A stretch of 64,000 nt of DNA from Bacteroidota bacterium (GTDB taxonomy: Bacteria > Bacteroidota > Ignavibacteria > Ignavibacteriales > Ignavibacteriaceae). Position numbers and translations under genes: made by a program. The notes below the pieces were generated by a model that made no database searches, was not told where the DNA came from, and worked only from the letters and a program-made list of their open reading frames with translations. Where the stretch lies: assembly GCA_021815405.1 (NCBI GenBank), contig JAKAGV010000003.1, positions 124,001 to 188,000 on the forward strand. The letters are read 5' to 3'. The number at the start of each line of letters is the position of its first letter. The first letter of the stretch is position 1. Positions 1 to 64,000 of this stretch are shown one piece after another.

Positions 1-40
1 AAGTACATTGCCTTTAAGAAGTTTGGGCTTTAAATATTTC

Positions 41-2161
41 TTACTGAATATATTTTCTTAAGATCAGTAGCGAAGCCGGGCATTCTCGCGCAAGCCTTTC
101 ATGCCGCTTGCTGAACAATGAAGGCTCCAGCCCCCAGGTTTCTGAAAAGCCTACTACTACCAGATCGTAATTAGATTTTGAAATCTTTACTGCCGTTTCC
201 AAAGGTGTATCGCTTTCAACAGTATGCAATTTTAAATTATCTTCCGGAAATTCTTCAATTCCGTTAATAACTATTGTATTAGTGTCTGATATTGTTCCTT
301 CAGTCTCTCCAGCAGATGATGCCTTTCCTTCTGCTTTTGGTTTTACTATATGAAGTAAGGTTATAGTTGCATCGATGTTGCGAGCTATTTGATGGGCTAA
401 TGTTAATGCCCCTCTATCATGAACTCCGTCTCTGAACGGAACGAGTATATTTTTATACGGCTGAAACTTTCTTTCGAGATAAACACATACATCCGATTTT
501 GCTTCTTTCATTACTTCATTCACGGTTCCGCTTAAGATGCTTTCACTCATAATTGGTTTATGCCAGCCCATTAAAATTAATCCGGCTCCTTTAATTGAAG
601 CAATCTGGATTATATCGTCGGCAGCATTTCTGGTTGCCAGTGAGAGAGGACTAACGTTAATAGAATTCTCTTCTGCATATTTAAGAAGAGGCTGAAAGGC
701 TTCTATAGATTTTGCAGTGCCGTTCTGTTCGGCTAGATTTGTTATAGAAATTTCGTTTCCCCTGAGCAAGTGAAGAGCGTAAACTTTCAACTCCTGTTTA
801 GGTGCAATAGCTGAAGCTATTTTCAAAAGCCCGGGACCTGAAGACGGAAATGAAACAGGAATTAATATCCTGAATTTTTGCTTTTCCTTATCGGCTTCCT
901 CCATTTCTTTACGAATTAATTTAGCAGGATAAATCCATTCGAAAAACGGAGTAGTCATAAAAGTGGTTACTAACGCCATCAAAACCATCATAGTGAACAG
1001 AGCATGAGAAATTACTCCGAACTGTAAACCGATAGATAAAATAATTAATTCCATCAAGCCGCGAGTATTCATCAAAATTCCAAGGCCAAAGGATTCCCGC
1101 CAATGCAATTTAGAAAGCTTCGCGGCAATAGTTGAACCGCCTAATTTTCCAATTACCGCTGCGGCTAAAATCAGTCCGAAGAAGAACCACATCCCGGAGC
1201 CGTTTAACAGACCAATACTTGTATTTAATCCGGTTAAGGCAAAAAATATCGGCAAAAGCAGTACAACAGTTACATCGTTCAACTTCTCAATTATCGCTCC
1301 GAGAAAATATTTATTTCTTGGCATCATTGCGCCCATAAAGAAGGCACCGAAGAGTGCGTGGATACCGAGCCATTCGGTTGTCCATGCCGAAGCAAACATT
1401 AGAAGAAGCACTGCGCCGAGGATATCATTTGTTAATTTATTCCCCTGGTTCTTATAATAAGTTTCCAGCTTTGAAATGATTGGTCTAATGATAAATATCA
1501 TTAACAAAATAAAAATAACTGCGCCTGCAATTGTAGCCCAGAATGGAATTTTATGTCCGCCGGCTTCAGTAGCAGATAAACCAGCGCGAACAACTGCAAC
1601 AACTATAGCCAGAATACTCCAAGCAGTAACATCATCAACTGCAGCACATGCAATTGTAACTGTTCCGATCTTAGTCTTAATTAAATTCTTCTCGCTTAAA
1701 ATTCTTGCAAGAACCGGGAAGGCTGTTATACTCATTGAGGCGCCCATAAATAAGGCAAAAGCCGTGAATGTAACCGGTTGACTTGAAAGCAGCGGGAAAA
1801 GGTATAAAGCGAGTATAGTTCCCAGCATAAAAGGTAAAACGATACTAACGTGACTTATAAGTACTGCTGCATGTCCTCTTCCTTTTAGAAGCTTAGGGTC
1901 AAGCTCCAATCCAACTATGAACATAAATAGAAGAAGCCCTAACTGACTTAGTATATTCAAATATTTTAGGCTTGAGACCGGAAAAATAAATGCAAATGCA
2001 TTTGGTGCAAGCCAGCCCAGAAGCGAAGGACCTAAAACAATTCCTGCAACCATCTCTCCAACCACCTGAGGCTGATGTATTTTTCTAAAAGCAAAGCCGA
2101 TTACTCTTGAAGTAATTATTATTAAGGCAATTTGTATAATTAGAAGCAGAAGAAAGTCCAT
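41..2161 (-). CDS. CPA2-type cation/proton antiporter with C-terminal USP domains
   Basis: Inner-membrane monovalent cation:proton antiporter of the KefB/NapA-like CPA2 family, exchanging Na+ or K+ for H+. The first 400 or so residues are about a dozen hydrophobic segments. A paired aspartate (VDDVTAW, residues about 175-181) matches the ion-binding DD of electrogenic members. The C-terminal part reads as two tandem universal-stress-protein-like domains, starting near FRILIPVSF (about 430) and YKNILVPFRD (about 572), probably a cytosolic nucleotide-sensing module. No TrkA-N/RCK domain is visible. At 706 residues it is as long as antiporter-USP fusions usually are. The upstream gene on the same strand ends 15 bp away, so the two are probably co-transcribed. 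Family is clear; the transported ion is inferred. Confidence 0.9.
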   Translation of the reverse strand: MDFLLLLIIQIALIIITSRVIGFAFRKIHQPQVVGEMVAGIVLGPSLLGWLAPNAFAFIFPVSSLKYLNILSQLGLLLFMFIVGLELDPKLLKGRGHAAVLISHVSIVLPFMLGTILALYLFPLLSSQPVTFTAFALFMGASMSITAFPVLARILSEKNLIKTKIGTVTIACAAVDDVTAWSILAIVVAVVRAGLSATEAGGHKIPFWATIAGAVIFILLMIFIIRPIISKLETYYKNQGNKLTNDILGAVLLLMFASAWTTEWLGIHALFGAFFMGAMMPRNKYFLGAIIEKLNDVTVVLLLPIFFALTGLNTSIGLLNGSGMWFFFGLILAAAVIGKLGGSTIAAKLSKLHWRESFGLGILMNTRGLMELIILSIGLQFGVISHALFTMMVLMALVTTFMTTPFFEWIYPAKLIRKEMEEADKEKQKFRILIPVSFPSSGPGLLKIASAIAPKQELKVYALHLLRGNEISITNLAEQNGTAKSIEAFQPLLKYAEENSINVSPLSLATRNAADDIIQIASIKGAGLILMGWHKPIMSESILSGTVNEVMKEAKSDVCVYLERKFQPYKNILVPFRDGVHDRGALTLAHQIARNIDATITLLHIVKPKAEGKASSAGETEGTISDTNTIVINGIEEFPEDNLKLHTVESDTPLETAVKISKSNYDLVVVGFSETWGLEPSLFSKRHERLARECPASLLILRKYIQ

Positions 2162-2176
2162 ACGAATTTCCTTTTC

Positions 2177-2647
2177 TTAATTAGTTTGCTTAACAGCCGA
2201 GAAGATGACATTTCGGCATATATTGCAATTAGGCGTTGTCCATACCCCTATAAATTCTTCAGGTGAGCTGGCTTTTTTTATAAGCTTAAGTTTAAGTTCT
2301 ACTTGTAATTTATTCCCGCATGATTTGCTTATGCCACTTCCGGAAGGTACTGTTCCGATGAATTTCAACGAGTCGTTTTCCAATTCACCTTCCAATTTTG
2401 TGTTTGATGCATCGCTAAAAGTTAATTCCAAAAATTTACCGGACTGCTCAATATTAAAACCGGCATTATGTTTAGAAAAAATTATGTTCATGCAGTTTGA
2501 TTGGATTTTACTTTGAGTCTGTTTTTCGATTGTCCAATTTCCCGAAACGTCTATAGGCGCTTTCATCTTTTCACCAACGTGTAAAATTTCCAAAAGTCCC
2601 GCAAGCATTGCACCAACTAAAAGAATGTATAAAATAATTAGTCTCAT
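2177..2647 (-). CDS. Small envelope-anchored protein of unknown function
   Basis: Not recognised as a named family. The first 22 or so residues form one hydrophobic segment (signal anchor or signal peptide). The remainder looks like a small beta-rich extracytoplasmic domain: alternating hydrophobic strands with VSGNWTIEKQ near the start and FIGVWTTPNCNICR near the end, a lipocalin-like repetition of G-x-W. Four cysteines are present, two of them in a CxxC arrangement (CNIC) close to the C-terminus. It lies 15 bp upstream of the antiporter on the same strand, so it may be an accessory of that transporter. That is only a context inference. Confidence 0.65.
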   Translation of the reverse strand: MRLIILYILLVGAMLAGLLEILHVGEKMKAPIDVSGNWTIEKQTQSKIQSNCMNIIFSKHNAGFNIEQSGKFLELTFSDASNTKLEGELENDSLKFIGTVPSGSGISKSCGNKLQVELKLKLIKKASSPEEFIGVWTTPNCNICRNVIFSAVKQTN

Positions 2648-3000
2648 AATTACAATTCCGCTAAGATAAAATTATTACTAAATTGAAAAAGACTTAAATG
2701 CTAATCGAAACAGAAAAATATAACCGACTGCCCCGTGGAATTTTTAATTTTCTGAAATAGAATTCTCAGTTTTGTGGAACTGAAATTTTAAAAACAATAT
2801 AGAGTAATTTATTTGTAAATGCAATGATGTATTCTTTTGCTTTTACGTGCGATTAGTGCAAAGATATTCTTATATCGAATTATGGAAAGGCAATTTAGAA
2901 TGTTAAAAGAAAGTTTTGTCTATATAAAGTTGTGTCTAACAATAACTCATGTTCGCTATGCAAAAATTAATTTTGAGTAGTTTTTATTCGGAATATTTGT
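2648..3000. other. Intergenic region between divergent genes
   Basis: About 350 bp of AT-rich sequence between the leftward envelope gene and the rightward NADH dehydrogenase. It must hold both promoters. I see no reading frame, strong hairpin or convincing consensus box in it. Confidence 0.5.
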
Positions 3001-4269
3001 ATGCACAAGAAAAAAGTAGTTATAGTTGGCGGCGGATTTGGCGGAATAACCGCAGCAAAAAATCTAAAAGAAGACAGCTTTGAAATTGTATTAATTGACA
3101 AAACAAATCATCATTTATTTCAGCCGCTTCTTTATCAGGTGGCATCGGCGGCATTATCACCAGGCGATATTGCAGTTCCCATCCGCTCGATTTTCAGCGG
3201 AAGATATAATATTGAGATAATGATGTCCGAAGTGCTTTCGGTTAATAAGGAAGAATCATTCGTTCAACTAAAAGATAGGAAAGTTTATTTTGATTATTTG
3301 ATTCTTGCACCCGGCTCTTCTCATTCTTACTTCGGCAAAAATGAATGGGAAGAATACGCACCCGGATTAAAAACTTTAAACGATGCTCTTTCAATTAGAG
3401 AAAAAATTCTTCGCTCTTTTGAGGAAGCAGAAATGCTGATGAAAAAAAGTCAGCGCGAAAAATTTCTTTCGTTTGTAATAGTTGGCGGCGGACCTACCGG
3501 AGTTGAAATGGCTGGTGCGATAGCAGAAATAGTAAAGCATACAATGCTGAAAGATTTCAGAAATCTTGATCCAAAAGAAACCAAAATTTATTTAATTGAA
3601 GCCGGCTCAAAAATTTTACCGGCGTATTCGGATAAACTTTCATCCGTTGCAAAACAAGATCTGGAAAATATGGGTGTGAATGTAATTCTTCACACTAAGG
3701 TAACTAACATAAGCGAAGAAGGAGTTTCTTCCGGAGAAGAATTTATTCCTACCAATAATGTTATTTGGGCAGCCGGTAATCAGGCATCTCCGCTGCTTAC
3801 TTCACTTGATGTTGAGCTTGACAGATCTGGCAGAGCTTTGGTGGAGAAAGATCTTTCAATAAAAAATTATCCGAATATTTTTGTTATTGGGGATGCTGCG
3901 AATGTAAGAGATGAAAAAGGAGAATTACTACCGGGCATTGCGCCTGTAGCAATGCAGCAAGGCAGATACGTAGCTGAATCAATCGAAGATGATTTGCATG
4001 GAATCCAAAGAAAGCCTTTCTCATATTTTGATAAGGGAATTATGGCAACTATCGGCAAGAGAAAAGCAATTGCAAAAATTAGAAAGCTGGAATTTTCAAA
4101 AGGCACAGCGTGGTTCCTATGGTCTTTCGTCCATATTTTCTTTTTGATTTCATTTAGAAATCGTTTTAGAGTTATGGCGGAATGGATTTGGTATTACTTT
4201 ACTTCACGGCGCGGCGTAAGATTGATAACAACTCATCCTCAAAAAAAAATTTTGATGAAGAAGGCTTAG
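3001..4269 (+). CDS. ndh: Type II NADH dehydrogenase (NDH-2)
   Basis: Single-subunit, non-proton-pumping NADH:quinone oxidoreductase on the cytoplasmic face of the inner membrane. It feeds electrons from NADH into the quinone pool. A Rossmann FAD-binding motif VVIVGGGFGG sits at residues 5-14 and a second nucleotide-binding motif IVGGGPTGVE (NADH) near residues 160-169. VIGDAANV near 300 matches the late FAD-contacting segment. HLFQPLLYQVA near residue 38 is typical of the family. The C-terminus is amphipathic/hydrophobic (WFLWSFVHIFFLISF), as expected for membrane attachment. Length 422 is normal. It starts with ATG and stands alone. The sulfide:quinone reductase alternative is less likely because the NDH-2 motifs fit throughout. 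Confidence 0.92.
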   Translation: MHKKKVVIVGGGFGGITAAKNLKEDSFEIVLIDKTNHHLFQPLLYQVASAALSPGDIAVPIRSIFSGRYNIEIMMSEVLSVNKEESFVQLKDRKVYFDYLILAPGSSHSYFGKNEWEEYAPGLKTLNDALSIREKILRSFEEAEMLMKKSQREKFLSFVIVGGGPTGVEMAGAIAEIVKHTMLKDFRNLDPKETKIYLIEAGSKILPAYSDKLSSVAKQDLENMGVNVILHTKVTNISEEGVSSGEEFIPTNNVIWAAGNQASPLLTSLDVELDRSGRALVEKDLSIKNYPNIFVIGDAANVRDEKGELLPGIAPVAMQQGRYVAESIEDDLHGIQRKPFSYFDKGIMATIGKRKAIAKIRKLEFSKGTAWFLWSFVHIFFLISFRNRFRVMAEWIWYYFTSRRGVRLITTHPQKKILMKKA

Positions 4270-4304
4270 ATGAAAAAGAAATTTATTGATTACTAATCTT
4301 ACTT

Positions 4305-4799
4305 CTAATCAGTTTTAATTTTCGAATAATATCTATTTGCCAGCAAGGATAAGGGAGTGCCGATGAAAAAAATAAGATACAGCATGTTGGCTATAATGTG
4401 TCCGGTGCTTGCATGAAACTTGGGAGTGCGGCTTAACCTTACCACAATTAAATTCATAATAACCCAAACGAACATTCCGTAAAGAAATGCTACAAGAAAT
4501 TTATTTAGGGATTGTAATTTTATCTTTGGAAATATTATGAAGAAGAAAATAGTCCATATCAAAGCAAACAAATAATGAAAAAGTAAACCGGCAAGCGCCA
4601 TTGGTACACCACCATTAAATGCTGAACTGCCGAAGACTCCGCTGGCGATGTACTGAAATAATCCAAGAATATTTTGTCCCGTATTTATTGAAAAGCTGAC
4701 AATGGCTGAAGAGATATCCAGCGTCCCGGCAATAAGCCAGGCAATTATTATTGTTTTGTAAAGTTCATTTGTCGATGAAATTTGTAACGGTTTGGGCAT
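4305..4799 (-). CDS. Four-helix membrane protein of unknown function
   Basis: A 164-residue protein with about four transmembrane segments: near residues 15-38, 65-90, 100-125 and 133-155. It has short polar loops. Small conserved-looking features are GTLDI in helix 1 and GVFGSSAFNGG in the first loop. It resembles small YagU/DUF1440-like membrane proteins in size and layout, but I cannot assign a family with confidence. It is convergent with ndh, with 35 bp between the stops, and is followed upstream by repeat-rich DNA. Function unknown. Confidence 0.6.
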   Translation of the reverse strand: MPKPLQISSTNELYKTIIIAWLIAGTLDISSAIVSFSINTGQNILGLFQYIASGVFGSSAFNGGVPMALAGLLFHYLFALIWTIFFFIIFPKIKLQSLNKFLVAFLYGMFVWVIMNLIVVRLSRTPKFHASTGHIIANMLYLIFFIGTPLSLLANRYYSKIKTD

Positions 4800-4875
4800 A
4801 GACGGCTTTCCTATATTATTTTTTAACAGATGGATTACAGAATATGATTTGCTGCGAGCTATTTAATTTAAGTAA

Positions 4876-4996
4876 CTTACATTACACACAATTAAGAATC
4901 TAATTTTCTTTGTCATTCCGAGCTTGATTCGGAATCTCATTTTTAAGCATTTTGGGATGCTGAAACAAGTTCAGCATGACATGTGCGTAACGTGAG
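4876..4996. mobile_element. MITE-like element, copy A
   Basis: A 121-bp non-coding element with inverted ends: CTTACATTACACACA on the left, and on the right the complement of CTCACGTTACGCACA (12 of 15 match). It is flanked by a perfect 8-bp direct repeat TTAAGTAA (4868-4875 and 4997-5004), as expected for a target-site duplication. Inside are two short hairpins, a TTCCGA/TCGGAA stem and ATGCTGAA/TTCAGCAT. Copies B, C and D share this plan. Confidence 0.8.
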
Positions 4997-5230
4997 TTAA
5001 GTAAATTTATAACTTGATGTCTCAGTCTAAACTATGATTCTTTTTCTACTTAATTAGTGAAGTTGCGCAACTGTTCTTAGGTGCACTATACTTTGGTATG
5101 GTTGTGATTAATAATCACGTTAAAAAATAGAATTATCTGGTTTAACCCTTTTTTCTTCAAAAACCAATAAAAGCGCAAAAAAATTTGAATATACCGAATA
5201 AAACTATTTGAATTTTTATCATAATTGACA

Positions 5231-5730
5231 TTTGCCCATTGTTTCCCTTTAAATTTCCCAGGCAATTAGCATTTATTAATTAGTCCCTTTTTAAATTTTC
5301 CCATAATTATAATTTACTAATTAACTCCTTTTTAAATTTACTTGTAATTCGAATTTATTAATTAGCTCTTTTTTTGATTTTGCCGGTAATTCGAATTTAT
5401 TAATTGGCTCCTTTTTAAATTTGCCGGTAATTAACATTTATTAATTAGTCCCTTTTTTAATTTCCCGTCAATTAACATTTATTAATTGGTTCCTTTTGAA
5501 ATTTTCCCTGTAATTATTATTTAATAACTTACGTTACGCACAATTAAGGATCTAATTTACTTTGTCATTCCGAACTTGATTCGGAATCTCATTTTTCAGC
5601 ATTTTTGGGATGCTGAAACAAGTTCAGCATGACATGTGCGTAACGTGAGTTAATAATTGGTGCCCTTTAATATTCTCGGTAATTAATATTTAATAACTGG
5701 TCCCTTTTTAGATTTTTGCGGCAATTAACA
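5231..5730. repeat. 41-bp tandem repeat array
   Basis: Imperfect tandem repeats with a period of 41-42 bp. The anchor TTTATTAAT or a close variant recurs at 5272, 5313, 5354, 5396, 5437 and 5478, with further copies on both sides and after the inserted element at 5528-5649. Each unit reads roughly TTTATTAATTAGTCCCTTTT followed by an AT-rich half with GCCGGTAATT. The whole unit is repeated, with no unique spacers, so this is a minisatellite and not CRISPR. It encodes nothing I can see. Confidence 0.8.
5528..5649. mobile_element. MITE-like element, copy B, inserted in the tandem array
   Basis: A 122-bp element starting CTTACGTTACGCACA and ending with its near-perfect inverse (14 of 15 match). 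The flanking 7-bp direct repeats TTAATAA lie at 5521-5527 and 5650-5656. It interrupts one unit of the 41-bp array: the sequence on its two sides joins to a normal unit when the element and one TTAATAA are removed. It is closest in sequence to copy A, 650 bp away. Confidence 0.85.
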
Positions 5731-5856
5731 CTACTCGTAACCAAAACGAATACTGCCTCCTATTAGAGAATAATGGAAATTGGAAATCAAAAATCGGATA
5801 GGTCATTTTATATTTTATACTTTGAGTCTGCTCTAAAAAGCTAAAAATAACGAAAT

Positions 5857-5927
5857 GTCATTCCCACGAAAGAGAGAATCTATTCGATAATCAAAACTTT
5901 TGGGATTCGCGTTTCCACGAGAATGAC
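5857..5927. repeat. Palindromic intergenic repeat
   Basis: An imperfect palindrome with outer arms GTCATTC/GAATGAC and inner arms GAATC/GATTC. It resembles the GTCATTCCCxCG...AATGAC type of dispersed intergenic palindrome found in many bacterial genomes. There is only one copy of this type in the window. It has no coding capacity. Confidence 0.55.
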
Positions 5928-5986
5928 CTTTATAGAGATATTATGTTTAAAAAGAGGAAATAAGAAAGTGAGGTAAAAAAAATAAA

Positions 5987-6069
5987 GGCATCCTTTCTGC
6001 AAATTAGATTTAATGATTATAATAAAACCATCTAATTAATTTTATTAAAAACAAACAGTAAAGGATGCC
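5987..6069 (+). promoter_or_regulatory. Nested hairpin covering the transposase ribosome binding site
   Basis: A perfect 10-bp inverted repeat, GGCATCCTTT (5987-5996) and AAAGGATGCC (6060-6069), encloses a second 8-bp stem, AATTAGAT (6002-6009) and ATCTAATT (6030-6037). The right arm contains the AAAGGA Shine-Dalgarno sequence of the transposase fragment that starts at 6072. Folded RNA would hide the ribosome binding site. This could be a read-through control of the kind used by many insertion sequences, or part of the non-coding end of an IS110-type element where the bridge RNA is encoded. Confidence 0.5.
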
Positions 6070-6071
6070 GT

Positions 6072-6670
6072 ATGGAAAATACAAAACTAAAATTTCAAGG
6101 ACAACATCTATATATAGGAATAGATGTACACCAAAAAAGATGGATAGTAACAATAATATTTCTGGGAATGCAGCTAAAGACAATTTCAATGGACCCGTAT
6201 CCCGGAGAGTTGATAAAATATTTAATGAAGAATAATCCGGGAGCCATCTACCATACAGTATACGAGGCTGGTTTTTGTGGCTACTGGATAGACAGAGCAT
6301 TAAGAAAAGCAGGAGTAAATAATATAGTAGTCAATCCTGCAGATGTACCAACTACTCATAAGGAAAAAAGAAGAAAGACTGATAAAATAGATTCAAGGAA
6401 ATTAGCAAAGTAACTAAGTGTTGGTCATCTGGAAGGTATATATATATACCAAGTGAAGAAGGCGAATCAATAAGAGCATTAAGCCGGCTGCGTGTATAGT
6501 TAACAAAGGATCAGACCAGAATGAAGAACAGGATAAAATCACTATTATACTTTTCCGGAATTAAACTTCCGGAAAACAGCGAGCTTAAACACTGGAGCGC
6601 TAATTTCATAAAGTACCTATCGGAGTTAGACCTCAATCATAAAGAAAAGAAGATTAGAAGGTATTTATAG
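6072..6670 (+). pseudogene. Broken IS110-family transposase
   Basis: The intact first part (113 codons to a stop at 6411-6413) has the IS110 DEDD-type N-terminus: YIGIDVHQKRW with the first catalytic aspartate, a central YEAGFCGYWIDRAL, and TDKIDSRKLAK. Family members run on for about 300-400 residues. After the stop the homology continues in other frames: LEGIY, then a frameshift inside a TATATATATA run near 6440, then IPSEEGESIRALSRLR, a TAG where a glutamine codon (CAG) is expected, and LTKDQTRMKNRIKSLLYF up to 6670. The C-terminal serine-containing Transposase_20 domain is missing. The element is therefore dead, with at least three inactivating lesions. Confidence 0.88.
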
Positions 6671-6712
6671 TTTATTATTTCTGAAAAGTTATCCCTACGA
6701 AATTATTAAATT

Positions 6713-8689
6713 CTACCACCCGTAATCAAAATCAAATCTTTCCTTTTCAACCGGATGATGAAGACTAAAAATTAACGGCAGCTTTTCGACATTTACCGGA
6801 TAGATTTTTTTATTAGAACAATTGCCATTTGCCGGTTCGCCGGTCGTTTCGCAAAGCGTTGTATCTATAATTGTCGATGGTCTTCTGAAATCTGTATAAG
6901 CGAAGCCACGTTCTTTCTCTGATATTTCCGCCATCATCTTTCCCCAGATAGGAGCGCATGCGGTGCCGCCGTATTGATAACCTCCGCCAAGCTTTCTTGC
7001 TGGATTATCAAAGCCAATCCATATTGCTGTGGACAAAAAAGGATTATAACCAACAAACCATGCATCAGTATAATTCTGAGTTGTTCCGGTTTTACCTGCG
7101 GCTACTCCGTGGTAATATCTTTTTACTGAAGTTGCGGTTCCTCCTTCAACTACTTTTTTGAGTGCGGATGTTACCAGATAAGCAGTTGCAGAATCAAGAA
7201 CTGTAGATGTATCGATTCCTCTGCTGTAAAGAACTCTTCCATCCTTATCTTCAATTTTTAAGATTGAAAATGACTCGGCATATTTCCCTTCCGAAGCAAA
7301 GACGGCATATGAAGAAGCCATTTCAAGCGGACTTACATCTCCGGTTCCCAATGCGATTGAAGGATAAGCCGGAATATCTGATTTTATACCAAGCTGATGA
7401 GCAAATGCAACAACTGAATCCGGAGAAGTTAAATGAGAAATTGCATAAGCCGCAGAAAGATTTATTGAATGCTCAATTGCAAAATCCATCGGGATGGGAG
7501 ATTGAGTATAATCGTTGTCATCATTTTGCGGTTTCCATTCGTAAGCTGTTCCCGAATCTACAACAATCGATTCATTCAATAAAGGCTCGGCAAGTGTATA
7601 TCCTTTTTCAAGAATATCGCCGTAAAGAAATGCTTTAAATGAAGAGCCTGGCTGCCGTTTTATTTGTATTGCTCGATTTAATCCAAGCGGATTAGTTTCC
7701 GGATTACCACCAACCATCGCACGAATCATTCCTGTACCCGGTTCAACAGCAACTAATCCTATTTGTGCATCTTTCATAGAATTGGGAAATTGTTTCCATT
7801 GAGCTTTTACCGCATCGTCGGCAGCAACCTGCACATTATAATCCATAGTAGTTGTAATTTTTAATTGATCGCTGTCGAGATAAATTCCTTTAGGCTTTAG
7901 AATATCAACTGCTTCTTTTCTTACTTCTTCAAGGAAAAATTTTCCGACTTCATCATGCAAATCTAATCCCAGCGGAATTTTAATTAATTTTTCATAATAG
8001 CTTTTAGAAATCTTTCCAACTTCGTACAAGTTATGCAGAACTTCATTTCGTCTAACCAGCATTCTTCCAGGATGTCTTACAGGATCATATCCGCCGGGAG
8101 ATTGTACCATTCCTACAATTGCAGCCGCCTCAGTAATAGATAATTTATCCGGAGTTTTGCCAAAATATGTTTCTGCTGCTGTCCAGATACCATATGCGCC
8201 ATGACCGAAATTAACGGTATTCAAGTACATCAAAAGAATTTGATCTTTTGTAAATCTTTTTTCTAATGCGCGCGCTAATTCAATTTCTTTAATCTTTCTT
8301 GAAATAGTTCGTTCATTTGTTAAAAATAAATTTCGAGCCAGCTGCATTGTAAGAGTACTGCCGCCTTCAATATGTCCGGTAAGTGTTTTAAATATTCCTC
8401 TAATTATTCCTTTAACTGAAACTCCGTCATGGTTATAGAAATCCCGGTCTTCAGTAGAAATTAAACTCCAAAGGACATATTTTGAAACGTAGCCTGTACT
8501 GCGAACATCGACCCGGTTCTGCTCTCCGAAATATCCGATAGCTCTACCGTTTGAAGCAACAGCATACGAAGCGAAAGGAATTTTTATCGGCGGAAGATCC
8601 TGAGGGAATATTGGTTTCAGGTTTACGGCTAAGGATAAAAATAGAAAGGAAATAATTCCGGCTTTTTTGAAGATCAGTTCAAATTTCAT
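6713..8689 (-). CDS. Class A penicillin-binding protein (PBP1a-like)
   Basis: Bifunctional peptidoglycan synthase anchored in the inner membrane: a glycosyltransferase that polymerises lipid II and a transpeptidase that cross-links stems. GT51 motifs are present (EDRDFYNHDGV, GGSTLTMQLARN, KRFTKDQILLMYLN). The transpeptidase shows SxxK (PGSSFKAF), SxN (SINLSAAYA) and KTGTT. The N-terminal hydrophobic stretch acts as signal anchor. I start at the ATG at 8689 (MKFELIFKK). An in-frame TTG at 8725 would add 12 residues that look non-coding. At about 658 residues it is a short class A protein lacking the extra OB-like insert of E. coli PBP1a. It is monocistronic and follows the IS remnant. Confidence 0.93.
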   Translation of the reverse strand: MKFELIFKKAGIISFLFLSLAVNLKPIFPQDLPPIKIPFASYAVASNGRAIGYFGEQNRVDVRSTGYVSKYVLWSLISTEDRDFYNHDGVSVKGIIRGIFKTLTGHIEGGSTLTMQLARNLFLTNERTISRKIKEIELARALEKRFTKDQILLMYLNTVNFGHGAYGIWTAAETYFGKTPDKLSITEAAAIVGMVQSPGGYDPVRHPGRMLVRRNEVLHNLYEVGKISKSYYEKLIKIPLGLDLHDEVGKFFLEEVRKEAVDILKPKGIYLDSDQLKITTTMDYNVQVAADDAVKAQWKQFPNSMKDAQIGLVAVEPGTGMIRAMVGGNPETNPLGLNRAIQIKRQPGSSFKAFLYGDILEKGYTLAEPLLNESIVVDSGTAYEWKPQNDDNDYTQSPIPMDFAIEHSINLSAAYAISHLTSPDSVVAFAHQLGIKSDIPAYPSIALGTGDVSPLEMASSYAVFASEGKYAESFSILKIEDKDGRVLYSRGIDTSTVLDSATAYLVTSALKKVVEGGTATSVKRYYHGVAAGKTGTTQNYTDAWFVGYNPFLSTAIWIGFDNPARKLGGGYQYGGTACAPIWGKMMAEISEKERGFAYTDFRRPSTIIDTTLCETTGEPANGNCSNKKIYPVNVEKLPLIFSLHHPVEKERFDFDYGW

Positions 8690-8785
8690 CGTTGTAGAAA
8701 AATTACAATAAAATACTGCCGGCAAAATTACGGAAATTATTTTTCATTTTCGGAGGTTAAAATAACTTGAATCTTCATAATTTGA

Positions 8786-8815
8786 CTTTGTCATCCCGAA
8801 CTTGTTTCTGAATCT
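8786..8815. repeat. Probable fragment of the dispersed element
   Basis: TTGTCATCCCGAACTTG followed by TTTCTGAATCT resembles the left internal hairpin of the MITE copies A-D. Neither the inverted ends nor the right half is present. It is probably an eroded relic, though a chance similarity cannot be excluded. Confidence 0.35.
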
Positions 8816-8988
8816 AATTCAAATAAGGATATTACCAGACAATTGCCTACCAAACCTGAATGGAGATTAAAAAGTGAAAATTGATGAAAAATATTTTAAA
8901 TAATTAAAAAAAACATTATCTTAAGAATGAATTTCATAAAAGTTACTTTTCTGTTGTTTGAAATTAGGTCAAATACGGGATTTTCAGA

Positions 8989-9198
8989 ATGATAGAGTTT
9001 TTCAGCGTTAACGAAATTTCAAAGCTTCTAAAGATAAGTCACTCCTCTGTACTTTATTATATAAAGACTAAAAAACTGAAAGCTACGCAAGTTGGGAAAA
9101 TTTATATTATTTCTAAAGAAGATTTCGGCGAATTTTTAAAGGAACATAAATCAAAGAAAAAACGATTAAAGGAAAATCAAACAACTTTTGAATTCTAA
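8989..9198 (+). CDS. Excisionase-type HTH DNA-binding protein
   Basis: A 69-residue helix-turn-helix protein of the MerR-like/excisionase (HTH_17) type. FSVNEISKLLKISHSSVLYY forms the HTH, followed by KTKKLKATQVGKIYIISKEDFGEFL, the wing and last helix typical of the family. The lysine-rich tail (KSKKKRLKE) may add DNA affinity. No integrase or phage gene lies nearby, so it is probably a small chromosomal regulator and not a true excisionase. It starts at ATG 8989 and is convergent with the next gene, 16 bp apart. Confidence 0.8.
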   Translation: MIEFFSVNEISKLLKISHSSVLYYIKTKKLKATQVGKIYIISKEDFGEFLKEHKSKKKRLKENQTTFEF

Positions 9199-9214
9199 AT
9201 GCTGGAAATAAATA

Positions 9215-9610
9215 TTATCTTTTCAAGATGTAATTGGTTTGGATTTTTTCAATAAATATTCCAAGTGCAATTACATATTTTATTTTAATCTTTTGATATA
9301 GTTTTTCAGGGATACGGCTTTTAAGATTTATTATTTCATAACGGTCTTCCAGCATTTCAAGGAAAATTTTTTCTGCCGGAATTAAACCGAAGTGAGCGGC
9401 TTTTTTAATACAATCGGAAGGATAAATACAATTAACATTATATTTTTTTAGGAGTTGCTTCAGCACTTCTATAAAAAGTGCAACTGTAAACTGAAAACGC
9501 TGAATAACAATATCTTTTTCATAATCAGCTTTTGAATTGTTTGCAGTTTGTTTAAAACGAATAAAAGAATCTTCAAATTCTTTATAATATGTTAGAAATT
9601 CCCGGTTCAT
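9215..9610 (-). CDS. HEPN-like nucleotidyltransferase substrate-binding protein (HI0074 type)
   Basis: A 131-residue all-helical protein resembling the nucleotidyltransferase substrate-binding family (HI0074-like, PF08780). It has an amphipathic first helix (YYKEFEDSFIRFKQTA), the family-like QRFQFTVALFIEVLKQLLKKY, and a later PSDCIKKAAHFGLI segment. Such proteins normally pair with a small MNT-type nucleotidyltransferase, often as a toxin-antitoxin-like unit. Neither side of this gene holds a nucleotidyltransferase: one neighbour is the small HTH gene, the other is sigA. It therefore appears to be an orphan. Family assignment is moderately sure; a role is not inferable. Confidence 0.7.
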   Translation of the reverse strand: MNREFLTYYKEFEDSFIRFKQTANNSKADYEKDIVIQRFQFTVALFIEVLKQLLKKYNVNCIYPSDCIKKAAHFGLIPAEKIFLEMLEDRYEIINLKSRIPEKLYQKIKIKYVIALGIFIEKIQTNYILKR

Positions 9611-9960
9611 AAGTGTTTTATTTTTTTTCAGAAAAAAGTATTAAGCAATGTTTTTATAACAAAAAGCAACTTTTTTAAAATATTAGTGTCTAATATAAAA
9701 AAATTGTTGAAAAAGTTTAAAATTGGAACTTTTAGTTCGATAATACAGTCGAAATGAATGAAAAAAATGGTTAAAAAGGAAATCTTAACTTTGAAAATGA
9801 TTAATAAACAACAAATTCTTAATGTGTTTGGTAGCAATATCAAAGGTATATAGCTTTTTGACTACAATTTATTAGTGATTTTTAGTTATATTAAATGTTT
9901 GCAAAAATTGATTTTTAAATATCGGCAGTAATTAAAATAACAATCAGGAGTTAAATTAAA
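9611..9960. other. AT-rich intergenic region upstream of the primary sigma factor
   Basis: About 350 bp, extremely AT-rich, between two divergent genes. It must carry the sigA promoter(s). The only clear signal is a Shine-Dalgarno-like CAGGAG ending 11 bp before the TTG start at 9961. No convincing gene or stable hairpin was seen. Confidence 0.5.
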
Positions 9961-10818
9961 TTGAAAATAACAAAGCAATTCACGAATCGCGAGAGCAAAT
10001 CATTAGATCAATATTTGCTTGAAATCGGCAAAGTCGATCTTATTACGCCTGACCGTGAGATAGAATTAGCTAAAAGAATTAAGAAAGGCGACAGAATTGC
10101 CCTCGAGGAATTAACAAAAGCTAACCTCCGGTTTGTTGTAAGTGTTGCAAAGCAGTTCCAAAACCAGGGGTTATCTTTAGGTGATTTAATAAATGAAGGA
10201 AACCTTGGTTTAATAAAAGCCGCAGAAAGATTCGACGAAACCAGAGGTTTCAAATTTATCTCTTATGCAGTATGGTGGATTAGACAATCGATTATGCAGG
10301 CGATTGCTGAGCAATCGAGAATGGTAAGATTACCATTGAATAGAGTCGGAACTCTGAACAAATTAGGAAAAGCTTATTCTAAGCTTGAACAAGAATACGA
10401 AAGAAAGCCGAGCGCAGCAGAGTTAGCCGAAGAACTTGATATGAAAGCTGATGAAGTTACTGATACACTCCAGCTTTACGGACGCCATGTATCCATGGAT
10501 GCACCATTTGCCGGAGATGATGATAAGAACAGCTTAATTGATGTTCTTCCTAATGAACAGCAGCCAGCACCTGATGTAAAGTTAATGCAGGAATCTCTTA
10601 AGGCTGAAGTAGAAAGTGTTCTTGCTACTTTAAGCGAAAGAGAAGCAAGTGTTCTGAGACTTTACTTTGGAATTAATGGAGAGCATTCTGCTACTCTTGA
10701 AGAAATCGGTGAGCGTTTTAATCTTACAAGAGAAAGAGTAAGACAAATAAAAGAAAAAGCTCTCCGCACTTTAAGACATCCTTCGAGAAGCCAAAACTTA
10801 AAAGCTTACCTCGGATAA
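9961..10818 (+). CDS. rpoD: Primary RNA polymerase sigma factor (SigA/RpoD, short form)
   Basis: The housekeeping sigma-70 subunit that directs RNA polymerase to most promoters. Region 1.2 is [20 protein letters not shown]. Region 2 has [20 protein letters not shown] and the -10-reading [15 protein letters not shown]. Region 3 is [14 protein letters not shown] onward, and region 4.2 has [20 protein letters not shown]. At 285 residues it lacks region 1.1, which is the normal form in Bacteroidota/Chlorobiota. The start is TTG at 9961, supported by CAGGAG 11 bp upstream and by the family N-terminus (MKITKQ...). It is followed by a strong terminator. Confidence 0.95.
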
Positions 10819-10829
10819 AATTCTTATTA

Positions 10830-10876
10830 GATACTTTGTCCCGGTTATCCCGGGATGAAGTATCTTCATTTTTTCT
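10830..10876 (+). terminator. Rho-independent terminator of sigA
   Basis: GATACTTTGTCCCGG (10830-10844), loop TTAT, then CCCGGGATGAAGTATC (10849-10864) form a long stem with only one mismatched dinucleotide. The T-rich stretch TTCATTTTTTC follows. Confidence 0.88.
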
Positions 10877-10898
10877 TCCGATTTTTTTTATCAACAAA

Positions 10899-11639
10899 TC
10901 ATTTCGAATATTTAGATAGCCAATCAGTATCTAAACCAAACTTCTTAAATAGCGTAACATATTTTTGAACTACCGATTGTTTGGTATTCTCAAGTTCATC
11001 TACAAAATCTTTTAATGCAACATCGCCGCCGTAAGTAAAATAATAATCGGTCAGCAGTTTAATATATTGCTTTGTCAAATTGGAAATATTTTCGAAGGCT
11101 TTGGTTGTAGTACTGTCCAGTTTGTTTAGGTTTTCCTCTTCTTCAGGCCGAATTACATTTTCTTCATTTAAAACCGAATAATCATCTACGTTATCTTCCA
11201 ACTCTTTAAGCAGTGCCCAGTTTGTAGCCAGTTGGAAGATGAGATCAAGTATTTCATTAAGCTTTTTCTCGCGTTCTAGAATGTAAGTCGATCTTCCAGA
11301 ATCTTTTAGTACAGAATCTCTTGCTTCTATTTCAAGGTTTGTAAGCAGATTGATCAAACTAATTTTTCCGCGGTCTTCACTTGCAATCTCTCTAAATTTC
11401 AAGATGATTTTATCGCTAAAAGCAATTTCATTATCACTATATATTCCATGGTCTTCAAGAATGTTTATAATATCTTCTTTAGCAGTTGGAAATTTTTTTG
11501 AAAGGTATTCTTGAGAAATATTAAAATTATCATACTCCTCGGAGCGATTATCAATCATGCTTACAAGGTATGATTTCAACTTTAGAAGCACCATAAATAA
11601 ATTTATCTTTTCTTTTTCCATCCGGTTATCCCTATTCAT
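10899..11639 (-). CDS. Acidic helical protein of unknown function
   Basis: A 246-residue, largely alpha-helical, acidic, soluble protein that I do not recognise. It has no signal peptide and no transmembrane segment. Long amphipathic helices dominate (ILEREKKLNEILDLIFQL; KAFENISNLTKQYIKLL). It is convergent with sigA, whose terminator lies between the two stops. An alternative start at the second methionine (MEKEKINLF, 11621) is equally plausible because neither ATG has a strong Shine-Dalgarno. Function unknown. Confidence 0.7.
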   Translation of the reverse strand: MNRDNRMEKEKINLFMVLLKLKSYLVSMIDNRSEEYDNFNISQEYLSKKFPTAKEDIINILEDHGIYSDNEIAFSDKIILKFREIASEDRGKISLINLLTNLEIEARDSVLKDSGRSTYILEREKKLNEILDLIFQLATNWALLKELEDNVDDYSVLNEENVIRPEEEENLNKLDSTTTKAFENISNLTKQYIKLLTDYYFTYGGDVALKDFVDELENTKQSVVQKYVTLFKKFGLDTDWLSKYSK

Positions 11640-11756
11640 GTTTTTTTTATTTACACTCTAATTTAACTAAACGTAAGATAAATAACATTTCCTTTCAGAA
11701 AAAATATTTTTATCTTTCAACAAATTAATAATAAATTTTAATTTGAATTTGTTTAA

Positions 11757-12728
11757 ATGGACAAAGAGAAAAAAGCAAAAGGATATTTACACTTTTTTGT
11801 TGGATTGATTACAGGTATACTTATTCTTGCGGTCGTTGGAATTTATTCATCTGATAAAGATACAATTGGCAACCGCATAAAAGTACTGCAAAGCAAAGTA
11901 AGTAATCCGGAATTTAGAATTGTTATTCCAAGGTTCCCTGATAATCTTGACTTTGCGGGAGAAAAAGTCCCACTTAAAAATTTTGAAGTTAGAGAAAGAG
12001 TAGAAAGAGAATTTTTAGTAAATGCATATTGGTATTCAGCAACTATACTTGGAATGAAAAGAGCTAACCGATGGTTTCCGGTTATAGAACCTATACTTAA
12101 AAAATATGGTGTGCCGGATGATTTTAAATATATGCCGGTAATAGAAAGTAATCTTTATAATTCAACTTCGTATGCCGGCGCTGTAGGATTCTGGCAGTTG
12201 ACAGAAGATGTTGCAAAAAAATATGGACTTGAAGTAGATGATCAGGTTGATGAAAGATATAATGTAGAAAAATCAACCGAAGCTGCTTGTAAGTATTTGC
12301 TAAGTGCGGACAGCATTTTTCATAGTTGGACTTTAGCGGCTGCGGCGTTTAATATGGGTAAGAACGGACTTAAAAAGCAAATTGATATACAAGAAGAGCA
12401 CAATTATTATAACCTGCTGCTTAACGATCAAACTTCAAGGTATGTTGCAAGGCTGCTTGCAGTAAAGGAAATTTTTATTCATCCACACGATTTTGGATTT
12501 TATTTAACCAACGATGATCTTTATCCACCGCTTAAGACATACAATGTTAAGGTGAATACTTCAATAGATAGCTGGACAAATTTTGCCAAAAGTTACGGTA
12601 TAAATTATAAAATCTTAAAGTATTATAATCCCTGGCTAAGAGATACCTTCCTTAAAAATAAAAAAGGAATAACCTATGAGATTAAGCTTCCTATAAAAGG
12701 AAGCATAGATATTATTGATAATGATTAG
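11757..12728 (+). CDS. Membrane-anchored lytic murein transglycosylase (MltD-like)
   Basis: Cleaves the MurNAc-GlcNAc bond of peptidoglycan, forming 1,6-anhydroMurNAc. One transmembrane anchor lies at residues 10-28 (HFFVGLITGILILAVVG). The SLT domain covers about residues 95-240: YMPVIESNLYNS carries the catalytic glutamate, followed by AVGFWQLTEDVAKKYGLEVD and AAAAFNMGKNGL. A LysM-like segment at the C-terminus (YNVKVNTSIDSWTNFAKSYG) probably binds glycan. At 323 residues it is shorter than E. coli MltD (about 450), with one LysM-like unit. It starts at ATG 11757 and ends at a bidirectional terminator. Confidence 0.87.
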   Translation: MDKEKKAKGYLHFFVGLITGILILAVVGIYSSDKDTIGNRIKVLQSKVSNPEFRIVIPRFPDNLDFAGEKVPLKNFEVRERVEREFLVNAYWYSATILGMKRANRWFPVIEPILKKYGVPDDFKYMPVIESNLYNSTSYAGAVGFWQLTEDVAKKYGLEVDDQVDERYNVEKSTEAACKYLLSADSIFHSWTLAAAAFNMGKNGLKKQIDIQEEHNYYNLLLNDQTSRYVARLLAVKEIFIHPHDFGFYLTNDDLYPPLKTYNVKVNTSIDSWTNFAKSYGINYKILKYYNPWLRDTFLKNKKGITYEIKLPIKGSIDIIDND

Positions 12729-12756
12729 AAATCTGATAGTCTATCTGGCTTCATAT

Positions 12757-12791
12757 AAAAAATAAAACCCGGTGTTGTGTTACACCGGGTT
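12757..12791. terminator. Bidirectional terminator
   Basis: AACCCGGTGT (12766-12775) and ACACCGGGTT (12782-12791) form a perfect 10-bp stem with a 6-nt loop. A-rich sequence on the left serves as the T-tract for the opposite strand. It lies between convergent genes, so it can end both. Confidence 0.85.
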
Positions 12792-12799
12792 CAAAATAT

Positions 12800-15061
12800 T
12801 TATTGATTTATGTTTGGCTGATTACACTCGCCTTTAAGATATCTGTTCAGATAGTGGGAATAATCTTCATGCTCTAAGAGGAAACTTTGGAAATTGTAAG
12901 CTGCTCCATGAGCGCCCATTGGATAAATTCTTAAATCGGCATCTTTACCAGCATTTGTTAATGCTGTTAAAAGCTGAAATGTATTTTGCACATGGACGTT
13001 ATCATCCATAGTTGAATGAATTATCAAAAGTCTTCCTTGCAAGCTGTCTGCGTAATTGATCGCATCGCTCTTTTTATAACCTTCTTCATTATCCTGAAGA
13101 AGTCCCATATAACGTTCGGTATAAATATCATCATAAAGACGCCAATCCGTGACGGGAGAGTTTGCAATTCCAACTTTAAATACTTCGGGATGAGTTAACA
13201 TTGTAAAAATAGTACTGTAACCGCCATAACTTGTTCCCATGATTGCCATGTTTTCTGAATCAACGTAAGGAAGTGTTGCGAGATAATGTGCGGTTTCAAC
13301 AAAATCATTGCTTTCCCATTTGCCAAGCTGTCTATAAACAATCTTTTCAAATTTACTTCCGTAGTTTGCATTGCCGCGGTTATTAACATCAACGATAATA
13401 TAACCTTCTTGCGCAAGATATTGATACCAGCCGAAAGATCCCCATGTATCGTATACGGAATGAGATTCCGGTCCGCCGTAAATTGAAAGTATTACCGGAT
13501 ATTTTTTGTTCGGATCAAAATGGAAAGGCTTGATCATTGAGCAATCCAGTTTTACTCCATCTGATGTTGTAAAACTGAATAGTTCATTTGGCGAATATTC
13601 ATGTGTCTTTATAAAGTCATTTACCGAAGCATTATCTTCAAGCTTTTTAATCATCTTTCCATCTGTTGACCAAAGCTCAACCTGGCGCGGCTCGCTTATA
13701 CTTGAGTATGAATCAATGTAATATTTTGTATTCGGCGAAAGATTGAATACATGATAACCTACAGCTGGCGAAAGCCGTTTCTCGTCTGAGCCATCAAATT
13801 TGATTGAATAAAGTTGCTCTTCAAGCGGAGAAGCTTCTGCTGAAGTATAATAAATTGTCTGAGTTTCCGGATTGATCCCTAGAACTTTAATTACATCCCA
13901 GTTGCCGTGAGTAACCTGATTCAACAACTTGCCGTCATAACTGTATCGGTAAATTTGATAATATCCGGTGCGATCGGAAACCCAGAAAAATTCTTTTGTT
14001 TTTTCCGGAAAGAACATCATATCGTCTACACCGGTGTAGAAATTAAAAATTGCTACCCAGGTATTATTTTTTTCTTCCATAACTAAACGATGACTGCCGG
14101 TGATAACATTGAAGAAATAAAGCTTCATATCGTTTTGGGCACGATTCATTACAATCATTGCAAGAGTGTTTGGCTCGCTAGTCCAATAAACACGAGGAAT
14201 ATAAAAATCGTCGCGATCTCCCGAATCGAGCCAAATGTTTTTATGTGTCTTTACATCAAGAACACCGATCTTTACTTTCGGATTAGGATCGCCAACCTGC
14301 GGGATTGGAATCTTTTCATAAACATTATGTAAGCCTTGGTAGTTCGTCAGAGTAATTAACGGTACTCCGCTTTCATCAAATTGCCAATAAGCTATATACT
14401 TGCTGTCCGGCGACCAGCTCCATGCTTGCGCCTTTCCGAACTCTTCTTCATAAACCCAATCATAGTGTCCGTTAAAAATTTCTTTTGTAGCATCATTTGT
14501 AAGCTGAGTTTCACTTCCACTGGCGAAATTATAAACATACATATTTCCGCCGCGTTCGATTCCTACCATTGATCCATCTGGCGAAAGCTCTGCAGTCCTT
14601 GCATCTTTTGCTGCAATCCGGAGGCTTTTATCTTCAAGTGAATAGACATAATAATCAGATATACCGGAACGGCGATAGATCTTTCTGAAATTCGTTTCAA
14701 ATAAAATATGTCGAGAATCCTTTGCCCATTCAAATGATCGATAGTTGAACGGTTCAGTCGTATCCGGGAATGTCATTCCTTGAGCATTGAATATTAACTC
14801 ATCATTTTCTGTAGCAGGATCAAATGAACGGATTTCCTCTTTTTTTGTAGTCTTATTTTTAGTTATGTAAGAATATTTATTCCCGCCATCAATCCAATTG
14901 ACATCTCTGGGTCCGGGATTGCCCGCAAGCTTTGAAGAAGCTTGTAAAGCCTCTTTTAAGCTTTTATATTCGGTCTTCTGTTGTGCATGAAGAAGTGAAA
15001 GATCGGAGATGAAAAAAATTACAATGATGAATGGAAGGAAAAACGATAGAGATTTTTTCAT
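12800..15061 (-). CDS. Dipeptidyl peptidase IV-like serine peptidase (S9B)
   Basis: Exported prolyl-type dipeptidyl peptidase that trims X-Pro or X-Ala dipeptides from peptide N-termini. The signal peptide is MKKSLSFFLPFIIVIFF...LLHAQ. I use the ATG at 15061, because the longer frame to 15133 puts 24 unlikely residues in front of a standard signal sequence. The N-terminal half is the DPPIV beta-propeller, with YDWVYEEEFGKAQAWSWSPD containing the EE pair that binds the substrate amino terminus. The C-terminal alpha/beta-hydrolase holds GTSYGGYS (serine), TMDDNVH (aspartate) and MGAHGAAY (histidine). At about 753 residues the length is normal. Probably periplasmic, for peptide nutrition. Confidence 0.93.
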   Translation of the reverse strand: MKKSLSFFLPFIIVIFFISDLSLLHAQQKTEYKSLKEALQASSKLAGNPGPRDVNWIDGGNKYSYITKNKTTKKEEIRSFDPATENDELIFNAQGMTFPDTTEPFNYRSFEWAKDSRHILFETNFRKIYRRSGISDYYVYSLEDKSLRIAAKDARTAELSPDGSMVGIERGGNMYVYNFASGSETQLTNDATKEIFNGHYDWVYEEEFGKAQAWSWSPDSKYIAYWQFDESGVPLITLTNYQGLHNVYEKIPIPQVGDPNPKVKIGVLDVKTHKNIWLDSGDRDDFYIPRVYWTSEPNTLAMIVMNRAQNDMKLYFFNVITGSHRLVMEEKNNTWVAIFNFYTGVDDMMFFPEKTKEFFWVSDRTGYYQIYRYSYDGKLLNQVTHGNWDVIKVLGINPETQTIYYTSAEASPLEEQLYSIKFDGSDEKRLSPAVGYHVFNLSPNTKYYIDSYSSISEPRQVELWSTDGKMIKKLEDNASVNDFIKTHEYSPNELFSFTTSDGVKLDCSMIKPFHFDPNKKYPVILSIYGGPESHSVYDTWGSFGWYQYLAQEGYIIVDVNNRGNANYGSKFEKIVYRQLGKWESNDFVETAHYLATLPYVDSENMAIMGTSYGGYSTIFTMLTHPEVFKVGIANSPVTDWRLYDDIYTERYMGLLQDNEEGYKKSDAINYADSLQGRLLIIHSTMDDNVHVQNTFQLLTALTNAGKDADLRIYPMGAHGAAYNFQSFLLEHEDYSHYLNRYLKGECNQPNINQ

Positions 15062-15362
15062 AATTATTGCCCTTGAATATTTACTTAGCTTTATGAGCGG
15101 CGAAAACTTAAATAAATACGGAAGTAGAATCAAGAAAACGGCAAAAAGAAATTCTTATATTCGGCAATTCTTGATTTAGAATAAACTATTATACTGGAAT
15201 TACCGTCTAAAGAAATAAAATTAAGCTTGGAAACCGGCTTTCAAGGTATTAAATTTCATGTTGGTTTCTTAAGAATTTTCCCGTATCAATCGAAATAACC
15301 TTAGATAAGAACTAAAAAATAAAGACATTAATTAACTAAATTAAACAACAAAGGAAATAAAA
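15062..15362. other. Intergenic region between divergent genes
   Basis: About 300 bp between the leftward peptidase and the rightward OmpH gene. It must contain both promoters. AAAGGA about 10 bp before the GTG at 15363 is a clear ribosome binding site. Nothing else is evident. Confidence 0.5.
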
Positions 15363-15890
15363 GTGAAGAAAAACCTAATTGCAATTCTTTCAATTTTGCT
15401 TTTAAGCGGCACAATGCTTTTTGCACAGAAATCTGTAAAGATCGGATATATAGATTCGCAAACAATTCTTACCCAGTTACCGGAAGCCATCAAAGCGCAG
15501 GGCGATATTCAAGCTGCTGTTGATAAAGTTAAAGGACAGATTGACAGCCTTGGTCAGGTTTATCAGCAGACTTTGCAGGACTACCAGAAGCAGGCTAACA
15601 TGATGACTGACGCCAAGAAGAAGGAGGCTCAGCAGAAAATTATGGGTATGGAACAAGATTATAACAACCTAAGAGCTAAGCTTGATGCTAACGGCGAAGT
15701 TGCCCAGATGAACCAGAAATTGATGAAGCCGATCATCGACAAGATTAAAAAAACAGTTGAAGAAGTTGCTAAACAGGAAGGCGTTGGACTTGTCCTTGAA
15801 AAGAGCGATCAACTTCAAACCATCTGGTATGCAGAACCTACAATGGATTTGACGTACAAGGTCCTTGATAAGATGAAAACTGGGAAATAA
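15363..15890 (+). CDS. OmpH/Skp-family periplasmic chaperone
   Basis: Periplasmic holdase for unfolded outer-membrane proteins. The signal peptide (MKKNLIAILSILLLSGTMLFAQ) is followed by the family start VKIGYIDSQTILTQLPEA. A long charged, glutamine-rich coiled coil at about residues 45-120 corresponds to the Skp tentacles. The C-terminal strand segment is VEEVAKQEGVGLVLEKSD. Length 175 is typical. It uses a GTG start at 15363, preceded by AAAGGA. It is not next to bamA here, unlike in many genomes. Confidence 0.88.
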   Translation: MKKNLIAILSILLLSGTMLFAQKSVKIGYIDSQTILTQLPEAIKAQGDIQAAVDKVKGQIDSLGQVYQQTLQDYQKQANMMTDAKKKEAQQKIMGMEQDYNNLRAKLDANGEVAQMNQKLMKPIIDKIKKTVEEVAKQEGVGLVLEKSDQLQTIWYAEPTMDLTYKVLDKMKTGK

Positions 15891-15937
15891 CTTTTCTTTT
15901 TTAATCTGAATTAAGTAGAATTTTATTTTTAGATAGT

Positions 15938-16009
15938 CGTAATTTTAATTGTGGTTTTTTCAGACTAAAGTGCTGAGAATTCCAATTAAGATTACGATTA
16001 TTTTTTTTA
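15938..16009. terminator. Probable bidirectional terminator between convergent genes
   Basis: CGTAATTTTAATTG (15938-15951) and CAATTAAGATTACG (15983-15996) pair with one G-T position. The loop is about 31 nt with a small inner hairpin. ATTATTTTTTTTATTT follows on the + strand. Position and T-tract suit termination of the ompH gene. The stem is AT-rich, so efficiency is uncertain. Confidence 0.6.
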
Positions 16010-16027
16010 TTTGGATTAAGACCAAAC

Positions 16028-17080
16028 TCAAACGGGAAGGAGGATTTTGAAAATACTTCCAAGACCTGGCTGACTGTCAACTAAAATTTTCCCGTCAAGG
16101 TTTTTTATAATTCCATAGCTTACCCATAAACCAAGTCCGATGCCTTTACCTGGTGTCTTAGTTGAAAAGAACGGCTCAAAAATTCTGTCCATATATTTTT
16201 TTGGTATACCGGTTCCGGTATCACGAATTACAACTTCAATATGTCCGTCTTCTCTAAAAGTATTCAGCCAAATCTTACCGCTTTTATTTTCTATTGAATC
16301 GACTGCGTTCATAATCAAATTTATAAACACGTGCAGCAGTTGATCAGGCACAACTTTAAGGCTAGGCAATTCCGGTTTTAATTCATGAATAAAATTTATG
16401 TTGTTTGTTTCCCGTCCCATCTTTACAATACTTATAGCGCTTTCAAGCAGCTTGTTGATGTCTGTCGGCTTAGGTGTGCTTGCGGAAGGGCTGGTGAATT
16501 CTACAAGCTGGTGGATAATGTTTGATATTCTGTTAATCTGTGATTTAACGAGGTCAAGCTTCTCGTCAGTAAATTTCTCTTTGGTAGTTCTCTTTATCAT
16601 TTGAACGACAGAGGAGATTGAAGTTAATGGATTTCCGATTTCGTGAGCAATGCCTGCGGCAAGTGTACCTATACTTCCGAGTTTATAAACACTGGTTATC
16701 TGCTGCTCGAACATTTTATTCTCTTTAACGTTGTCTTGAAGTTTTTTCTTGTCTTGAATTAGCAGTTGAAATAAACATTTACCGTTAACCTCGGTCTTGA
16801 CAGCTTTCAAGTTTGCCTCCAACCTTTTCTTATCCGGAAGTATAAACTTGGCCTCTTCGTTGATCTCATTTGCTTTCTCAAAAGAAGATAAAAATGAATT
16901 CCAGAAATTGCTTTGTAAATAGGAATTGATTGGTTTGTTTTTGAAATTATTCGTTGCTGTGTTTATTAATGCAGACGCAGCTTTGTTTGAATCTAGTACC
17001 GTCAAATTATCATCAACAAGGAAGTAAGTTTCCGGTATCAAATCCAGAATTGCTTTGCAGTTAAATTTTTCATCAAACAT
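16028..17080 (-). CDS. Sensor histidine kinase with PAS domain (NtrB-like)
   Basis: Cytosolic two-component sensor kinase. There are no transmembrane segments. An N-terminal PAS domain covers roughly residues 10-110 (ETYFLVDDNLTVLDSNKAA). The H-box is GIAHEIGNPLTS, with the phospho-accepting histidine near 146. Then come the N-box (NLIMNAVDSIENK), the G1 box (DTGTGIPKKYMDRIFEPFFS) and the G2 box (GKGIGLGLW). No response regulator gene lies beside it, so the partner is elsewhere. The start ATG has AAGGTG 6 bp upstream. A large hairpin sits just before that site, between this gene and the porin. Confidence 0.9.
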   Translation of the reverse strand: MFDEKFNCKAILDLIPETYFLVDDNLTVLDSNKAASALINTATNNFKNKPINSYLQSNFWNSFLSSFEKANEINEEAKFILPDKKRLEANLKAVKTEVNGKCLFQLLIQDKKKLQDNVKENKMFEQQITSVYKLGSIGTLAAGIAHEIGNPLTSISSVVQMIKRTTKEKFTDEKLDLVKSQINRISNIIHQLVEFTSPSASTPKPTDINKLLESAISIVKMGRETNNINFIHELKPELPSLKVVPDQLLHVFINLIMNAVDSIENKSGKIWLNTFREDGHIEVVIRDTGTGIPKKYMDRIFEPFFSTKTPGKGIGLGLWVSYGIIKNLDGKILVDSQPGLGSIFKILLPV

Positions 17081-17099
17081 CTTATCACCTTAATTACTA

Positions 17100-17161
17100 A
17101 AACCGGTACATCAAAGCTCAACCTTTTAATCGAGCTTTGGAGAGAGAGGATGTACCGGTTT
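17100..17161 (-). terminator. Two-part hairpin between porin and histidine kinase
   Basis: Outer arms AAACCGGTACA/TGTACCGGTTT (11 bp perfect) enclose inner arms CAAAGCTC/GAGCTTTG, with a one-sided bulge of ten or so nucleotides. On the minus strand it lies after the porin stop and ends 19 bp before the kinase start, directly in front of its AAGGTG. TTTT follows the outer arm, so it can serve as the porin terminator. Its position also allows it to act as a leader for the kinase. Confidence 0.7.
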
Positions 17162-17177
17162 AAAATTCTCAAATAAT

Positions 17178-18398
17178 TTAGAACGCTACTGAAAATTGAG
17201 TTGTGAAACCATGGAATCTAGTGTTATATCCATAACCGGAAGCTGCCGGAAAATTCTTGTATTGCTGATTAACATATTCAAGTTTAAGAAGCATTGAATT
17301 TGTAACCCAAACACCAGCTCCAACTTGAAATCTATTCGCACTTACCGGATTTGTACTGACATCAATTCCTTGATACATATTCGAAATTGCTGCGCTATAT
17401 CTTGCGGCTACATATAAAGCGGGGAAAAGGTAGTAAGTAACATCTCCGCCAAAGTATGACCAGCTTTCCTGCGGATTGCCAGGTGCGCTGCCGTTGATAT
17501 CTGCATCTTTTGTATAACCGTACATTCCGAATACTTGAAGAGGTTTCAAATTATAGTATCCGTCAAATTGGAATGCAGTTACATCCTGACCTTTTTGCGG
17601 TGCAATATCTCCGGCTTCGGGGTTATCGCCAAATATACCTGAGTACTGGCTTCCGCTTCTATTGCCGGCATAAAGATCTGTTGTTGATCCTCCGGTTGGA
17701 TAACCGGTTCCATTGTTCGCCTGGTTTGATCTATAAATTGAACCAGCTAATTGAAATTCATTTTTCAAGTTTAACCAAACTTTTGCATTAACTTCATTTC
17801 CTCTGCCTGGAGTAAAATCACCGGTTGTTGTTCCATCGCCGAACGCAACTAAAGCATTTATCAAACCTGGTTTTGTTTTTATTTGAACTGAGGGCTCGAC
17901 ATCATTAGCATCAACAATGTAATTGCCTATAAGCGGATTTCTCTGAACATCTGCATTGTCTGATCTGATTTCCCACCATAAACCGTAATCAACCGGAATA
18001 AAACCAGCCGTCAGCGTAACATATTTAAACAAAGTATTGTTTAATCCTAATATGTCTGAAGATTCTGGAAGCTTAGAGACGGTAATATAACCTTCATCAT
18101 CATACCATTGACCGACATGGTGATTGCTGCTTAAGAAAGCATTAAAGAAGATATCGATTCCGTCTGCTATATGAGCTGCAAAATTTAAATTGCCTCTTGC
18201 ACTTTGGAATCCCCAAGGAATATGCGGAAGATTGTGCAGATCATTGTCTTGTTGAAGAAATTGAATTGCGCCTGACGTTACGCCGGATATTTTTAGAGAA
18301 GGAGTGTTATCGTTTGCCGTAGTATCTTGTGCATTTGCCGTTGCAAATAGAAATATGGCGGCAATTAAGACTGTGATAAGAATCGTTATTTTTTTCAT
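17178..18398 (-). CDS. Outer-membrane beta-barrel porin
   Basis: A putative channel of about 406 residues, including a signal peptide (MKKITILITVLIAAIFLFATANAQ). The rest alternates amphipathic strands rich in aromatic, glycine and asparagine residues (YYNLKPLQVFGMYGYTKDA; YYLFPALYVAARYSAA). It ends with a terminal phenylalanine (HGFTTQFSVAF), the outer-membrane assembly signal. It resembles phosphate-selective or general anion porins in length and strand pattern, but the substrate cannot be read from sequence. It is transcribed alone, away from the YceI gene. Confidence 0.83.
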   Translation of the reverse strand: MKKITILITVLIAAIFLFATANAQDTTANDNTPSLKISGVTSGAIQFLQQDNDLHNLPHIPWGFQSARGNLNFAAHIADGIDIFFNAFLSSNHHVGQWYDDEGYITVSKLPESSDILGLNNTLFKYVTLTAGFIPVDYGLWWEIRSDNADVQRNPLIGNYIVDANDVEPSVQIKTKPGLINALVAFGDGTTTGDFTPGRGNEVNAKVWLNLKNEFQLAGSIYRSNQANNGTGYPTGGSTTDLYAGNRSGSQYSGIFGDNPEAGDIAPQKGQDVTAFQFDGYYNLKPLQVFGMYGYTKDADINGSAPGNPQESWSYFGGDVTYYLFPALYVAARYSAAISNMYQGIDVSTNPVSANRFQVGAGVWVTNSMLLKLEYVNQQYKNFPAASGYGYNTRFHGFTTQFSVAF

Positions 18399-18812
18399 GA
18401 TTTATTTTCCTTAATCGAATATTTATTTGTTCAAAAATTTTTCGCTGCCCAGTTTATCTTTCAATACTCAATCATTCTGAACGCAGCTTTTGGTTCCACT
18501 TTGCCAATAAGAATGCCAACTCTAATCTTCAAATGCTTTGAGAATTAATTCTTTGAATTTTTTATGGAATAAAGAGAAAACGAAAATGGGACTCCAAGTG
18601 ATATGATAAATCTCGATAGAAACATTGCAGACCTGCATTATGGTTGAGCCTTAATCGTGCAGCAATGCAAGGTAAGAATCCTGATTCTTAAATGTTGAAG
18701 CTCTTTTTAATCTATTTAATCGTCAAAATTGAAAAATACTGTGCGGCATAGAAGTTGGATCACTTTTGGCAGAAATTCTATTTAATATATTTGGCACTAG
18801 AAAGGCAAAAAA
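18399..18812. other. Divergent intergenic region between porin and YceI genes
   Basis: About 410 bp that must hold both promoters. It contains a short perfect palindrome, AAGAATC-CT-GATTCTT (18674-18689), which could be an operator. No reading frame of interest was seen. Confidence 0.5.
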
Positions 18813-19436
18813 ATGAAATCGATTAAAAGTATAATACCAATAATTATAATTGCTGGTTTGCTATGCGGCAAATCTTTTGCGCAAGCAACTAAAGAAGTTA
18901 AATATCAAATTCTTCCGGCAAGCAAACTGACAATAGATGGTACATCCACTTTTCATAAATTCACCATTAATGCAACCGAACTAGACGGATATCTTGTAAT
19001 GAACGGAACCAAATCAAACGGAAATTTTAAAGCCGATCTTGAAAATGTTGGAACTCTTAACGTTGTTGTTCCGGTTAAAAAGCTTAATAGTGGTGAAAAC
19101 TCTATGAATGAAAATATGGATAAAGCACTAAAAGCAGAAGAGAATCCAGACATTACCTTTGCACTAAAAAATATAGCTGTAAGCAATGAGAAAACAAGTG
19201 CAGGTGATGCGCTGAAGATTTACGCAAACGGAATATTGACAATTGCTGGCGTAAGTAAAGAAATTAACATGACCGTTGAAAGTTCCAAAACTCAGGATGG
19301 ATTACTTCATTTTACTGGCGAACAAAGCTTGAAAATGACGGACTACGGTGTTAAGCCTCCGACTATGTTCTTCGGAACCGTGACTGTCGGTGATGCAGTT
19401 ACAGTACATTTTGATTTAACACTGGCGGCTAAATAA
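18813..19436 (+). CDS. YceI-family periplasmic protein (first copy)
   Basis: A secreted lipocalin-like protein of the YceI family, which binds polyisoprenoid-type lipids in characterised members. The signal peptide runs to about residue 24 (GLLCGKSFAQ). The family signatures are LTIDGTSTFHKFTI near 38, a central EENPDITFAL, and the late LKMTDYGVKPPTMFFGTVTVGDAV. Length 207 is standard. The ribosome site AAAGGC sits before ATG 18813. A second, divergent YceI gene follows 160 bp downstream. The function in this organism is unknown; quinone or lipid carriage is a family-level guess. Confidence 0.88.
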   Translation: MKSIKSIIPIIIIAGLLCGKSFAQATKEVKYQILPASKLTIDGTSTFHKFTINATELDGYLVMNGTKSNGNFKADLENVGTLNVVVPVKKLNSGENSMNENMDKALKAEENPDITFALKNIAVSNEKTSAGDALKIYANGILTIAGVSKEINMTVESSKTQDGLLHFTGEQSLKMTDYGVKPPTMFFGTVTVGDAVTVHFDLTLAAK

Positions 19437-19597
19437 AAAAGCTTTCATATAACAAAAGTCATTTGCAAAATATAAGAAATGAATTATGTTAATAATGAAA
19501 GAAAGTTTGGAACTTACGGAATTAAAAGTTTCTTCTCTTACAAAGAGAAAAAGAATTCGGTTAATCTAAACTTTCGGCATTGATAGAGATTGACGGT

Positions 19598-20248
19598 ATG
19601 TTTAAGAAAATGAATCTAAAGCAAATAATAATATTGATGTTCAGCTTAATCCCTCTAAGCGGTTTTATTAAAGCTCAGAATGATGATATCAAATATGTTA
19701 CTCAGGCAGGCAGTAAGCTCTGGATAGATGGAACTTCAACAATAGACAGCTTTACGTGTGTTACCCACCAGATAAATGGATTTGCAGATATAGTAAACAG
19801 TATTGATATGAATGACAATTCTCTTGGGAAAGATAAAGTGGAAGTAACGGTTCCGGTATTCACGCTTGACTGCGGCAAGAGCATTATGAATGATGATATG
19901 TATAATGCTATGAAAGCGAATAAATTCCCTTTGATAAAGTATGAATTAATTAAGGCTCATATTGATTCCAAGTTAGATTCAACTGCCAATAGGTTTATGC
20001 TTGAGACTTATGGCTATCTAACAATTGCAGGTGTAACAAATAGAGTTGACATCTTGATAAATGTAGAAAAACTTGATAATAAGCGCTATAGATTAACTGG
20101 AAAAAAATCTCTATCGATGCTGGATTATGGAATTGTTCCTCCTTCTCACTTCTTCGGATTAATTCGCGCTCATGACCAGCTTGTTGTTAATTTTGATATA
20201 ACCGCTGCGCGAGAAAACAGCCTGGTCAGAACAGATTTTAAACACTAA
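19598..20248 (+). CDS. YceI-family periplasmic protein (second copy)
   Basis: A paralogue of the preceding gene: signal peptide, then LWIDGTSTIDSFTCVTHQ, a central NKFPLIKYEL, and LSMLDYGIVPPSHFFGLIRAHD near the end. It differs in carrying two cysteines (about residues 54 and 91) that the first copy lacks, which could form a disulfide. I start at ATG 19598 (MFKKMNLKQ). The frame can be extended to a TTG at 19580, or shortened to ATG 19610. The two copies are similar in layout but well diverged, so the duplication is old. Confidence 0.85.
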   Translation: MFKKMNLKQIIILMFSLIPLSGFIKAQNDDIKYVTQAGSKLWIDGTSTIDSFTCVTHQINGFADIVNSIDMNDNSLGKDKVEVTVPVFTLDCGKSIMNDDMYNAMKANKFPLIKYELIKAHIDSKLDSTANRFMLETYGYLTIAGVTNRVDILINVEKLDNKRYRLTGKKSLSMLDYGIVPPSHFFGLIRAHDQLVVNFDITAARENSLVRTDFKH

Positions 20249-20290
20249 AATAGATTTAAAATATTTAGTTTAGATTATCCACATAAAAAT

Positions 20291-21040
20291 TTACTTAAGT
20301 ATTTCTTTTAATCTTTCATAACCGGTTTTGCTGACCGGCAAGGATGTTTTATCTTCCAGTACAACCTGATAGGATTCTTTTTCAAGAAGCTCAATTTTTT
20401 TTATTCGTTTAATTGATGCAATGTAGGAACGATGTATCCGGACAAAATCTTTCGGGTTAAGATGTCCCTCGAAATATCTCATCGTTTTCTGTTTTAGAAA
20501 TTTTCCTTCATCCGAATGAATCATTACATAATCATCCTGGGCTTCCAGGTACATTATCTTATCCGATGGAACAATAGAAATTTTCGGTCCGTCTTTTATA
20601 ACTACTCTGTCAAGAAATTCATTTGAAGAATCTTTCTCGACTATCAAATTCTTAACGGTGCTTGTGTTAAACTTTTTATCTTTTAAGTGAACAAGAGCTT
20701 TATCTAGCGCTTCCTTGAATCTTTCAACTGAAAAAGGCTTAAGCAGATAATCCACAGCATTAACTTCAAATGCTTTAAGTGCAAATTGATCATATGCTGT
20801 AGTAAAAATTATAGTCGGTGGATTGTCGAGAAGTTCAAGCATTTCAAATCCGTTAATCTTCGGCATCTGGATATCGAGAAAAATTAAATCAGGTGTCAGT
20901 TCATTGATTTTCTTAAATCCGTCAAAACCGTTCGAACACTCTGCAACAACTTCAATATTATAATTATTTTTTACATAGCCTTTAATTATTTCCCTGGCAA
21001 GCTTTTCATCATCGATTATGATTGCACGTGCTTTATTCAT
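20291..21040 (-). CDS. LytTR-family response regulator
   Basis: A two-component response regulator of the LytR/AlgR type. The receiver domain is at residues 5-120, with acidic IIIDDE, phospho-acceptor D56 in LIFLDIQMP, the threonine in IIFTTAYD and lysine in YLLKPFS. The LytTR DNA-binding domain is at about 150-249 (YLEAQDDYVMIHSDEGKFL; FVRIHRSYIAS). LytTR proteins bind imperfect direct repeats near promoters. It follows the LytS-like kinase by 75 bp on the same strand and is clearly its partner. Confidence 0.93.
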   Translation of the reverse strand: MNKARAIIIDDEKLAREIIKGYVKNNYNIEVVAECSNGFDGFKKINELTPDLIFLDIQMPKINGFEMLELLDNPPTIIFTTAYDQFALKAFEVNAVDYLLKPFSVERFKEALDKALVHLKDKKFNTSTVKNLIVEKDSSNEFLDRVVIKDGPKISIVPSDKIMYLEAQDDYVMIHSDEGKFLKQKTMRYFEGHLNPKDFVRIHRSYIASIKRIKKIELLEKESYQVVLEDKTSLPVSKTGYERLKEILK

Positions 21041-21115
21041 ATTTGTAATTTTAGTTGTGTACTTTCTAAATTAAAAATAAAATCCGACAGAAACATAGAG
21101 TCTAAGATTTTTATA

Positions 21116-22162
21116 TTACACCGGGATATAAAGATTGACTTTGAACCGTTCCGCTTCCTTTTTAACTTCAAGTAAATCAGGGCGGTGATACATAAGCTCC
21201 ATCCTATTTTTAATATTCTGAAGTCCGATTCCGGTTCCTTTAAAAGAAGAGGTGCTCGGATCGTAATTATTCTCAAGCGATATTCTGAAAAACAAATCTT
21301 CTCTTGCGCAAGTCAGCGTAATAAACACTTTTTCCAGTGATTCATAAACCGCATGCTTTATTGCGTTCTCAAACAGCGGCTGAAGTATCATGTTTGGAAT
21401 CGAAATATTTTTACAATCATCACTTACTTTTTCGATATATTCAAACTTATCTTCAAAACGAATCTTTTCAATTTCTAAGTAGAGTTTTATATTTTTCAAC
21501 TCATCGCAAAATGGAGCCATTTCTTTTTCGCTGTTGGCAAGGGTATAGCGGAGAAAATCAGCTAATTTTAGAATCATTCCGCGTGCCCGTTCCGGATCTA
21601 TTACTGTTAATGCGCTCATAGAATTTAGGCTGTTAAATATAAAGTGCGGATTGATCTGAAATTTCAGTATCTTAAGTTCTGCTTCCATTACCAAATTCTT
21701 TAATTCAGATTCTCTTGAAATCCTTTCCTGATTTTCCTTATAATAGATATACATATAATATAAGGAAACAATTAGTAGGTAAAACAACAAGCCTATTAAA
21801 AACTTCCATACCAAAGTTGTTTGGAAAAAGTTCAAATATTCTCTCGCCGGCGAAAAGATATTAACTAATAAAAAATAACCGATCAATAGCCAAAGTGCGG
21901 AAGTTAAAATGCTTCCGATTAAATGGGTGAAAGTTAGTTTGATAATGCTGTTATCTTCAATTGAAAGATATCTGGCAGGGAACCATAATATTATTCCTAA
22001 ACCGCAGAGCAAAATGTTGAATATCAGATCTGATGCAGCAGATGCTGGATTTATTTTTATATAATAAATCAGAAGTAACAAAGAAATGGCTGAAAATATT
22101 AGCCAAAACAGGAGATATAAAATTAGGTTTCTACGATTTTCAAGAATCGGATTTGATGTCAT
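21116..22162 (-). CDS. LytS-type sensor histidine kinase
   Basis: A membrane sensor kinase of the His_kinase (PF06580) family. Four or five transmembrane segments lie in residues 10-150, with no large periplasmic domain. They are followed by the family phospho-acceptor motif KFQINPHFIFNSLNSM (histidine near 194) and an ATPase domain with PNMILQPLFENAIKHA (N-box) and GTGIGLQNIKNRM (G-box). Such kinases pair with LytTR regulators, here the next gene. The LiaF-like gene upstream on the same strand ends 15 bp before the start. This suggests a three-gene envelope-stress unit. Confidence 0.92.
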   Translation of the reverse strand: MTSNPILENRRNLILYLLFWLIFSAISLLLLIYYIKINPASAASDLIFNILLCGLGIILWFPARYLSIEDNSIIKLTFTHLIGSILTSALWLLIGYFLLVNIFSPAREYLNFFQTTLVWKFLIGLLFYLLIVSLYYMYIYYKENQERISRESELKNLVMEAELKILKFQINPHFIFNSLNSMSALTVIDPERARGMILKLADFLRYTLANSEKEMAPFCDELKNIKLYLEIEKIRFEDKFEYIEKVSDDCKNISIPNMILQPLFENAIKHAVYESLEKVFITLTCAREDLFFRISLENNYDPSTSSFKGTGIGLQNIKNRMELMYHRPDLLEVKKEAERFKVNLYIPV

Positions 22163-22177
22163 CCTGATGCTCTTTGC

Positions 22178-22891
22178 TTAGTAACCTTTAATCTCTCCGC
22201 CGCCAAAGATAGCGACGCCTTTAATAATTAACGTACGAGTAGTATCGAGTGGGGTGCCCGGATTTCTCATCGTTTTATTGGAAAAGCCTCCGAATATCGG
22301 CGTTACATTTATTCTAACATTCCAATCTCTTGGAATAATGAAATTAGCGCCGCCGAAGATCATAACAATATCTACAATAACATCGCCTTCAGCAAGTTTG
22401 CATTGGGTAAAGTCTAATTCGGAACCGCCGAAAATTGATGTAATGTTTCCGCCTTTAAAATTATCTGAAGTAATTATTTTATGCGAACCCCCGAATATTG
22501 CGACTTCGTCGATATAATCTTTATCAAACGTATTACCGTTTTTCCAATCTTGATAATGATAAGGGGATCGCCTTCTAAAAATTATCAGTATACCAAGTGC
22601 GATAAATATCAGAGGCAGTAAAAAATTATCGTTGAAATAAAAATGGGGATATACTCGCGGCAGAAGGATAAGCAAGCCGAAAATTGTCAATATCAATCCA
22701 AGCAGCTTATTTCTTGAATTAATCATCACCATCAATCCCATAAAAAAGATTACAAACGGAATTGAGAAAATTACATGAGAGATATTGAAGCCAAAAAAGT
22801 TGAGCGACTGCAATAAATACAGAGCCCCAATAATTATTAATACAGTTCCCAACGTAATTCTGGAACTTTTTGAATCATGTCTGCGAGACAT
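22178..22891 (-). CDS. LiaF-like membrane protein
   Basis: Four hydrophobic segments occupy residues 14-105, alternating with short loops. The cytosolic or extracytosolic C-terminal half has repeated glycine-rich strands (VAIFGGSHKI, TSIFGGSELD, MIFGGANFIIP, PIFGGFSNK, VAIFGGGEIKG), typical of the LiaF C-terminal beta-helix. In Firmicutes, LiaF restrains the LiaRS envelope-stress system. Here it is first in a unit with a LytS-type kinase and LytTR regulator, so an analogous inhibitory role is plausible but inferred. The weak Shine-Dalgarno GGTAAT precedes ATG 22891. Confidence 0.85.
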   Translation of the reverse strand: MSRRHDSKSSRITLGTVLIIIGALYLLQSLNFFGFNISHVIFSIPFVIFFMGLMVMINSRNKLLGLILTIFGLLILLPRVYPHFYFNDNFLLPLIFIALGILIIFRRRSPYHYQDWKNGNTFDKDYIDEVAIFGGSHKIITSDNFKGGNITSIFGGSELDFTQCKLAEGDVIVDIVMIFGGANFIIPRDWNVRINVTPIFGGFSNKTMRNPGTPLDTTRTLIIKGVAIFGGGEIKGY

Positions 22892-23529
22892 CTTAATTAC
22901 CTTTAGTTTTATTTTCCAAGTTTTACTGCGTCAAGTTAATTTTAAAAACAACTCTGCAAAAGATAAAATCGGTAGACACTGGAATTTTATCGGTAAATTT
23001 CTCTAAAAGCTTTTTATAATTATCATTGGATTAAAAGATTTTTCTTAAAAGATAAGTCGGTTAAAATATACCTGCAGGCTATAAATTTTTGAACAATGGT
23101 CAGAATTTTAGTCTTACTCTGAAACTTATTCCTAAACTTTTACAAAATTCAATCGATAATAGCATTGAAATCAGCCGGAAAAGATGGTATCCTTTTCTTT
23201 TTCCTCTGGCATAGCAATTGTTAAATTTGCTTTACGGGCTGTTGTTTGGTTACTTACCTGCAGCTTCTTTATTGAAGATGAAATTTCTGAGTTTCCGGGT
23301 AAAGAATTCTACAAACAACAGCCCAATCATTTTTAAACATTTCGAACTCTTCATCTATCTTTATTAAAAAACAAAAAATTTAGCCGGATAAAAGTTTCCA
23401 CCAACCGCTAATGTCCTCAGATTAACATTGTTTTTCAGCAATCTACGTAAATATGCTTCCAATTTTTTAGTTACTTCTTTAAAAATACTTATATTTACGA
23501 CTGCATTGTTAAAACTTTACGGATAAAAA
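22892..23529. other. Large divergent intergenic region upstream of metG
   Basis: About 640 bp between the leftward LiaF-like unit and rightward metG, without a credible reading frame. It holds the 89-nt inverted-repeat structure at 23236-23324, described separately. No tRNA is recognisable. Confidence 0.55.
23236..23324. repeat. 89-nt hairpin-forming inverted repeat
   Basis: A perfect 13-bp inverted repeat, GGGCTGTTGTTTG (23236-23248) and CAAACAACAGCCC (23312-23324), encloses 63 nt. Inside are smaller complementary segments: TTACCT/GGGTAA, and CTTC-TTTATT-GAAG. It lies between divergent genes, so it is not a terminator of either. A structured RNA, a metG leader element or a small mobile repeat are all possible. 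Confidence 0.55.
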
Positions 23530-25572
23530 TTGTCACAGGAAAAGATTTTAGTAACAGCGGCGCTTCCTTATGCTAATGGTCCGATTCATTTAGGCCATTT
23601 AAGCGGCGCATATCTGCCTGCAGATATTTATGTTAGATATAAAAGACTGAAGGGAAGCGATATTGTTTTTATTTGCGGCTCTGATGAGCATGGCGTTCCT
23701 ATTACGATTAGTGCAGATAAAGAAGGTGTTAAGCCGAAGGTAATAATAGACCGCTACCATGAGCTGAATAAAATGGCATTCGAACAGTTCGGGATGAGTT
23801 TTGATAATTATTCTCGGACTAGCTTGCCAATTCACCATGAAACAGGTAAGGAATTTTTTCTTGAATTTTATAACCGAGGGATTTTAGTTGAAAAGCAATC
23901 ACAGCAGTTCTACGACGAAAAAGCCAAAATGTTCCTGCCAGATAGATATGTCGAAGGTACCTGCCCGGTCTGCGGATATGAAGAAGCCCGCAGTGACGAA
24001 TGTGAAAATTGCGGTTCGCTTTACCAGCCGACTGAATTAAAAAATCCTAAAAGTAAAATCTCCGGTGAAAAACCGGTATTGAAAGAAACTTCCCACTGGT
24101 ACTTTCCGCTTGGGAAATATCAGAAAAGGCTCGAAGAATACATTAAGGAGATGAATGAAAAATTCGGCTGGAAGGAGAATGTTTTACAGTATTGCCGCGG
24201 ATGGTTTAAGGATGGTTTAGGCGATCGTGCAATTACACGCGATCTTGATTGGGGAATTAAAGTCCCTCTTGATGGTGTTGAAGGAAAAGTTCTTTACGTT
24301 TGGTTTGAAGCAGTCCTTGGATATATTTCTTCATCAAAAGAATGGGCACAAAATAAAGGTGATGAAAATCTTTGGCGTAAATACTGGCAGGATCCTGAAA
24401 CCAAATACGTGGCTTTCATCGGCAAAGACAATGTAGTTTTTCATTGTATTGTTTTCCCGGCTTTTTTGATGGCATGGAATGATGGTGAGAAAGTAAAATA
24501 CTGCCTTCCGCAAAATGTTCCTGCAAATGAGTTCCTCAATTTTGAAGGGAAAAAATTCTCCAAAAGCAGAAACTGGGGCATTGATGTTATTGACTTTCTT
24601 AAATTGTTTCCTGCAGATCCGCTCCGTTATACACTTGCCGCTAATCTTCCTGAAACAAGAGATACCGATTTTTACTGGAAGGAATTTCAACTTAGAAATA
24701 ACAGCGAGCTTGCGGATATTTTGGGCAATTTCATAAACAGAACTTTTACTTTCGTGCATAAGAATTTTGAAGGTAAAGTTCCGGCGAAAGGCAAGCTTGA
24801 GGATATTGATAATGAGATGATAAAAACTATTGATGAATATCCTGAGAAAATTTCTAAGCTGTTCGAATCTTACAAAATAAGAGACGGTGTTCTGGAAGCT
24901 ATGAACCTGGCGCGGGCAGGCAATAAATATTTTAATGATTCAGAGCCGTGGAAGACTATCAAATCTGATAAAGGAAAATGTGCGACAACCCTGAACATTT
25001 GTCTGCAGGCTATTTATACGCTTGCCGAATTGATGAATCCGGTTATCCCTTTCTCATCCGAAAAGATTTTTAAAATGCTAAATGCTGAAAAGACGGACTG
25101 GGCAAGCTGCGGAAAAGAAAATTTGAAAGCCGGACATCAATTGAATAATGCTGAGATAATATTTCCTAAAATTGAAGATGAAATTATAGAGAAACAGATG
25201 GAAAATTTGAATAAACCTGAAGAAAAAGTTGAACAAAAAACGGATGAAACCGTCTCAATAGACGAATTTTTGAAAATACAATTGAAGGTTGCTGAAATAA
25301 TTGAGGCAGAGAAGCTGGAAAAAAGTGAGAAGCTTCTAAAACTTAAGATAAGACTTGAAAATGAGGAAAGACAGGTAATTGCCGGTATTGCAAAAAGCTA
25401 CAAACCTGAAGATCTGATAAATAAAAAAGTAGTAATTGTAGCTAATCTTAAGCCTGCAAAATTAATGGGATTTGAATCTCAAGGGATGATTTTAGCTGCT
25501 GAGGATGAGAAAGGCGGGCTGCAAGTTTTATCCGTCAATAATTCAGTTAAAAGTGGAACTAGAGTTAAGTAG
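23530..25572 (+). CDS. metG: Methionyl-tRNA synthetase
   Basis: Charges tRNA-Met with methionine using ATP, in the cytosol. The class I HIGH-type motif is PIHLGHLSGAYLPAD near residue 20. A zinc-knuckle with four cysteines follows (CPVCGYEEARSDECENCG, about 145-162), and KFSKSRN (the KMSKS motif) lies near 342. A C-terminal Trbp111-like tRNA-binding domain begins near residue 580 (DEFLKIQLKVAEIIEAEKL). The 680 residues with fused C-terminal domain match the E. coli-type enzyme. The start is TTG at 23530; no in-frame ATG is nearby and the family N-terminus (ILVTAALPYANG) begins at once. Confidence 0.96.
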   Translation: MSQEKILVTAALPYANGPIHLGHLSGAYLPADIYVRYKRLKGSDIVFICGSDEHGVPITISADKEGVKPKVIIDRYHELNKMAFEQFGMSFDNYSRTSLPIHHETGKEFFLEFYNRGILVEKQSQQFYDEKAKMFLPDRYVEGTCPVCGYEEARSDECENCGSLYQPTELKNPKSKISGEKPVLKETSHWYFPLGKYQKRLEEYIKEMNEKFGWKENVLQYCRGWFKDGLGDRAITRDLDWGIKVPLDGVEGKVLYVWFEAVLGYISSSKEWAQNKGDENLWRKYWQDPETKYVAFIGKDNVVFHCIVFPAFLMAWNDGEKVKYCLPQNVPANEFLNFEGKKFSKSRNWGIDVIDFLKLFPADPLRYTLAANLPETRDTDFYWKEFQLRNNSELADILGNFINRTFTFVHKNFEGKVPAKGKLEDIDNEMIKTIDEYPEKISKLFESYKIRDGVLEAMNLARAGNKYFNDSEPWKTIKSDKGKCATTLNICLQAIYTLAELMNPVIPFSSEKIFKMLNAEKTDWASCGKENLKAGHQLNNAEIIFPKIEDEIIEKQMENLNKPEEKVEQKTDETVSIDEFLKIQLKVAEIIEAEKLEKSEKLLKLKIRLENEERQVIAGIAKSYKPEDLINKKVVIVANLKPAKLMGFESQGMILAAEDEKGGLQVLSVNNSVKSGTRVK

Positions 25573-25702
25573 AAATTGAAGATAGTTCTTAATTTATCCC
25601 AGATTACTTTATTCAATCATATTCATTTACCTTGATTTTATTGGGCTCTATAACTAAAATAACAAATTGAATTTTAATAATTAATAACAGGAGACATTGC
25701 AA

Positions 25703-27679
25703 ATGTTTTTACGGGTAGCTGTTTTTTTCACTCTGGCTTTAGGTTTTATTCTAACCTCATGCGCTCCGGAAGGCTCTCAAACTGTTTTAGCCAAATTCGG
25801 TGATCAGAAAATTACACTTGGTGATTTTGAAAAAGCATATAATAATAATGTCGGAAATAATGATGCGGTTAAGAAAGACAGTCTTTCTAAACTTAAGAAT
25901 TTTCTAAATCTTTATGTCGATTTCAGAATGAAGCTGAGAGATGCTGAAGTTAGAGGCTTTGACAGCGACTCTGAAATGCAAAATGAATTGCTTGACTATA
26001 AGAAAAAAGTCGGTGTGACTTATTTTCTCGAAACACATCTAGTCGATCCGGCTATTCATCAACTTTATGATCGGCGAGAATGGGAATACAGAGTAAGCCA
26101 TATTATGATAAGACCGGATTCAACCGGCGATGCTGCTGCTAAAAAGCTGGCTGAAGACTTACTGGATAGCCTTAAAAATGGTGCAGACTTTGCAACACTT
26201 GCAAAAAAATATTCGCAGGATAGATATTCTGCGTCGGACGGCGGAGATATATTTTATATAACTGCTGGAGAAGTTCCACCGGAATTTGAGGATGCAGTTT
26301 ACGCAACTCAGCCGGGGCATATTTATCCTCATGTCGTTAAAACTCCGTTCGGCTATCATATAATTGAAGTTACCGATAAGAGATTACGAATTCCGGAAAT
26401 AAGAGCAAGCCATATTCTTGCAAGTTTTTATACAAAATCAAAAGTTCCTGACACGACTGCCGCAAGATTGAAGATTGATTCTGCTATGGCAGAATTGAAA
26501 GCAGGAGTAGATTTTGCTGATGTCGCTAAAAAGTTTTCGGATGACTTCGGTTCTAAACAGCAAGGCGGTGATCTTGGTTATTTTGGAATCAGAATGATGG
26601 TTAAGCCTTTTGCGGAGGCTGCGTTCAATTTGAAGAAAGTTGGCGACATAAGTCCGATAATTGAAACCAGATATGGTTTCCATATAATTAAGCTCACTGG
26701 TATAAAACCACGTCCAACTTTTGAGGAAGACAAAGATAACCTTACAAAAATTTATAAACGTACAAGATATCAGGCTCAGTATGACAGCCTAATTGCAGAG
26801 CTAAGGAAGAAATTTGATTATAGAATTAATGATGTCGTCTATAACGAAGTAGCTGCTCAAGGCGATACCGGTAAAATAAACTTAGATAACCCGGATATTG
26901 ATAAGATTAAAAATGACTCCCTGTTTTATTTCAATGGCGGCTCTGTTAGTGTAGATGAATTTTTTAATAAATTAGATTCGCAGCCAGGATACAGTCCAAA
27001 ATTTTTGAATACTGCGGGATTTAAACAAGCAGTTGATAAAGTCAGCGGCGATGTTTTGCTTGAACAGCAGGCATTAATTCTCGACAAGACAGATCCAAGG
27101 TTTGCAAGCCTTATGAAGAACTACAAAGATGGTATTTATATCTTCAAGCTTCAGCAAGATGAAGTTTGGAATAAATTGAAAGTTGATTCAACCGATTTAT
27201 ACAAATATTACCTTGCCAACAAAGAAAAATATAAATGGCCTAATAGAGTTGAGTTCAAAGAAATTTATTCAAGAAGTGACTCTGCCATAAATCATTATTA
27301 TGATCTTTTAAAGCAGGGCGAAAGTTTTGATTCACTCGCATCTAAGTATACTGAAAGATCAGGCTATAAAGCAAAAGCTGGTGATTGGGGATTGGTAGAC
27401 GTTAACAGTTCCGACCTTGCGAAAGATGCTGATAAACTTGAACAGCCTGGTGATTACTCAAAGCCGATTAGTTTTGAAGGCGGTTTTTCTATAATTTATC
27501 TTGTTAAAAAGGACCCAGCTCACGATAAAACTTTTGAAGAAGCCAGGGCAGAAGTTTCAGGCGCTTATCAGGAGGTTGAAAGCAAAAAGCTTGAGAACGA
27601 CTACATTGATTATTTGACTAAAATATATAAACCGAAAATATATTACAGCGAACTTGATAAGGTGCATAAGTCTAATTAG
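25703..27679 (+). CDS. Lipoprotein peptidyl-prolyl isomerase with repeated parvulin domains
   Basis: A periplasmic folding factor that isomerises Xaa-Pro bonds in exported proteins. The signal peptide ends in a lipobox (LTSCAPEG), so it is probably membrane-anchored. A SurA_N-like region is followed by two clear parvulin domains (RVSHIMIRP...GYHIIEV and RASHILASF...GFHIIKL) and a third divergent one near the C-terminus (EFKEIYSRSDS...GFSIIYL). AGGAG lies 9 bp before ATG 25703. A TTG at 25697 is possible but too close to the ribosome site. At 658 residues it is longer than SurA or PpiC and nearer to PpiD/PrsA-like size. It overlaps the next gene by 26 bp. Confidence 0.9.
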   Translation: MFLRVAVFFTLALGFILTSCAPEGSQTVLAKFGDQKITLGDFEKAYNNNVGNNDAVKKDSLSKLKNFLNLYVDFRMKLRDAEVRGFDSDSEMQNELLDYKKKVGVTYFLETHLVDPAIHQLYDRREWEYRVSHIMIRPDSTGDAAAKKLAEDLLDSLKNGADFATLAKKYSQDRYSASDGGDIFYITAGEVPPEFEDAVYATQPGHIYPHVVKTPFGYHIIEVTDKRLRIPEIRASHILASFYTKSKVPDTTAARLKIDSAMAELKAGVDFADVAKKFSDDFGSKQQGGDLGYFGIRMMVKPFAEAAFNLKKVGDISPIIETRYGFHIIKLTGIKPRPTFEEDKDNLTKIYKRTRYQAQYDSLIAELRKKFDYRINDVVYNEVAAQGDTGKINLDNPDIDKIKNDSLFYFNGGSVSVDEFFNKLDSQPGYSPKFLNTAGFKQAVDKVSGDVLLEQQALILDKTDPRFASLMKNYKDGIYIFKLQQDEVWNKLKVDSTDLYKYYLANKEKYKWPNRVEFKEIYSRSDSAINHYYDLLKQGESFDSLASKYTERSGYKAKAGDWGLVDVNSSDLAKDADKLEQPGDYSKPISFEGGFSIIYLVKKDPAHDKTFEEARAEVSGAYQEVESKKLENDYIDYLTKIYKPKIYYSELDKVHKSN

Positions 27680-28478
27680 AATAATTTTTGTAATTATTAT
27701 TGCCTCATTTTTTTTCCAAGGATGCGGCAAAGAATCAAAACAAAAAAATTTTATTGCACGGGTTAACGATTCTTATCTTACCAAAGAAGACTTGGCGAGG
27801 ATGATAGATACAAACTCGGTTTCTAATTTTTATAAAAACGAAATAATTAGAAACTGGATTAACCGTGAAGTTCTTTACCAGCAGGCTGTAAAGCAAGGCA
27901 TTATTAAAGAAGATCGTTTCAAACAGATTATGGATGATGCCAAAAAAGAACTTGCAGGTTCGCTCCTTCTTCAAAAATATTATGAAGATGAAAAAAACAA
28001 TATTGAACCTTCGGCGCTGGAAGATTTTTACAATAATCATAAGGATGATTTTAAACGTTTCTATGATTCCTATTTGATTAACCTAACTGTCTTTAATAAT
28101 CAAGATAAAGCAATCAAGTTCAGAACCATTGCACTGGAAAGTAATTGGGATAAAGCCATGAACGTTTTTAAAGATGAACCGTCTATTATTGAAAAAAAAG
28201 AAAACGAACTGCTTTATAATTATCAAGTGCATCCGGAAATTTTGTATCAGGTTATTTCGGAAATGGATCCCAATGAGATAAGCACGGTAATAAATGAGTC
28301 ACCAGGTCAATATGCTGTGGTGGAACTTATGCAAAAATATGATCAAGGCTCTATTCCGCCATACGATGCTGTAAAACAAGCGGTACTTGATGAATTTAAT
28401 GCTGAGAAAAAAGAAGAACTATTAAAAAATTATATAAAAGAACTTTATTCAAATAATAAGATAGAAGTCAGAAATTAG
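27654..28478 (+). CDS. SurA_N-like periplasmic lipoprotein without parvulin domain
   Basis: A 274-residue lipoprotein (lipobox FFFQGCGKE) with a SurA-type chaperone core: FIARVNDSYLTKEDLARMI, then INREVLYQQAVKQGI and a long helical region. The parvulin position (about 140-240) has only weak similarity and lacks the usual HI and GG residues, so catalysis is unlikely. It lies between two active-looking parvulin genes, with starts and stops overlapping or 7 bp apart, so all three form one operon. The start is uncertain: TTG at 27654 is the only standard codon in frame before the signal sequence. Confidence 0.78.
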   Translation: MIRCISLIRIIFVIIIASFFFQGCGKESKQKNFIARVNDSYLTKEDLARMIDTNSVSNFYKNEIIRNWINREVLYQQAVKQGIIKEDRFKQIMDDAKKELAGSLLLQKYYEDEKNNIEPSALEDFYNNHKDDFKRFYDSYLINLTVFNNQDKAIKFRTIALESNWDKAMNVFKDEPSIIEKKENELLYNYQVHPEILYQVISEMDPNEISTVINESPGQYAVVELMQKYDQGSIPPYDAVKQAVLDEFNAEKKEELLKNYIKELYSNNKIEVRN

Positions 28479-28485
28479 GTGTTTA

Positions 28486-29769
28486 ATGAAAATTAAAATT
28501 TTATTACTCTCGTTGATGCTTGCATGCGGCGTATATGCGCAGCAGCAGGTGGTTGATGAGATTGCAGCAGTAGTCGGTAACGAAATTATAATGAAGAGCG
28601 AACTTGATTACCAGGTAAAACTGACTGCTGCTCAGCAAAAGATTGATCCCTCAACACCTGGGCTAGAGCAGCAGGTATTGAACCAGATGATTGATGAGAA
28701 ACTTGCTTACGCTCAGGCTCTGCTCGATTCTATTCAAGTTTCTGACGACGAAGTAAATCAGAGAATCGATTACCAGATTAACTACTTCGAACAACAATAT
28801 GGTTCTAAGGAAAAAGTTGAGCAGCTATACGGAATGAGTATTGAGAAAATAAAAAGAACTCTTGAAGATCCTGTTCGCAAGCAAATTTTGGTTCAAAAGC
28901 TTGAACAGAAAAAATTCGGAGATGTAAGCGCTACGAGAAGAGAAGTAGATGAATTCTTCAATACATACAAAGATAGCATCGGCGTGATACCTGAAAAAGT
29001 TCAAATCGCTCATATCTTCTTAGTGCCTAAGGCAACCGAAGCAATGAAAGAGCAGGCTAAAGCAAAAGCTGAAGCTATTTTAGACTCGATAAAACACGGT
29101 GCTGATTTCGCAGAGATGGCAAAGAAATATTCTGAAGACCCGGGCAGTGCTGCTGAAGGAGGCGATCTTGGTTGGGTTGGTAAAGGAGTTTTCTATCCTG
29201 AGTTTGAAGCAGCCGCATTTGCATTAAAGCCGGGCGAGATTTCCGGTGTTGTAGAATCTCCTGTAGGATTTCATATAATTCAGATGATTGAAAGGCGCGG
29301 CGATAAAATTCATGTCCGTCATATCTTAATTAAAATACAAAAAGGAGATCAAGCGGATCTAAACACAATTGAAAAGTTAACCGCAATACGAGATAGTATT
29401 GTTAAAGGCGACAGTACCTTTGCCTACTATGCTAAGAAGTACAGTGAAGATAAAGAGTCAAGTGTTTTCGGAGGTGACCTTGGTACTTTTTATATGAACC
29501 AGCTTGATCCGGCTATGCGTGAAATTGTTACTAAATTGAAAGTTGGTGAGATTAGTTTTCCTAAAAGGATTGATTATGGATCTGGCAATTACGGTTACCA
29601 CATAGTTCTGCTTGAAAAGAGAGTACCGCAGCATCAAGCTAATCTTAACGAAGATTATGAGCAAATAAAAAAATTAGCAGATAATTTTAAGAAGCAAAAA
29701 GAATACAATAAATGGATTGACCAGCTAAAGAAAAATATTTATTGGAAAGTTCTATTGACTGAAAAATAG
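28486..29769 (+). CDS. surA: SurA-like peptidyl-prolyl isomerase and chaperone
   Basis: Periplasmic outer-membrane protein chaperone. The signal peptide ends at about residue 18 (ACGVYAQ). The SurA N-domain begins VVDEIAAVVGNEIIMKSELD. Two parvulin domains follow: QIAHIFLVPKA...GFHIIQM and HVRHILIKIQK...GYHIVLL. At 427 residues with two parvulins it matches E. coli SurA in length and order. It is third in the run of periplasmic folding genes. Together with OmpH at 15.4 kb it supports a diderm envelope. A repeat-like spacer separates it from the MoxR gene. Confidence 0.92.
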   Translation: MKIKILLLSLMLACGVYAQQQVVDEIAAVVGNEIIMKSELDYQVKLTAAQQKIDPSTPGLEQQVLNQMIDEKLAYAQALLDSIQVSDDEVNQRIDYQINYFEQQYGSKEKVEQLYGMSIEKIKRTLEDPVRKQILVQKLEQKKFGDVSATRREVDEFFNTYKDSIGVIPEKVQIAHIFLVPKATEAMKEQAKAKAEAILDSIKHGADFAEMAKKYSEDPGSAAEGGDLGWVGKGVFYPEFEAAAFALKPGEISGVVESPVGFHIIQMIERRGDKIHVRHILIKIQKGDQADLNTIEKLTAIRDSIVKGDSTFAYYAKKYSEDKESSVFGGDLGTFYMNQLDPAMREIVTKLKVGEISFPKRIDYGSGNYGYHIVLLEKRVPQHQANLNEDYEQIKKLADNFKKQKEYNKWIDQLKKNIYWKVLLTEK

Positions 29770-29801
29770 AAAGTAAAACTGGTAAGGAGGTTCTTGCTCT
29801 T

Positions 29802-29868
29802 AATCTTACTCGTAATCTTAATCGGATTAAATACGAGGAGGAGAAAGAGTAAGATTATGATTAAGATT
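29802..29868. repeat. Overlapping inverted repeats between surA-like and moxR genes
   Basis: AATCTTACTC (29802-29811) pairs with GAGTAAGATT (29847-29856), and AATCTTAATC (29814-29823) pairs with GATTAAGATT (29859-29868). The two stems interlock, so only one can form at a time or a pseudoknot-like fold results. They may be alternative terminator/antiterminator folds or a simple AT-rich dispersed repeat. No T-tract follows. Confidence 0.5.
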
Positions 29869-29903
29869 AATAAGAAAATGAAATTAAATATGTTGAGGTT
29901 TAA

Positions 29904-30905
29904 TTGAACAAAGCAGAAGTAATACCTGAAGATGTACAGCTCGTTGAAAAACTTAACGACGCTGTAAAAAAAATTAAAGAAGAAATCGGGAAAGTAATTA
30001 TCGGTCAAGATGAGATAATTGATCAGCTCCTGATTTCACTTCTTTCGCGTGGACATTGCCTGCTTGTCGGCGTACCTGGTCTTGCCAAAACATTGCTTAT
30101 TAAAACTCTCGCTGAAGTTCTTGATTTAAAGTTCAGCAGAATCCAATTCACTCCTGATTTAATGCCAAGCGATATAACGGGAACCGAATTGATAGAAGAA
30201 GATCCGCTAAGCAAGAAAAGAGATTTCAGGTTTATTCCGGGACCGGTATTTGCAAATGTAATTTTAGCCGATGAAATAAATCGTACTCCGCCTAAAACAC
30301 AGGCTGCATTACTTGAAGCAATGCAGGAACACAAAGTAACTGTTGCTGGTACAACTTACACATTAACGGAACCATTCTTCGTACTTGCAACTCAGAATCC
30401 GATAGAGCAGGAAGGAACTTATCCTTTGCCTGAAGCTCAGCTTGACAGGTTTATGTTCAACTTGTGGCTGGAATATCCTTCGTTTGAGGAAGAGATAAAA
30501 ATTGTACAGTCTACTACAAGCCAGTATTCTCCTAAGTTATCCAAAGTAGTTTCGACAGATGAAATAATCGGCTATCAAGATTTAGTAAGAAAAGTTCCGG
30601 TAGCAGAAAATGTTATAGAGTATGCTGTAAAAGCAGTAAGTAAAACCAGACCCGGTACCAACGGCTCGCTTCAAACAATTAAGAGCTGGATAAACTGGGG
30701 CGCCGGACCGAGAGCTTCTCAATATTTAATCCTTGCTGCCAAGACAAGAGCGATTATCAACGGAAGATTTACTCCCAACATCGACGACGTAAAGGCTGCA
30801 ATGTTTCCGGTACTTCGTCATAGAATAATTACTAACTTCAGTGCGGAAGCAGAAGGTATTAACTCAGTTGAGGTAATTAAAAAGCTTCTTGAGGAAATCG
30901 GATAA
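29904..30905 (+). CDS. MoxR-family AAA+ ATPase
   Basis: A AAA+ chaperone-like ATPase that usually helps insert cofactors or assemble complexes. Walker A is GVPGLAKTLL (about residues 56-65), Walker B is VILADEINRTPP, and sensor 1 is FFVLATQNPIEQEGTYPLP. The lid domain carries GPRASQYLILAAKTRA. At 333 residues the length is normal for the MRP subgroup. It uses TTG at 29904 with GAGG about 8 bp upstream. MoxR genes normally sit beside DUF58 and VWA genes; none is here, so it is either an isolated member or its partners lie elsewhere. Confidence 0.92.
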   Translation: MNKAEVIPEDVQLVEKLNDAVKKIKEEIGKVIIGQDEIIDQLLISLLSRGHCLLVGVPGLAKTLLIKTLAEVLDLKFSRIQFTPDLMPSDITGTELIEEDPLSKKRDFRFIPGPVFANVILADEINRTPPKTQAALLEAMQEHKVTVAGTTYTLTEPFFVLATQNPIEQEGTYPLPEAQLDRFMFNLWLEYPSFEEEIKIVQSTTSQYSPKLSKVVSTDEIIGYQDLVRKVPVAENVIEYAVKAVSKTRPGTNGSLQTIKSWINWGAGPRASQYLILAAKTRAIINGRFTPNIDDVKAAMFPVLRHRIITNFSAEAEGINSVEVIKKLLEEIG

Positions 30906-31002
30906 TCTCTTTTCCCGGAAATTAAGAATTGCCGAAGAAAGTGTTTGGTTCAACTATTCCACATTTCCATCTTTCCAGGTGAGTGTATCATTCTCATCAA
31001 CT

Positions 31003-31512
31003 TCAATTCGGTTTTGGCGATAAATAATTTGCGATTATTCTTGTAGCCTTATCCCACGCTATAATAGGCGATTCCCAGTTTCTGTCCAATGCTCTCCTCA
31101 AATAAATTACCTGCGATAAATGATAGAGATTATGCTGGCAGCTATGCAGTACATGCTCATTTACAGTATCTCTGTCTGCAGCATCCTTTGTGGGGCTCTT
31201 CTTGAAAAGAAGACTGTCATCAGATAAGCTTTCGACCAAAGAATGAAGCTGCCTATGAACATTTTTAAGTGCAGTTAATGTTTCCGAATCGCTGCCTTTT
31301 TCAGGAGCGTCAATCTTTGGTGCTTGCCCCAGCCTTGTCAAGAACTTATTATCAACCCGGATTAAGTGCCCCATTATTTCGTTGATGCATCTCGACTCCG
31401 GTGCCGGCTTCCAATTTAGTTCTTTCCCTTTAATACCGTCCAGCACTGCATAAAGTGGCTCAGTGCAGGCTTTATGGATTTCCAAAATCATTTCAATTTT
31501 TTTTCTTGCCAT
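31003..31512 (-). CDS. DinB-family metal-binding protein
   Basis: A 169-residue four-helix-bundle protein of the DinB/DUF664 (DinB_2) superfamily, whose members are metal-dependent enzymes such as thiol S-transferases. Candidate metal-binding histidines lie in NEIMGHLIRVDN (about residue 48) and in HSCQHNLYHLSQVIYLRR (about 130-136). The family WKPAPESRCINEI segment is present. It is transcribed away from the ferredoxin gene. A near-match to the TGACTTAAGTCA palindrome lies about 100 bp upstream of its start. The specific reaction is unknown. Confidence 0.82.
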   Translation of the reverse strand: MARKKIEMILEIHKACTEPLYAVLDGIKGKELNWKPAPESRCINEIMGHLIRVDNKFLTRLGQAPKIDAPEKGSDSETLTALKNVHRQLHSLVESLSDDSLLFKKSPTKDAADRDTVNEHVLHSCQHNLYHLSQVIYLRRALDRNWESPIIAWDKATRIIANYLSPKPN

Positions 31513-31612
31513 TGTTTATCTCCTTAAATATGAAACATTTTAAATAAGAAGTTTTAATCTAAGTTCTGTTCTTATTCTTCCGAAACTAATATAAATAATG
31601 GATAAGCAGAAA

Positions 31613-31624
31613 TGACTTAAGTAT
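31613..31624. promoter_or_regulatory. Degenerate Crp/Fnr-type box
   Basis: TGACTTAAGTAT matches 10 of 12 positions of the palindrome found at 31711 and 61181. It lies 101 bp before the DinB start. The second half-site is broken, so binding is uncertain. Confidence 0.35.
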
Positions 31625-31710
31625 TAGCATCAATAAATAAAAAATAGCTGCTTGTCTTCCATTTAATTTCTTGTAGTTTACTAATCATTATTACAGAAAA
31701 GTAATCTTAC

Positions 31711-31722
31711 TGACTTAAGTCA
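31711..31722. promoter_or_regulatory. Candidate Crp/Fnr-family operator upstream of the ferredoxin
   Basis: A perfect palindrome, TGACTTAAGTCA, 82 bp before the ferredoxin ATG. The identical 12-mer precedes the DUF2249 unit beside the Crp/Fnr gene at 61 kb. The spacing of its TGAC/GTCA halves fits the TTGAC-N4-GTCAA type of site used by this regulator family. Confidence 0.6.
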
Positions 31723-31804
31723 TTGGCTTCCCAAGCACATCAAAGTAATTTTAAATCATAAAAATAAATCAGTCGAATTGAGAAAATAATACTGGAGAAT
31801 TAAA

Positions 31805-32104
31805 ATGGCTTTATTAATAACCTATGAATGTATTAATTGCGGCGCATGCGAACCGGAATGCCCGAACACCGCTATTTACGAGGGTGGAATGAACTGGTCT
31901 CTTGATGGCAAAACGCACGAGCCTCATAATAACGATTATTTTTATATTGTTGCCGATAAATGTACCGAGTGTGTCGGCTTCCATAACGAACCGCAATGCC
32001 AAGCAGTTTGTCCGGTTGATTGCATAATAGTTAATCCGGACTATATTGAATCAAAAGAAGAACTGATGGCAAGAAAAGAAAAACTCGATTTAATTGAGCG
32101 TTAA
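31805..32104 (+). CDS. YfhL-type ferredoxin (two [4Fe-4S] clusters)
   Basis: A small cytosolic electron carrier. The first cluster motif is [12 protein letters not shown] at residues 9-20. The second starts [18 protein letters not shown], with the insert of several residues between cysteines that defines the YfhL/Alvin-type 2[4Fe-4S] ferredoxins. These tend to have unusually low, separated potentials. Length 99 is right. It starts at ATG 31805 and is 2 bp from the cupin gene, so the two are co-transcribed. The palindrome upstream suggests control by the Crp/Fnr protein at 61 kb. Confidence 0.92.
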
Positions 32105-32106
32105 AT

Positions 32107-32469
32107 ATGTTTAAAGAAAATATAACCGACAATACTTATCAGCATTTAGATATTTCAGGAAAAAATGAAGTTAAGAATTTTAAAGACGGAATTAAATATC
32201 AGTCCGACTCAACAATTATAAAAATGATATTGAAGAAAGAGGAAGGTAACATCGTGCTTTTTGCTTTCGATAAGGAACAGGGACTGATTGAGCATTCTGC
32301 TTCATCAGATGCTTTTATTTTTATTATTGAAGGAGGAATTGTGTTCACCATTTCAGGAGAAAATTATAAATTAATAGAAGGTGACACATTAACACTTCCG
32401 GCAAATATACCACACTCTTTGTTTGCTTTGAAGCCAACAAAGATGCTTCTGATTGTTATTACCCGTTAA
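32107..32469 (+). CDS. Small cupin-domain protein
   Basis: A 120-residue single cupin barrel: HSASSDAFIFIIEGGIVFTI resembles cupin motif 1 and GDTLTLPANIPHSLFAL motif 2. Conserved histidines (about 57 and 103) could bind a metal, but motif 1 has only one clear histidine, so metal binding may be weak. It follows the ferredoxin gene by 2 bp. Small cupins next to redox genes are often ligand- or stress-related; no specific role can be assigned. Confidence 0.85.
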   Translation: MFKENITDNTYQHLDISGKNEVKNFKDGIKYQSDSTIIKMILKKEEGNIVLFAFDKEQGLIEHSASSDAFIFIIEGGIVFTISGENYKLIEGDTLTLPANIPHSLFALKPTKMLLIVITR

Positions 32470-32704
32470 AGTTAAAAAATCTTTTTATTATTGTCTGCTG
32501 TTTTAATACTAATAACAATAATGCAGCAATTTTAATATAGGTTGATGGGTAGTTAAATTTAGTAAGTTAAGCAATAAACTTTCTCAAATACTCGACAAAC
32601 CTCACATTAAGCAGATTATTTTGGCAGTTCTCCACATTACTTGACGATTCGTTTGTATTTTAAAATTTAATTTGTGTATATTCTACCCACCTATAACATT
32701 CTAT

Positions 32705-34003
32705 ATGCTGAACAACGAATCGGATCTACTAAATAAATTAACTGAAGAAAACAAGCGACTTAAAATAGCTATAGATGAGCTTGCGGCTCTGAATGACATT
32801 GCTACGGCTATTACTTCAAACCAATCTGTTGAAGATGTAATTGAACTAATAGTTAAAAAGTGCATCAAGCACTTGAACGTTCAACAGGCGGTTGTTATGC
32901 TTCTGGATGAAAAAGACCAGGCCAATCCTTTTCATACTATGATTCGGAAACAGGATTCAATCTCGGACTTTATGCCTTACCGTCTGGATACGCAACTGAC
33001 AGGCTGGATGCTGAAGAATAAAAGTCCCCTGCTGATAAATAATTTTAAGGAGGACGGAAGATTCAAATATTTAATCAAAGTGGAATTCCCAATTTCTACT
33101 CTCCTAAGCGTTCCGATGCTTCTTAAAAATAAAATGGTAGGCTTATTAACAGTTTTTAATAAACATTCTGATTCAGGTTTTAGCTTGGGGGATCAAAGGC
33201 TGCTTTCAATTCTTGCCGCGCAATCGGCGCATATAATTGAGAATGCAAGGCTCTATGAAAAAGAACAAGCTTTGATTAGGCTGCAGGAAGAGATGAGGCT
33301 AGCTAATGATATTCAAGTAAATTTACTTCCAAAAGAAAATCCAAAGATACCGGGATATGAAATAGCCGGAAAAAGTATCCCCGCCAAAGATGTAGGCGGA
33401 GATTATTATGATTTCATCAAAATAAAAGATGACCATCTCGCCCTTTGCCTCGGGGATATTTCAGGCAAAGGAATACCTGCCGCACTTTTAATGGCTAACC
33501 TTCAAGCATCATTGCGGGGTCAGACTTTAATGGGCATCGAATGCAAAGACTGTGTTTCTTTTACGAATAATCTTTTGTTTAATAGTACAGACAGCAACAA
33601 ATACGCTACGTTATTTTACAGTGTTCTTCATTCTATGGAAAATAAAATAACATTCTGCAATGCCGGGCATAATGAACCTATTCTGATAGACAAAAGCGGA
33701 AACGTTACAAGATTGAAAGAGGGGGGGATGATTGTAGGTATTTTGCCCGACGTAACCTATGAAGACAAAATAATTAATTTTCCTCCCGGATCACTGCTGG
33801 TTATATATTCAGATGGCATCACCGAAGCCATGAACATTAGCGAGGAGGAATTCGGTGAGGAAAGACTAATTAAATTTTTGAAAGAAAATAAAATGTTACC
33901 TGCTTCTGATTTGGTCGATTCAGTAATAAAGAGCGTAAAGGATTTTGCAGGTAATGTTGAACAGATGGATGACATGACGCTCGTTGTACTAAAGAAAGAT
34001 TAA
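32705..34003 (+). CDS. GAF-domain SpoIIE/PP2C-type protein phosphatase
   Basis: A cytosolic Ser/Thr phosphatase of the RsbU/SpoIIE type. After a short coiled coil (ESDLLNKLTEENKRLKIAIDEL) comes a GAF sensor domain (about residues 30-180, ending AAQSAHIIENARLYEKEQ). The PP2C-like domain follows, with metal-site motifs KDVGGDYYDF and CLGDISGKGIPAALLM, and the late SDGITEAMN and QMDDMTLVVLKK. I start at ATG 32705 (MLNNESDLL). A TTG at 32672 would add eleven residues with no supporting Shine-Dalgarno. Partners would be anti-sigma/anti-anti-sigma proteins, none of which is nearby. It lies 1.5 kb before the kinase array. Confidence 0.9.
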   Translation: MLNNESDLLNKLTEENKRLKIAIDELAALNDIATAITSNQSVEDVIELIVKKCIKHLNVQQAVVMLLDEKDQANPFHTMIRKQDSISDFMPYRLDTQLTGWMLKNKSPLLINNFKEDGRFKYLIKVEFPISTLLSVPMLLKNKMVGLLTVFNKHSDSGFSLGDQRLLSILAAQSAHIIENARLYEKEQALIRLQEEMRLANDIQVNLLPKENPKIPGYEIAGKSIPAKDVGGDYYDFIKIKDDHLALCLGDISGKGIPAALLMANLQASLRGQTLMGIECKDCVSFTNNLLFNSTDSNKYATLFYSVLHSMENKITFCNAGHNEPILIDKSGNVTRLKEGGMIVGILPDVTYEDKIINFPPGSLLVIYSDGITEAMNISEEEFGEERLIKFLKENKMLPASDLVDSVIKSVKDFAGNVEQMDDMTLVVLKKD

Positions 34004-34099
34004 ATAGCAAAATAAATATCTTTTGCACCTGCGAAATTTAGCGGAAAATTTCAGAGACATCAATTTAGTTTAACTAACTCCCGAGAGGAGGGATGTAAT

Positions 34100-34864
34100 A
34101 TGTTTATGCGCTTTCTTCAATTGAAGCTCAACGAAGATTATATTGATGAGTTTAAGAAGTTTTATGAGTCTGATGTATTAACAGAGTTCCACAAAACCGC
34201 CGGATGCCTGTTTGCTGGATTAATAAGATCGAAGCCTGAGGAAAACGAGTTTATTTCGTTGACTGTTTGGCAAACCCAGCAACAGGCGGAAGATTACGAA
34301 ACATCCGGCGCCTTTAAGAAGCTGTTTGAAAAGGCTAAAGTTTTTTTAGCTGAGTCTGTTGAATGGAAAATTCAATTATCCGAAAATATGGAGCTTGAAT
34401 TAGGTGCAAAGGATGAAGAGCCGGTAATCAAAAAGTATATTGTGAAGGCGCAGAACCAGACAGGCAATGAATTTCAAATGGATTCATCAAACATGTTTTT
34501 ACGCATTCTTTCTTTGATTATTAGAGAAGATATGGTTGATGAGTTCAAAAAATTATATTCAGAAATAATTATTCCGGAGCTAAAAAATATCAAAGGCTGT
34601 AGATATATTTTCCTTACTGAAAGCGTAAGCGAAAGGAATGAATATATTTCAGTTACTATCTGGGATAGTAAAAAAGATGCTGATGAATATGAGTCCGGTG
34701 GGAAGTTCAATGAATTAACTGAAAAAGTGAAACATACTTTTTCTGAGATTTTTTTATGGAAGATGTCTCTCGAAAAGAAATATGGTCCCAGGTTAAAAAC
34801 TTCCGATGATTTTAAAGTTGAGCATTATGATATGGTTACAGGAAAAAGTTTTTCATTCAAATAA
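34100..34864 (+). CDS. Tandem ABM-domain (antibiotic biosynthesis monooxygenase-like) protein
   Basis: A 254-residue cytosolic protein made of two copies of the ABM fold. The first runs from about residue 1 (MFMRFLQLKLNEDYIDEFKK) with the strand ENEFISLTVWQTQQQAEDYE. The second starts about 132 (MFLRILSLIIREDMVDEFKK) with RNEYISVTIWDSKKDADEYE. The repeats are clearly related, so it is an internal duplication. ABM domains act as cofactor-free monooxygenases, heme-degrading enzymes or simple dimerisation folds; the activity here cannot be told. A strong Shine-Dalgarno (GAGGAGGG) lies just upstream of ATG 34100. Confidence 0.82.
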   Translation: MFMRFLQLKLNEDYIDEFKKFYESDVLTEFHKTAGCLFAGLIRSKPEENEFISLTVWQTQQQAEDYETSGAFKKLFEKAKVFLAESVEWKIQLSENMELELGAKDEEPVIKKYIVKAQNQTGNEFQMDSSNMFLRILSLIIREDMVDEFKKLYSEIIIPELKNIKGCRYIFLTESVSERNEYISVTIWDSKKDADEYESGGKFNELTEKVKHTFSEIFLWKMSLEKKYGPRLKTSDDFKVEHYDMVTGKSFSFK

Positions 34865-34875
34865 ATAATCATTTG

Positions 34876-35214
34876 ATGAACTTTGAAATGAAAAATATAA
34901 TAGATCAAGCAGACAGCTTGATGCAGGTTAAAAAATCCGACTTAAAACCCGGCGACGAAGTAAGATTAAAAACCAGGAACTCTGTTTATTCTATTAAGGT
35001 CGACAACGAAGGAGGATTTATTGTTTCCGGCGGATGGTTCGATAAAATGTCAATGTCCCCTGCAAAGACAAAAATAAACGGCTGTACATGGGGCGGCAGT
35101 ATTATTAAAACCGATATCATAGCCGCCTGCGGATTGAACCTGGAATTCGGCAATAGGCTTTTAACAAGTACTATTCAAGAGATTATATACTTCCCCGGAA
35201 GTATAAAGAACTAA
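34876..35214 (+). CDS. Small hypothetical protein
   Basis: A 112-residue soluble protein that I do not recognise. The N-terminal helix (NIIDQADSLMQVKKSDLK) is followed by a beta-rich part: GDEVRLKTRNSVYSIKVD, GGFIVSGGWFDKMS, and GCTWGGSIIKTDIIAACGLNLEF. It resembles a small SH3-like or cupin-like barrel, but that is only a guess. It lies 11 bp after the ABM gene and is probably co-transcribed. ATG 34876 is used; the preceding TTG (34873) is possible. Confidence 0.65.
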   Translation: MNFEMKNIIDQADSLMQVKKSDLKPGDEVRLKTRNSVYSIKVDNEGGFIVSGGWFDKMSMSPAKTKINGCTWGGSIIKTDIIAACGLNLEFGNRLLTSTIQEIIYFPGSIKN

Positions 35215-35246
35215 CTTTTTTGCGGAAACTATTTTTATCTCATTAA

Positions 35247-35368
35247 CTGAAGCTACACAAAGAAATGTATTTATCATTCCGAACTTGATTCAGAATCTCT
35301 TTTTCAGGCAGTATTTAGATGCTGAAACAAGTTCAGCATCAAATGTATAAACTCTTGTGTAACTTCAG
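35247..35368. mobile_element. MITE-like element, copy C
   Basis: A 122-bp element. The left end is CTGAAGCTACACAA; the right end is its complement with one change. The flanking 7-bp duplications TCATTAA lie at 35240-35246 and 35369-35375. The two internal hairpins are conserved. It separates the small hypothetical gene from the first kinase, 95 bp before its start. Confidence 0.82.
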
Positions 35369-35463
35369 TCATTAAGTAAATTTTAGAATTTACAATTTCT
35401 ATTTCATGCGGAAGTTATCTTATAAATTCCTTTAATAATTAAATTACTAATCCTGAGGACTGA

Positions 35464-38220
35464 ATGGTCGGCGAAACAATTCTTCACTATAAAATTATTG
35501 GAAAGCTTGGCGAAGGCGGAATGGGCGAAGTTTACAAAGCTCAGGATACAAAACTAGACCGCTTTGTTGCATTAAAATTCCTTCCTTCTGAAATGACTGC
35601 TTCTGAAGAGAATAAAGCAAGATTTATTCAGGAAGCAAAAGCTGCCTCAGCAATGAATCATCCGAATGTCTGCACAATTTATTCTATAGAGGAATACAAT
35701 AAGCAGCTTTTCATTTCTATGGAATTTATTGATGGCATAACTCTCCGAAATAATAAACAGCAACTGTCCGAAAAAAGAATTTTAGACATTGGAATTCAAG
35801 TAGCGGAAGGCTTGGCTGCTGCGCATGAAAAAGGAATTGTTCACCGCGATATAAAGCCTGAGAACATCATGATTCGCAAGGATGGTATTGTGCAGATAAT
35901 GGATTTCGGATTGGCTAAGCTTAGAGAAACATCCGGTGTTTCAAGATTGACTAAAGCTGGTACAACAATGGGAACGATGGGCTATATGTCCCCCGAACAA
36001 GTGCAAGGATTAGATGTTGATCATCGTACTGACATATTTTCTCTTGGAGTTGTTCTTTATGAACTTCTTGCAGGTGAATCTCCATTTAAAGGAGTTCATG
36101 AAACTGCAATAATGTATGAGATTGTAAATGTTGATCCTCCGCCGATAGCCACGGTTAAAGAAGGAATCGATCCACAGTTGGACGGAATTATACTTGAGTG
36201 TCTTGAGAAGGACAAGGACGAAAGGTTCCAATCTGCGAAGGAACTTGCCAAGAATTTAAGAAAGATTCAGCGAACGTTAACTTCTGGTAGATCAAGCAGA
36301 ATGTATAGCGTTAATACGCAGGCTTTCAATGCAAAGAGCGGACAAACTACTGCTGCTATAAATACTACAACTAAAACTTCGATTGGAGAAATACAGGTTA
36401 AAAATTTATTCAAAAATATTTTCTATAATCCTAAAATATTCTGGTCAGCAGCGGTAGTATTATTTATTGCAGTTCTTTTTCTTCTGATCTTTTCTGTCTT
36501 CAACAGAACAAAAGTTGAGATGCAGGAAATTAAAGCTACAATTTTAACTCCGCACGGAATCAATTATGATAATACATTAGGAAGCAATTTATCAATTTCA
36601 CCCGACGGTCAATATATCTCGTTTGTTGGAGTTGATTCCTCAGGTACAGAAAAATTATGGGTAAGACCAATTAATTCATTAACTGCCAGACCGTTAACAG
36701 TTGCGACAAATGAGGCATATCCGTTCTGGTCTCCCGATAGTAAAACAATAGCTTATTTTGATAAAGGAAAGCTGCTGAAAATATCTCTTGATGCGGGAAC
36801 TTCACTTCCTATTTGTGATGCTGCTGCAGGCAGAGGAGGAGCGTGGAGTGTTAACGGAACAATTGTCTTTTCTCCAACTCCATCCGGTCCTCTTTATAAA
36901 GTTCCTTCTTCAGGCGGAAAGCCGGTAGAAATTATTAAAACGGATACAACAATCCCGGCTCAGAGCTTAAGATGGGCTTTCTTTTTACCTGACGGGAATC
37001 ATTTCATATATTCCACCGAAAATAGCTACACCGGATCAACACCTACTGACGCTATCTTCGCAGCTTCTTTAGATAATCCGAAACCGAAAAAACTTATGAT
37101 CACCTCATCCAACTGCCAATATGCAGATGGGTATTTACTTTTTGTACGCCAGTCAATTCTTCTTGCGCAAAAATTTGACCCAGGCAAATTAAAGCTTGAA
37201 GGAGAAGCTATGCCTGTGGCCGAAAATATTCAGTATTGGGATTCAAGAATCTCCGCTACATTTGCTGTTTCGCAAAACGGAAAGCTTGTGTATCTTCAAG
37301 GATATCAAAATGATCAAAGCCTGGTTTTGCTGGACAAAAACGGTAACGAGATAAGGAAATTATCGAATATGATTCCGTATAACTCAGCGCAGTTCTCACC
37401 TGGTGGAAATAGAATTGTGTGCGATCTGTACGATCCTAATGAAAAGAAATATGATGTTTGGGTCTATGATCTTAATAGAAGTGTTTGGACAAGGCTGACA
37501 TTTGACAAAGGCGATATAGTTCCTAACTGGACATTAGATGGGAAGCAGATAACATACGGTTCAAATAATAACAGCTCCGTTTTTAATGCTTATATAAAAA
37601 ATGCTGACGGCTCCGGCGAGGCAGCACTATTATATAAATCAAATATCACTAAAATAGTAACCAGTATTTCGCCGGACGGTAAATATTTCTTATACACAGC
37701 GATAGATTATTCCGGAAGTTCTAGCGGCTATGATATATTTTTATTGCCGGCACAGGGAGATAAAAAACCTGTTCCAATAGCTGCAACTAATTTTAATGAA
37801 TTCGACGCACAATTCTCACCCAATATGAAATGGATTGCTTATCAGTCGGATGAATCCGGAAAATACCAAATTTATGTAATCCCATTTAACCCAAGTAATC
37901 CGGCAGAAAACTCTAGCGGCAAATGGCAAATATCCGTTGATGGAGGAGTTGGTGCTAAGTGGATGAATAACGGAAGAAGTATTTATTTTGTTACTCCGGA
38001 TAATAAGATAATGGGTGTGGATGTAAATGAAAACGGCTCATCGATTTCACCTGGGAAACCCTATGTTGTATTTACTCCGGGCAATACAAAAATTTTAAAA
38101 CTTTTCGATATAAATAAAACCGGTACAGAAGTAACTGCAACTATACCGAACGGGCAGAATGCCCAGCCGTCAATCACATTAATCGATAACTGGCAAAAGG
38201 AAGTTGAAGGTAATAAATGA
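35464..38220 (+). CDS. Ser/Thr kinase with TolB/PD40 propeller sensor (K1)
   Basis: A PknB-type kinase, 918 residues. The cytosolic kinase domain (about 8-275) has the glycine loop KLGEGGMGEVYKAQD, VALKF (lysine), HRDIKPENIM and IMDFGLAKL. It is therefore expected to be active. A juxtamembrane linker follows, then one transmembrane segment near 326-346 (FWSAAVVLFIAVLFLLIF). The periplasmic part is a PD40/TolB-like beta-propeller: SISPDGQYISFVG, PFWSPDSKTIAYFD, AQFSPGGNRIVCDL, AQFSPNMKWIAYQSDESG. It probably senses an extracytoplasmic ligand. GAGG precedes the ATG. The stop overlaps the next kinase-like gene (ATGA). Confidence 0.94.
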   Translation: MVGETILHYKIIGKLGEGGMGEVYKAQDTKLDRFVALKFLPSEMTASEENKARFIQEAKAASAMNHPNVCTIYSIEEYNKQLFISMEFIDGITLRNNKQQLSEKRILDIGIQVAEGLAAAHEKGIVHRDIKPENIMIRKDGIVQIMDFGLAKLRETSGVSRLTKAGTTMGTMGYMSPEQVQGLDVDHRTDIFSLGVVLYELLAGESPFKGVHETAIMYEIVNVDPPPIATVKEGIDPQLDGIILECLEKDKDERFQSAKELAKNLRKIQRTLTSGRSSRMYSVNTQAFNAKSGQTTAAINTTTKTSIGEIQVKNLFKNIFYNPKIFWSAAVVLFIAVLFLLIFSVFNRTKVEMQEIKATILTPHGINYDNTLGSNLSISPDGQYISFVGVDSSGTEKLWVRPINSLTARPLTVATNEAYPFWSPDSKTIAYFDKGKLLKISLDAGTSLPICDAAAGRGGAWSVNGTIVFSPTPSGPLYKVPSSGGKPVEIIKTDTTIPAQSLRWAFFLPDGNHFIYSTENSYTGSTPTDAIFAASLDNPKPKKLMITSSNCQYADGYLLFVRQSILLAQKFDPGKLKLEGEAMPVAENIQYWDSRISATFAVSQNGKLVYLQGYQNDQSLVLLDKNGNEIRKLSNMIPYNSAQFSPGGNRIVCDLYDPNEKKYDVWVYDLNRSVWTRLTFDKGDIVPNWTLDGKQITYGSNNNSSVFNAYIKNADGSGEAALLYKSNITKIVTSISPDGKYFLYTAIDYSGSSSGYDIFLLPAQGDKKPVPIAATNFNEFDAQFSPNMKWIAYQSDESGKYQIYVIPFNPSNPAENSSGKWQISVDGGVGAKWMNNGRSIYFVTPDNKIMGVDVNENGSSISPGKPYVVFTPGNTKILKLFDINKTGTEVTATIPNGQNAQPSITLIDNWQKEVEGNK

Positions 38221-38531
38221 TTGACGAAACTATTCTTCACTATAGAATAATTGAAAAGCTTGGTGAAGGTGGCATGGGCGTCGTATACAAAGCCGAAGAC
38301 TTAAAGCTTAAACGCATTGTTGCTTTGAAATTTTTGCCTTCTCATGTTACATCATCCATAGATGACCTTGCACGATTCAACCAGGAAGCGCAAGCTGCGG
38401 CAATTCTTAATCATCCTAATATCTGCACAATCTATTCTATTGAAGAAGAAAACCGAAAGCAATTCAATGATATAATTCAAGTTATTAAGAACAAGGTGAA
38501 AGAACAGCAAAATATTTTAGCGTTGAATTAA
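38217..38531 (+). pseudogene. Truncated Ser/Thr kinase (N-lobe only)
   Basis: An open frame of 104 residues with a perfect kinase beginning: IDETILHYRIIEKLGEGGMG, VALKFLP and a helix C-like LARFNQEAQAAAILNHPNICTIYSIEEENRKQ. It then switches to an unrelated lysine-rich tail (FNDIIQVIKNKVKEQQN) and stops. The catalytic loop, DFG and C-lobe are missing, so it cannot phosphorylate. It overlaps the stop of K1 as ATGA, so it may still be translated. It looks like a deletion product of a full kinase gene; a short regulatory peptide is possible but unproven. Confidence 0.8.
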
Positions 38532-38579
38532 AATGAGTAGGAATAATAAATCAAACGAATAAATTTTTGAGTGATTATT

Positions 38580-38687
38580 ATGAACGTTGAAATAATTCAT
38601 CATTACAAAATACTAGAGAAACTAGGCGAAAGCAGATCTGTCCGCCGAAGCCCTATATTAATTACTAAGGTGAACTATGATAAGTGA
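38580..38687 (+). pseudogene. Decayed kinase 5' end before K2
   Basis: A 35-codon frame MNVEIIHHYKILEKLGES matches the shared kinase leader up to the glycine loop. It then reads SRSVRRSPILITKVNYDK and stops inside K2. The CTGTCCGCCGAAGC stretch after the glycine loop recurs in the two other remnants. The AAGGTG ribosome site of K2 lies within it. It is either a relic, or a leader peptide whose translation affects K2. Confidence 0.7.
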
Positions 38688-40791
38688 AACTATATTACAC
38701 TACAAAATCAGTGAGAAACTTGGCGAAGGCGGAATGGGCGTAGTCTATAAAGCCGAAGATAACAGATTGAAACGTGAAGTAGCCATCAAATTTTTGCCAC
38801 ATCATATTTCTGCTAATAAAGAAGAACGTCAGAGGTTTGAAATTGAAGCACAAGCGGCTGCCTCACTCAATCACTCGAACATCGCCACTATTTATTCAAT
38901 AGAAGAAAGCGGCGAAGAAATATTTATCGTAATGGAATACATAAACGGGCAGGAATTAAAGAAGAAGATCGAGAGCGGGAAATTATCAATTGATGAATCT
39001 TTAAAAATTATAGAACAAATCTCACTTGGCTTGAAAGCAGCACATCAGAAGGGAATAATTCACCGCGATATAAAAAGCAGTAACATAATGATTACGCCTT
39101 CCGGGCAAGTTAAGATTATGGATTTTGGTCTTGCAAAAGTTAGCGGCAGCAGTCAAATAACAAAGGTAGGCACAACAATCGGAACAATTGCCTACATGTC
39201 TCCCGAACAAGCTCGTGGCGAAAGTGCTGATCACCGTTCCGATATCTGGGCAATGGGAATAATCCTATATGAAATGCTAGCAGGGAATGTACCATATGGC
39301 GGTGAATTTGAACAAGCAATTATTTATTCTATCCTAAATGAAAATCCGGTATCGATCTCCAATTTACGTCCCGAAGTTCCGTTAAAGCTTGAGCAGATTC
39401 TTAATAAACTGCTTGCAAAAGATAAGGAACAAAGGTTCCAGAATATGGAAGATTTTATAAAAGATTTAAGTGAGATTAAAAGGAATGATTTTATGGAAAA
39501 TGAAAACGAAGGTAAAACTATTGCAGTTTTGCCGTTTGAAAATATAAGCCCAGATAAAGAGACGGATTATTTTGCTGATGGACTTGCGGAGGAACTTATT
39601 ATCAATCTTTCTAAAATTAAGGAAGTCAGTGTTGTTGCGCGGACTAATTCCATGCAGTATAAAGGAACAAAGAAGGACATTGGAACTATCGGCAGAGAAT
39701 TAGGTGCACGTTATATAATGGAAGGGAGTGTAAGAAAATTTAAAGACGATGTAAGAATTTCCGTACAATTGATTGATGTTCATAAAGGCACTCAATTATG
39801 GGGCGAGACTTACAAAGGCAAGCTTGCCGATATTTTCGATATTCAGGAAAACGTTTCTAAAGAAATTGTAGATGCACTTATGGTTAAGCTCTCACCGGTT
39901 GAGAAAGTAGTTCTAACAAAGAAGCAAACAACAAATGCTGAGGCATATGATTATTATCTTAAAGCAAGAAATTTCCTCGCCAATAGGACAAGAAACAATA
40001 TTGATTTCGCTATACTACTCTGTCAAAAGGCGGTTGAACTTGATTCCCGCTTTGCTGCCGCTTATGCAGGACTTGGAGAAGCATATGCGATTATTTATCG
40101 AGATTTTGACAGAAAAGACATTTGGCTTGATAAGGCTTTAGATGCAAGTCTGAAAGCATTAATGTATGATTCAACTTTGTCTGATGCTTATGCTTCTCTT
40201 GGTTTATCTTATTTTGGTAAAAATGCACTTGATGATGCACTCACTTCCAGCAAAAAAGCCATCGAACTTGATCCAAATAATTTTAATGCATACTGGATAT
40301 TGTCTCGAATCTATCACACTACCGATAGGGATATAGAAGCACTCGAATGTTTGAATAAAGTTATATCTATAAATCCAAATTTCTTTACCGCCTATGATGA
40401 TCTTGAAATGTATTATGAAAGAACTAATGATGAAGAGAATTATAAAAAAACTCTTCAAAAAGTTGTTTTGATTGTTTCAAAGTATTTAATGCAGCATCCG
40501 GAAGATACATACCGGCGGATGGCTTATGCAGTTACTCTTGCAAAACTTAACAAGCTAGAGGAAGCGAAATCAGAAGGAGAAAAAGCCTTGGAACTCAGTC
40601 CGAACGATGCAATTATGATGTATTACGGCGCGTGTCTTTATGCAAGGCTTGGCGATAAACAGCGTGCTGTTGAACTTATTACTAACTCCGTAAACAACGG
40701 TTACGAAAATTTCGAATGGATTAAACGCGATCCGGATTTTAATAGTATCCGAAATGAACCCGGCTATAAAAAATTAATTGAAGGTAAGTAA
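38677..40791 (+). CDS. Ser/Thr kinase with FlgO/TolB-like domain and TPRs (K2)
   Basis: 704 residues. Kinase domain: KLGEGGMGVVYKAED, VAIKF, HRDIKSSNIM and IMDFGLAKV, with GTIAYMSPEQARGE as activation-loop end. From about residue 283 comes the FlgO/TolB-like domain found in COG5616 proteins (TIAVLPFENISPDKETDYFADGLAEELI ... YIMEGSVRKF), followed by about five TPR units (AYYDYYLKARN-like, FNAYWILSRIYH, AMMYYGACLYARLGD). No transmembrane segment is visible between kinase and TPRs, so the whole protein is probably cytosolic. It is a close paralogue of K3. It overlaps the decayed 5' end upstream. Confidence 0.92.
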   Translation: MISETILHYKISEKLGEGGMGVVYKAEDNRLKREVAIKFLPHHISANKEERQRFEIEAQAAASLNHSNIATIYSIEESGEEIFIVMEYINGQELKKKIESGKLSIDESLKIIEQISLGLKAAHQKGIIHRDIKSSNIMITPSGQVKIMDFGLAKVSGSSQITKVGTTIGTIAYMSPEQARGESADHRSDIWAMGIILYEMLAGNVPYGGEFEQAIIYSILNENPVSISNLRPEVPLKLEQILNKLLAKDKEQRFQNMEDFIKDLSEIKRNDFMENENEGKTIAVLPFENISPDKETDYFADGLAEELIINLSKIKEVSVVARTNSMQYKGTKKDIGTIGRELGARYIMEGSVRKFKDDVRISVQLIDVHKGTQLWGETYKGKLADIFDIQENVSKEIVDALMVKLSPVEKVVLTKKQTTNAEAYDYYLKARNFLANRTRNNIDFAILLCQKAVELDSRFAAAYAGLGEAYAIIYRDFDRKDIWLDKALDASLKALMYDSTLSDAYASLGLSYFGKNALDDALTSSKKAIELDPNNFNAYWILSRIYHTTDRDIEALECLNKVISINPNFFTAYDDLEMYYERTNDEENYKKTLQKVVLIVSKYLMQHPEDTYRRMAYAVTLAKLNKLEEAKSEGEKALELSPNDAIMMYYGACLYARLGDKQRAVELITNSVNNGYENFEWIKRDPDFNSIRNEPGYKKLIEGK

Positions 40792-40848
40792 AATCAAAAT
40801 TTATGGGCATAAAAAAATTATAGTTTATAAAAATTTTAAGGTGATGAT

Positions 40849-42987
40849 ATGGCTAATTTAGTTGGAAAGACAATTTCGCACTATAATATTCAAAATAAAA
40901 TTGGCGAAGGTGGAATGGGTGTTGTCTATAAAGCTGAAGATTTAAAACTTGGACGGAGTGTGGCAATAAAGTTCCTTCCGCCACATCTCGCATCTGCTTC
41001 CGAAAATAAATCAAGATTTCTACAAGAAGCCAAAGCTGCAGCTTCTTTAAATCATCCAAACATCTTAAGCATTTATGAGATTGATGAGCGGGATAGTTTT
41101 CTTTTTATTGTAATGGAGTTTATTGAAGGTGAAACTCTTAAATCTTATTTGGCACATCTTAAATCTGGCTCTGGTATTCCTTATGTAAAAGCAACAGATT
41201 GGCTGGCTCAAATAGGGCAAGGGCTTAAAGCTGCACACGATAAAAATATTATTCATAGGGATATCAAAAGCGAAAATATTATGATAACCGGAGACGGTAA
41301 ATTAAAAATTATGGATTTTGGATTGGCAAAGCTTCAAGGCAGTTCTGGTCTAACTAAGACAGGAACTTCTTTGGGGACACTATCCTATATGGCTCCTGAA
41401 CAGGCACAAGGGATGCCGGCTGATCACCGCTCCGATATCTGGTCACTCGGCGTTGTATTTTATGAAATGCTTACAGGTGAGACGTTATTTAAGGCTGAGC
41501 ATGAAGCTGCTTTATTGTATCTAATTGTAAATGAAGAACCGCCTGCACCAAGTCTGCTGGACAGAAAAATTCCAGGACAGATAGATCAGATTGTTAAGAA
41601 AATGCTCAATAAAGATCCCGGGCAGCGTTATCAAAATATAGACGAGTTGTTGAAATCTCTTAATGAATTGAAGGAAGATATAGACAAAGCCTCGTCAACA
41701 TCAAAACGCAAAGCCATTGCTGTGCTTCCTTTCGATAATATCAGCTCCGATAAAGAGAATGAATATTTTGGTGACGGTTTGACAGAAGAACTTATTGCCA
41801 ACTTGTCCCGGCTTAAAGAAATGCGCGTCATTTCAAGAACAACAACTATGCAGTATAAAGACACGAAGAAAGATATTAAAACAATAGGTAAGGAACTTGG
41901 TGCAAGATATATAATGGAAGGAAGTGTAAGAAAATTTCATGATGATTTAAGGATTACCGCACAGTTGATAGACGTAGACAGTGATGAGCAGCTATGGGCT
42001 GAAACTTATAAAGGTAAGTTAGCCGATATATTTGACATCCAAGAGAAAGTTGCAAAACAAATTGTTGATGCGTTAATGGTTAAACTTACTCCTACAGAAA
42101 AGGTTGAATTAACAAAACGCCCAACATTAAATGCCGAAGCATATGATTATAACCTAAGGGCAAGAAAGTATTTATATCGTCAATCAAAGAACAATGTTCA
42201 ATTTGCAATTCAATTTTTTGAAAAAGCTATCGCACTTGACTCGCGCTATGCGGAAGCATATGCAGGCTTAGCAGAAGCTCATGCAATAAGATATGCCTAT
42301 TTCGAAAGGAAAGAAACCTGGTTGGATAAGGCATTAGAACTAAGCTTGAAAGCAATAATGTATGACTCAACTTTGTCCGAAGCCTATGCAGCTCTGGGCC
42401 TTTCTTATTTTTATAAAGGAACGTTTGATGAATCATTGACCGCAGTGCAAAAATCGCTTTCACTTGATTCAAATAATTTCTTTGCTTATTGGATTTTAGG
42501 CAGAATTTATTTTACTACTGATAAAGATAAGGAGGCGGTCGAGCCTTTAAAGAAAGTCATTGAACTTAATCCGGAGTTTTATACCGCGTACATTGATTTA
42601 AGGATGGTATATGAAAAACTTGGTGATAAAGAAAATTTAAAAAATATTGTTAAGTCATCACTCGAATTCTTTCCTAAATTTTTGGAACAAAACCCGGACG
42701 ATGGAAGGGCAAGAATTTTATACGCCAGCATGTTATTGACCGAGGATAAAATTGAAGAAGCAAAAAAAGAAACGAGCATGGCTCTTGAATTGAGCCCCAA
42801 TGATAATGTTATGCTTTACAATGCAGTCTGTCTTTATTCAAGGATAAATGAAAAAAAGCTTGCTGTTGAAACTTTGAAAAATATTATTGCTACCGGATTT
42901 GAGCATTATGATTGGATTAAAAGAGATCCCGATCTTGAGAACATAAGGAATGAACCGGAATACTTGGAACTCATGAAAGGTAAATGA
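40849..42987 (+). CDS. Ser/Thr kinase with FlgO/TolB-like domain and TPRs (K3)
   Basis: 712 residues, built like K2: kinase motifs KIGEGGMGVVYKAED, VAIKF, HRDIKSENIM, IMDFGLAKL and SYMAPEQ. Then AIAVLPFDNISSDKENEYFGDGLTEELI begins the FlgO/TolB-like domain near 287, with YIMEGSVRKFHDDLRI, and TPRs follow. K2 and K3 align along their whole length, so they are tandem duplicates. The N-terminus (MANLVGKTISHYNIQNKI) departs from the ETILHYK leader of the other kinases. AAGGTG lies 6 bp before the ATG. It is the only full-length kinase in the middle of the array without a decayed leader or overlapping gene before it. Confidence 0.92.
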   Translation: MANLVGKTISHYNIQNKIGEGGMGVVYKAEDLKLGRSVAIKFLPPHLASASENKSRFLQEAKAAASLNHPNILSIYEIDERDSFLFIVMEFIEGETLKSYLAHLKSGSGIPYVKATDWLAQIGQGLKAAHDKNIIHRDIKSENIMITGDGKLKIMDFGLAKLQGSSGLTKTGTSLGTLSYMAPEQAQGMPADHRSDIWSLGVVFYEMLTGETLFKAEHEAALLYLIVNEEPPAPSLLDRKIPGQIDQIVKKMLNKDPGQRYQNIDELLKSLNELKEDIDKASSTSKRKAIAVLPFDNISSDKENEYFGDGLTEELIANLSRLKEMRVISRTTTMQYKDTKKDIKTIGKELGARYIMEGSVRKFHDDLRITAQLIDVDSDEQLWAETYKGKLADIFDIQEKVAKQIVDALMVKLTPTEKVELTKRPTLNAEAYDYNLRARKYLYRQSKNNVQFAIQFFEKAIALDSRYAEAYAGLAEAHAIRYAYFERKETWLDKALELSLKAIMYDSTLSEAYAALGLSYFYKGTFDESLTAVQKSLSLDSNNFFAYWILGRIYFTTDKDKEAVEPLKKVIELNPEFYTAYIDLRMVYEKLGDKENLKNIVKSSLEFFPKFLEQNPDDGRARILYASMLLTEDKIEEAKKETSMALELSPNDNVMLYNAVCLYSRINEKKLAVETLKNIIATGFEHYDWIKRDPDLENIRNEPEYLELMKGK

Positions 42988-43137
42988 TTTTCCGAACTTA
43001 ACTTAATTGGCTGTTCCTTTTTATAGCCGATAATTCTTAAATCAGAATCTTGAAAACTTTACAGTGCGTTAAGTAACAAAATGGAGATGATAATATTAAA
43101 AAAATAATGAGTGTGAAAAGTTCTATAAAGGCGGCTG

Positions 43138-43237
43138 ATGATTGGCAAAACAATTTTACATTTGCAAATTCTTTAAAACTATGCGAAGTCAGCCCTGTCC
43201 GCCGAAGCATCTTAATAAATATTAGGAACTTACTATG
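43138..43237 (+). pseudogene. Decayed kinase 5' end before K4
   Basis: MIGKTILHLQIL followed by a stop, then in another frame a degenerate LCEVSPVRRS. It matches the shared kinase leader up to the glycine loop with at least one frameshift. It carries the same CTGTCCGCCGAAGC segment as the remnants before K2 and K6. It ends at the K4 start (43235), whose AGGA site it contains. Confidence 0.7.
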
Positions 43238-45991
43238 ATTGGCGAAACCATACTGCATTACAAAGTTTTAGAAAAGCTCGGCGAAGGCGGAATGGGCGAA
43301 GTATATAAAGCCCAGGATACAAAACTCGATCGCTTTGTTGCTTTGAAATTCCTTCCATCTGAAATGACAGCTTCAGAGGAAAATAAAGCAAGATTTATTC
43401 AAGAAGCAAAAGCGGCTTCTGCAATGAATCATCCAAATGTCTGTACAATTTATTCCATAGAAGAATATAACAGGCAGCTTTTCATTTCTATGGAATTTAT
43501 TGATGGCATAACTCTCCGAAATAATAAACAGCAATTGTCCGAAAAAAGAATTTTAGACATTGGAATTCAAGTAGCGGAAGGCTTGGCTGCTGCGCATGAA
43601 AAGGGAATTGTTCACCGCGATATAAAGCCTGAGAACATCATGATTCGCAAGGATGGTATTGTGCAGATAATGGATTTCGGATTGGCTAAGCTTAGAGAAA
43701 CATCCGGTGTTTCAAGATTGACTAAAGCTGGTACAACAATGGGAACGATGGGCTATATGTCCCCCGAACAAGTGCAAGGATTAGATGTTGATCATCGTAC
43801 TGACATATTTTCTCTTGGAGTTGTTCTTTATGAACTTCTTGCAGGTGAATCTCCATTTAAAGGAGTTCATGAAACTGCAATAATGTATGAGATTGTAAAT
43901 GTTGATCCTCCGCCGATAGCCACGGTTAAAGAAGGAATCGATCCACAGTTGGACGGAATTATACTTGAGTGTCTTGAGAAGGACAAGGACGAAAGGTTCC
44001 AATCTGCGAAGGAACTTGCCAAGAATTTAAGAAAGATTCAGCGAACGTTAACTTCTGGTAGATCAAGCAGAATGTATAGCGTTAATACGCAGGCTTTCAA
44101 TGCAAAGAGCGGACAAACTACTGCTGCTATAAATACTACAACTAAAACTTCGATTGGAGAAATACAGGTTAAAAATTTATTCAAAAATATTTTCTATAAT
44201 CCTAAAATATTCTGGTCAGCAGCGGTAGTATTATTTATTGCGGTTCTTTTACTTCTTATCTTCTCTGTATTCAATAAAACAAAAGTTGAGTTACAGGAAA
44301 TTAAAGCAACAATTCTTACTCCGCACGGAATCAATTTAGACAATAGCCTTGGAAGCAACCTCTCAATTTCTCCCGATGGTCAGTATATTTCATTTGTCGG
44401 AGCTGATTCTTCAGGCATTGAAAAATTATGGGTAAGACCATTTAATTCATTAACTGCAAGACCATTAACAGTTGCTACAAATGAGGCATATCCGTTCTGG
44501 TCTCCTGATAGTAAAACAATAGCTTATTTTGATAAAGGTAAGTTGATGAAAATATCTCTTGATGCTGGAACTTCGCTTCCTATTTGCGATGCTCCATCGG
44601 GCAGAGGCGGTGCGTGGAGTGCTAACGGAACAATTGTCTTTTCTCCAACTCCATCCGGTCCTCTTTATAAAGTTCCTTCTTCAGGCGGAAAGCCGGAAGA
44701 AATTATTAAAACGGATACGTCAATACCAGCTCAGAGTTTAAGATGGGCTTACTTTTTACCAGACGGGAATCATTTCATTTATTCTACTGAAAATAGTTAT
44801 ACTGGATCAACCCCAACTGACGCTATCTTTATTGCATCTTTGGATAATCTGAAACCTAAAAAACTTATGATTACTTCTTCCAACTGCCAGTATGCAGATG
44901 GATATTTACTTTTTGTAAGACAGTCTATTCTTCTTGCACAAAAATTTGATCCCGGTAAACTAAAGCTTGAAGGAGAAGCTATGCCGGTTGCGGAAAATAT
45001 TCAGTACTTGGATTCAAGAATCTCCGGAACATTTGCTGTCTCTCAAAACGGAAAGCTGATTTATCTTCAAGGATATCAGAATGACCAAAGCTTGGTATTG
45101 CTGGATAAAAATGGAAATGAAATAAAAAAATTATCGGACATGGTTCCATATACATCTGCACAATTCTCACCGGATGGGAATAGAATTGCCTGCGATTTGT
45201 ACGACCCGAATGAAAAGAAATATGATATTTGGGTCTATGATTTGAATAGAAGTGTTTGGACCAGGCTGACATTCGACAAAGGAGATATTGTACCCCGGTG
45301 GACACTTGATGGTAAGCAGATAACTTACAGTTCAAATAATAACAGCTCCGTTTTCGATGCTTATATAAAAAATGCCGACGGCTCCAGCGAAGCGACACTT
45401 ATATATAAATCAAACATAACAAAAGTTGTAAGCAGTATATCCAATGACGGCAAATATTATTTATATATGGGAATTGATTACACTAACAGTACTAGCGGCT
45501 TTGATATTTTTTTACTGCCTGCACATGGAGATCAAAAGCCTATTCCGATAGCAGCAACTAATTTTAATGAAATTGGTGCGATTTTTTCACCTAATAATAA
45601 ATGGATAGTTTATCAGTCGGACGAATCCGGAAAATACCAAATTTATGTAATACCATTTACCCCAAGTAATCCTGCAGAAAACTCCAGCGGCAAATGGCAA
45701 ATATCTATTGACGGAGGCACAAACGCAAGATGGTTGAACAACGGGAAAAGCATTTATTTCGTTACCCCGGATAATAAAATAATGGGTGTAGATATAAATG
45801 AAAACGGCTCGTCTATTTCACCGGGAAAACCGTATGCTGTTTTTTCTCCGGGCAATTTGAATATCTTAAAACTCTTCGATATAAACAAAGCCGGCACGGA
45901 AATAACTGCAACTATTCCAAATGGACAAACCTCACAGCCATCAATTACATTAGTTGAAAACTGGCAGAAGGAAGTGGAAGCTAATAAATGA
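43235..45991 (+). CDS. Ser/Thr kinase with TolB/PD40 propeller sensor (K4)
   Basis: 918 residues, the same length and layout as K1: kinase (glycine loop, VALKF, HRDIKPENIM, MDFGLAKL), one transmembrane segment near 326-346, and a periplasmic PD40 propeller. From codon 80 or so to about 335 the DNA is almost identical to K1 (43478-44239 against 35707-36468). Outside that block the two genes differ at many synonymous and some amino-acid positions. The propellers remain very similar, but several blades have changed surface residues, so ligand specificity may differ. The stop overlaps K5 as ATGA. Confidence 0.94.
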   Translation: MIGETILHYKVLEKLGEGGMGEVYKAQDTKLDRFVALKFLPSEMTASEENKARFIQEAKAASAMNHPNVCTIYSIEEYNRQLFISMEFIDGITLRNNKQQLSEKRILDIGIQVAEGLAAAHEKGIVHRDIKPENIMIRKDGIVQIMDFGLAKLRETSGVSRLTKAGTTMGTMGYMSPEQVQGLDVDHRTDIFSLGVVLYELLAGESPFKGVHETAIMYEIVNVDPPPIATVKEGIDPQLDGIILECLEKDKDERFQSAKELAKNLRKIQRTLTSGRSSRMYSVNTQAFNAKSGQTTAAINTTTKTSIGEIQVKNLFKNIFYNPKIFWSAAVVLFIAVLLLLIFSVFNKTKVELQEIKATILTPHGINLDNSLGSNLSISPDGQYISFVGADSSGIEKLWVRPFNSLTARPLTVATNEAYPFWSPDSKTIAYFDKGKLMKISLDAGTSLPICDAPSGRGGAWSANGTIVFSPTPSGPLYKVPSSGGKPEEIIKTDTSIPAQSLRWAYFLPDGNHFIYSTENSYTGSTPTDAIFIASLDNLKPKKLMITSSNCQYADGYLLFVRQSILLAQKFDPGKLKLEGEAMPVAENIQYLDSRISGTFAVSQNGKLIYLQGYQNDQSLVLLDKNGNEIKKLSDMVPYTSAQFSPDGNRIACDLYDPNEKKYDIWVYDLNRSVWTRLTFDKGDIVPRWTLDGKQITYSSNNNSSVFDAYIKNADGSSEATLIYKSNITKVVSSISNDGKYYLYMGIDYTNSTSGFDIFLLPAHGDQKPIPIAATNFNEIGAIFSPNNKWIVYQSDESGKYQIYVIPFTPSNPAENSSGKWQISIDGGTNARWLNNGKSIYFVTPDNKIMGVDINENGSSISPGKPYAVFSPGNLNILKLFDINKAGTEITATIPNGQTSQPSITLVENWQKEVEANK

Positions 45992-48276
45992 TCGGTGAAA
46001 CTATTCTACATTATAAGATCATTAAGGAATTGGGAAGGGGCGGGATGGGAGTAGTTTACCTTGCTGAGGATACAAAATTAAAACGGCAGGTCGCTATAAA
46101 GTTTTTGCCTAAACAAATATCGGCAGACTCTGATGAGAGAAAACGCTTTGAAATTGAAGCACAGGCGGCAGCAGCTTTGAATCATTCCAATATTACTATA
46201 ATCCATGCAATTGAAAAAGAAGGCGATAATATATTTATAGTGATGGAGTTTGTTGATGGAATAGAACTAAAAGATAAAGTCAAATCCAGTACGATTTCCA
46301 CTAAAGAATTGGTAAATATTGCAATACAAATAGCGGAAGGATTGGAAGCCGCACATAAAAAAGGAATTGTACATAGAGATATAAAATCTCAGAACATTAT
46401 GATTACCAATGAAGGCAAAGTAAAGATAATGGATTTTGGGTTGGCTAAAGTAAAAGGCGGTTCACAGCTAACACAGATGGGCTCAACAGTCGGAACGATT
46501 GCTTATATGTCCCCTGAACAAACCAGGGGTGATGAGGTTGACCACAGAACAGATATATGGTCATTGGGTGTTGTAATCTATGAGATGCTGACTGGAAAAA
46601 TGCCTTTTAAGGGAGATTATGACCAGGCAATAATATATTCTATTCTTAATGATGAACCAGATCCGGTTACTGAAAGTGATGAAGGTTTAAAACATATAAT
46701 CGACAAATCTCTGGCAAAGAATCCTGCTGAGAGATACCAGACGGCAGGAGAGATTGCAGAAGATCTGATAACAATAGGTCAAGGCAGAGAGGTAAAGAGA
46801 GCTCAGACAAAGCAGTCAAAGCTTCCATGGATTGCTGCCGGAGCAGCGCTAATAGTAATTGCAATAGCGCTCTATCTTTTTATGCCTTTATCAAAAGGAG
46901 GAGGGGAAACAACAGCAGAAGTGAGGACAATAGCTGTACTTCCATTTGATGACCTTAGCCCGAAGAAAGACCAGGGATATTTTTCTGATGGATTAACAGA
47001 AGAATTTATAAACGTACTTTCAAGGAATCCAAAGCTTCGTGTTACAGCCAAGACATCGTCATTTTCTTTCAGGGGAAAAGGGCTTGATATTAAAACCATA
47101 GCAGCAAAGCTTAACGTGAAGAATATACTTGAAGGCAGTGTTCAGAAGGCAGGCAACAATCTTCGCATATCGGCGGACCTTGTTAATGTTAAGACTGATG
47201 CAACGCTATGGTCAAAAACTTATGATGGAACATTGAACAACATATTTGAGCTGCAGGATTCAATATCAGGAAATGTTGCAGAGGCATTAAATGCAGCGCT
47301 GTTTGGTAAAGAAGCTGCAGCGCCAGAACAGAAAACAAACCCCGAAGCTTACAACAATTATCTTCTTGGAAATCATTTTTCTGATTTGTATGGTAAAGAA
47401 AATTCTGAGAAAGCAGAAAGTTATTATAAGAAGGCGCTATCTATTGATTCCAGCTATGCACCGGCGTGGGTAGGGTTGTCTGAACTCCACAGTGACATGG
47501 CTAATAATGGATACGTACCAGTGGATGAAGCTAACAACGAAGCGCTCAAGGAATCAAAGAAGGCAATTGAACTTGACCCGAAACTTGCAGAAGCCTACTC
47601 GCAAATGGCATGGATAGAGAAAAACTATTACTGGAACTGGAAAGTCGCGGATGAAGCCTTAAAAAAGGCACTGGAATTAGAGCCGGAAAATTCAGATGTT
47701 ATTAACGGTGCTGCTCTTTTGGCGCACACACTTGGGCAGTTTGATAAAGCAATAAAACTCGAGCGCCGTTCAATTGAGATTGACCCGGTTGATGTTGATG
47801 GATACCTTAACCTCGGTCTTTCAACATGGTATAAAGGCTTACCGGACGTGTCAATTGGTGCCTTTAGAAAATGCCTGGAGCTGAGCCCGCAATTTCCGGA
47901 TGCGCATGTATTAATAGGTTTTGATTATCTTGAGAAAGGGATGCCAGACTCGGCAATGACTGAGATTGAAAAAGAACAAGATCCTTTCTGGAAAATGCAG
48001 GGACTTGCAATCGTTGATTTCACGCTGGGCAGAAAGAAAGAAGCAGATGCTGAATTAGCAGATTTAATTAAAAATTACGTGAACCGCGGTGCATACGAGA
48101 TTGCAGAAATATATGCTTACCGTGGAGAGAAGGACAATGCATTCAAATGGCTGGAAAAGTCTTACATTCTGAGAGATAGCGGTCTTTCGGAAATGGTAGA
48201 TGATCCGCTGATGCGTAACATAGTTAAAGACCCGCGCTACGAAGCATTTATGAAAAAGATGAATCTGCCATTGTGA
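45988..48276 (+). CDS. Ser/Thr kinase with FlgO/TolB-like domain and TPRs, membrane-anchored (K5)
   Basis: 762 residues. Kinase domain: ELGRGGMGVVYLAED, VAIKF, HRDIKSQNIM and IMDFGLAKV. A transmembrane segment lies near 280-300 (WIAAGAALIVIAIALYLF), so the FlgO/TolB-like domain (TIAVLPFDDLSPKKDQGYFSDGL) and the TPR array are probably periplasmic. K2 and K3 lack this anchor. About six TPR-like units follow (ALSIDSSYAPAWVGLSELHSD; ALELEPENSDVINGAALLAH). It is translationally coupled to K4 by a 4-bp ATGA overlap. It is more GC-rich and more distant in sequence than its neighbours, suggesting a separate origin. Confidence 0.93.
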   Translation: MIGETILHYKIIKELGRGGMGVVYLAEDTKLKRQVAIKFLPKQISADSDERKRFEIEAQAAAALNHSNITIIHAIEKEGDNIFIVMEFVDGIELKDKVKSSTISTKELVNIAIQIAEGLEAAHKKGIVHRDIKSQNIMITNEGKVKIMDFGLAKVKGGSQLTQMGSTVGTIAYMSPEQTRGDEVDHRTDIWSLGVVIYEMLTGKMPFKGDYDQAIIYSILNDEPDPVTESDEGLKHIIDKSLAKNPAERYQTAGEIAEDLITIGQGREVKRAQTKQSKLPWIAAGAALIVIAIALYLFMPLSKGGGETTAEVRTIAVLPFDDLSPKKDQGYFSDGLTEEFINVLSRNPKLRVTAKTSSFSFRGKGLDIKTIAAKLNVKNILEGSVQKAGNNLRISADLVNVKTDATLWSKTYDGTLNNIFELQDSISGNVAEALNAALFGKEAAAPEQKTNPEAYNNYLLGNHFSDLYGKENSEKAESYYKKALSIDSSYAPAWVGLSELHSDMANNGYVPVDEANNEALKESKKAIELDPKLAEAYSQMAWIEKNYYWNWKVADEALKKALELEPENSDVINGAALLAHTLGQFDKAIKLERRSIEIDPVDVDGYLNLGLSTWYKGLPDVSIGAFRKCLELSPQFPDAHVLIGFDYLEKGMPDSAMTEIEKEQDPFWKMQGLAIVDFTLGRKKEADAELADLIKNYVNRGAYEIAEIYAYRGEKDNAFKWLEKSYILRDSGLSEMVDDPLMRNIVKDPRYEAFMKKMNLPL

Positions 48277-48334
48277 AGAAATGGAAATAAAAAATTAAAA
48301 GAAAGTTATAAGGCTCTGACGATATGAGGTCATA

Positions 48335-48496
48335 ATGATTAGTGAAACGATATTACATTATCCGCCAATGGCGGATCTCCTCCAAAGGTGGATGAGCCTC
48401 TGGCTCAAGCCTTTGGCTGATAAAATTGAAGAGAAGCTTGGCGAAGGCGGACCTGCTCGCCGAAGCCATCAACACAATATAAAAGGTGTACTATGA
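48335..48496 (+). pseudogene. Decayed kinase 5' end with in-frame palindromic insertion, before K6
   Basis: A 53-codon open frame. MISETILHY, the kinase leader, is interrupted by 20 codons of inserted DNA (48361-48420), resumes as KIEEKLGEGG, then ends PARRSHQHNIKGVL. The stop overlaps the K6 ATG (ATGA), and the AAGGTG site of K6 lies inside. The frame is intact despite the insertion, so it may be translated as a leader peptide. Confidence 0.7.
48361..48420. repeat. 60-bp string of small palindromes inserted in the leader
   Basis: Exactly 60 bp that are absent from the homologous place in the other kinases. It is a chain of short triloop hairpins: TCCGCC-AAT-GGCGGA, TCCTCC-AAA-GGTGGA (one mismatch), GAGCC-TCT-GGCTC, and AGCC-TTT-GGCT. 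The length is a multiple of three, so the surrounding kinase frame is kept. Confidence 0.75.
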
Positions 48497-51189
48497 CAGG
48501 AGAGACAATACTACATTATAAAATTATTGAGAAGCTCGGTGAAGGCGGGATGGGTGTAGTTTATAAAGCCCAGGACACAAAGCTTGACCGATTAGTTGCA
48601 TTAAAATTTCTTCCTGCTCATGCTCTTTCAAACAGCGAAGATAAAGAAAGATTTATAAGGGAAGCCAAAGCCGCCGCATCTCTTAATCATCAGAATATTG
48701 CTCACATTTATGAAATCGGGGAGAGCAACGAATCCGGTTCCGGGAAGCAAATGTTCATCGCAATGGAATATATAGAAGGAAATACTCTTGAAGAAATAAT
48801 TCATTCGAAAGGCGGCTCGCCGCTTCCGTTAAAAACTGCTATCAATTATACAATTCAAATTGCAGAAGGACTTCAGGCTGCACACGAAAAAGGAATTGTG
48901 CATCGCGATATTAAATCTGCAAATATTATGGTGAATGAAAAAGACCAGATAAAGATTATGGACTTTGGTCTTGCAAAGTTTGCCGGCGGAACGAAAGTAA
49001 CCAAGCTGGGAACAACAATGGGAACCGCGGCTTACATGTCGCCGGAACAGGCGACCGGTGAAAAGGTTGATCATCGAACTGATATTTGGTCGCTTGGAAT
49101 TGTAATGTACGAAATGATTAGCGGTCAGCTTCCATTTAAGAATGATTACGAGCAGGCTTTAATGTATGCGATTATGAACGAAGAACCTGAACCACTTACT
49201 GCAAAGCGAACCGGAGTTCCAATTTCTATTGATGGAGTAATATCAAAAGCTCTTGCAAAAGATCCGGCGATGCGCTATCAGCATATTGATGAAATTCCTG
49301 CGGACTTAAGAACTATAGGATTAAAATCGGGAAGCTTAACTACAAGGATTTCATCCCAGACAAGAATGTTTCCATCACCACAAAAAAAATTATTAAAGAT
49401 AAAAAAGCAGATTCCATGGATGATTACTGGAGCTGTAATACTTGTTTCACTGTTTTTAATTTTCTTTTTCAAAATTAAAGATGGTTCGGAACAGGATATT
49501 ACAAAGCTGAGCGTTATAATTCCTCAAGATAATCCACCGTATTTAACAGATAACCAGATAATTTCTATTTCTCCCGATGGAAAAGATATTGCTTATGTTG
49601 GGACGAAGAATGGAAGCTCACAGATATTTTTAAGATCTATAACCGACTTTAATATGATTTCTCTTGAAGGAACCGAAGGCGCAGATAATCCGTTTTTCTC
49701 TCCCGATGGTAAATGGATCGCGTTCTTTTCGAATGGAAAACTTAAAAAGATTTCGGTAAACGGAGGAACTCCGGAAACACTATGCGATGCGCCGGGTGAC
49801 AGAGGAGGCTTTTGGGCAGATAACGGTAAGATTTATTTTTCCCCGAACTATGCTTCAGGAATAATGGAAATATCTTCTGACGGAGGAAATGAAACTGTAG
49901 TTACTAAACTGGATTCATCTAAAAGTGAACGAACACACCGCTGGTGCCAGGTGCTGCCAGGAAGTAAATGGATATTATATACCATCGGCAATCAGACAAA
50001 TGTTAATTCATACGATAATTCATTAATCGCGCTGCAGTCGCTGGTTAATAATAAACGATATATTCTTAATGTCCGCGGTGATGTGGTTAGGTACATCAAA
50101 CCGGGAATTTTGATAATTGCCAGGAACGACAATCTTTACGCTGCGAAATTTAATCCTAATGATCCAAATAATACTGCGCCTCCAATAACTATTCTTCAAA
50201 ACATTGCAGGAAATCCAAGCAGCGGAGTTTATTACTTTGGCATTTCGGAAAACGGTAGTTTAATATACTTGCCTGGAGCCGGAGAAAATAAATTTAGTCT
50301 TGCGTTCGTTGATATGACTGGGAAAATCGATCCGCTTAAAATTGATAAAGCTTATTACCAAAATCCGCGTTTTTCACCTGACGGTAGTAAGATAGCGATG
50401 ACGATCGGCAAAGTTCCGGAAAACGACGGCGATATCTGGATATATAATTTAAAAGAAAATTCATTAAGCAGGTTTACTTTTGGTGAAGGTAATTATAATC
50501 CCTTCTGGAGTAAAGACGGCAAATACATTTATTATGCATCGGGAATGAGCGGCTCCGAAGGCATTTTAATGAGACCGGCTGATGGATCAGCATCGCCGCA
50601 AATGATTTACCCGGATAAAGATTTAAATTATCCTCAATCAATAACGCCAGACTCAAAGAATTTGATACTAAATACGTTTTCGGGCTTAACTCAAGGCGAT
50701 ATATTAAGATTAAACCTTGTCGACCATAAGCTGGATACTTTGATGTCTACAAGAAATAATGAAGTAAACGGCGAAGTATCGCCGGATGGGAAATGGTTTT
50801 TGTATTCTTCAAATGAAACCGGGGACTTAGTAGTCTATTTAAAATCATATCCCGATTTAAAAGGCAAATGGCAGGTTTCAAACGGGAGCGGCTTAGATCC
50901 TATTTGGTCACCAAAAGGAAATGAAATTTATTATATAAATCCGCAAAATAAATTAGTGTCGGTTTCAATAATTAGTAAGCCATCCCTAATTATTGGAAAC
51001 CCTAAAGTTCTATTTGATGTATCAAATATATCATTACAAGATGCGCTGGGTGATGATTATGATATTTCACCCGATGGGAAGAAATTTATTTTTGTATTAA
51101 GAAATGACCAGCAAAAAAATCATAATGAAATAAATGTCGTTTTAAACTGGAAGAAAGAGCTGAAAGGAAAATTAGACTTAAAGCAATAA
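48493..51189 (+). CDS. Ser/Thr kinase with TolB/PD40 propeller sensor (K6)
   Basis: 898 residues. Kinase domain: KLGEGGMGVVYKAQD, VALKF, HRDIKSANIM, IMDFGLAKF and AAYMSPEQATGE. A transmembrane segment lies near 308-328 (WMITGAVILVSLFLIFFF). The periplasmic PD40 propeller has SISPDGKDIAYVG, PFFSPDGKWIAFFS, PRFSPDGSKIAMTI and EVSPDGKWFLYSS. It is the same architecture as K1 and K4 but a much more distant sequence, so it is an old paralogue. It starts at ATG 48493 inside the decayed leader and is followed by K7 after 10 bp. Confidence 0.93.
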   Translation: MTGETILHYKIIEKLGEGGMGVVYKAQDTKLDRLVALKFLPAHALSNSEDKERFIREAKAAASLNHQNIAHIYEIGESNESGSGKQMFIAMEYIEGNTLEEIIHSKGGSPLPLKTAINYTIQIAEGLQAAHEKGIVHRDIKSANIMVNEKDQIKIMDFGLAKFAGGTKVTKLGTTMGTAAYMSPEQATGEKVDHRTDIWSLGIVMYEMISGQLPFKNDYEQALMYAIMNEEPEPLTAKRTGVPISIDGVISKALAKDPAMRYQHIDEIPADLRTIGLKSGSLTTRISSQTRMFPSPQKKLLKIKKQIPWMITGAVILVSLFLIFFFKIKDGSEQDITKLSVIIPQDNPPYLTDNQIISISPDGKDIAYVGTKNGSSQIFLRSITDFNMISLEGTEGADNPFFSPDGKWIAFFSNGKLKKISVNGGTPETLCDAPGDRGGFWADNGKIYFSPNYASGIMEISSDGGNETVVTKLDSSKSERTHRWCQVLPGSKWILYTIGNQTNVNSYDNSLIALQSLVNNKRYILNVRGDVVRYIKPGILIIARNDNLYAAKFNPNDPNNTAPPITILQNIAGNPSSGVYYFGISENGSLIYLPGAGENKFSLAFVDMTGKIDPLKIDKAYYQNPRFSPDGSKIAMTIGKVPENDGDIWIYNLKENSLSRFTFGEGNYNPFWSKDGKYIYYASGMSGSEGILMRPADGSASPQMIYPDKDLNYPQSITPDSKNLILNTFSGLTQGDILRLNLVDHKLDTLMSTRNNEVNGEVSPDGKWFLYSSNETGDLVVYLKSYPDLKGKWQVSNGSGLDPIWSPKGNEIYYINPQNKLVSVSIISKPSLIIGNPKVLFDVSNISLQDALGDDYDISPDGKKFIFVLRNDQQKNHNEINVVLNWKKELKGKLDLKQ

Positions 51190-51199
51190 GATATTTTTT

Positions 51200-54100
51200 A
51201 TGATTGGCGAAATTATACTTCATTATAAAATTTTAGAAAAGCTCGGTGAAGGCGGGATGGGTGTAGTTTATAAAGCCGAAGATACAGAGTTGAAAAGATA
51301 CGTTGCACTGAAATTCCTCCCGACAAATATTTCATCCTCATCCGAAGAGGCGGCAATGCTTAAGCTTGAAGCACAGGCAGCCGCCATGCTTAACCATCCG
51401 AATATCTGTACCGTATATGCCATTGAAGAAGAAAAGAACGGAAGATTTATTTCTATGGAATACATGGATGGGATTACACTTAGAAAAAAGGTAGCGGATG
51501 GACCTTTAGCAATTGGAGAAGGTATATCTTATGCTATTCAAATAAGCGAGGCATTGAATGAAGCTCATAAGAAAGGCATGATTCATCGCGATATTAAGAC
51601 CGAAAATATAATGATCAATGCGAAAAATCAGGTTAAAGTTATGGATTTCGGTCTGGCAGCATTAAAAAATAGTATTACCGAATCTTCATTTAACGGCACA
51701 TTCGGAACTCTTGCCTATTTATCTCCCGAACAAACATTAAATAAGCCGCCGGGCTTTACCTCAGATATATGGTCTTACGGAATAGTTTGCTATGAAATGT
51801 TTACGGGCAGGCTTCCGTTTTTTGACGAATACGAAGCAGCTATAATTTATTCCATCCTTAACGAAGAACCGATACCGCCTTCACATATCAGACTGGATAT
51901 TCCTTTAGAACTGGAATCTATTATTCTGAAATGTATGCAAAAGGAAGAAGAGAACAGGTACCAAAGTGCGGAACAAATAGTTCATGATCTTAGGAAGCTT
52001 AACAAGGAAATTGAAGTTCAAAGTATAAGGGAAGATTTTAAGAAAGAGCATCATAAAAAAGAAAAGAAAGCTGCTGAACAGAAACAGGCAGCTATAGTCT
52101 ACATGCAAATTCAGAATTATCAGGAATTGTCGGGACTGATAGGTCAGGAAAATATGGTTGGCATGCTTGAAAGTTATTATCAGGTAATAAATTATTCTGC
52201 ACAAAAGTATGGCGGCACTGTAAACAAAACCAATACGGGAGAAGCTGTTCTATATTTTGGACTGCCGGAAGCAATAGAGAATTCTTCGCAAAAGGCATTA
52301 AGAGCTGTCATTGAAATAAAAGAAGGATTTATCTCGATAAGAAAAGAATATGGAATTTCCGATTTGTACAATCTGAATATTGCGGTAAGCAGCGGAACAG
52401 TTATAGCCGGCAGTATTTCTTCGGGTGATAAATTTGAGTATACTGTTTTAGGCGATGCGGTTGAAATTGCCTTAGCCTTGCTGGGATCTGCCGTAAACGG
52501 TCGGATATTGGTTAATTCAATAACTTATAAAATCTTAAAGGATGTTTTTGAATTCAAGCAGTTGAAATCAATCTCTTTGAAAGGCAGGCGCGATCCTGTA
52601 GAAGTATACGAGCTTTTAATAGACGGAATAAATTTTAAAAGCGATAATTTACAAACGACAAGGCTAATTAAATCGGAAATAGTCGGAAGGGCTGATGAGC
52701 TTAATCGATTAGAGAATTTAATTATAAACTCGAAAAACGGACAAGGATCGGTTGTAAGTATAATTGCCGATGCTGGTATAGGCAAATCAAGAATAATAAA
52801 TGAATTAAAAAAGAAAGACATAATAAAGCAAGTTATTCTTTTAGAAGGTAAAGCGGAGTCGACTGAAAAAAATGTTAGTTATCATCCTGTTACAGGCATA
52901 CTTAAGCAGTGGGCACAAATCCATGAAAATGATAATGAGAGTCAGGCTTTTACAAAGCTTGAAAATTCGATTCGTAGTTTGTTTAATGAAGAGACCGGAG
53001 AAGTACTTCCTTTCATCGCTGCTTTAATGGGATTTCGATTAAAAGGTGATTACGAAAAACGGATTGCAGATATTTCCTCAGAGGCTTTAAGCAAGTTGAT
53101 TCAGAAGAGCATGAGGGAACTGATTTTAAAAGGCTCTGAAGTTAATCCCATAGTTTTTATTATAGAGGATCTGCATTGGGCGGATCAATCTTCAATTGAA
53201 TTATTGCAGTCCTTGTTTCGACTTGCTGAAAATAACAGGTTATTGTTCATTTGCACGCTCAGACCTAATTATCATGAAACAGGGGATAAGATGATTTCTG
53301 CCATTAAAGAAAGGTATGCGGGCTTCTATACAGAAATAAAGCTTGAATCGTTAAACGTTAATGATTGCCTGCTTTTGCTTGAAAATCTCCTGAAGATGAA
53401 ATCCCTCCCTGAAAAGATAAAAGAATCTGTTTTAAAAAATACTGAAGGTAATCCTTTCTTTATAGAAGAAGTAATCCGTTCATTGATCGATGATAATATA
53501 ATAGAAATTAATAACGGTCAATTTATTGTATCGCATAGCGTCGAAGACATAGTTGTTCCGGTGTCTATAAAGGATGTTCTTCTTGCAAGGATTGATAAGC
53601 TTGATGAAAATGTAAAATATACTTTAAAAGTGGCTTCGGTAATCGGGAGATATTTTTTGTATGAGGTCCTAAAAAAGGTAATGGATAATAATAACGAATT
53701 GGAAAAGAATATCCTTACTTTAATAAAGCTGGAATTAATAAGAGAAAATAAGGATAAATCTGAAAGGGAATATTTATTTTATCATGCCCTTGCACAGGAA
53801 GCTGTTTATGATACTTTGCTATCCAAGAACCGCCAGGAACTTCACTTGAAAGTAGCTGATGCAATAGAAAGTGTATTTGAAGAAAAGACCGGCGATTATT
53901 TTGAAGTACTGGCTCATCATTACAGCCTGGGAGACGACAAAGAGAAAGCTGAAAAATATTTAATTAAAGCCGGCGAGAAAACTCTTAAAAATGCCGCCTC
54001 AAGCGAAGCCCTTAATTATTTTAATGAAGCATTAAACCTTTATATTCAAAAATATGGTGCTAACGTTGATAAAGGAAAAATTTTTATGCTTGAGAAGAAC

Positions 54101-55486
54101 ATCGGAATGTTGTTCTATAATAAAGGATATTTTGAAGACTCAATAGAACATTTCGGAAAAGCGCTTAGTGCGATAGACATTAAAACCGAAAGAAGTGATG
54201 TTGGAGAATTATTGAGGCTTGCTGCAAACTTTTCTTTTATTCTTATGAAACTTTATCTCCAGGTATTTAAACCAAAAAGAAAGCCGTCTGCAAGAGATTA
54301 CGAGCTGTTTGATATCTATTACAAGACCGCCAATGCGTATGCAAACCTTAACGGGAAGAAAATGTTTTTCTGGCTGATGGACCTGTTGAAAATGAAATTA
54401 GGCTTCGTGTTAACACCAGAAGATGGTTTTGAAACGTATGCATTTGGGAGTTCATTGTTTACTTACAGCGGGCTTTCTTTTTCGCTTGGGGAAATATTTC
54501 TGGAAAGAGCTAAGACAATAGCACGGGTTCATGGAATTGATGACATTTATAATATGAGTTATGATGAATCCATCTTTATTACTCTTAGCGGCAATTGGAA
54601 GAACTTTACTAAAATTAACGAAAGGCTTCTGGATCTAAAGCTGAGAGCGGGAGATTTATTCGGCGCTACTTACCAGATAAGCTGGGCATTATATATTATC
54701 ATTGGTAAAGGCAAATATGATTACGCAGAATATCTTATTAACAAAGGAGACGAAATAGCCGATACTTACGATTTTGATTACGGCAAGCTTTATATGCTTT
54801 CATTTAAAGCTGACTTGGAGCTTAGCAAGAGAAACCTGCATAAGGCAATAAGTTATTATAACGATACCTGTCTGCTCGCTGAAAAGCTCGGACTTACTTC
54901 GTGGATACTTGGCTTGTCTGGCAAAAGAACTAAAGCATACATCCTTCTTAACGATTACGCTTCGGCGAAAGATTCCATCAACAAAGCTGAACAAGCATCA
55001 TTGGTAGCTGATTCGCTTACACCTATGCTTCTTTCTTATTTTTATGCCTACAAGCTTTTTTATCATGTAAACCTTTTTAAAAAATCCCAAAATGATGTTC
55101 TTCAAGATGAAATTAAATTGCATGAAAAGGAAATCCTTCATAGATGGAAGTCTGTACTTAAGATTTCAAACAAAGTTGCTGAGATAAAACCTGAAGTGAA
55201 TATGATTGTAGGGAAATATTACCTTTGTAAAAATAAATTTAGAAAAGCGCACAAATATTTTTTGAAGAGCATTGCTTATGCAGAGCACCTTGAAGAACTT
55301 CCTGAACTGGGAAGAAGCTATCTCGAATTTGGCAAGTTCCTTTCTGACCCTAGAGTTCGTATTAAAAATAAAAATCCGGAAAAATATTTTACTGAAGCGG
55401 AGAAAATATTCGAAGCATTAAATCTTCAGTGGGATCTGAATGAATTAAAAAGAATTAGAAATTTTCAGCGGGGTAATCAGAATTAA
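51200..55486 (+). CDS. Ser/Thr kinase fused to degenerate cyclase, STAND/AAA ATPase and TPRs (K7)
   Basis: 1428 residues, no transmembrane segment. Kinase (8-275): GEGGMGVVYKAED, VALKF, HRDIKTENIM, VMDFGLAAL. A lysine-rich coiled coil (about 275-295) leads to a class III cyclase-like domain (about 296-470). There the metal-binding aspartates and the catalytic Asn/Arg are replaced (VYMQIQNYQ, TNTGEAVLYFG, GDAVEIALALL), so it should be inactive. An AAA_16-type ATPase follows, with Walker A ADAGIGKSR near 523 and Walker B IVFIIEDLHWAD near 650. About 500 residues of TPR-like helices end the protein. It resembles cyclase-STAND-TPR regulators to which a kinase has been joined. A signal integrator is a reasonable inference. 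Confidence 0.93.
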   Translation: MIGEIILHYKILEKLGEGGMGVVYKAEDTELKRYVALKFLPTNISSSSEEAAMLKLEAQAAAMLNHPNICTVYAIEEEKNGRFISMEYMDGITLRKKVADGPLAIGEGISYAIQISEALNEAHKKGMIHRDIKTENIMINAKNQVKVMDFGLAALKNSITESSFNGTFGTLAYLSPEQTLNKPPGFTSDIWSYGIVCYEMFTGRLPFFDEYEAAIIYSILNEEPIPPSHIRLDIPLELESIILKCMQKEEENRYQSAEQIVHDLRKLNKEIEVQSIREDFKKEHHKKEKKAAEQKQAAIVYMQIQNYQELSGLIGQENMVGMLESYYQVINYSAQKYGGTVNKTNTGEAVLYFGLPEAIENSSQKALRAVIEIKEGFISIRKEYGISDLYNLNIAVSSGTVIAGSISSGDKFEYTVLGDAVEIALALLGSAVNGRILVNSITYKILKDVFEFKQLKSISLKGRRDPVEVYELLIDGINFKSDNLQTTRLIKSEIVGRADELNRLENLIINSKNGQGSVVSIIADAGIGKSRIINELKKKDIIKQVILLEGKAESTEKNVSYHPVTGILKQWAQIHENDNESQAFTKLENSIRSLFNEETGEVLPFIAALMGFRLKGDYEKRIADISSEALSKLIQKSMRELILKGSEVNPIVFIIEDLHWADQSSIELLQSLFRLAENNRLLFICTLRPNYHETGDKMISAIKERYAGFYTEIKLESLNVNDCLLLLENLLKMKSLPEKIKESVLKNTEGNPFFIEEVIRSLIDDNIIEINNGQFIVSHSVEDIVVPVSIKDVLLARIDKLDENVKYTLKVASVIGRYFLYEVLKKVMDNNNELEKNILTLIKLELIRENKDKSEREYLFYHALAQEAVYDTLLSKNRQELHLKVADAIESVFEEKTGDYFEVLAHHYSLGDDKEKAEKYLIKAGEKTLKNAASSEALNYFNEALNLYIQKYGANVDKGKIFMLEKNIGMLFYNKGYFEDSIEHFGKALSAIDIKTERSDVGELLRLAANFSFILMKLYLQVFKPKRKPSARDYELFDIYYKTANAYANLNGKKMFFWLMDLLKMKLGFVLTPEDGFETYAFGSSLFTYSGLSFSLGEIFLERAKTIARVHGIDDIYNMSYDESIFITLSGNWKNFTKINERLLDLKLRAGDLFGATYQISWALYIIIGKGKYDYAEYLINKGDEIADTYDFDYGKLYMLSFKADLELSKRNLHKAISYYNDTCLLAEKLGLTSWILGLSGKRTKAYILLNDYASAKDSINKAEQASLVADSLTPMLLSYFYAYKLFYHVNLFKKSQNDVLQDEIKLHEKEILHRWKSVLKISNKVAEIKPEVNMIVGKYYLCKNKFRKAHKYFLKSIAYAEHLEELPELGRSYLEFGKFLSDPRVRIKNKNPEKYFTEAEKIFEALNLQWDLNELKRIRNFQRGNQN

Positions 55487-55506
55487 AATAATATATCCCA
55501 AAAAGA

Positions 55507-57066
55507 ATGGAGAATAATATGATCAAAAATTTGTCCGCAGACATGCATGGTTTTTACCATCCCTCAAATGATGACGAAGTAAGGGATCTGATACTTTATG
55601 CAAAAATGAACCGGAAAAAAATCCGGGTCCGCGGCTCAGCTCATTCGGTTAAAGATGCTATATATACAAGTGCCGATTGGAGAACGAGCGATACCGGAAT
55701 AGATATAATGCTTGACAAAATGCGAGAAGTCAAAATCGACAAAGAGAATAAAACAGTCAAAGTCCAGGCAGGATGTCATCTAGGAAGAGACCCTTACGAC
55801 CCGTCGGGTACCTCTAATTTGATTAACAGCTTGTTCTATCAACTCGACATGGAAGGTCTTGCAGTGCCGGATATGGGAGGTATAATTCATCAGACAGTAG
55901 GCGGATTTATTTCCACTGGTTCCGCCGGCGGATCAATCCAACACGCCTTTGGAGATCAGATCATCGGTATAAAACTTATTGATGGAAACGGCGAGACTCA
56001 CCATTTAACGAAGGAAAGCGGAGACTTGTTTTATGCTGCAGGTATTTCTCTCGGGCTCCTGGGAATTATTACGGAAGTTTCTTTCAACCTCGTAGATAAT
56101 TTTGATATTATGGGAGAGGAAACAACGACAACAGTGGATGATTGTAAAATAGATCTTTTCGGCAACGGTAAGGACGGAAAAAAAAGTTTAAAAGATTTTT
56201 TGACGGATACCGAGTACACAAGGTTAATGTGGTGGCCTCAGAACGGGCTGGAAAGAATGGTCGTTTGGGAAGCTCATCAGATGAAACCTGGCGACTATAA
56301 TAAACAAACAGGAACCAAAGAAAATTTTCATCAGAAGCCTTATCTCGAGTTTCAAAAAATGTGGGGAACCGAATACCCGCAGGAAGCCGCAGGTGGATTA
56401 TTTTATTCCATTGTAGGGAACTGGAATACAATTGAGAATATAAAATCGATACCCTGGTATGTAAAATTATTATTGAAAATCATCGGTCATTTTTATCCTA
56501 CCAGCATACTCCCTTTGATACTTAAACAGTTTGTACCGCTTGATGCGGATAAAGATCCAAAAGGACCGCAAAAATTCTGGGATATTTGGTTCGGAGGACT
56601 GCCTATGGATAACCGTGTTAACGATCGGCTGGTTCCGGTTGAGTTTACTGAGATTTGGATACCTATTGAAAAGGCAGCTCTTGTTATGCAGAAAATGAGA
56701 GACTATTATAAGTCTGCTGGATATCGGGCAACTGGCTCATTCTCATGTGAAGTGTATGCTGCTAAAAAAAGCAGCTTCTGGCTCAGTCCCTCCTACGATA
56801 GAGATGTAATTAGGATAGATATATTTTGGTTTAAATATAACGAAGGTGATCCTGCAAAGGTCTATTATCCTCAATTCTGGAATCTTTTGATGAACGACAA
56901 AGATATAAGCTGTCGCTTTCATTGGGGTAAATATATGCCGGTAAATCCGGATTATCTTAAACAGCAATATCCGAAATTAAATGAATTCTTATCCATAAGG
57001 GATAAGCTGGATCCGGCTAAAATTTTCGTTACCAAATATTGGGAAGAGAGATTAGGAATTAAGTAA
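55507..57066 (+). CDS. FAD-linked oxidase, D-arabinono-1,4-lactone/alditol oxidase type
   Basis: A VAO-family flavoenzyme, 519 residues. The FAD-binding_4 domain is at the N-terminus: KIRVRGSAHSVKDA, where the histidine is at the position of the covalent flavin attachment site in alditol and lactone oxidases. Next come VQAGCHLGRDPYDP and a GGFISTGSAGGSIQHAFGDQ stretch that resembles the family's second FAD contact. The C-terminus (PKLNEFLSIRDKLDPAKIFV) is characteristic of the ALO domain. It oxidises a sugar lactone or polyol with transfer to oxygen or another acceptor; the substrate is unknown. It follows K7 by 20 bp on the same strand, probably in the same transcript. It has no signal peptide. 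Confidence 0.87.
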   Translation: MENNMIKNLSADMHGFYHPSNDDEVRDLILYAKMNRKKIRVRGSAHSVKDAIYTSADWRTSDTGIDIMLDKMREVKIDKENKTVKVQAGCHLGRDPYDPSGTSNLINSLFYQLDMEGLAVPDMGGIIHQTVGGFISTGSAGGSIQHAFGDQIIGIKLIDGNGETHHLTKESGDLFYAAGISLGLLGIITEVSFNLVDNFDIMGEETTTTVDDCKIDLFGNGKDGKKSLKDFLTDTEYTRLMWWPQNGLERMVVWEAHQMKPGDYNKQTGTKENFHQKPYLEFQKMWGTEYPQEAAGGLFYSIVGNWNTIENIKSIPWYVKLLLKIIGHFYPTSILPLILKQFVPLDADKDPKGPQKFWDIWFGGLPMDNRVNDRLVPVEFTEIWIPIEKAALVMQKMRDYYKSAGYRATGSFSCEVYAAKKSSFWLSPSYDRDVIRIDIFWFKYNEGDPAKVYYPQFWNLLMNDKDISCRFHWGKYMPVNPDYLKQQYPKLNEFLSIRDKLDPAKIFVTKYWEERLGIK

Positions 57067-57185
57067 TTACAAAATTAAATCATTTCCTTTTCCTGAAAAT
57101 TTATTTTTTAAGGTTTCGAATTAGGCTAAACTAAATAGGTCTAAAACAAGCTGCAAATCTGAAACGACGCAAGTACAAAAAATAT

Positions 57186-57458
57186 CATGCTGTCTCGAAA
57201 GCTTTCTTTTGGGCTATAAACTTTGAGCTTTTTGCAATAGTCGTATTCAGCCTGCTTCCGGTCGGCTTAATGCAGACTTGGGCTTCAGTTAAATATGGTT
57301 ACTGGTATGCAAGAAGCGCTGAGTTTCTGCAGTCCTCAACTATGCAGGCTTTACGTTGGACAAGAGCTTTTGGTGATACCATCTTTGCAATAGGAGTGAT
57401 AGTTTTGGTTGTCTTTATATTCAACCTTTCAGTCAAGTTTATAAAGGATAGAGCCTAG
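57186..57458 (+). pseudogene. norZ: 3' remnant of a quinol-type nitric oxide reductase
   Basis: About 90 codons in one frame match the last two transmembrane segments of NorZ/NorB: FWAINFELFAIVVFSLLPVG, QTWASVKYGYWYARSAEFLQ, then LRWTRAFGDTIFAIGVIVLVVFIFN. Full qNOR has about 750 residues and all heme-binding parts are absent here. Upstream sequence has no earlier qNOR homology that I can see. A short ATG-initiated frame (57270-57458) exists but is only the tail, so this is a relic and not a small gene. Confidence 0.8.
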
Positions 57459-57470
57459 GAATATTAATTA

Positions 57471-57591
57471 CTGAAATTATGCAAAATGGAAGAAATGATT
57501 AATTTGTTATTCTGAACTAGTTTCGGAATCTTTATTTTAAGATGTTTTTAGATGCTGAAACAAGTTCAGCATGACAATTGCATAACTTCAA
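57471..57591. mobile_element. MITE-like element, copy D
   Basis: A 121-bp element. The left end is CTGAAATTATGCAA; the right end is the complement with two changes. Flanking 7-bp repeats TTAATTA lie at 57464-57470 and 57592-57598. The right internal hairpin ATGCTGAA/TTCAGCAT is perfect; the left one pairs with one G-T. It sits 12 bp after the qNOR remnant. Confidence 0.78.
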
Positions 57592-57619
57592 TTAATTAAA
57601 TAATTATCTAAGACGTATT

Positions 57620-57654
57620 AAAAAAGTTGTCTTGAAAGGCAGCTTTTTTATTTA
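57620..57654 (+). terminator. Terminator between convergent units
   Basis: AAAAAAGTTGTC and GGCAGCTTTTTT pair fully if G-U is allowed on the + strand, with a 6-nt loop, and end in a T-run. On the minus strand the stem has two mismatches. It closes the rightward unit and possibly also the leftward one. Confidence 0.65.
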
Positions 57655-57656
57655 AC

Positions 57657-57881
57657 TTACTTAATAGCATCCATGGGACAAATTTCAATGCATCGTGGAT
57701 AATCAAATAAAATGCAGCCGTTACATTTTCGCTGGTCTATAAAATAATGTACGGCAGGTTTATAAGTCCTTTTCATTTTAATCTTAGAGCTATCAATCGA
57801 AGGGCTGAGTATTGCTTTTTCCAAACATTCTATCTCGCAAGCGCTGCAGTTTATACAATCATTAGTTATAACATAGGGCAT
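57657..57881 (-). CDS. Small ferredoxin, two [4Fe-4S] clusters
   Basis: 74 residues with two cluster motifs: CINCSACEIECLEKAI (residues 9-24) and CNGCILFDYPRCIEICPMDA (about 53-72). In both, the fourth cysteine is displaced from the usual CxxxCP. The first has CxxCxxCxxxC without proline after it. It is a distant relative of the ferredoxin at 31.8 kb. It is the last gene of the leftward unit and overlaps the preceding gene by 1 bp (TAATG). It is probably the electron donor or carrier for the membrane proteins in the unit. Confidence 0.85.
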   Translation of the reverse strand: MPYVITNDCINCSACEIECLEKAILSPSIDSSKIKMKRTYKPAVHYFIDQRKCNGCILFDYPRCIEICPMDAIK

Positions 57882-58336
57882 TAAAACTTTTCTCCTCTCG
57901 CTTCTCGAATCTGACTGCCTACAGCTCTAATTCTTCCCCAAATTGCATAAAAGAAAATGATAATTGCAAATACCTGGAAGACAGAAAAAATCGATATACT
58001 AATTTCAAATATTTTTAGATATGTAAAAGCGATTGCTATTTGAAATATAAATCGTAGTGCTGTTGAAATAGTCATTATCCAATAAGTAACAAGAATAAGT
58101 GTTGGATTATATCTTTTATCGTTCTTTTCAGCTCGGGGGAAAAACCATAAAGCTACTCCCATTATCATCATCATTACTGAGCCTACAAGAATTATGTGTG
58201 TATGAGCGGAAATAATCTCAGGCATTACACCGGCATTAAACAGGTGTTTATTAAGTGACATATATAGCCCTGTAAGAATTCCTGATATCAGAAAGATTAT
58301 GCTCGTTTTAATAAAATATCTAACGGTGGAAAACAT
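57881..58336 (-). CDS. Small heme-copper-oxidase-subunit-I-like membrane protein
   Basis: 151 residues with four transmembrane segments. Segment 2 carries SAHTHIILVGSVMMMIMGVALWFFP, in which H45 and H47 are placed like the heme-ligand histidine of oxidase/NO-reductase subunit I. The same H-x6-G...MG...P pattern occurs twice in the 450-residue protein of this unit. Annotation pipelines would call it a cbb3-type subunit I fragment, but it is a complete reading frame with its own start. It may bind heme and act with the larger protein. It lies 3 bp from the MIP18-type gene. Confidence 0.78.
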   Translation of the reverse strand: MFSTVRYFIKTSIIFLISGILTGLYMSLNKHLFNAGVMPEIISAHTHIILVGSVMMMIMGVALWFFPRAEKNDKRYNPTLILVTYWIMTISTALRFIFQIAIAFTYLKIFEISISIFSVFQVFAIIIFFYAIWGRIRAVGSQIREARGEKF

Positions 58337-58339
58337 AGT

Positions 58340-58642
58340 CTAATATCCTAACCGTTCTTTGGCATAATCAGTCATCATATCAGGTGTCCATTTAGGTTTC
58401 CAGACGAGATTAACTTCAATGCGTACTTTGTCGTCAAGATGCCTTATTGCATTTTCAACACCTTCCGCCATGCTTGAGTGCATCGGACAGCCGGGTGTTG
58501 TAAGGGTCATCGTTACAATTATTTTCTCACTTGAAATATCCAAATTGTAAATCAAACCGAGATCAACAATATTAATTCCTATCTCAGGATCGATTATATA
58601 ATGTAATGATTCCATAATTTGATCTTCAGTTAACATGGTCAT
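58340..58642 (-). CDS. MIP18/SufT-type metal-sulfur cluster assembly factor
   Basis: A 100-residue DUF59 protein: ESLHYIIDPEIGINIVDLGLIYNL is the family start, and MTLTTPGCPMHSSM carries the conserved cysteine that can hold or deliver Fe-S clusters. Such proteins (SufT, PaaD, MIP18) help mature Fe-S enzymes. Here it lies inside a unit with a ferredoxin and heme-oxidase-like proteins and probably matures a cluster protein of that unit. The start may be the third residue (MLTEDQI, 58636). Confidence 0.9.
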   Translation of the reverse strand: MTMLTEDQIMESLHYIIDPEIGINIVDLGLIYNLDISSEKIIVTMTLTTPGCPMHSSMAEGVENAIRHLDDKVRIEVNLVWKPKWTPDMMTDYAKERLGY

Positions 58643-58692
58643 TCCTTCTAACAGAAATTATCTTTTGTAAAATTAATAATGCAAAAATCATT

Positions 58693-60045
58693 TTATCTAA
58701 CTGCTTCTTTATCGTTTTTTACTACATCAATTTGTGCAGGAGCTGCAGTTAATTTTCCTTTTGCGGTATAGATGGAGTACATGTTATATGCAAAGATCAG
58801 CGTTCCGGTCAGCATTAATATGAAAGATATCAGCATAAGAGTATCAATATAAAGTGCAATACCTATTGCTCCTCCGGTAAAACCTGCAACCAAAAAATAC
58901 ATTTCTATTTTCGCCAACTTTTCATTAAACATTTCTTTAAGAAGCGGCACCGGCTCTTTTCCAACCTTGCTGCTGAACTTATGATACCAGACAAGGAAGG
59001 GAAGTATTTTATATAATTGACCGACAGTTAAGATCGAAAAGAAACCGATAAGCGACATAAACCCGTACAGCAATATCAAATTTAGTTCTATTGTTAAGTC
59101 GTTGAAGCTATACATAACAAGAAACAAACCTAGTATTGTGTCCAATAAGAGAACCGAAAAGGCAATTATGGAATGCTTCATCCCGATGTCAAACTTTTTT
59201 CTGAGCCGCCTCTTTAATATTAGGTATATTTGGTGAAGGAAAAACAAAATCCCTAATCCAATTAATGCAGTAAAAAAATAATAAATATAAGGGATAATTT
59301 TATAGTGCATTACTGTTGTAATACCAAGGAGACCTGTATTAACTAAAATAAATGCGAACACGGAACTCTTTTGTGAATAGCCATGAGAAAGCGAAAACAT
59401 CGGAATCAATTTGTACGACACACCCATAATAACAATCAGCACCCAACCGATAAATGCAACATCGACGTGAAGCTTTAGATATTGAAGATGATCGCCCTGT
59501 ATGAACGGATAGCCTAAATTTATTGCCATCAAAATTCCTGCAGCCGCTGTTGATAATAAATAGAATAGTGCGGCGATTAGATATATGCCGGTTATGTTCC
59601 ACTTCTTTACTTTTGCCATCGATGCGCTTATGTTAAAAATAAAAATCAGAATGGCAACAACCAGAAGCGAAGCGGAGACAGCCATATGCAAGCCGGTATC
59701 AAAACTCCAGAAAGCTGTTACTAATCCTATTACTCCGGCAAGATAAATCCAGAATTGTATTTCACCAAGCTTCTCACTGAATAGCTTTACTTCGAGTACT
59801 ACTGGAACAAGCTGGAACATTGCGCCGAATATTATCATTGTTATCCAGCCGAGTGTTGTTATGTGAACAAGAGCTAATAATATCGGCTGAAAATAGTGCC
59901 CGTGAATATTATTATATTCAAGAACAAGTAGAATGTTGAGTAAAATAAAAAACACGATTGAAGTAATAAAATATTTTGAAACCATTCTAAAAGACGGCGA
60001 CATTTTTGATGCTAACGATCCCGATGTTTCTCCGATTACTGACAT
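58693..60045 (-). CDS. Multi-pass membrane protein related to heme-copper oxidase subunit I
   Basis: 450 residues with about 12 transmembrane segments and no signal peptide. Two internal segments repeat a pattern with a histidine at the start of the helix: H61ITTLGWITMIIFG...P81 and H193VDVAFIGWVLIVIMG...P215. A third copy near 330-349 has lost the histidine. This resembles the NnrS/subunit-I-like group of heme-binding membrane proteins tied to nitric oxide metabolism. The canonical set of six histidines of true oxidases is not evident, so catalysis is doubtful. Its start overlaps the stop of the DUF2249 gene upstream by 1 bp. Confidence 0.8.
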   Translation of the reverse strand: MSVIGETSGSLASKMSPSFRMVSKYFITSIVFFILLNILLVLEYNNIHGHYFQPILLALVHITTLGWITMIIFGAMFQLVPVVLEVKLFSEKLGEIQFWIYLAGVIGLVTAFWSFDTGLHMAVSASLLVVAILIFIFNISASMAKVKKWNITGIYLIAALFYLLSTAAAGILMAINLGYPFIQGDHLQYLKLHVDVAFIGWVLIVIMGVSYKLIPMFSLSHGYSQKSSVFAFILVNTGLLGITTVMHYKIIPYIYYFFTALIGLGILFFLHQIYLILKRRLRKKFDIGMKHSIIAFSVLLLDTILGLFLVMYSFNDLTIELNLILLYGFMSLIGFFSILTVGQLYKILPFLVWYHKFSSKVGKEPVPLLKEMFNEKLAKIEMYFLVAGFTGGAIGIALYIDTLMLISFILMLTGTLIFAYNMYSIYTAKGKLTAAPAQIDVVKNDKEAVR

Positions 60046-60866
60046 TATTCTTTCTTTTTGGTTACGATGACTTTAAAATAGTTTTCTTGAATTTTTAGCG
60101 CCTCAGCTTGGTAACCGCGTTCTTCAAGCTTTTCGTAAAGCATCAGCGGATCCCGGTGATGATGAACCACCAGTACGGAATTATCATCTAGCTGTGGGAG
60201 TGTTTCGAGAATTTTTAACATCGGCTCCGGAGGCTCTAGTTCTCTTACATCAATTTCAATTATGTTTTCTGAAACTTGAGATGGGTGTATAACATTATTA
60301 TTATTGATCAGTTGGTTGGAATTTTCACTTGACTCATTATCTTTCTTTATAAAATAAACATAATATTCACTTGGCTTCTTAAATGTAACGTGTTGGTACT
60401 TTTTCTTTTCCATAACCGCATACAAAGGAATAGGCTCAAATGAATTTATTAATAAAAGCACTTCGTCATCTTTAAGCATTTTCACTTTATTCATAATATC
60501 TAAAAACGGATCTTTACCCGATTGAATAATCGGTCGTACATCCAGCTCTATTATTTTTTTGTTTTCAATGCTTTGTAAAAAAGAATTGTCCGGCTCATCA
60601 GCCTGATGATCATCGCTTTCTGAATTCTCTGGAATAATTTGAATCTGTGAATCCGGATTGACGGCTTTGTTCAATTCTTTAAGAAGATCACTTAATTTTA
60701 TCCCTGCAACAGATGCAGCATGCTCAACATTTACCCTTGAAGCCAGAGCCTTCCTTAAAACTTTATTTTTTAATTTATTAAAGTGCGGACTTGCCTTTAT
60801 CAAAACTTCAAGCGTTTCCGGGTATGCTTCAAGCATCATAGATATTTTCATTTCCTTTGTAATCAT
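60045..60866 (-). CDS. DUF1858-DUF2249-DUF2249 protein
   Basis: 273 residues, soluble. The N-terminal DUF1858-like helical domain (about 1-70) has KISMMLEAYPETLEVLIKAS. Two DUF2249 domains follow: IIELDVRPI...EVLLLINSFEPIPLYAVMEK (about 108-175) and IIEIDVRELEPPEPM...SVLVVHHHRDPLMLYEKLEE (about 200-270). DUF2249 resembles TusA-like folds. These proteins often sit with nitric oxide reductase or denitrification genes, but no biochemical activity is established to my knowledge. It forms one unit with the oxidase-like gene that it overlaps. Confidence 0.88.
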   Translation of the reverse strand: MITKEMKISMMLEAYPETLEVLIKASPHFNKLKNKVLRKALASRVNVEHAASVAGIKLSDLLKELNKAVNPDSQIQIIPENSESDDHQADEPDNSFLQSIENKKIIELDVRPIIQSGKDPFLDIMNKVKMLKDDEVLLLINSFEPIPLYAVMEKKKYQHVTFKKPSEYYVYFIKKDNESSENSNQLINNNNVIHPSQVSENIIEIDVRELEPPEPMLKILETLPQLDDNSVLVVHHHRDPLMLYEKLEERGYQAEALKIQENYFKVIVTKKKE

Positions 60867-60886
60867 TGTAATTGCCGGAAATTCTT

Positions 60887-61126
60887 TTAAGCGGTTTTTG
60901 TAATATTTACTTTCCAGACTTGCGGTCCTCTTTCAATATATTCCCAGCTAAATTGTCCGCTGCGCTCTGCCTGGAATTGATAATACAGCGGCATAGGATC
61001 ATGATCGTTTATTAACTGGAATGTTTCCTCCAGATTTAATTTATCAAATGTGGAAAAGATTGTTGGGTGTTTTTCTCTCGGCGGCACAGGTCTTATATCA
61101 AGTTCTTTAATTACAGAAGCGCTCAT
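60887..61126 (-). CDS. Single-domain DUF2249 protein
   Basis: 79 residues, one DUF2249 domain: IKELDIRPVPPREKHPTIF, then LINDHDPMPLYYQFQAERSG and WKVNITK. It begins the leftward unit, 20 bp before the three-domain DUF2249 gene, and lies 54 bp from the TGACTTAAGTCA palindrome. It is probably the first gene of the transcript controlled by that site. It is a paralogue of the domains in the next gene. Activity unknown; a sulfur- or NO-related role is inferred from context only. Confidence 0.88.
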   Translation of the reverse strand: MSASVIKELDIRPVPPREKHPTIFSTFDKLNLEETFQLINDHDPMPLYYQFQAERSGQFSWEYIERGPQVWKVNITKTA

Positions 61127-61179
61127 CTTATTACCTTTATTTTTTGATGCAAAACTATTGAAAGGAAGAGCGCATTCCT

Positions 61180-61193
61180 TTGACTTAAGTCAG
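61180..61193. promoter_or_regulatory. Candidate Crp/Fnr-family operator upstream of the DUF2249 unit
   Basis: TTGACTTAAGTCAG contains the perfect palindrome TGACTTAAGTCA (61181-61192), 54 bp before the DUF2249 start and just beyond the 3' end of the Crp/Fnr gene. The same 12-mer lies before the ferredoxin-cupin pair at 31.7 kb. Confidence 0.65.
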
Positions 61194-61206
61194 TTATTTA
61201 TTGTTT

Positions 61207-61902
61207 TTATTTCCCAAGCTTCTTAAGACGAGTATAATCGGTTATAAAAATAATTTTTCCCTTTATCTTTATTATTTCTTCATCCTGTAATTTCTTAAAT
61301 GTCCTGGAGAGAGTTTCGCTGATAGTTCCAAGGTAAGCCGCAATCGTTTTTTTAGGAATGCTTAGTCTAAGAAATGGCTCGTCTAATTTATCTGTCTTGT
61401 TGATTTTAATCTCTTTTAACAAATATTCAGCAAGCCTGTTAATAATATCCTTCGAAGAAAAGTTTTCAATTTTATTGGCCATTTCCCTCAGCCTCTTTGC
61501 GAAACCGCTGGACATTTTCAGGCTTATCTCCGGCTCTTCTTTCAATAATGAAAGAAAGCCTTCCTTTGGTATAAATATCATTATGCTTTCTTCAAGCGTC
61601 TGTGCTGTTGCGGGATAATTTCCTCCTTCGAATAAAGGTACATCCGCGAAGGCATTTAAAGGTTTCACTATATGAAGGACGGATTCTTTGCCGTCAATGC
61701 TATTCTTAAATACTTTTACAGTTCCCTTTAGAAGGACGTAAAAGCCTTTATAATTATCGCCTTCAAAAAAAAGATATTCATTTTTTTTATATTTTAAGAT
61801 TTTGGAAACAGCGGTAATCTTTCTAAGCTGCTCTATATCCAGCTCTGAAAAAATGGGGATGCTTTTTAAAGTTTCTTTTTTGTTTTCAGTGTACGGCAGC
61901 AT
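61207..61902 (-). CDS. Crp/Fnr-family transcription regulator without cysteines
   Basis: 231 residues. The cyclic-nucleotide-binding-like domain is at about 12-130 (FSELDIEQLRKITA; LLKGTVKVFKN). A dimerisation helix follows, then a C-terminal HTH in which TISETLSRTFKKLQ has the E-SR pattern that reads TTGAC/TTGAT half-sites. There is no cysteine, so it cannot carry the Fnr [4Fe-4S] cluster. The cAMP-contacting residues of Crp are not recognisable either. It is therefore more like Dnr/NnrR regulators, which sense nitric oxide through heme. It lies immediately upstream of the DUF2249 unit on the same strand. Confidence 0.88.
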   Translation of the reverse strand: MLPYTENKKETLKSIPIFSELDIEQLRKITAVSKILKYKKNEYLFFEGDNYKGFYVLLKGTVKVFKNSIDGKESVLHIVKPLNAFADVPLFEGGNYPATAQTLEESIMIFIPKEGFLSLLKEEPEISLKMSSGFAKRLREMANKIENFSSKDIINRLAEYLLKEIKINKTDKLDEPFLRLSIPKKTIAAYLGTISETLSRTFKKLQDEEIIKIKGKIIFITDYTRLKKLGK

Positions 61903-62410
61903 GCTTGTTCAAATCTCTTAATCCAATTTATAGAATTGCCGAGAATAAAAATAAATAAAATTCTCAACTTAGAATATATCTTTAGGTCGGATAGTTTCTT
62001 TATTTATTAATTATCTGATTGAAGAAAGCTTCGGTTTTTCGATTATAGTTTTTTATGATAAGACGATATAACGTGAAATGAAAGTGAAGGAAAGAATCAT
62101 TTGAGCGGGGATTTTATAATTAATGGCTTAGCCAGCATGTTTTAGAATCTGTTAAATTTTATTGTTGTTTTTAATCATGTTTATTCTAAAATCCTGGAAA
62201 TCTTGGTTCGGATATTAAGCGGAATTTGAAAAATATTTGTCGAAATAGACAAAGAAATTGGAATATTGTAAAGCAGATTATTTCTTGTTTATTAATCCAA
62301 AGGAATAATACTTTCTGATGAGATATCGTTCATTATAAAATTGTTGGAACGTATGTAAATTTGTTTTTCTAATATTATAAGATTTACTGTAATTAATGGA
62401 TAAATAAAAA
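61903..62410. other. Divergent intergenic region with a possible kinase-leader relic
   Basis: About 500 bp between the leftward regulator and the rightward MFS gene. At 62316-62353 the sequence GATGAGATATCGTTCATTAT, followed by AAAATTGTTGGAAC, resembles the shared kinase leader (GAAACTATTCTTCATTAT plus AAAATTATTGAAAAG). It could be a very decayed copy. No gene is supported. Confidence 0.4.
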
Positions 62411-62413
62411 TTG

Positions 62414-63661
62414 GTGAAAATTAAAGACCTTCATCCGACCACAAAAAGGTTGGTGCTTGCAAGGTCATTGAGAAGTTTAGGGCAGGGGGCGCTTGTTGTG
62501 GATTTGGCTTTGTACTTACATGCATTAGGCTGGAACGGATTTCATATTGGTCTGGTATTAAGTTCTGCAGGATTATTCGGAGCCGTACTAAGTTTAGGTG
62601 TAGGAATTACCAGCGATAGGCTGCGCAGAAGACCTTTCCTGCTTGTTTATGAAGGCGTTGTTTTTGTTTGCAGTATTCTGGCATTATTAACTGCACAAGG
62701 TACTGTTCTAACTATTGTAATAATAGCCGCAGGTTTCGGTCGAGGCGCAAATGGTGCAGCAGGACCATTTTCACCTGCTGAGCAGGCATGGTTAGCAGAA
62801 GAAGTTTCCGCAGTAAGACGAGGCTGGGTTTATAGCTTAAACACTGCATTTGGTTTTTTCGGTATGGGGATTGGCGCGGCACTGGCAATGCTGCCGGAAT
62901 TTTTCAGCACAATATTAAATAATGGGAATTCGAGCTTAACTGTTCAGGCAATAGCATATCGTCCTCTTTTTTTAATAGTTACAGCAGCAACAGTAGCTAA
63001 TTTATTCTTAATATTTAAAGCAGAAGAAAATTACGCCGGTAACAAGCAGATAAAAATAAAAAAAGAAATTGAAGCCGAAAAGCAAATTAGAAAGCAGGAA
63101 AATAAAATGCTTACGGGACTTGTTTTTTTGAATTCATTTAACGGACTGGCAATAGGATTTACCGGTCCTCTTATCTCATATTGGTTTGCAATTAAATTCG
63201 GAGTGGGACCTATATATATAGCTCCTATTATGGCAGCAACATTCTTTCTAACCGGTATTTCATCTTTACTGACCGGTCGCATCAGCCAAAAGATTGGTAT
63301 TGTTCAATCTGTAGTTTGGGCAAGGTTCTTCGGTCTTATATTATTAATTATGCTGCCGATAGTCCCTTTCTTCTGGCTGGCATCATTATTATATCTTTTA
63401 CGTTCTGCATTTAATAGAGGTTCGGTAGGAGCCCGTCAGGCTTTAACTGTTGGATTAGTCCGTGATGAACGCAGGGGATTGGCGACTAGCTTAAACGCTA
63501 TGTCTATGCAGTTACCTCAATCGATTGGACCAAGCATTGCAGGTTTTCTGTTTAGCGAAGGTCAACTTCAGCTTCCGTTTTATGCCGGTGCGTTATTTCA
63601 GGCAATTTATCTTGTAATGTATGGAAGATTTTTCAGAAATCAGAATAAGCCGCAGGATTAA
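62414..63661 (+). CDS. Major facilitator superfamily transporter
   Basis: 415 residues with 12 transmembrane segments in two halves, and a basic cytoplasmic loop in the middle (about 208-232, rich in lysine). The loop between helices 2 and 3 carries GITSDRLRRRPFL, the MFS motif A. The second half has the matching LTGRISQKIGI. It resembles drug or metabolite exporters, but the substrate cannot be told. The start is GTG at 62414 or the TTG just before it (62411); no strong Shine-Dalgarno decides. It is monocistronic as far as visible. Confidence 0.88.
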   Translation: MKIKDLHPTTKRLVLARSLRSLGQGALVVDLALYLHALGWNGFHIGLVLSSAGLFGAVLSLGVGITSDRLRRRPFLLVYEGVVFVCSILALLTAQGTVLTIVIIAAGFGRGANGAAGPFSPAEQAWLAEEVSAVRRGWVYSLNTAFGFFGMGIGAALAMLPEFFSTILNNGNSSLTVQAIAYRPLFLIVTAATVANLFLIFKAEENYAGNKQIKIKKEIEAEKQIRKQENKMLTGLVFLNSFNGLAIGFTGPLISYWFAIKFGVGPIYIAPIMAATFFLTGISSLLTGRISQKIGIVQSVVWARFFGLILLIMLPIVPFFWLASLLYLLRSAFNRGSVGARQALTVGLVRDERRGLATSLNAMSMQLPQSIGPSIAGFLFSEGQLQLPFYAGALFQAIYLVMYGRFFRNQNKPQD

Positions 63662-63737
63662 AAGATATAAAAAGAAAAAGCTTCTCTCTAAATAATATTA
63701 TCCGACAATTATTAGGAAACCGTCCATAAGGTTCAAT

Positions 63738-63821
63738 TTGTCATTTCGACTGAAAGGAGAAATCTCAGATGTAATCTATTTTGTGAGATTTCTCAGTCGC
63801 TTCGCTCCTTCGAAATGACAA
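63738..63821. repeat. Long palindromic intergenic repeat
   Basis: Outer arms TTGTCATTTCGA (63738-63749) and TCGAAATGACAA (63810-63821), inner arms GAGAAATCTCA (63757-63767) and TGAGATTTCTC (63784-63794). It forms a strong hairpin between two convergent genes and may help to end transcription. It differs in sequence from the MITE family. Confidence 0.7.
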
Positions 63822-63852
63822 TCTATTTACTTTTTTGATAGCATCATAACTT

Positions 63853-64000
63853 CTAGATATTTATAAACCCGGTTTCTAATGCAATCTCCCATTCTTTTCT
63901 ATTATTTTTCTTAGCTTTCAATGCAGCAATATGATAATTATATGGTACTATAATCATATTGGCATACCATCTAACTCCATTAAATTCCAACTCTACATAA
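63853..64000 (-). CDS. 3' end of an unidentified gene, cut by the window edge
   Basis: Reading leftward from the window edge, 48 codons remain open to a TAG at 63853-63855. They encode YVELEFNGVRWYANMIIVPY, continuing with NYHIAALKAKKNRKEW and ending ALETGFINI. The composition looks protein-like, with an aromatic beta-rich stretch followed by a charged helix, which favours a real gene. The family cannot be recognised from this fragment. Confidence 0.6.
   Translation of the reverse strand, partial: YVELEFNGVRWYANMIIVPYNYHIAALKAKKNNRKEWEIALETGFINI

Follow-up and report, generated by a model that had tools for sequence, protein, structure and literature searches.

Rhs and CDI polymorphic toxin loci combine a constant 5′ half with an exchangeable 3′ half, contain leftover partial genes, and recombine in the constant part. 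The locus described here, an array of Hanks-type protein kinases from a bacterium of the class Ignavibacteria, resembles them in all of these features. However, its units are kinases rather than toxins, and its leftovers are in-frame 5′ ends lying upstream of intact genes, not displaced 3′ ends lying downstream. Taken singly, the kinases are like ordinary Hanks-type kinases with PD40, TPR or cyclase/ATPase sensors, having the same catalytic motifs and domain order, but here they are packed in a recombining array with a shared leader and with upstream open reading frames made of cut-off kinase starts (head-uORFs, or heads).

Overlap of a stop codon with the next start codon in the form ATGA couples translation by termination-reinitiation, as measured in E. 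coli and Haloferax gene pairs (PMC6728339). The same type of overlap occurs at the heads, except that the upstream partner there is a truncated member of the downstream gene's own family. Rickettsia palindromic elements and bacterial MITEs (PMC2229807) are short palindromes that lie in frame in protein genes and are inserted in RNA genes. The palindromes that we describe, one type of which we call R1, share both properties, but they are located in partial copies of genes, next to intact kinases and tRNAs. No report of head-uORFs or of R1 was found in the open-access journal literature searched.

We propose, with a probability of roughly two in three, that the array evolves by homologous recombination, that the leader is a frequent crossover zone, and that heads persist as coupled uORFs.

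Results

Composition of the Array

The window, i.e., the whole stretch of 64,000 nucleotides analysed, belongs to a genome of 4.97 Mb (G000); positions are those of the window, and all features in it lie on the + strand. G003, G008 and G009 are genomes of the same genus, and L numbers denote fetched loci. Those relatives in the collection that have names are mostly Ignavibacteria metagenome genomes, and many relatives are fragmentary metagenome assemblies.

An earlier note on this DNA had described seven complete Hanks-type kinases on one strand, together with a truncated one, and both descriptions were borne out. Between 35464 and 55486 there are seven intact kinases (K1 to K7, with ORFs of 918, 704, 712, 918, 762, 898 and 1428 aa) and one internally deleted kinase, in the order K1-truncated-K2-K3-K4-K5-K6-K7 downstream of two anchor genes. 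Pfam Pkinase scores were 176–200 bits, and in an alignment of all seven the VA-K lysine and the HRD, N and DFG residues were invariant, so that 7/7 combine a Pkinase domain with the catalytic Lys, HRD and DFG. Eleven genes in the genome matched Pkinase, i.e., the seven array kinases, the truncated gene and three on other contigs. As the note had also stated, the leader varies little from kinase to kinase, K3 with MANLVGKTISHYNIQNKIGEGG being the exception.

The other halves of the proteins differ. According to Pfam, ORF calls and alignment, a PD40 propeller follows the kinase domain and a transmembrane segment in K1 (35464–38220; segment assigned by eye), K4 (43235–45991) and K6 (48493–51189). 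K2 (38677–40791) has a TolB/LpoB-like region and TPR, with no transmembrane segment; K3 (40849–42987) has TPR; K5 (45988–48276), whose start overlaps the K4 stop as ATGA, has TPR and a transmembrane segment assigned by eye; and K7 (51200–55486) has a guanylate-cyclase-like domain and AAA_16. These assignments agree with those made previously, except that the FlgO/TolB-like label is backed only by an LpoB match in K2 just under the cutoff (22.1 versus 22.3 bits), and that the TPR claimed for K7 was not among the Pfam matches at E 0.001. The variety of these halves (PD40, TPR, cyclase/ATPase) suggests that one kinase chemistry receives different inputs.

The truncated gene (38217–38531) overlaps the K1 stop as ATGA. 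G003 has an 865-aa kinase whose start is matched by the first ~250 nt of this gene (38217–38466) and whose end by its last 75 nt (38457–38531); because both ends of that kinase are kept, the gene is an internally deleted form of it.

The anchor genes encode a GAF-SpoIIE phosphatase of the PP2C type (32672–34003; Pfam SpoIIE, 165 bits, and GAF) and a protein with two ABM domains (34100–34864; Pfam ABM, 62 bits, two stretches). Homologues of one or both lay upstream of a same-strand kinase in 30 of 127 leader-type kinase loci, which were chosen by kinase similarity and are not a random sample, and homologues of both in 15 of the 127, including loci from Balneolales (L084) and Aliifodinibius (L079). 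A phosphatase adjoining kinases suggests that the two may form an opposing pair. An ORF of 113 aa between the ABM gene and K1 (34873–35214) had no Pfam match.

Unit Turnover Among Relatives

When related genomes were compared for gain and loss of units, as had been recommended, the orders in G000, G003 and G009 proved to differ. G003 has four kinases in 18 kb (K2-K6-other genes-865-K4), and G009 has eight on one strand in 19 kb (truncated-other-923-K2-K6-z-K1/K4-K5-K3′-K3). A deleted 865-aa kinase and a head precede K2 in G000, and an intact one and a head precede K4 in G003; G009 also contains a 156-aa remnant that joins leader and propeller. Gain or loss of units between conserved flanks was seen within the genus and in L044 and L065, the closest pair of loci outside it. 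In that pair the flanks match at 96.3% (1017 nt) and 98.0% (344 nt), and between them lie P-R in one locus and head-Q-head-P′ in the other, with P′ matching P over its first 851 nt only. Expansion of such kinases is common in the class, a K6 N-lobe query having matched 64 of 149 genomes.

Exchange Between Kinase and Sensor Halves

K1 and K4 share an identical run of 638 nt in the kinase half (35833–36470 and 43604–44241), which with two mismatches reaches left to 35703 in K1. When the same columns were permuted 1000 times, the longest run obtained was 105 nt. In 60-nt windows, K4 was 72–93% identical to its G003 orthologue in the kinase half and mostly 93–100% in the sensor, and K1 was about 85% identical to the same orthologue over its full length. 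The K4 sensor therefore groups with the G003 orthologue and the K4 kinase half with K1. An overlong identity tract between divergent flanks, as found here, is the mark of gene conversion, and the likely direction was from K1 to K4.

Mosaics of kinase and sensor halves were also found. In the adjacent G009 genes 917 and z, identity falls from 99% between the kinase halves to 28% between the sensors, the DNA match spanning nt 14 to about 780, and G009 923 and 917 are 85% and 38% identical in the same two halves. In a tree built with FastTree from 207 kinase domains, 138 rows carried a PD40 or TolB/TPR label (80 + 58, labelled by simple motifs, with 69 others left out). These labels required a minimum of 10 changes, and each label was far more clustered on the tree than after shuffling. 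Because the labels are clustered and yet change at least 10 times, the two halves usually stay joined, with an exchange now and then. These results support occasional, not free, exchange. The proposal that the locus generates kinases by duplication and domain exchange was thus partly upheld, by near-identical kinase halves on unrelated sensors, by the L044/L065 pair and by the differing unit orders. Congruent trees of the two halves together with a conserved gene order, which had been named as the pattern that would argue against ongoing exchange, were not found.

Heads Upstream of Kinases

Three 5′ ends among the units had been taken for decayed genes. This description fits the head before K4 (43138–43176), which is broken by a TAA at codon 13, but the other two are open and run into the start of the next kinase: that before K2 (38580–38687; 35 codons) stops 11 nt into K2, and that before K6 (48335–48496; 53 codons) ends in an ATGA overlap with K6. 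The K6 head contains an in-frame, palindrome-rich insert of 60 nt (48362–48421), present in G008 and absent from G009. The heads before the K4 orthologues of G003 and G008 are open. With two of three heads open here and the reading frame of heads kept across the class, we regard them as mostly not decay.

Among 222 leader-type kinases, collected by similarity to K4 and K6, 46 had a copy of the leader within 300 nt upstream; 0.0 were expected, the score never being reached by 20 column-permuted profiles. The larger final set contained 50 such heads among 227 kinases and, because the remaining 177 have none, heads are not needed. When the upstream DNA was searched with each gene's own N-terminus, copies were found at a relative score of 0.45 for 37/219 kinases and 0/798 other genes (protein genes in the same fetched loci), and at 0.35 for 44/219 and 2/798, respectively.

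The heads were sorted by similarity of their tails into 39 groups, a rough correction for shared descent that does not make them fully independent. In 33 of the 39 the head's own frame had its stop at +1 to +14 of the next start, against 2 and 2 groups for the other two frames of the same DNA; 12.3 groups were expected, and none of 100000 random-frame draws was as high as 33. The stop lay exactly at +4 (ATGA) in 28 groups, and six of the 39 broke the frame rule. A stop at +4 is automatic for one frame at any ATGA, but neither the openness of that frame nor its match to the frame of the head is. The distances ranged from 68 to 265 nt, and 30/39 equalled 2 modulo 3. Among head-less kinases there was no excess of small ORFs in the ATGA frame (28/174, versus an other-frame background of 35/219). 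The stop/start overlap is therefore kept against change of frame, as in a coupled gene pair.

Other accounts of the heads were rejected. Values of pN/pS were below 1 in 12/13 pairs, but cannot be used as a sign of selection on the head peptide because heads descend from real kinases. A −1 frameshift from head into kinase would meet at least one stop in the kinase frame in 45/46 heads, L171 alone having none. A head is also probably not a tandem copy of the start of its own kinase: its identity was 0.67 to its own leader and 0.79 to the best other, and the own leader had a median rank of 64 of 230, with rank 1 in 3/46. In 34 comparisons, however, the leader of a head-less relative was closer to the head in 13 and to the current leader in 19, with two ties, which favours neither the kinase's own former start nor the start of another kinase as the source of the head. 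In L257 and L274, several heads lie in a row before one kinase, with palindromes of both kinds.

Joins in the Leader

Different kinases follow the same head. Downstream of K5, the head region is followed by K6 in G000, by K4 in G008, and in G009 by an 88-nt K6 start and then a K3-type kinase. A block of 120–200 nt, comprising the last ~20 nt of a head, a palindrome, the start codon and some 30–90 nt of kinase, was 95–100% identical in the pairs L243/L248, L206/L204 and L258/L259, whose kinase domains are 62%, 73% and 59% identical. Because the heads to the left and the kinase domains differ within each pair, both edges of the block lie in leader sequence. In four of five one-way comparisons, the block partner was outranked in similarity by three or more other kinases, the exception being L248, whose block partner is its closest kinase (62% versus 61%). 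We had considered that the same element and kinase might stand behind different heads, but only the junction block is common to these pairs.

In a breakpoint map of all comparisons at ≥88% identity, with 21 informative breaks, 10/11 left breaks fell in the interval from −6 to +44 around the start codon, a position that is partly expected because genes outlast intergenic DNA. Of the right breaks, 3/10 were at +122 and two at +804/+851. That joins fall in the leader, as these alignments indicate, is new and goes beyond the earlier inference.

Heads might instead be the end stage of gene shrinkage, the body of a kinase that lies upstream of another being lost by internal deletions while its start and stop are kept because the next gene needs translation from upstream, with no exchange of leaders. 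We hold this to be less likely than not. It accounts for retention of the frame, and intermediates exist in the reduction from 865 to 104 aa in G000 and in the 156-aa remnant of G009; in addition, 13/174 head-less kinases have an ATGA overlap with a long upstream ORF. However, shrinkage leaves unexplained the identical junction blocks between unrelated kinases and the different kinases after one head, and long ATGA-coupled kinase pairs are rare.

Palindromes in Heads and Beside tRNA Genes

Many heads contain a palindromic repeat. Stretches from head to start gave a mean folding z of −1.82, against −0.11 for kinase coding DNA, with z below −2 in 17/46 and 0/46, respectively. In the window, a short palindrome, GGCGAAGGCGGACCTGCTCGCCGAAGCC, lies in the K6 head (48440–48467), and a copy in the K2 head (38625–38652) has a degraded left arm and gave no hairpin on folding. 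A hairpin conserved at the window's three heads was not borne out, two of the three stems being degraded. With two mismatches allowed the short palindrome had one copy in G000, which argues against its origin as a dispersed repeat; its 14-nt core occurs five times there, some copies inside looser palindromes elsewhere, and forms a real but weak family. Rfam gave no match at E 1 in the window between 34 and 56 kb, and a tRNA as the sole match in 11 loci.

A descriptor of a recurrent hairpin in the relatives matched 20/220 kinases, against 1 in shuffled, 4 in reverse-complement and 1 in coding controls. In the R1 model, which was built from 18 sequences selected for their pairing and therefore has a biased percentage paired, 13/18 pairs had a compensatory change, and covariation was 0.520 versus 0.197 after shuffling. 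Because G-U made up only 5 of about 303 paired cells, the structure may form in DNA and not in RNA alone. With only 150 candidates scored per genome, R1 had at least 55 matches in 14/30 genomes and none among the candidates from the four genomes of the window's genus (G000, G003, G008, G009), where a different short palindrome takes its place.

Once two duplicate rows had been dropped, the fetched loci contained 51 different R1 sites. Kinases followed 21 of these, 18 had a tRNA no more than 500 nt away, 4 were at contig ends, and 8 had other surroundings. Of the tRNA-near copies, 15 (in 12 separate loci) were flanked on the outside by at least 10 nt of that tRNA, as a raw count. R1 is thus a dispersed palindrome with conserved pairing, of the RPE/REP/MITE type, and its tRNA-linked copies rule out that it is kinase-specific. 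Copies lie inside partial tRNA copies beside intact tRNAs in L276, L277, L278, L283, L290 and others; L278 has three tandem 142-nt units by tRNA-Glu, and L283 two units by tRNA-Met. At L287:2578-2667, near an R1 copy and a kinase, ARAGORN calls a tRNA-Pyl with a CTA anticodon.

This distribution bears on a second alternative, which we hold to be rather unlikely: that a mobile palindromic element inserts at gene starts and restores the start, heads being by-products and the array merely a good target. The 21 places before kinases and the tRNA flanks speak for it, as do the recurrence of junctions at nt 13, 52, 60, 76 and 90 of the head and the presence of Y1 transposases in 10/12 genomes examined. 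Against it, R1 was not found in the window's genus, some heads (L076, L024, L025) have no palindrome, G024 has R1 and no Y1_Tnp match, and resumption of the head after the element gave a median rank of 18 of 114 in 18 cases, which is weak support.

A more speculative idea, to which we give a similarly low weight, is a docking system. A junction module of 120–200 nt (head end, palindrome, ribosome site, start and leader) would move between unrelated kinases by recombination in the two leader copies, and coupled translation would hook any kinase to a start already in place. Elements of this class would likewise park in partial copies of tRNA genes, next to the intact gene. If true, bacteria would have a module that enters genes at their starts and leaves them restored.

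Discussion

In the reading that we prefer, the array would diversify by homologous recombination as follows. The homology common to the units is the kinase half, above all its first ~120 nt (shared leader and P-loop). A crossover in the leader would place different kinases behind one upstream sequence, and a crossover near the end of the kinase half would place different sensors on one kinase. Many joins would leave a head behind, a kinase-gene 5′ end lying upstream of an intact kinase. As the in-frame stop of the head overlaps the next start, most often as ATGA, translation of the newcomer would be coupled to the resident start, by the route of termination-reinitiation. Both the recombination pathway and the coupling from head to kinase are inferred from sequence, and selection of exchange for diversity in the signals sensed may be a further element.

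The array could also be an ordinary set of paralogues undergoing birth, death and neutral gene conversion, with the heads as neutral debris. One of the window's three heads is indeed broken, and kinase expansions are common in the class. However, debris would not keep one frame, as 33/39 groups do against 2 and 2, nor would it keep insertions in frame, as with the 60-nt insert of the K6 head, and we regard this explanation as improbable. Integron-like gene cassettes are most improbable of all: hairpins precede units, and G000 has an integron-type integrase over cutoff (contig C1:79834-80769) and a second with a stop codon (C16:242522-243367), but both are far from the array, no over-cutoff integrase lies near it on contig C12, the units join at coding leaders whereas cassettes would join at a hairpin site following each gene, and the hairpin is unlike attC.

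The array offers a sequence-level view of the formation of new sensor kinases, with the joins visible. It also points to a small regulatory feature, a cut-off gene start that probably feeds ribosomes into the next gene and that precedes about one-fifth of the leader-type kinases examined. For fragments that look like debris, the practical consequence is that conservation of the reading frame should be checked before they are called decay. The analysis has also revealed a palindromic element, associated with partial genes for tRNAs and kinases, of which the literature searched contained no description.

The anchor stays in relatives and the content and order of units differ, as if diversification proceeded behind a stable phosphatase gene. 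At L026:16418-19732 and L027:2-5221, within the kinase array of G003, there are also two large proteins weakly similar to the protein encoded at 16028–17080 of the window, and a second SpoIIE-type protein.
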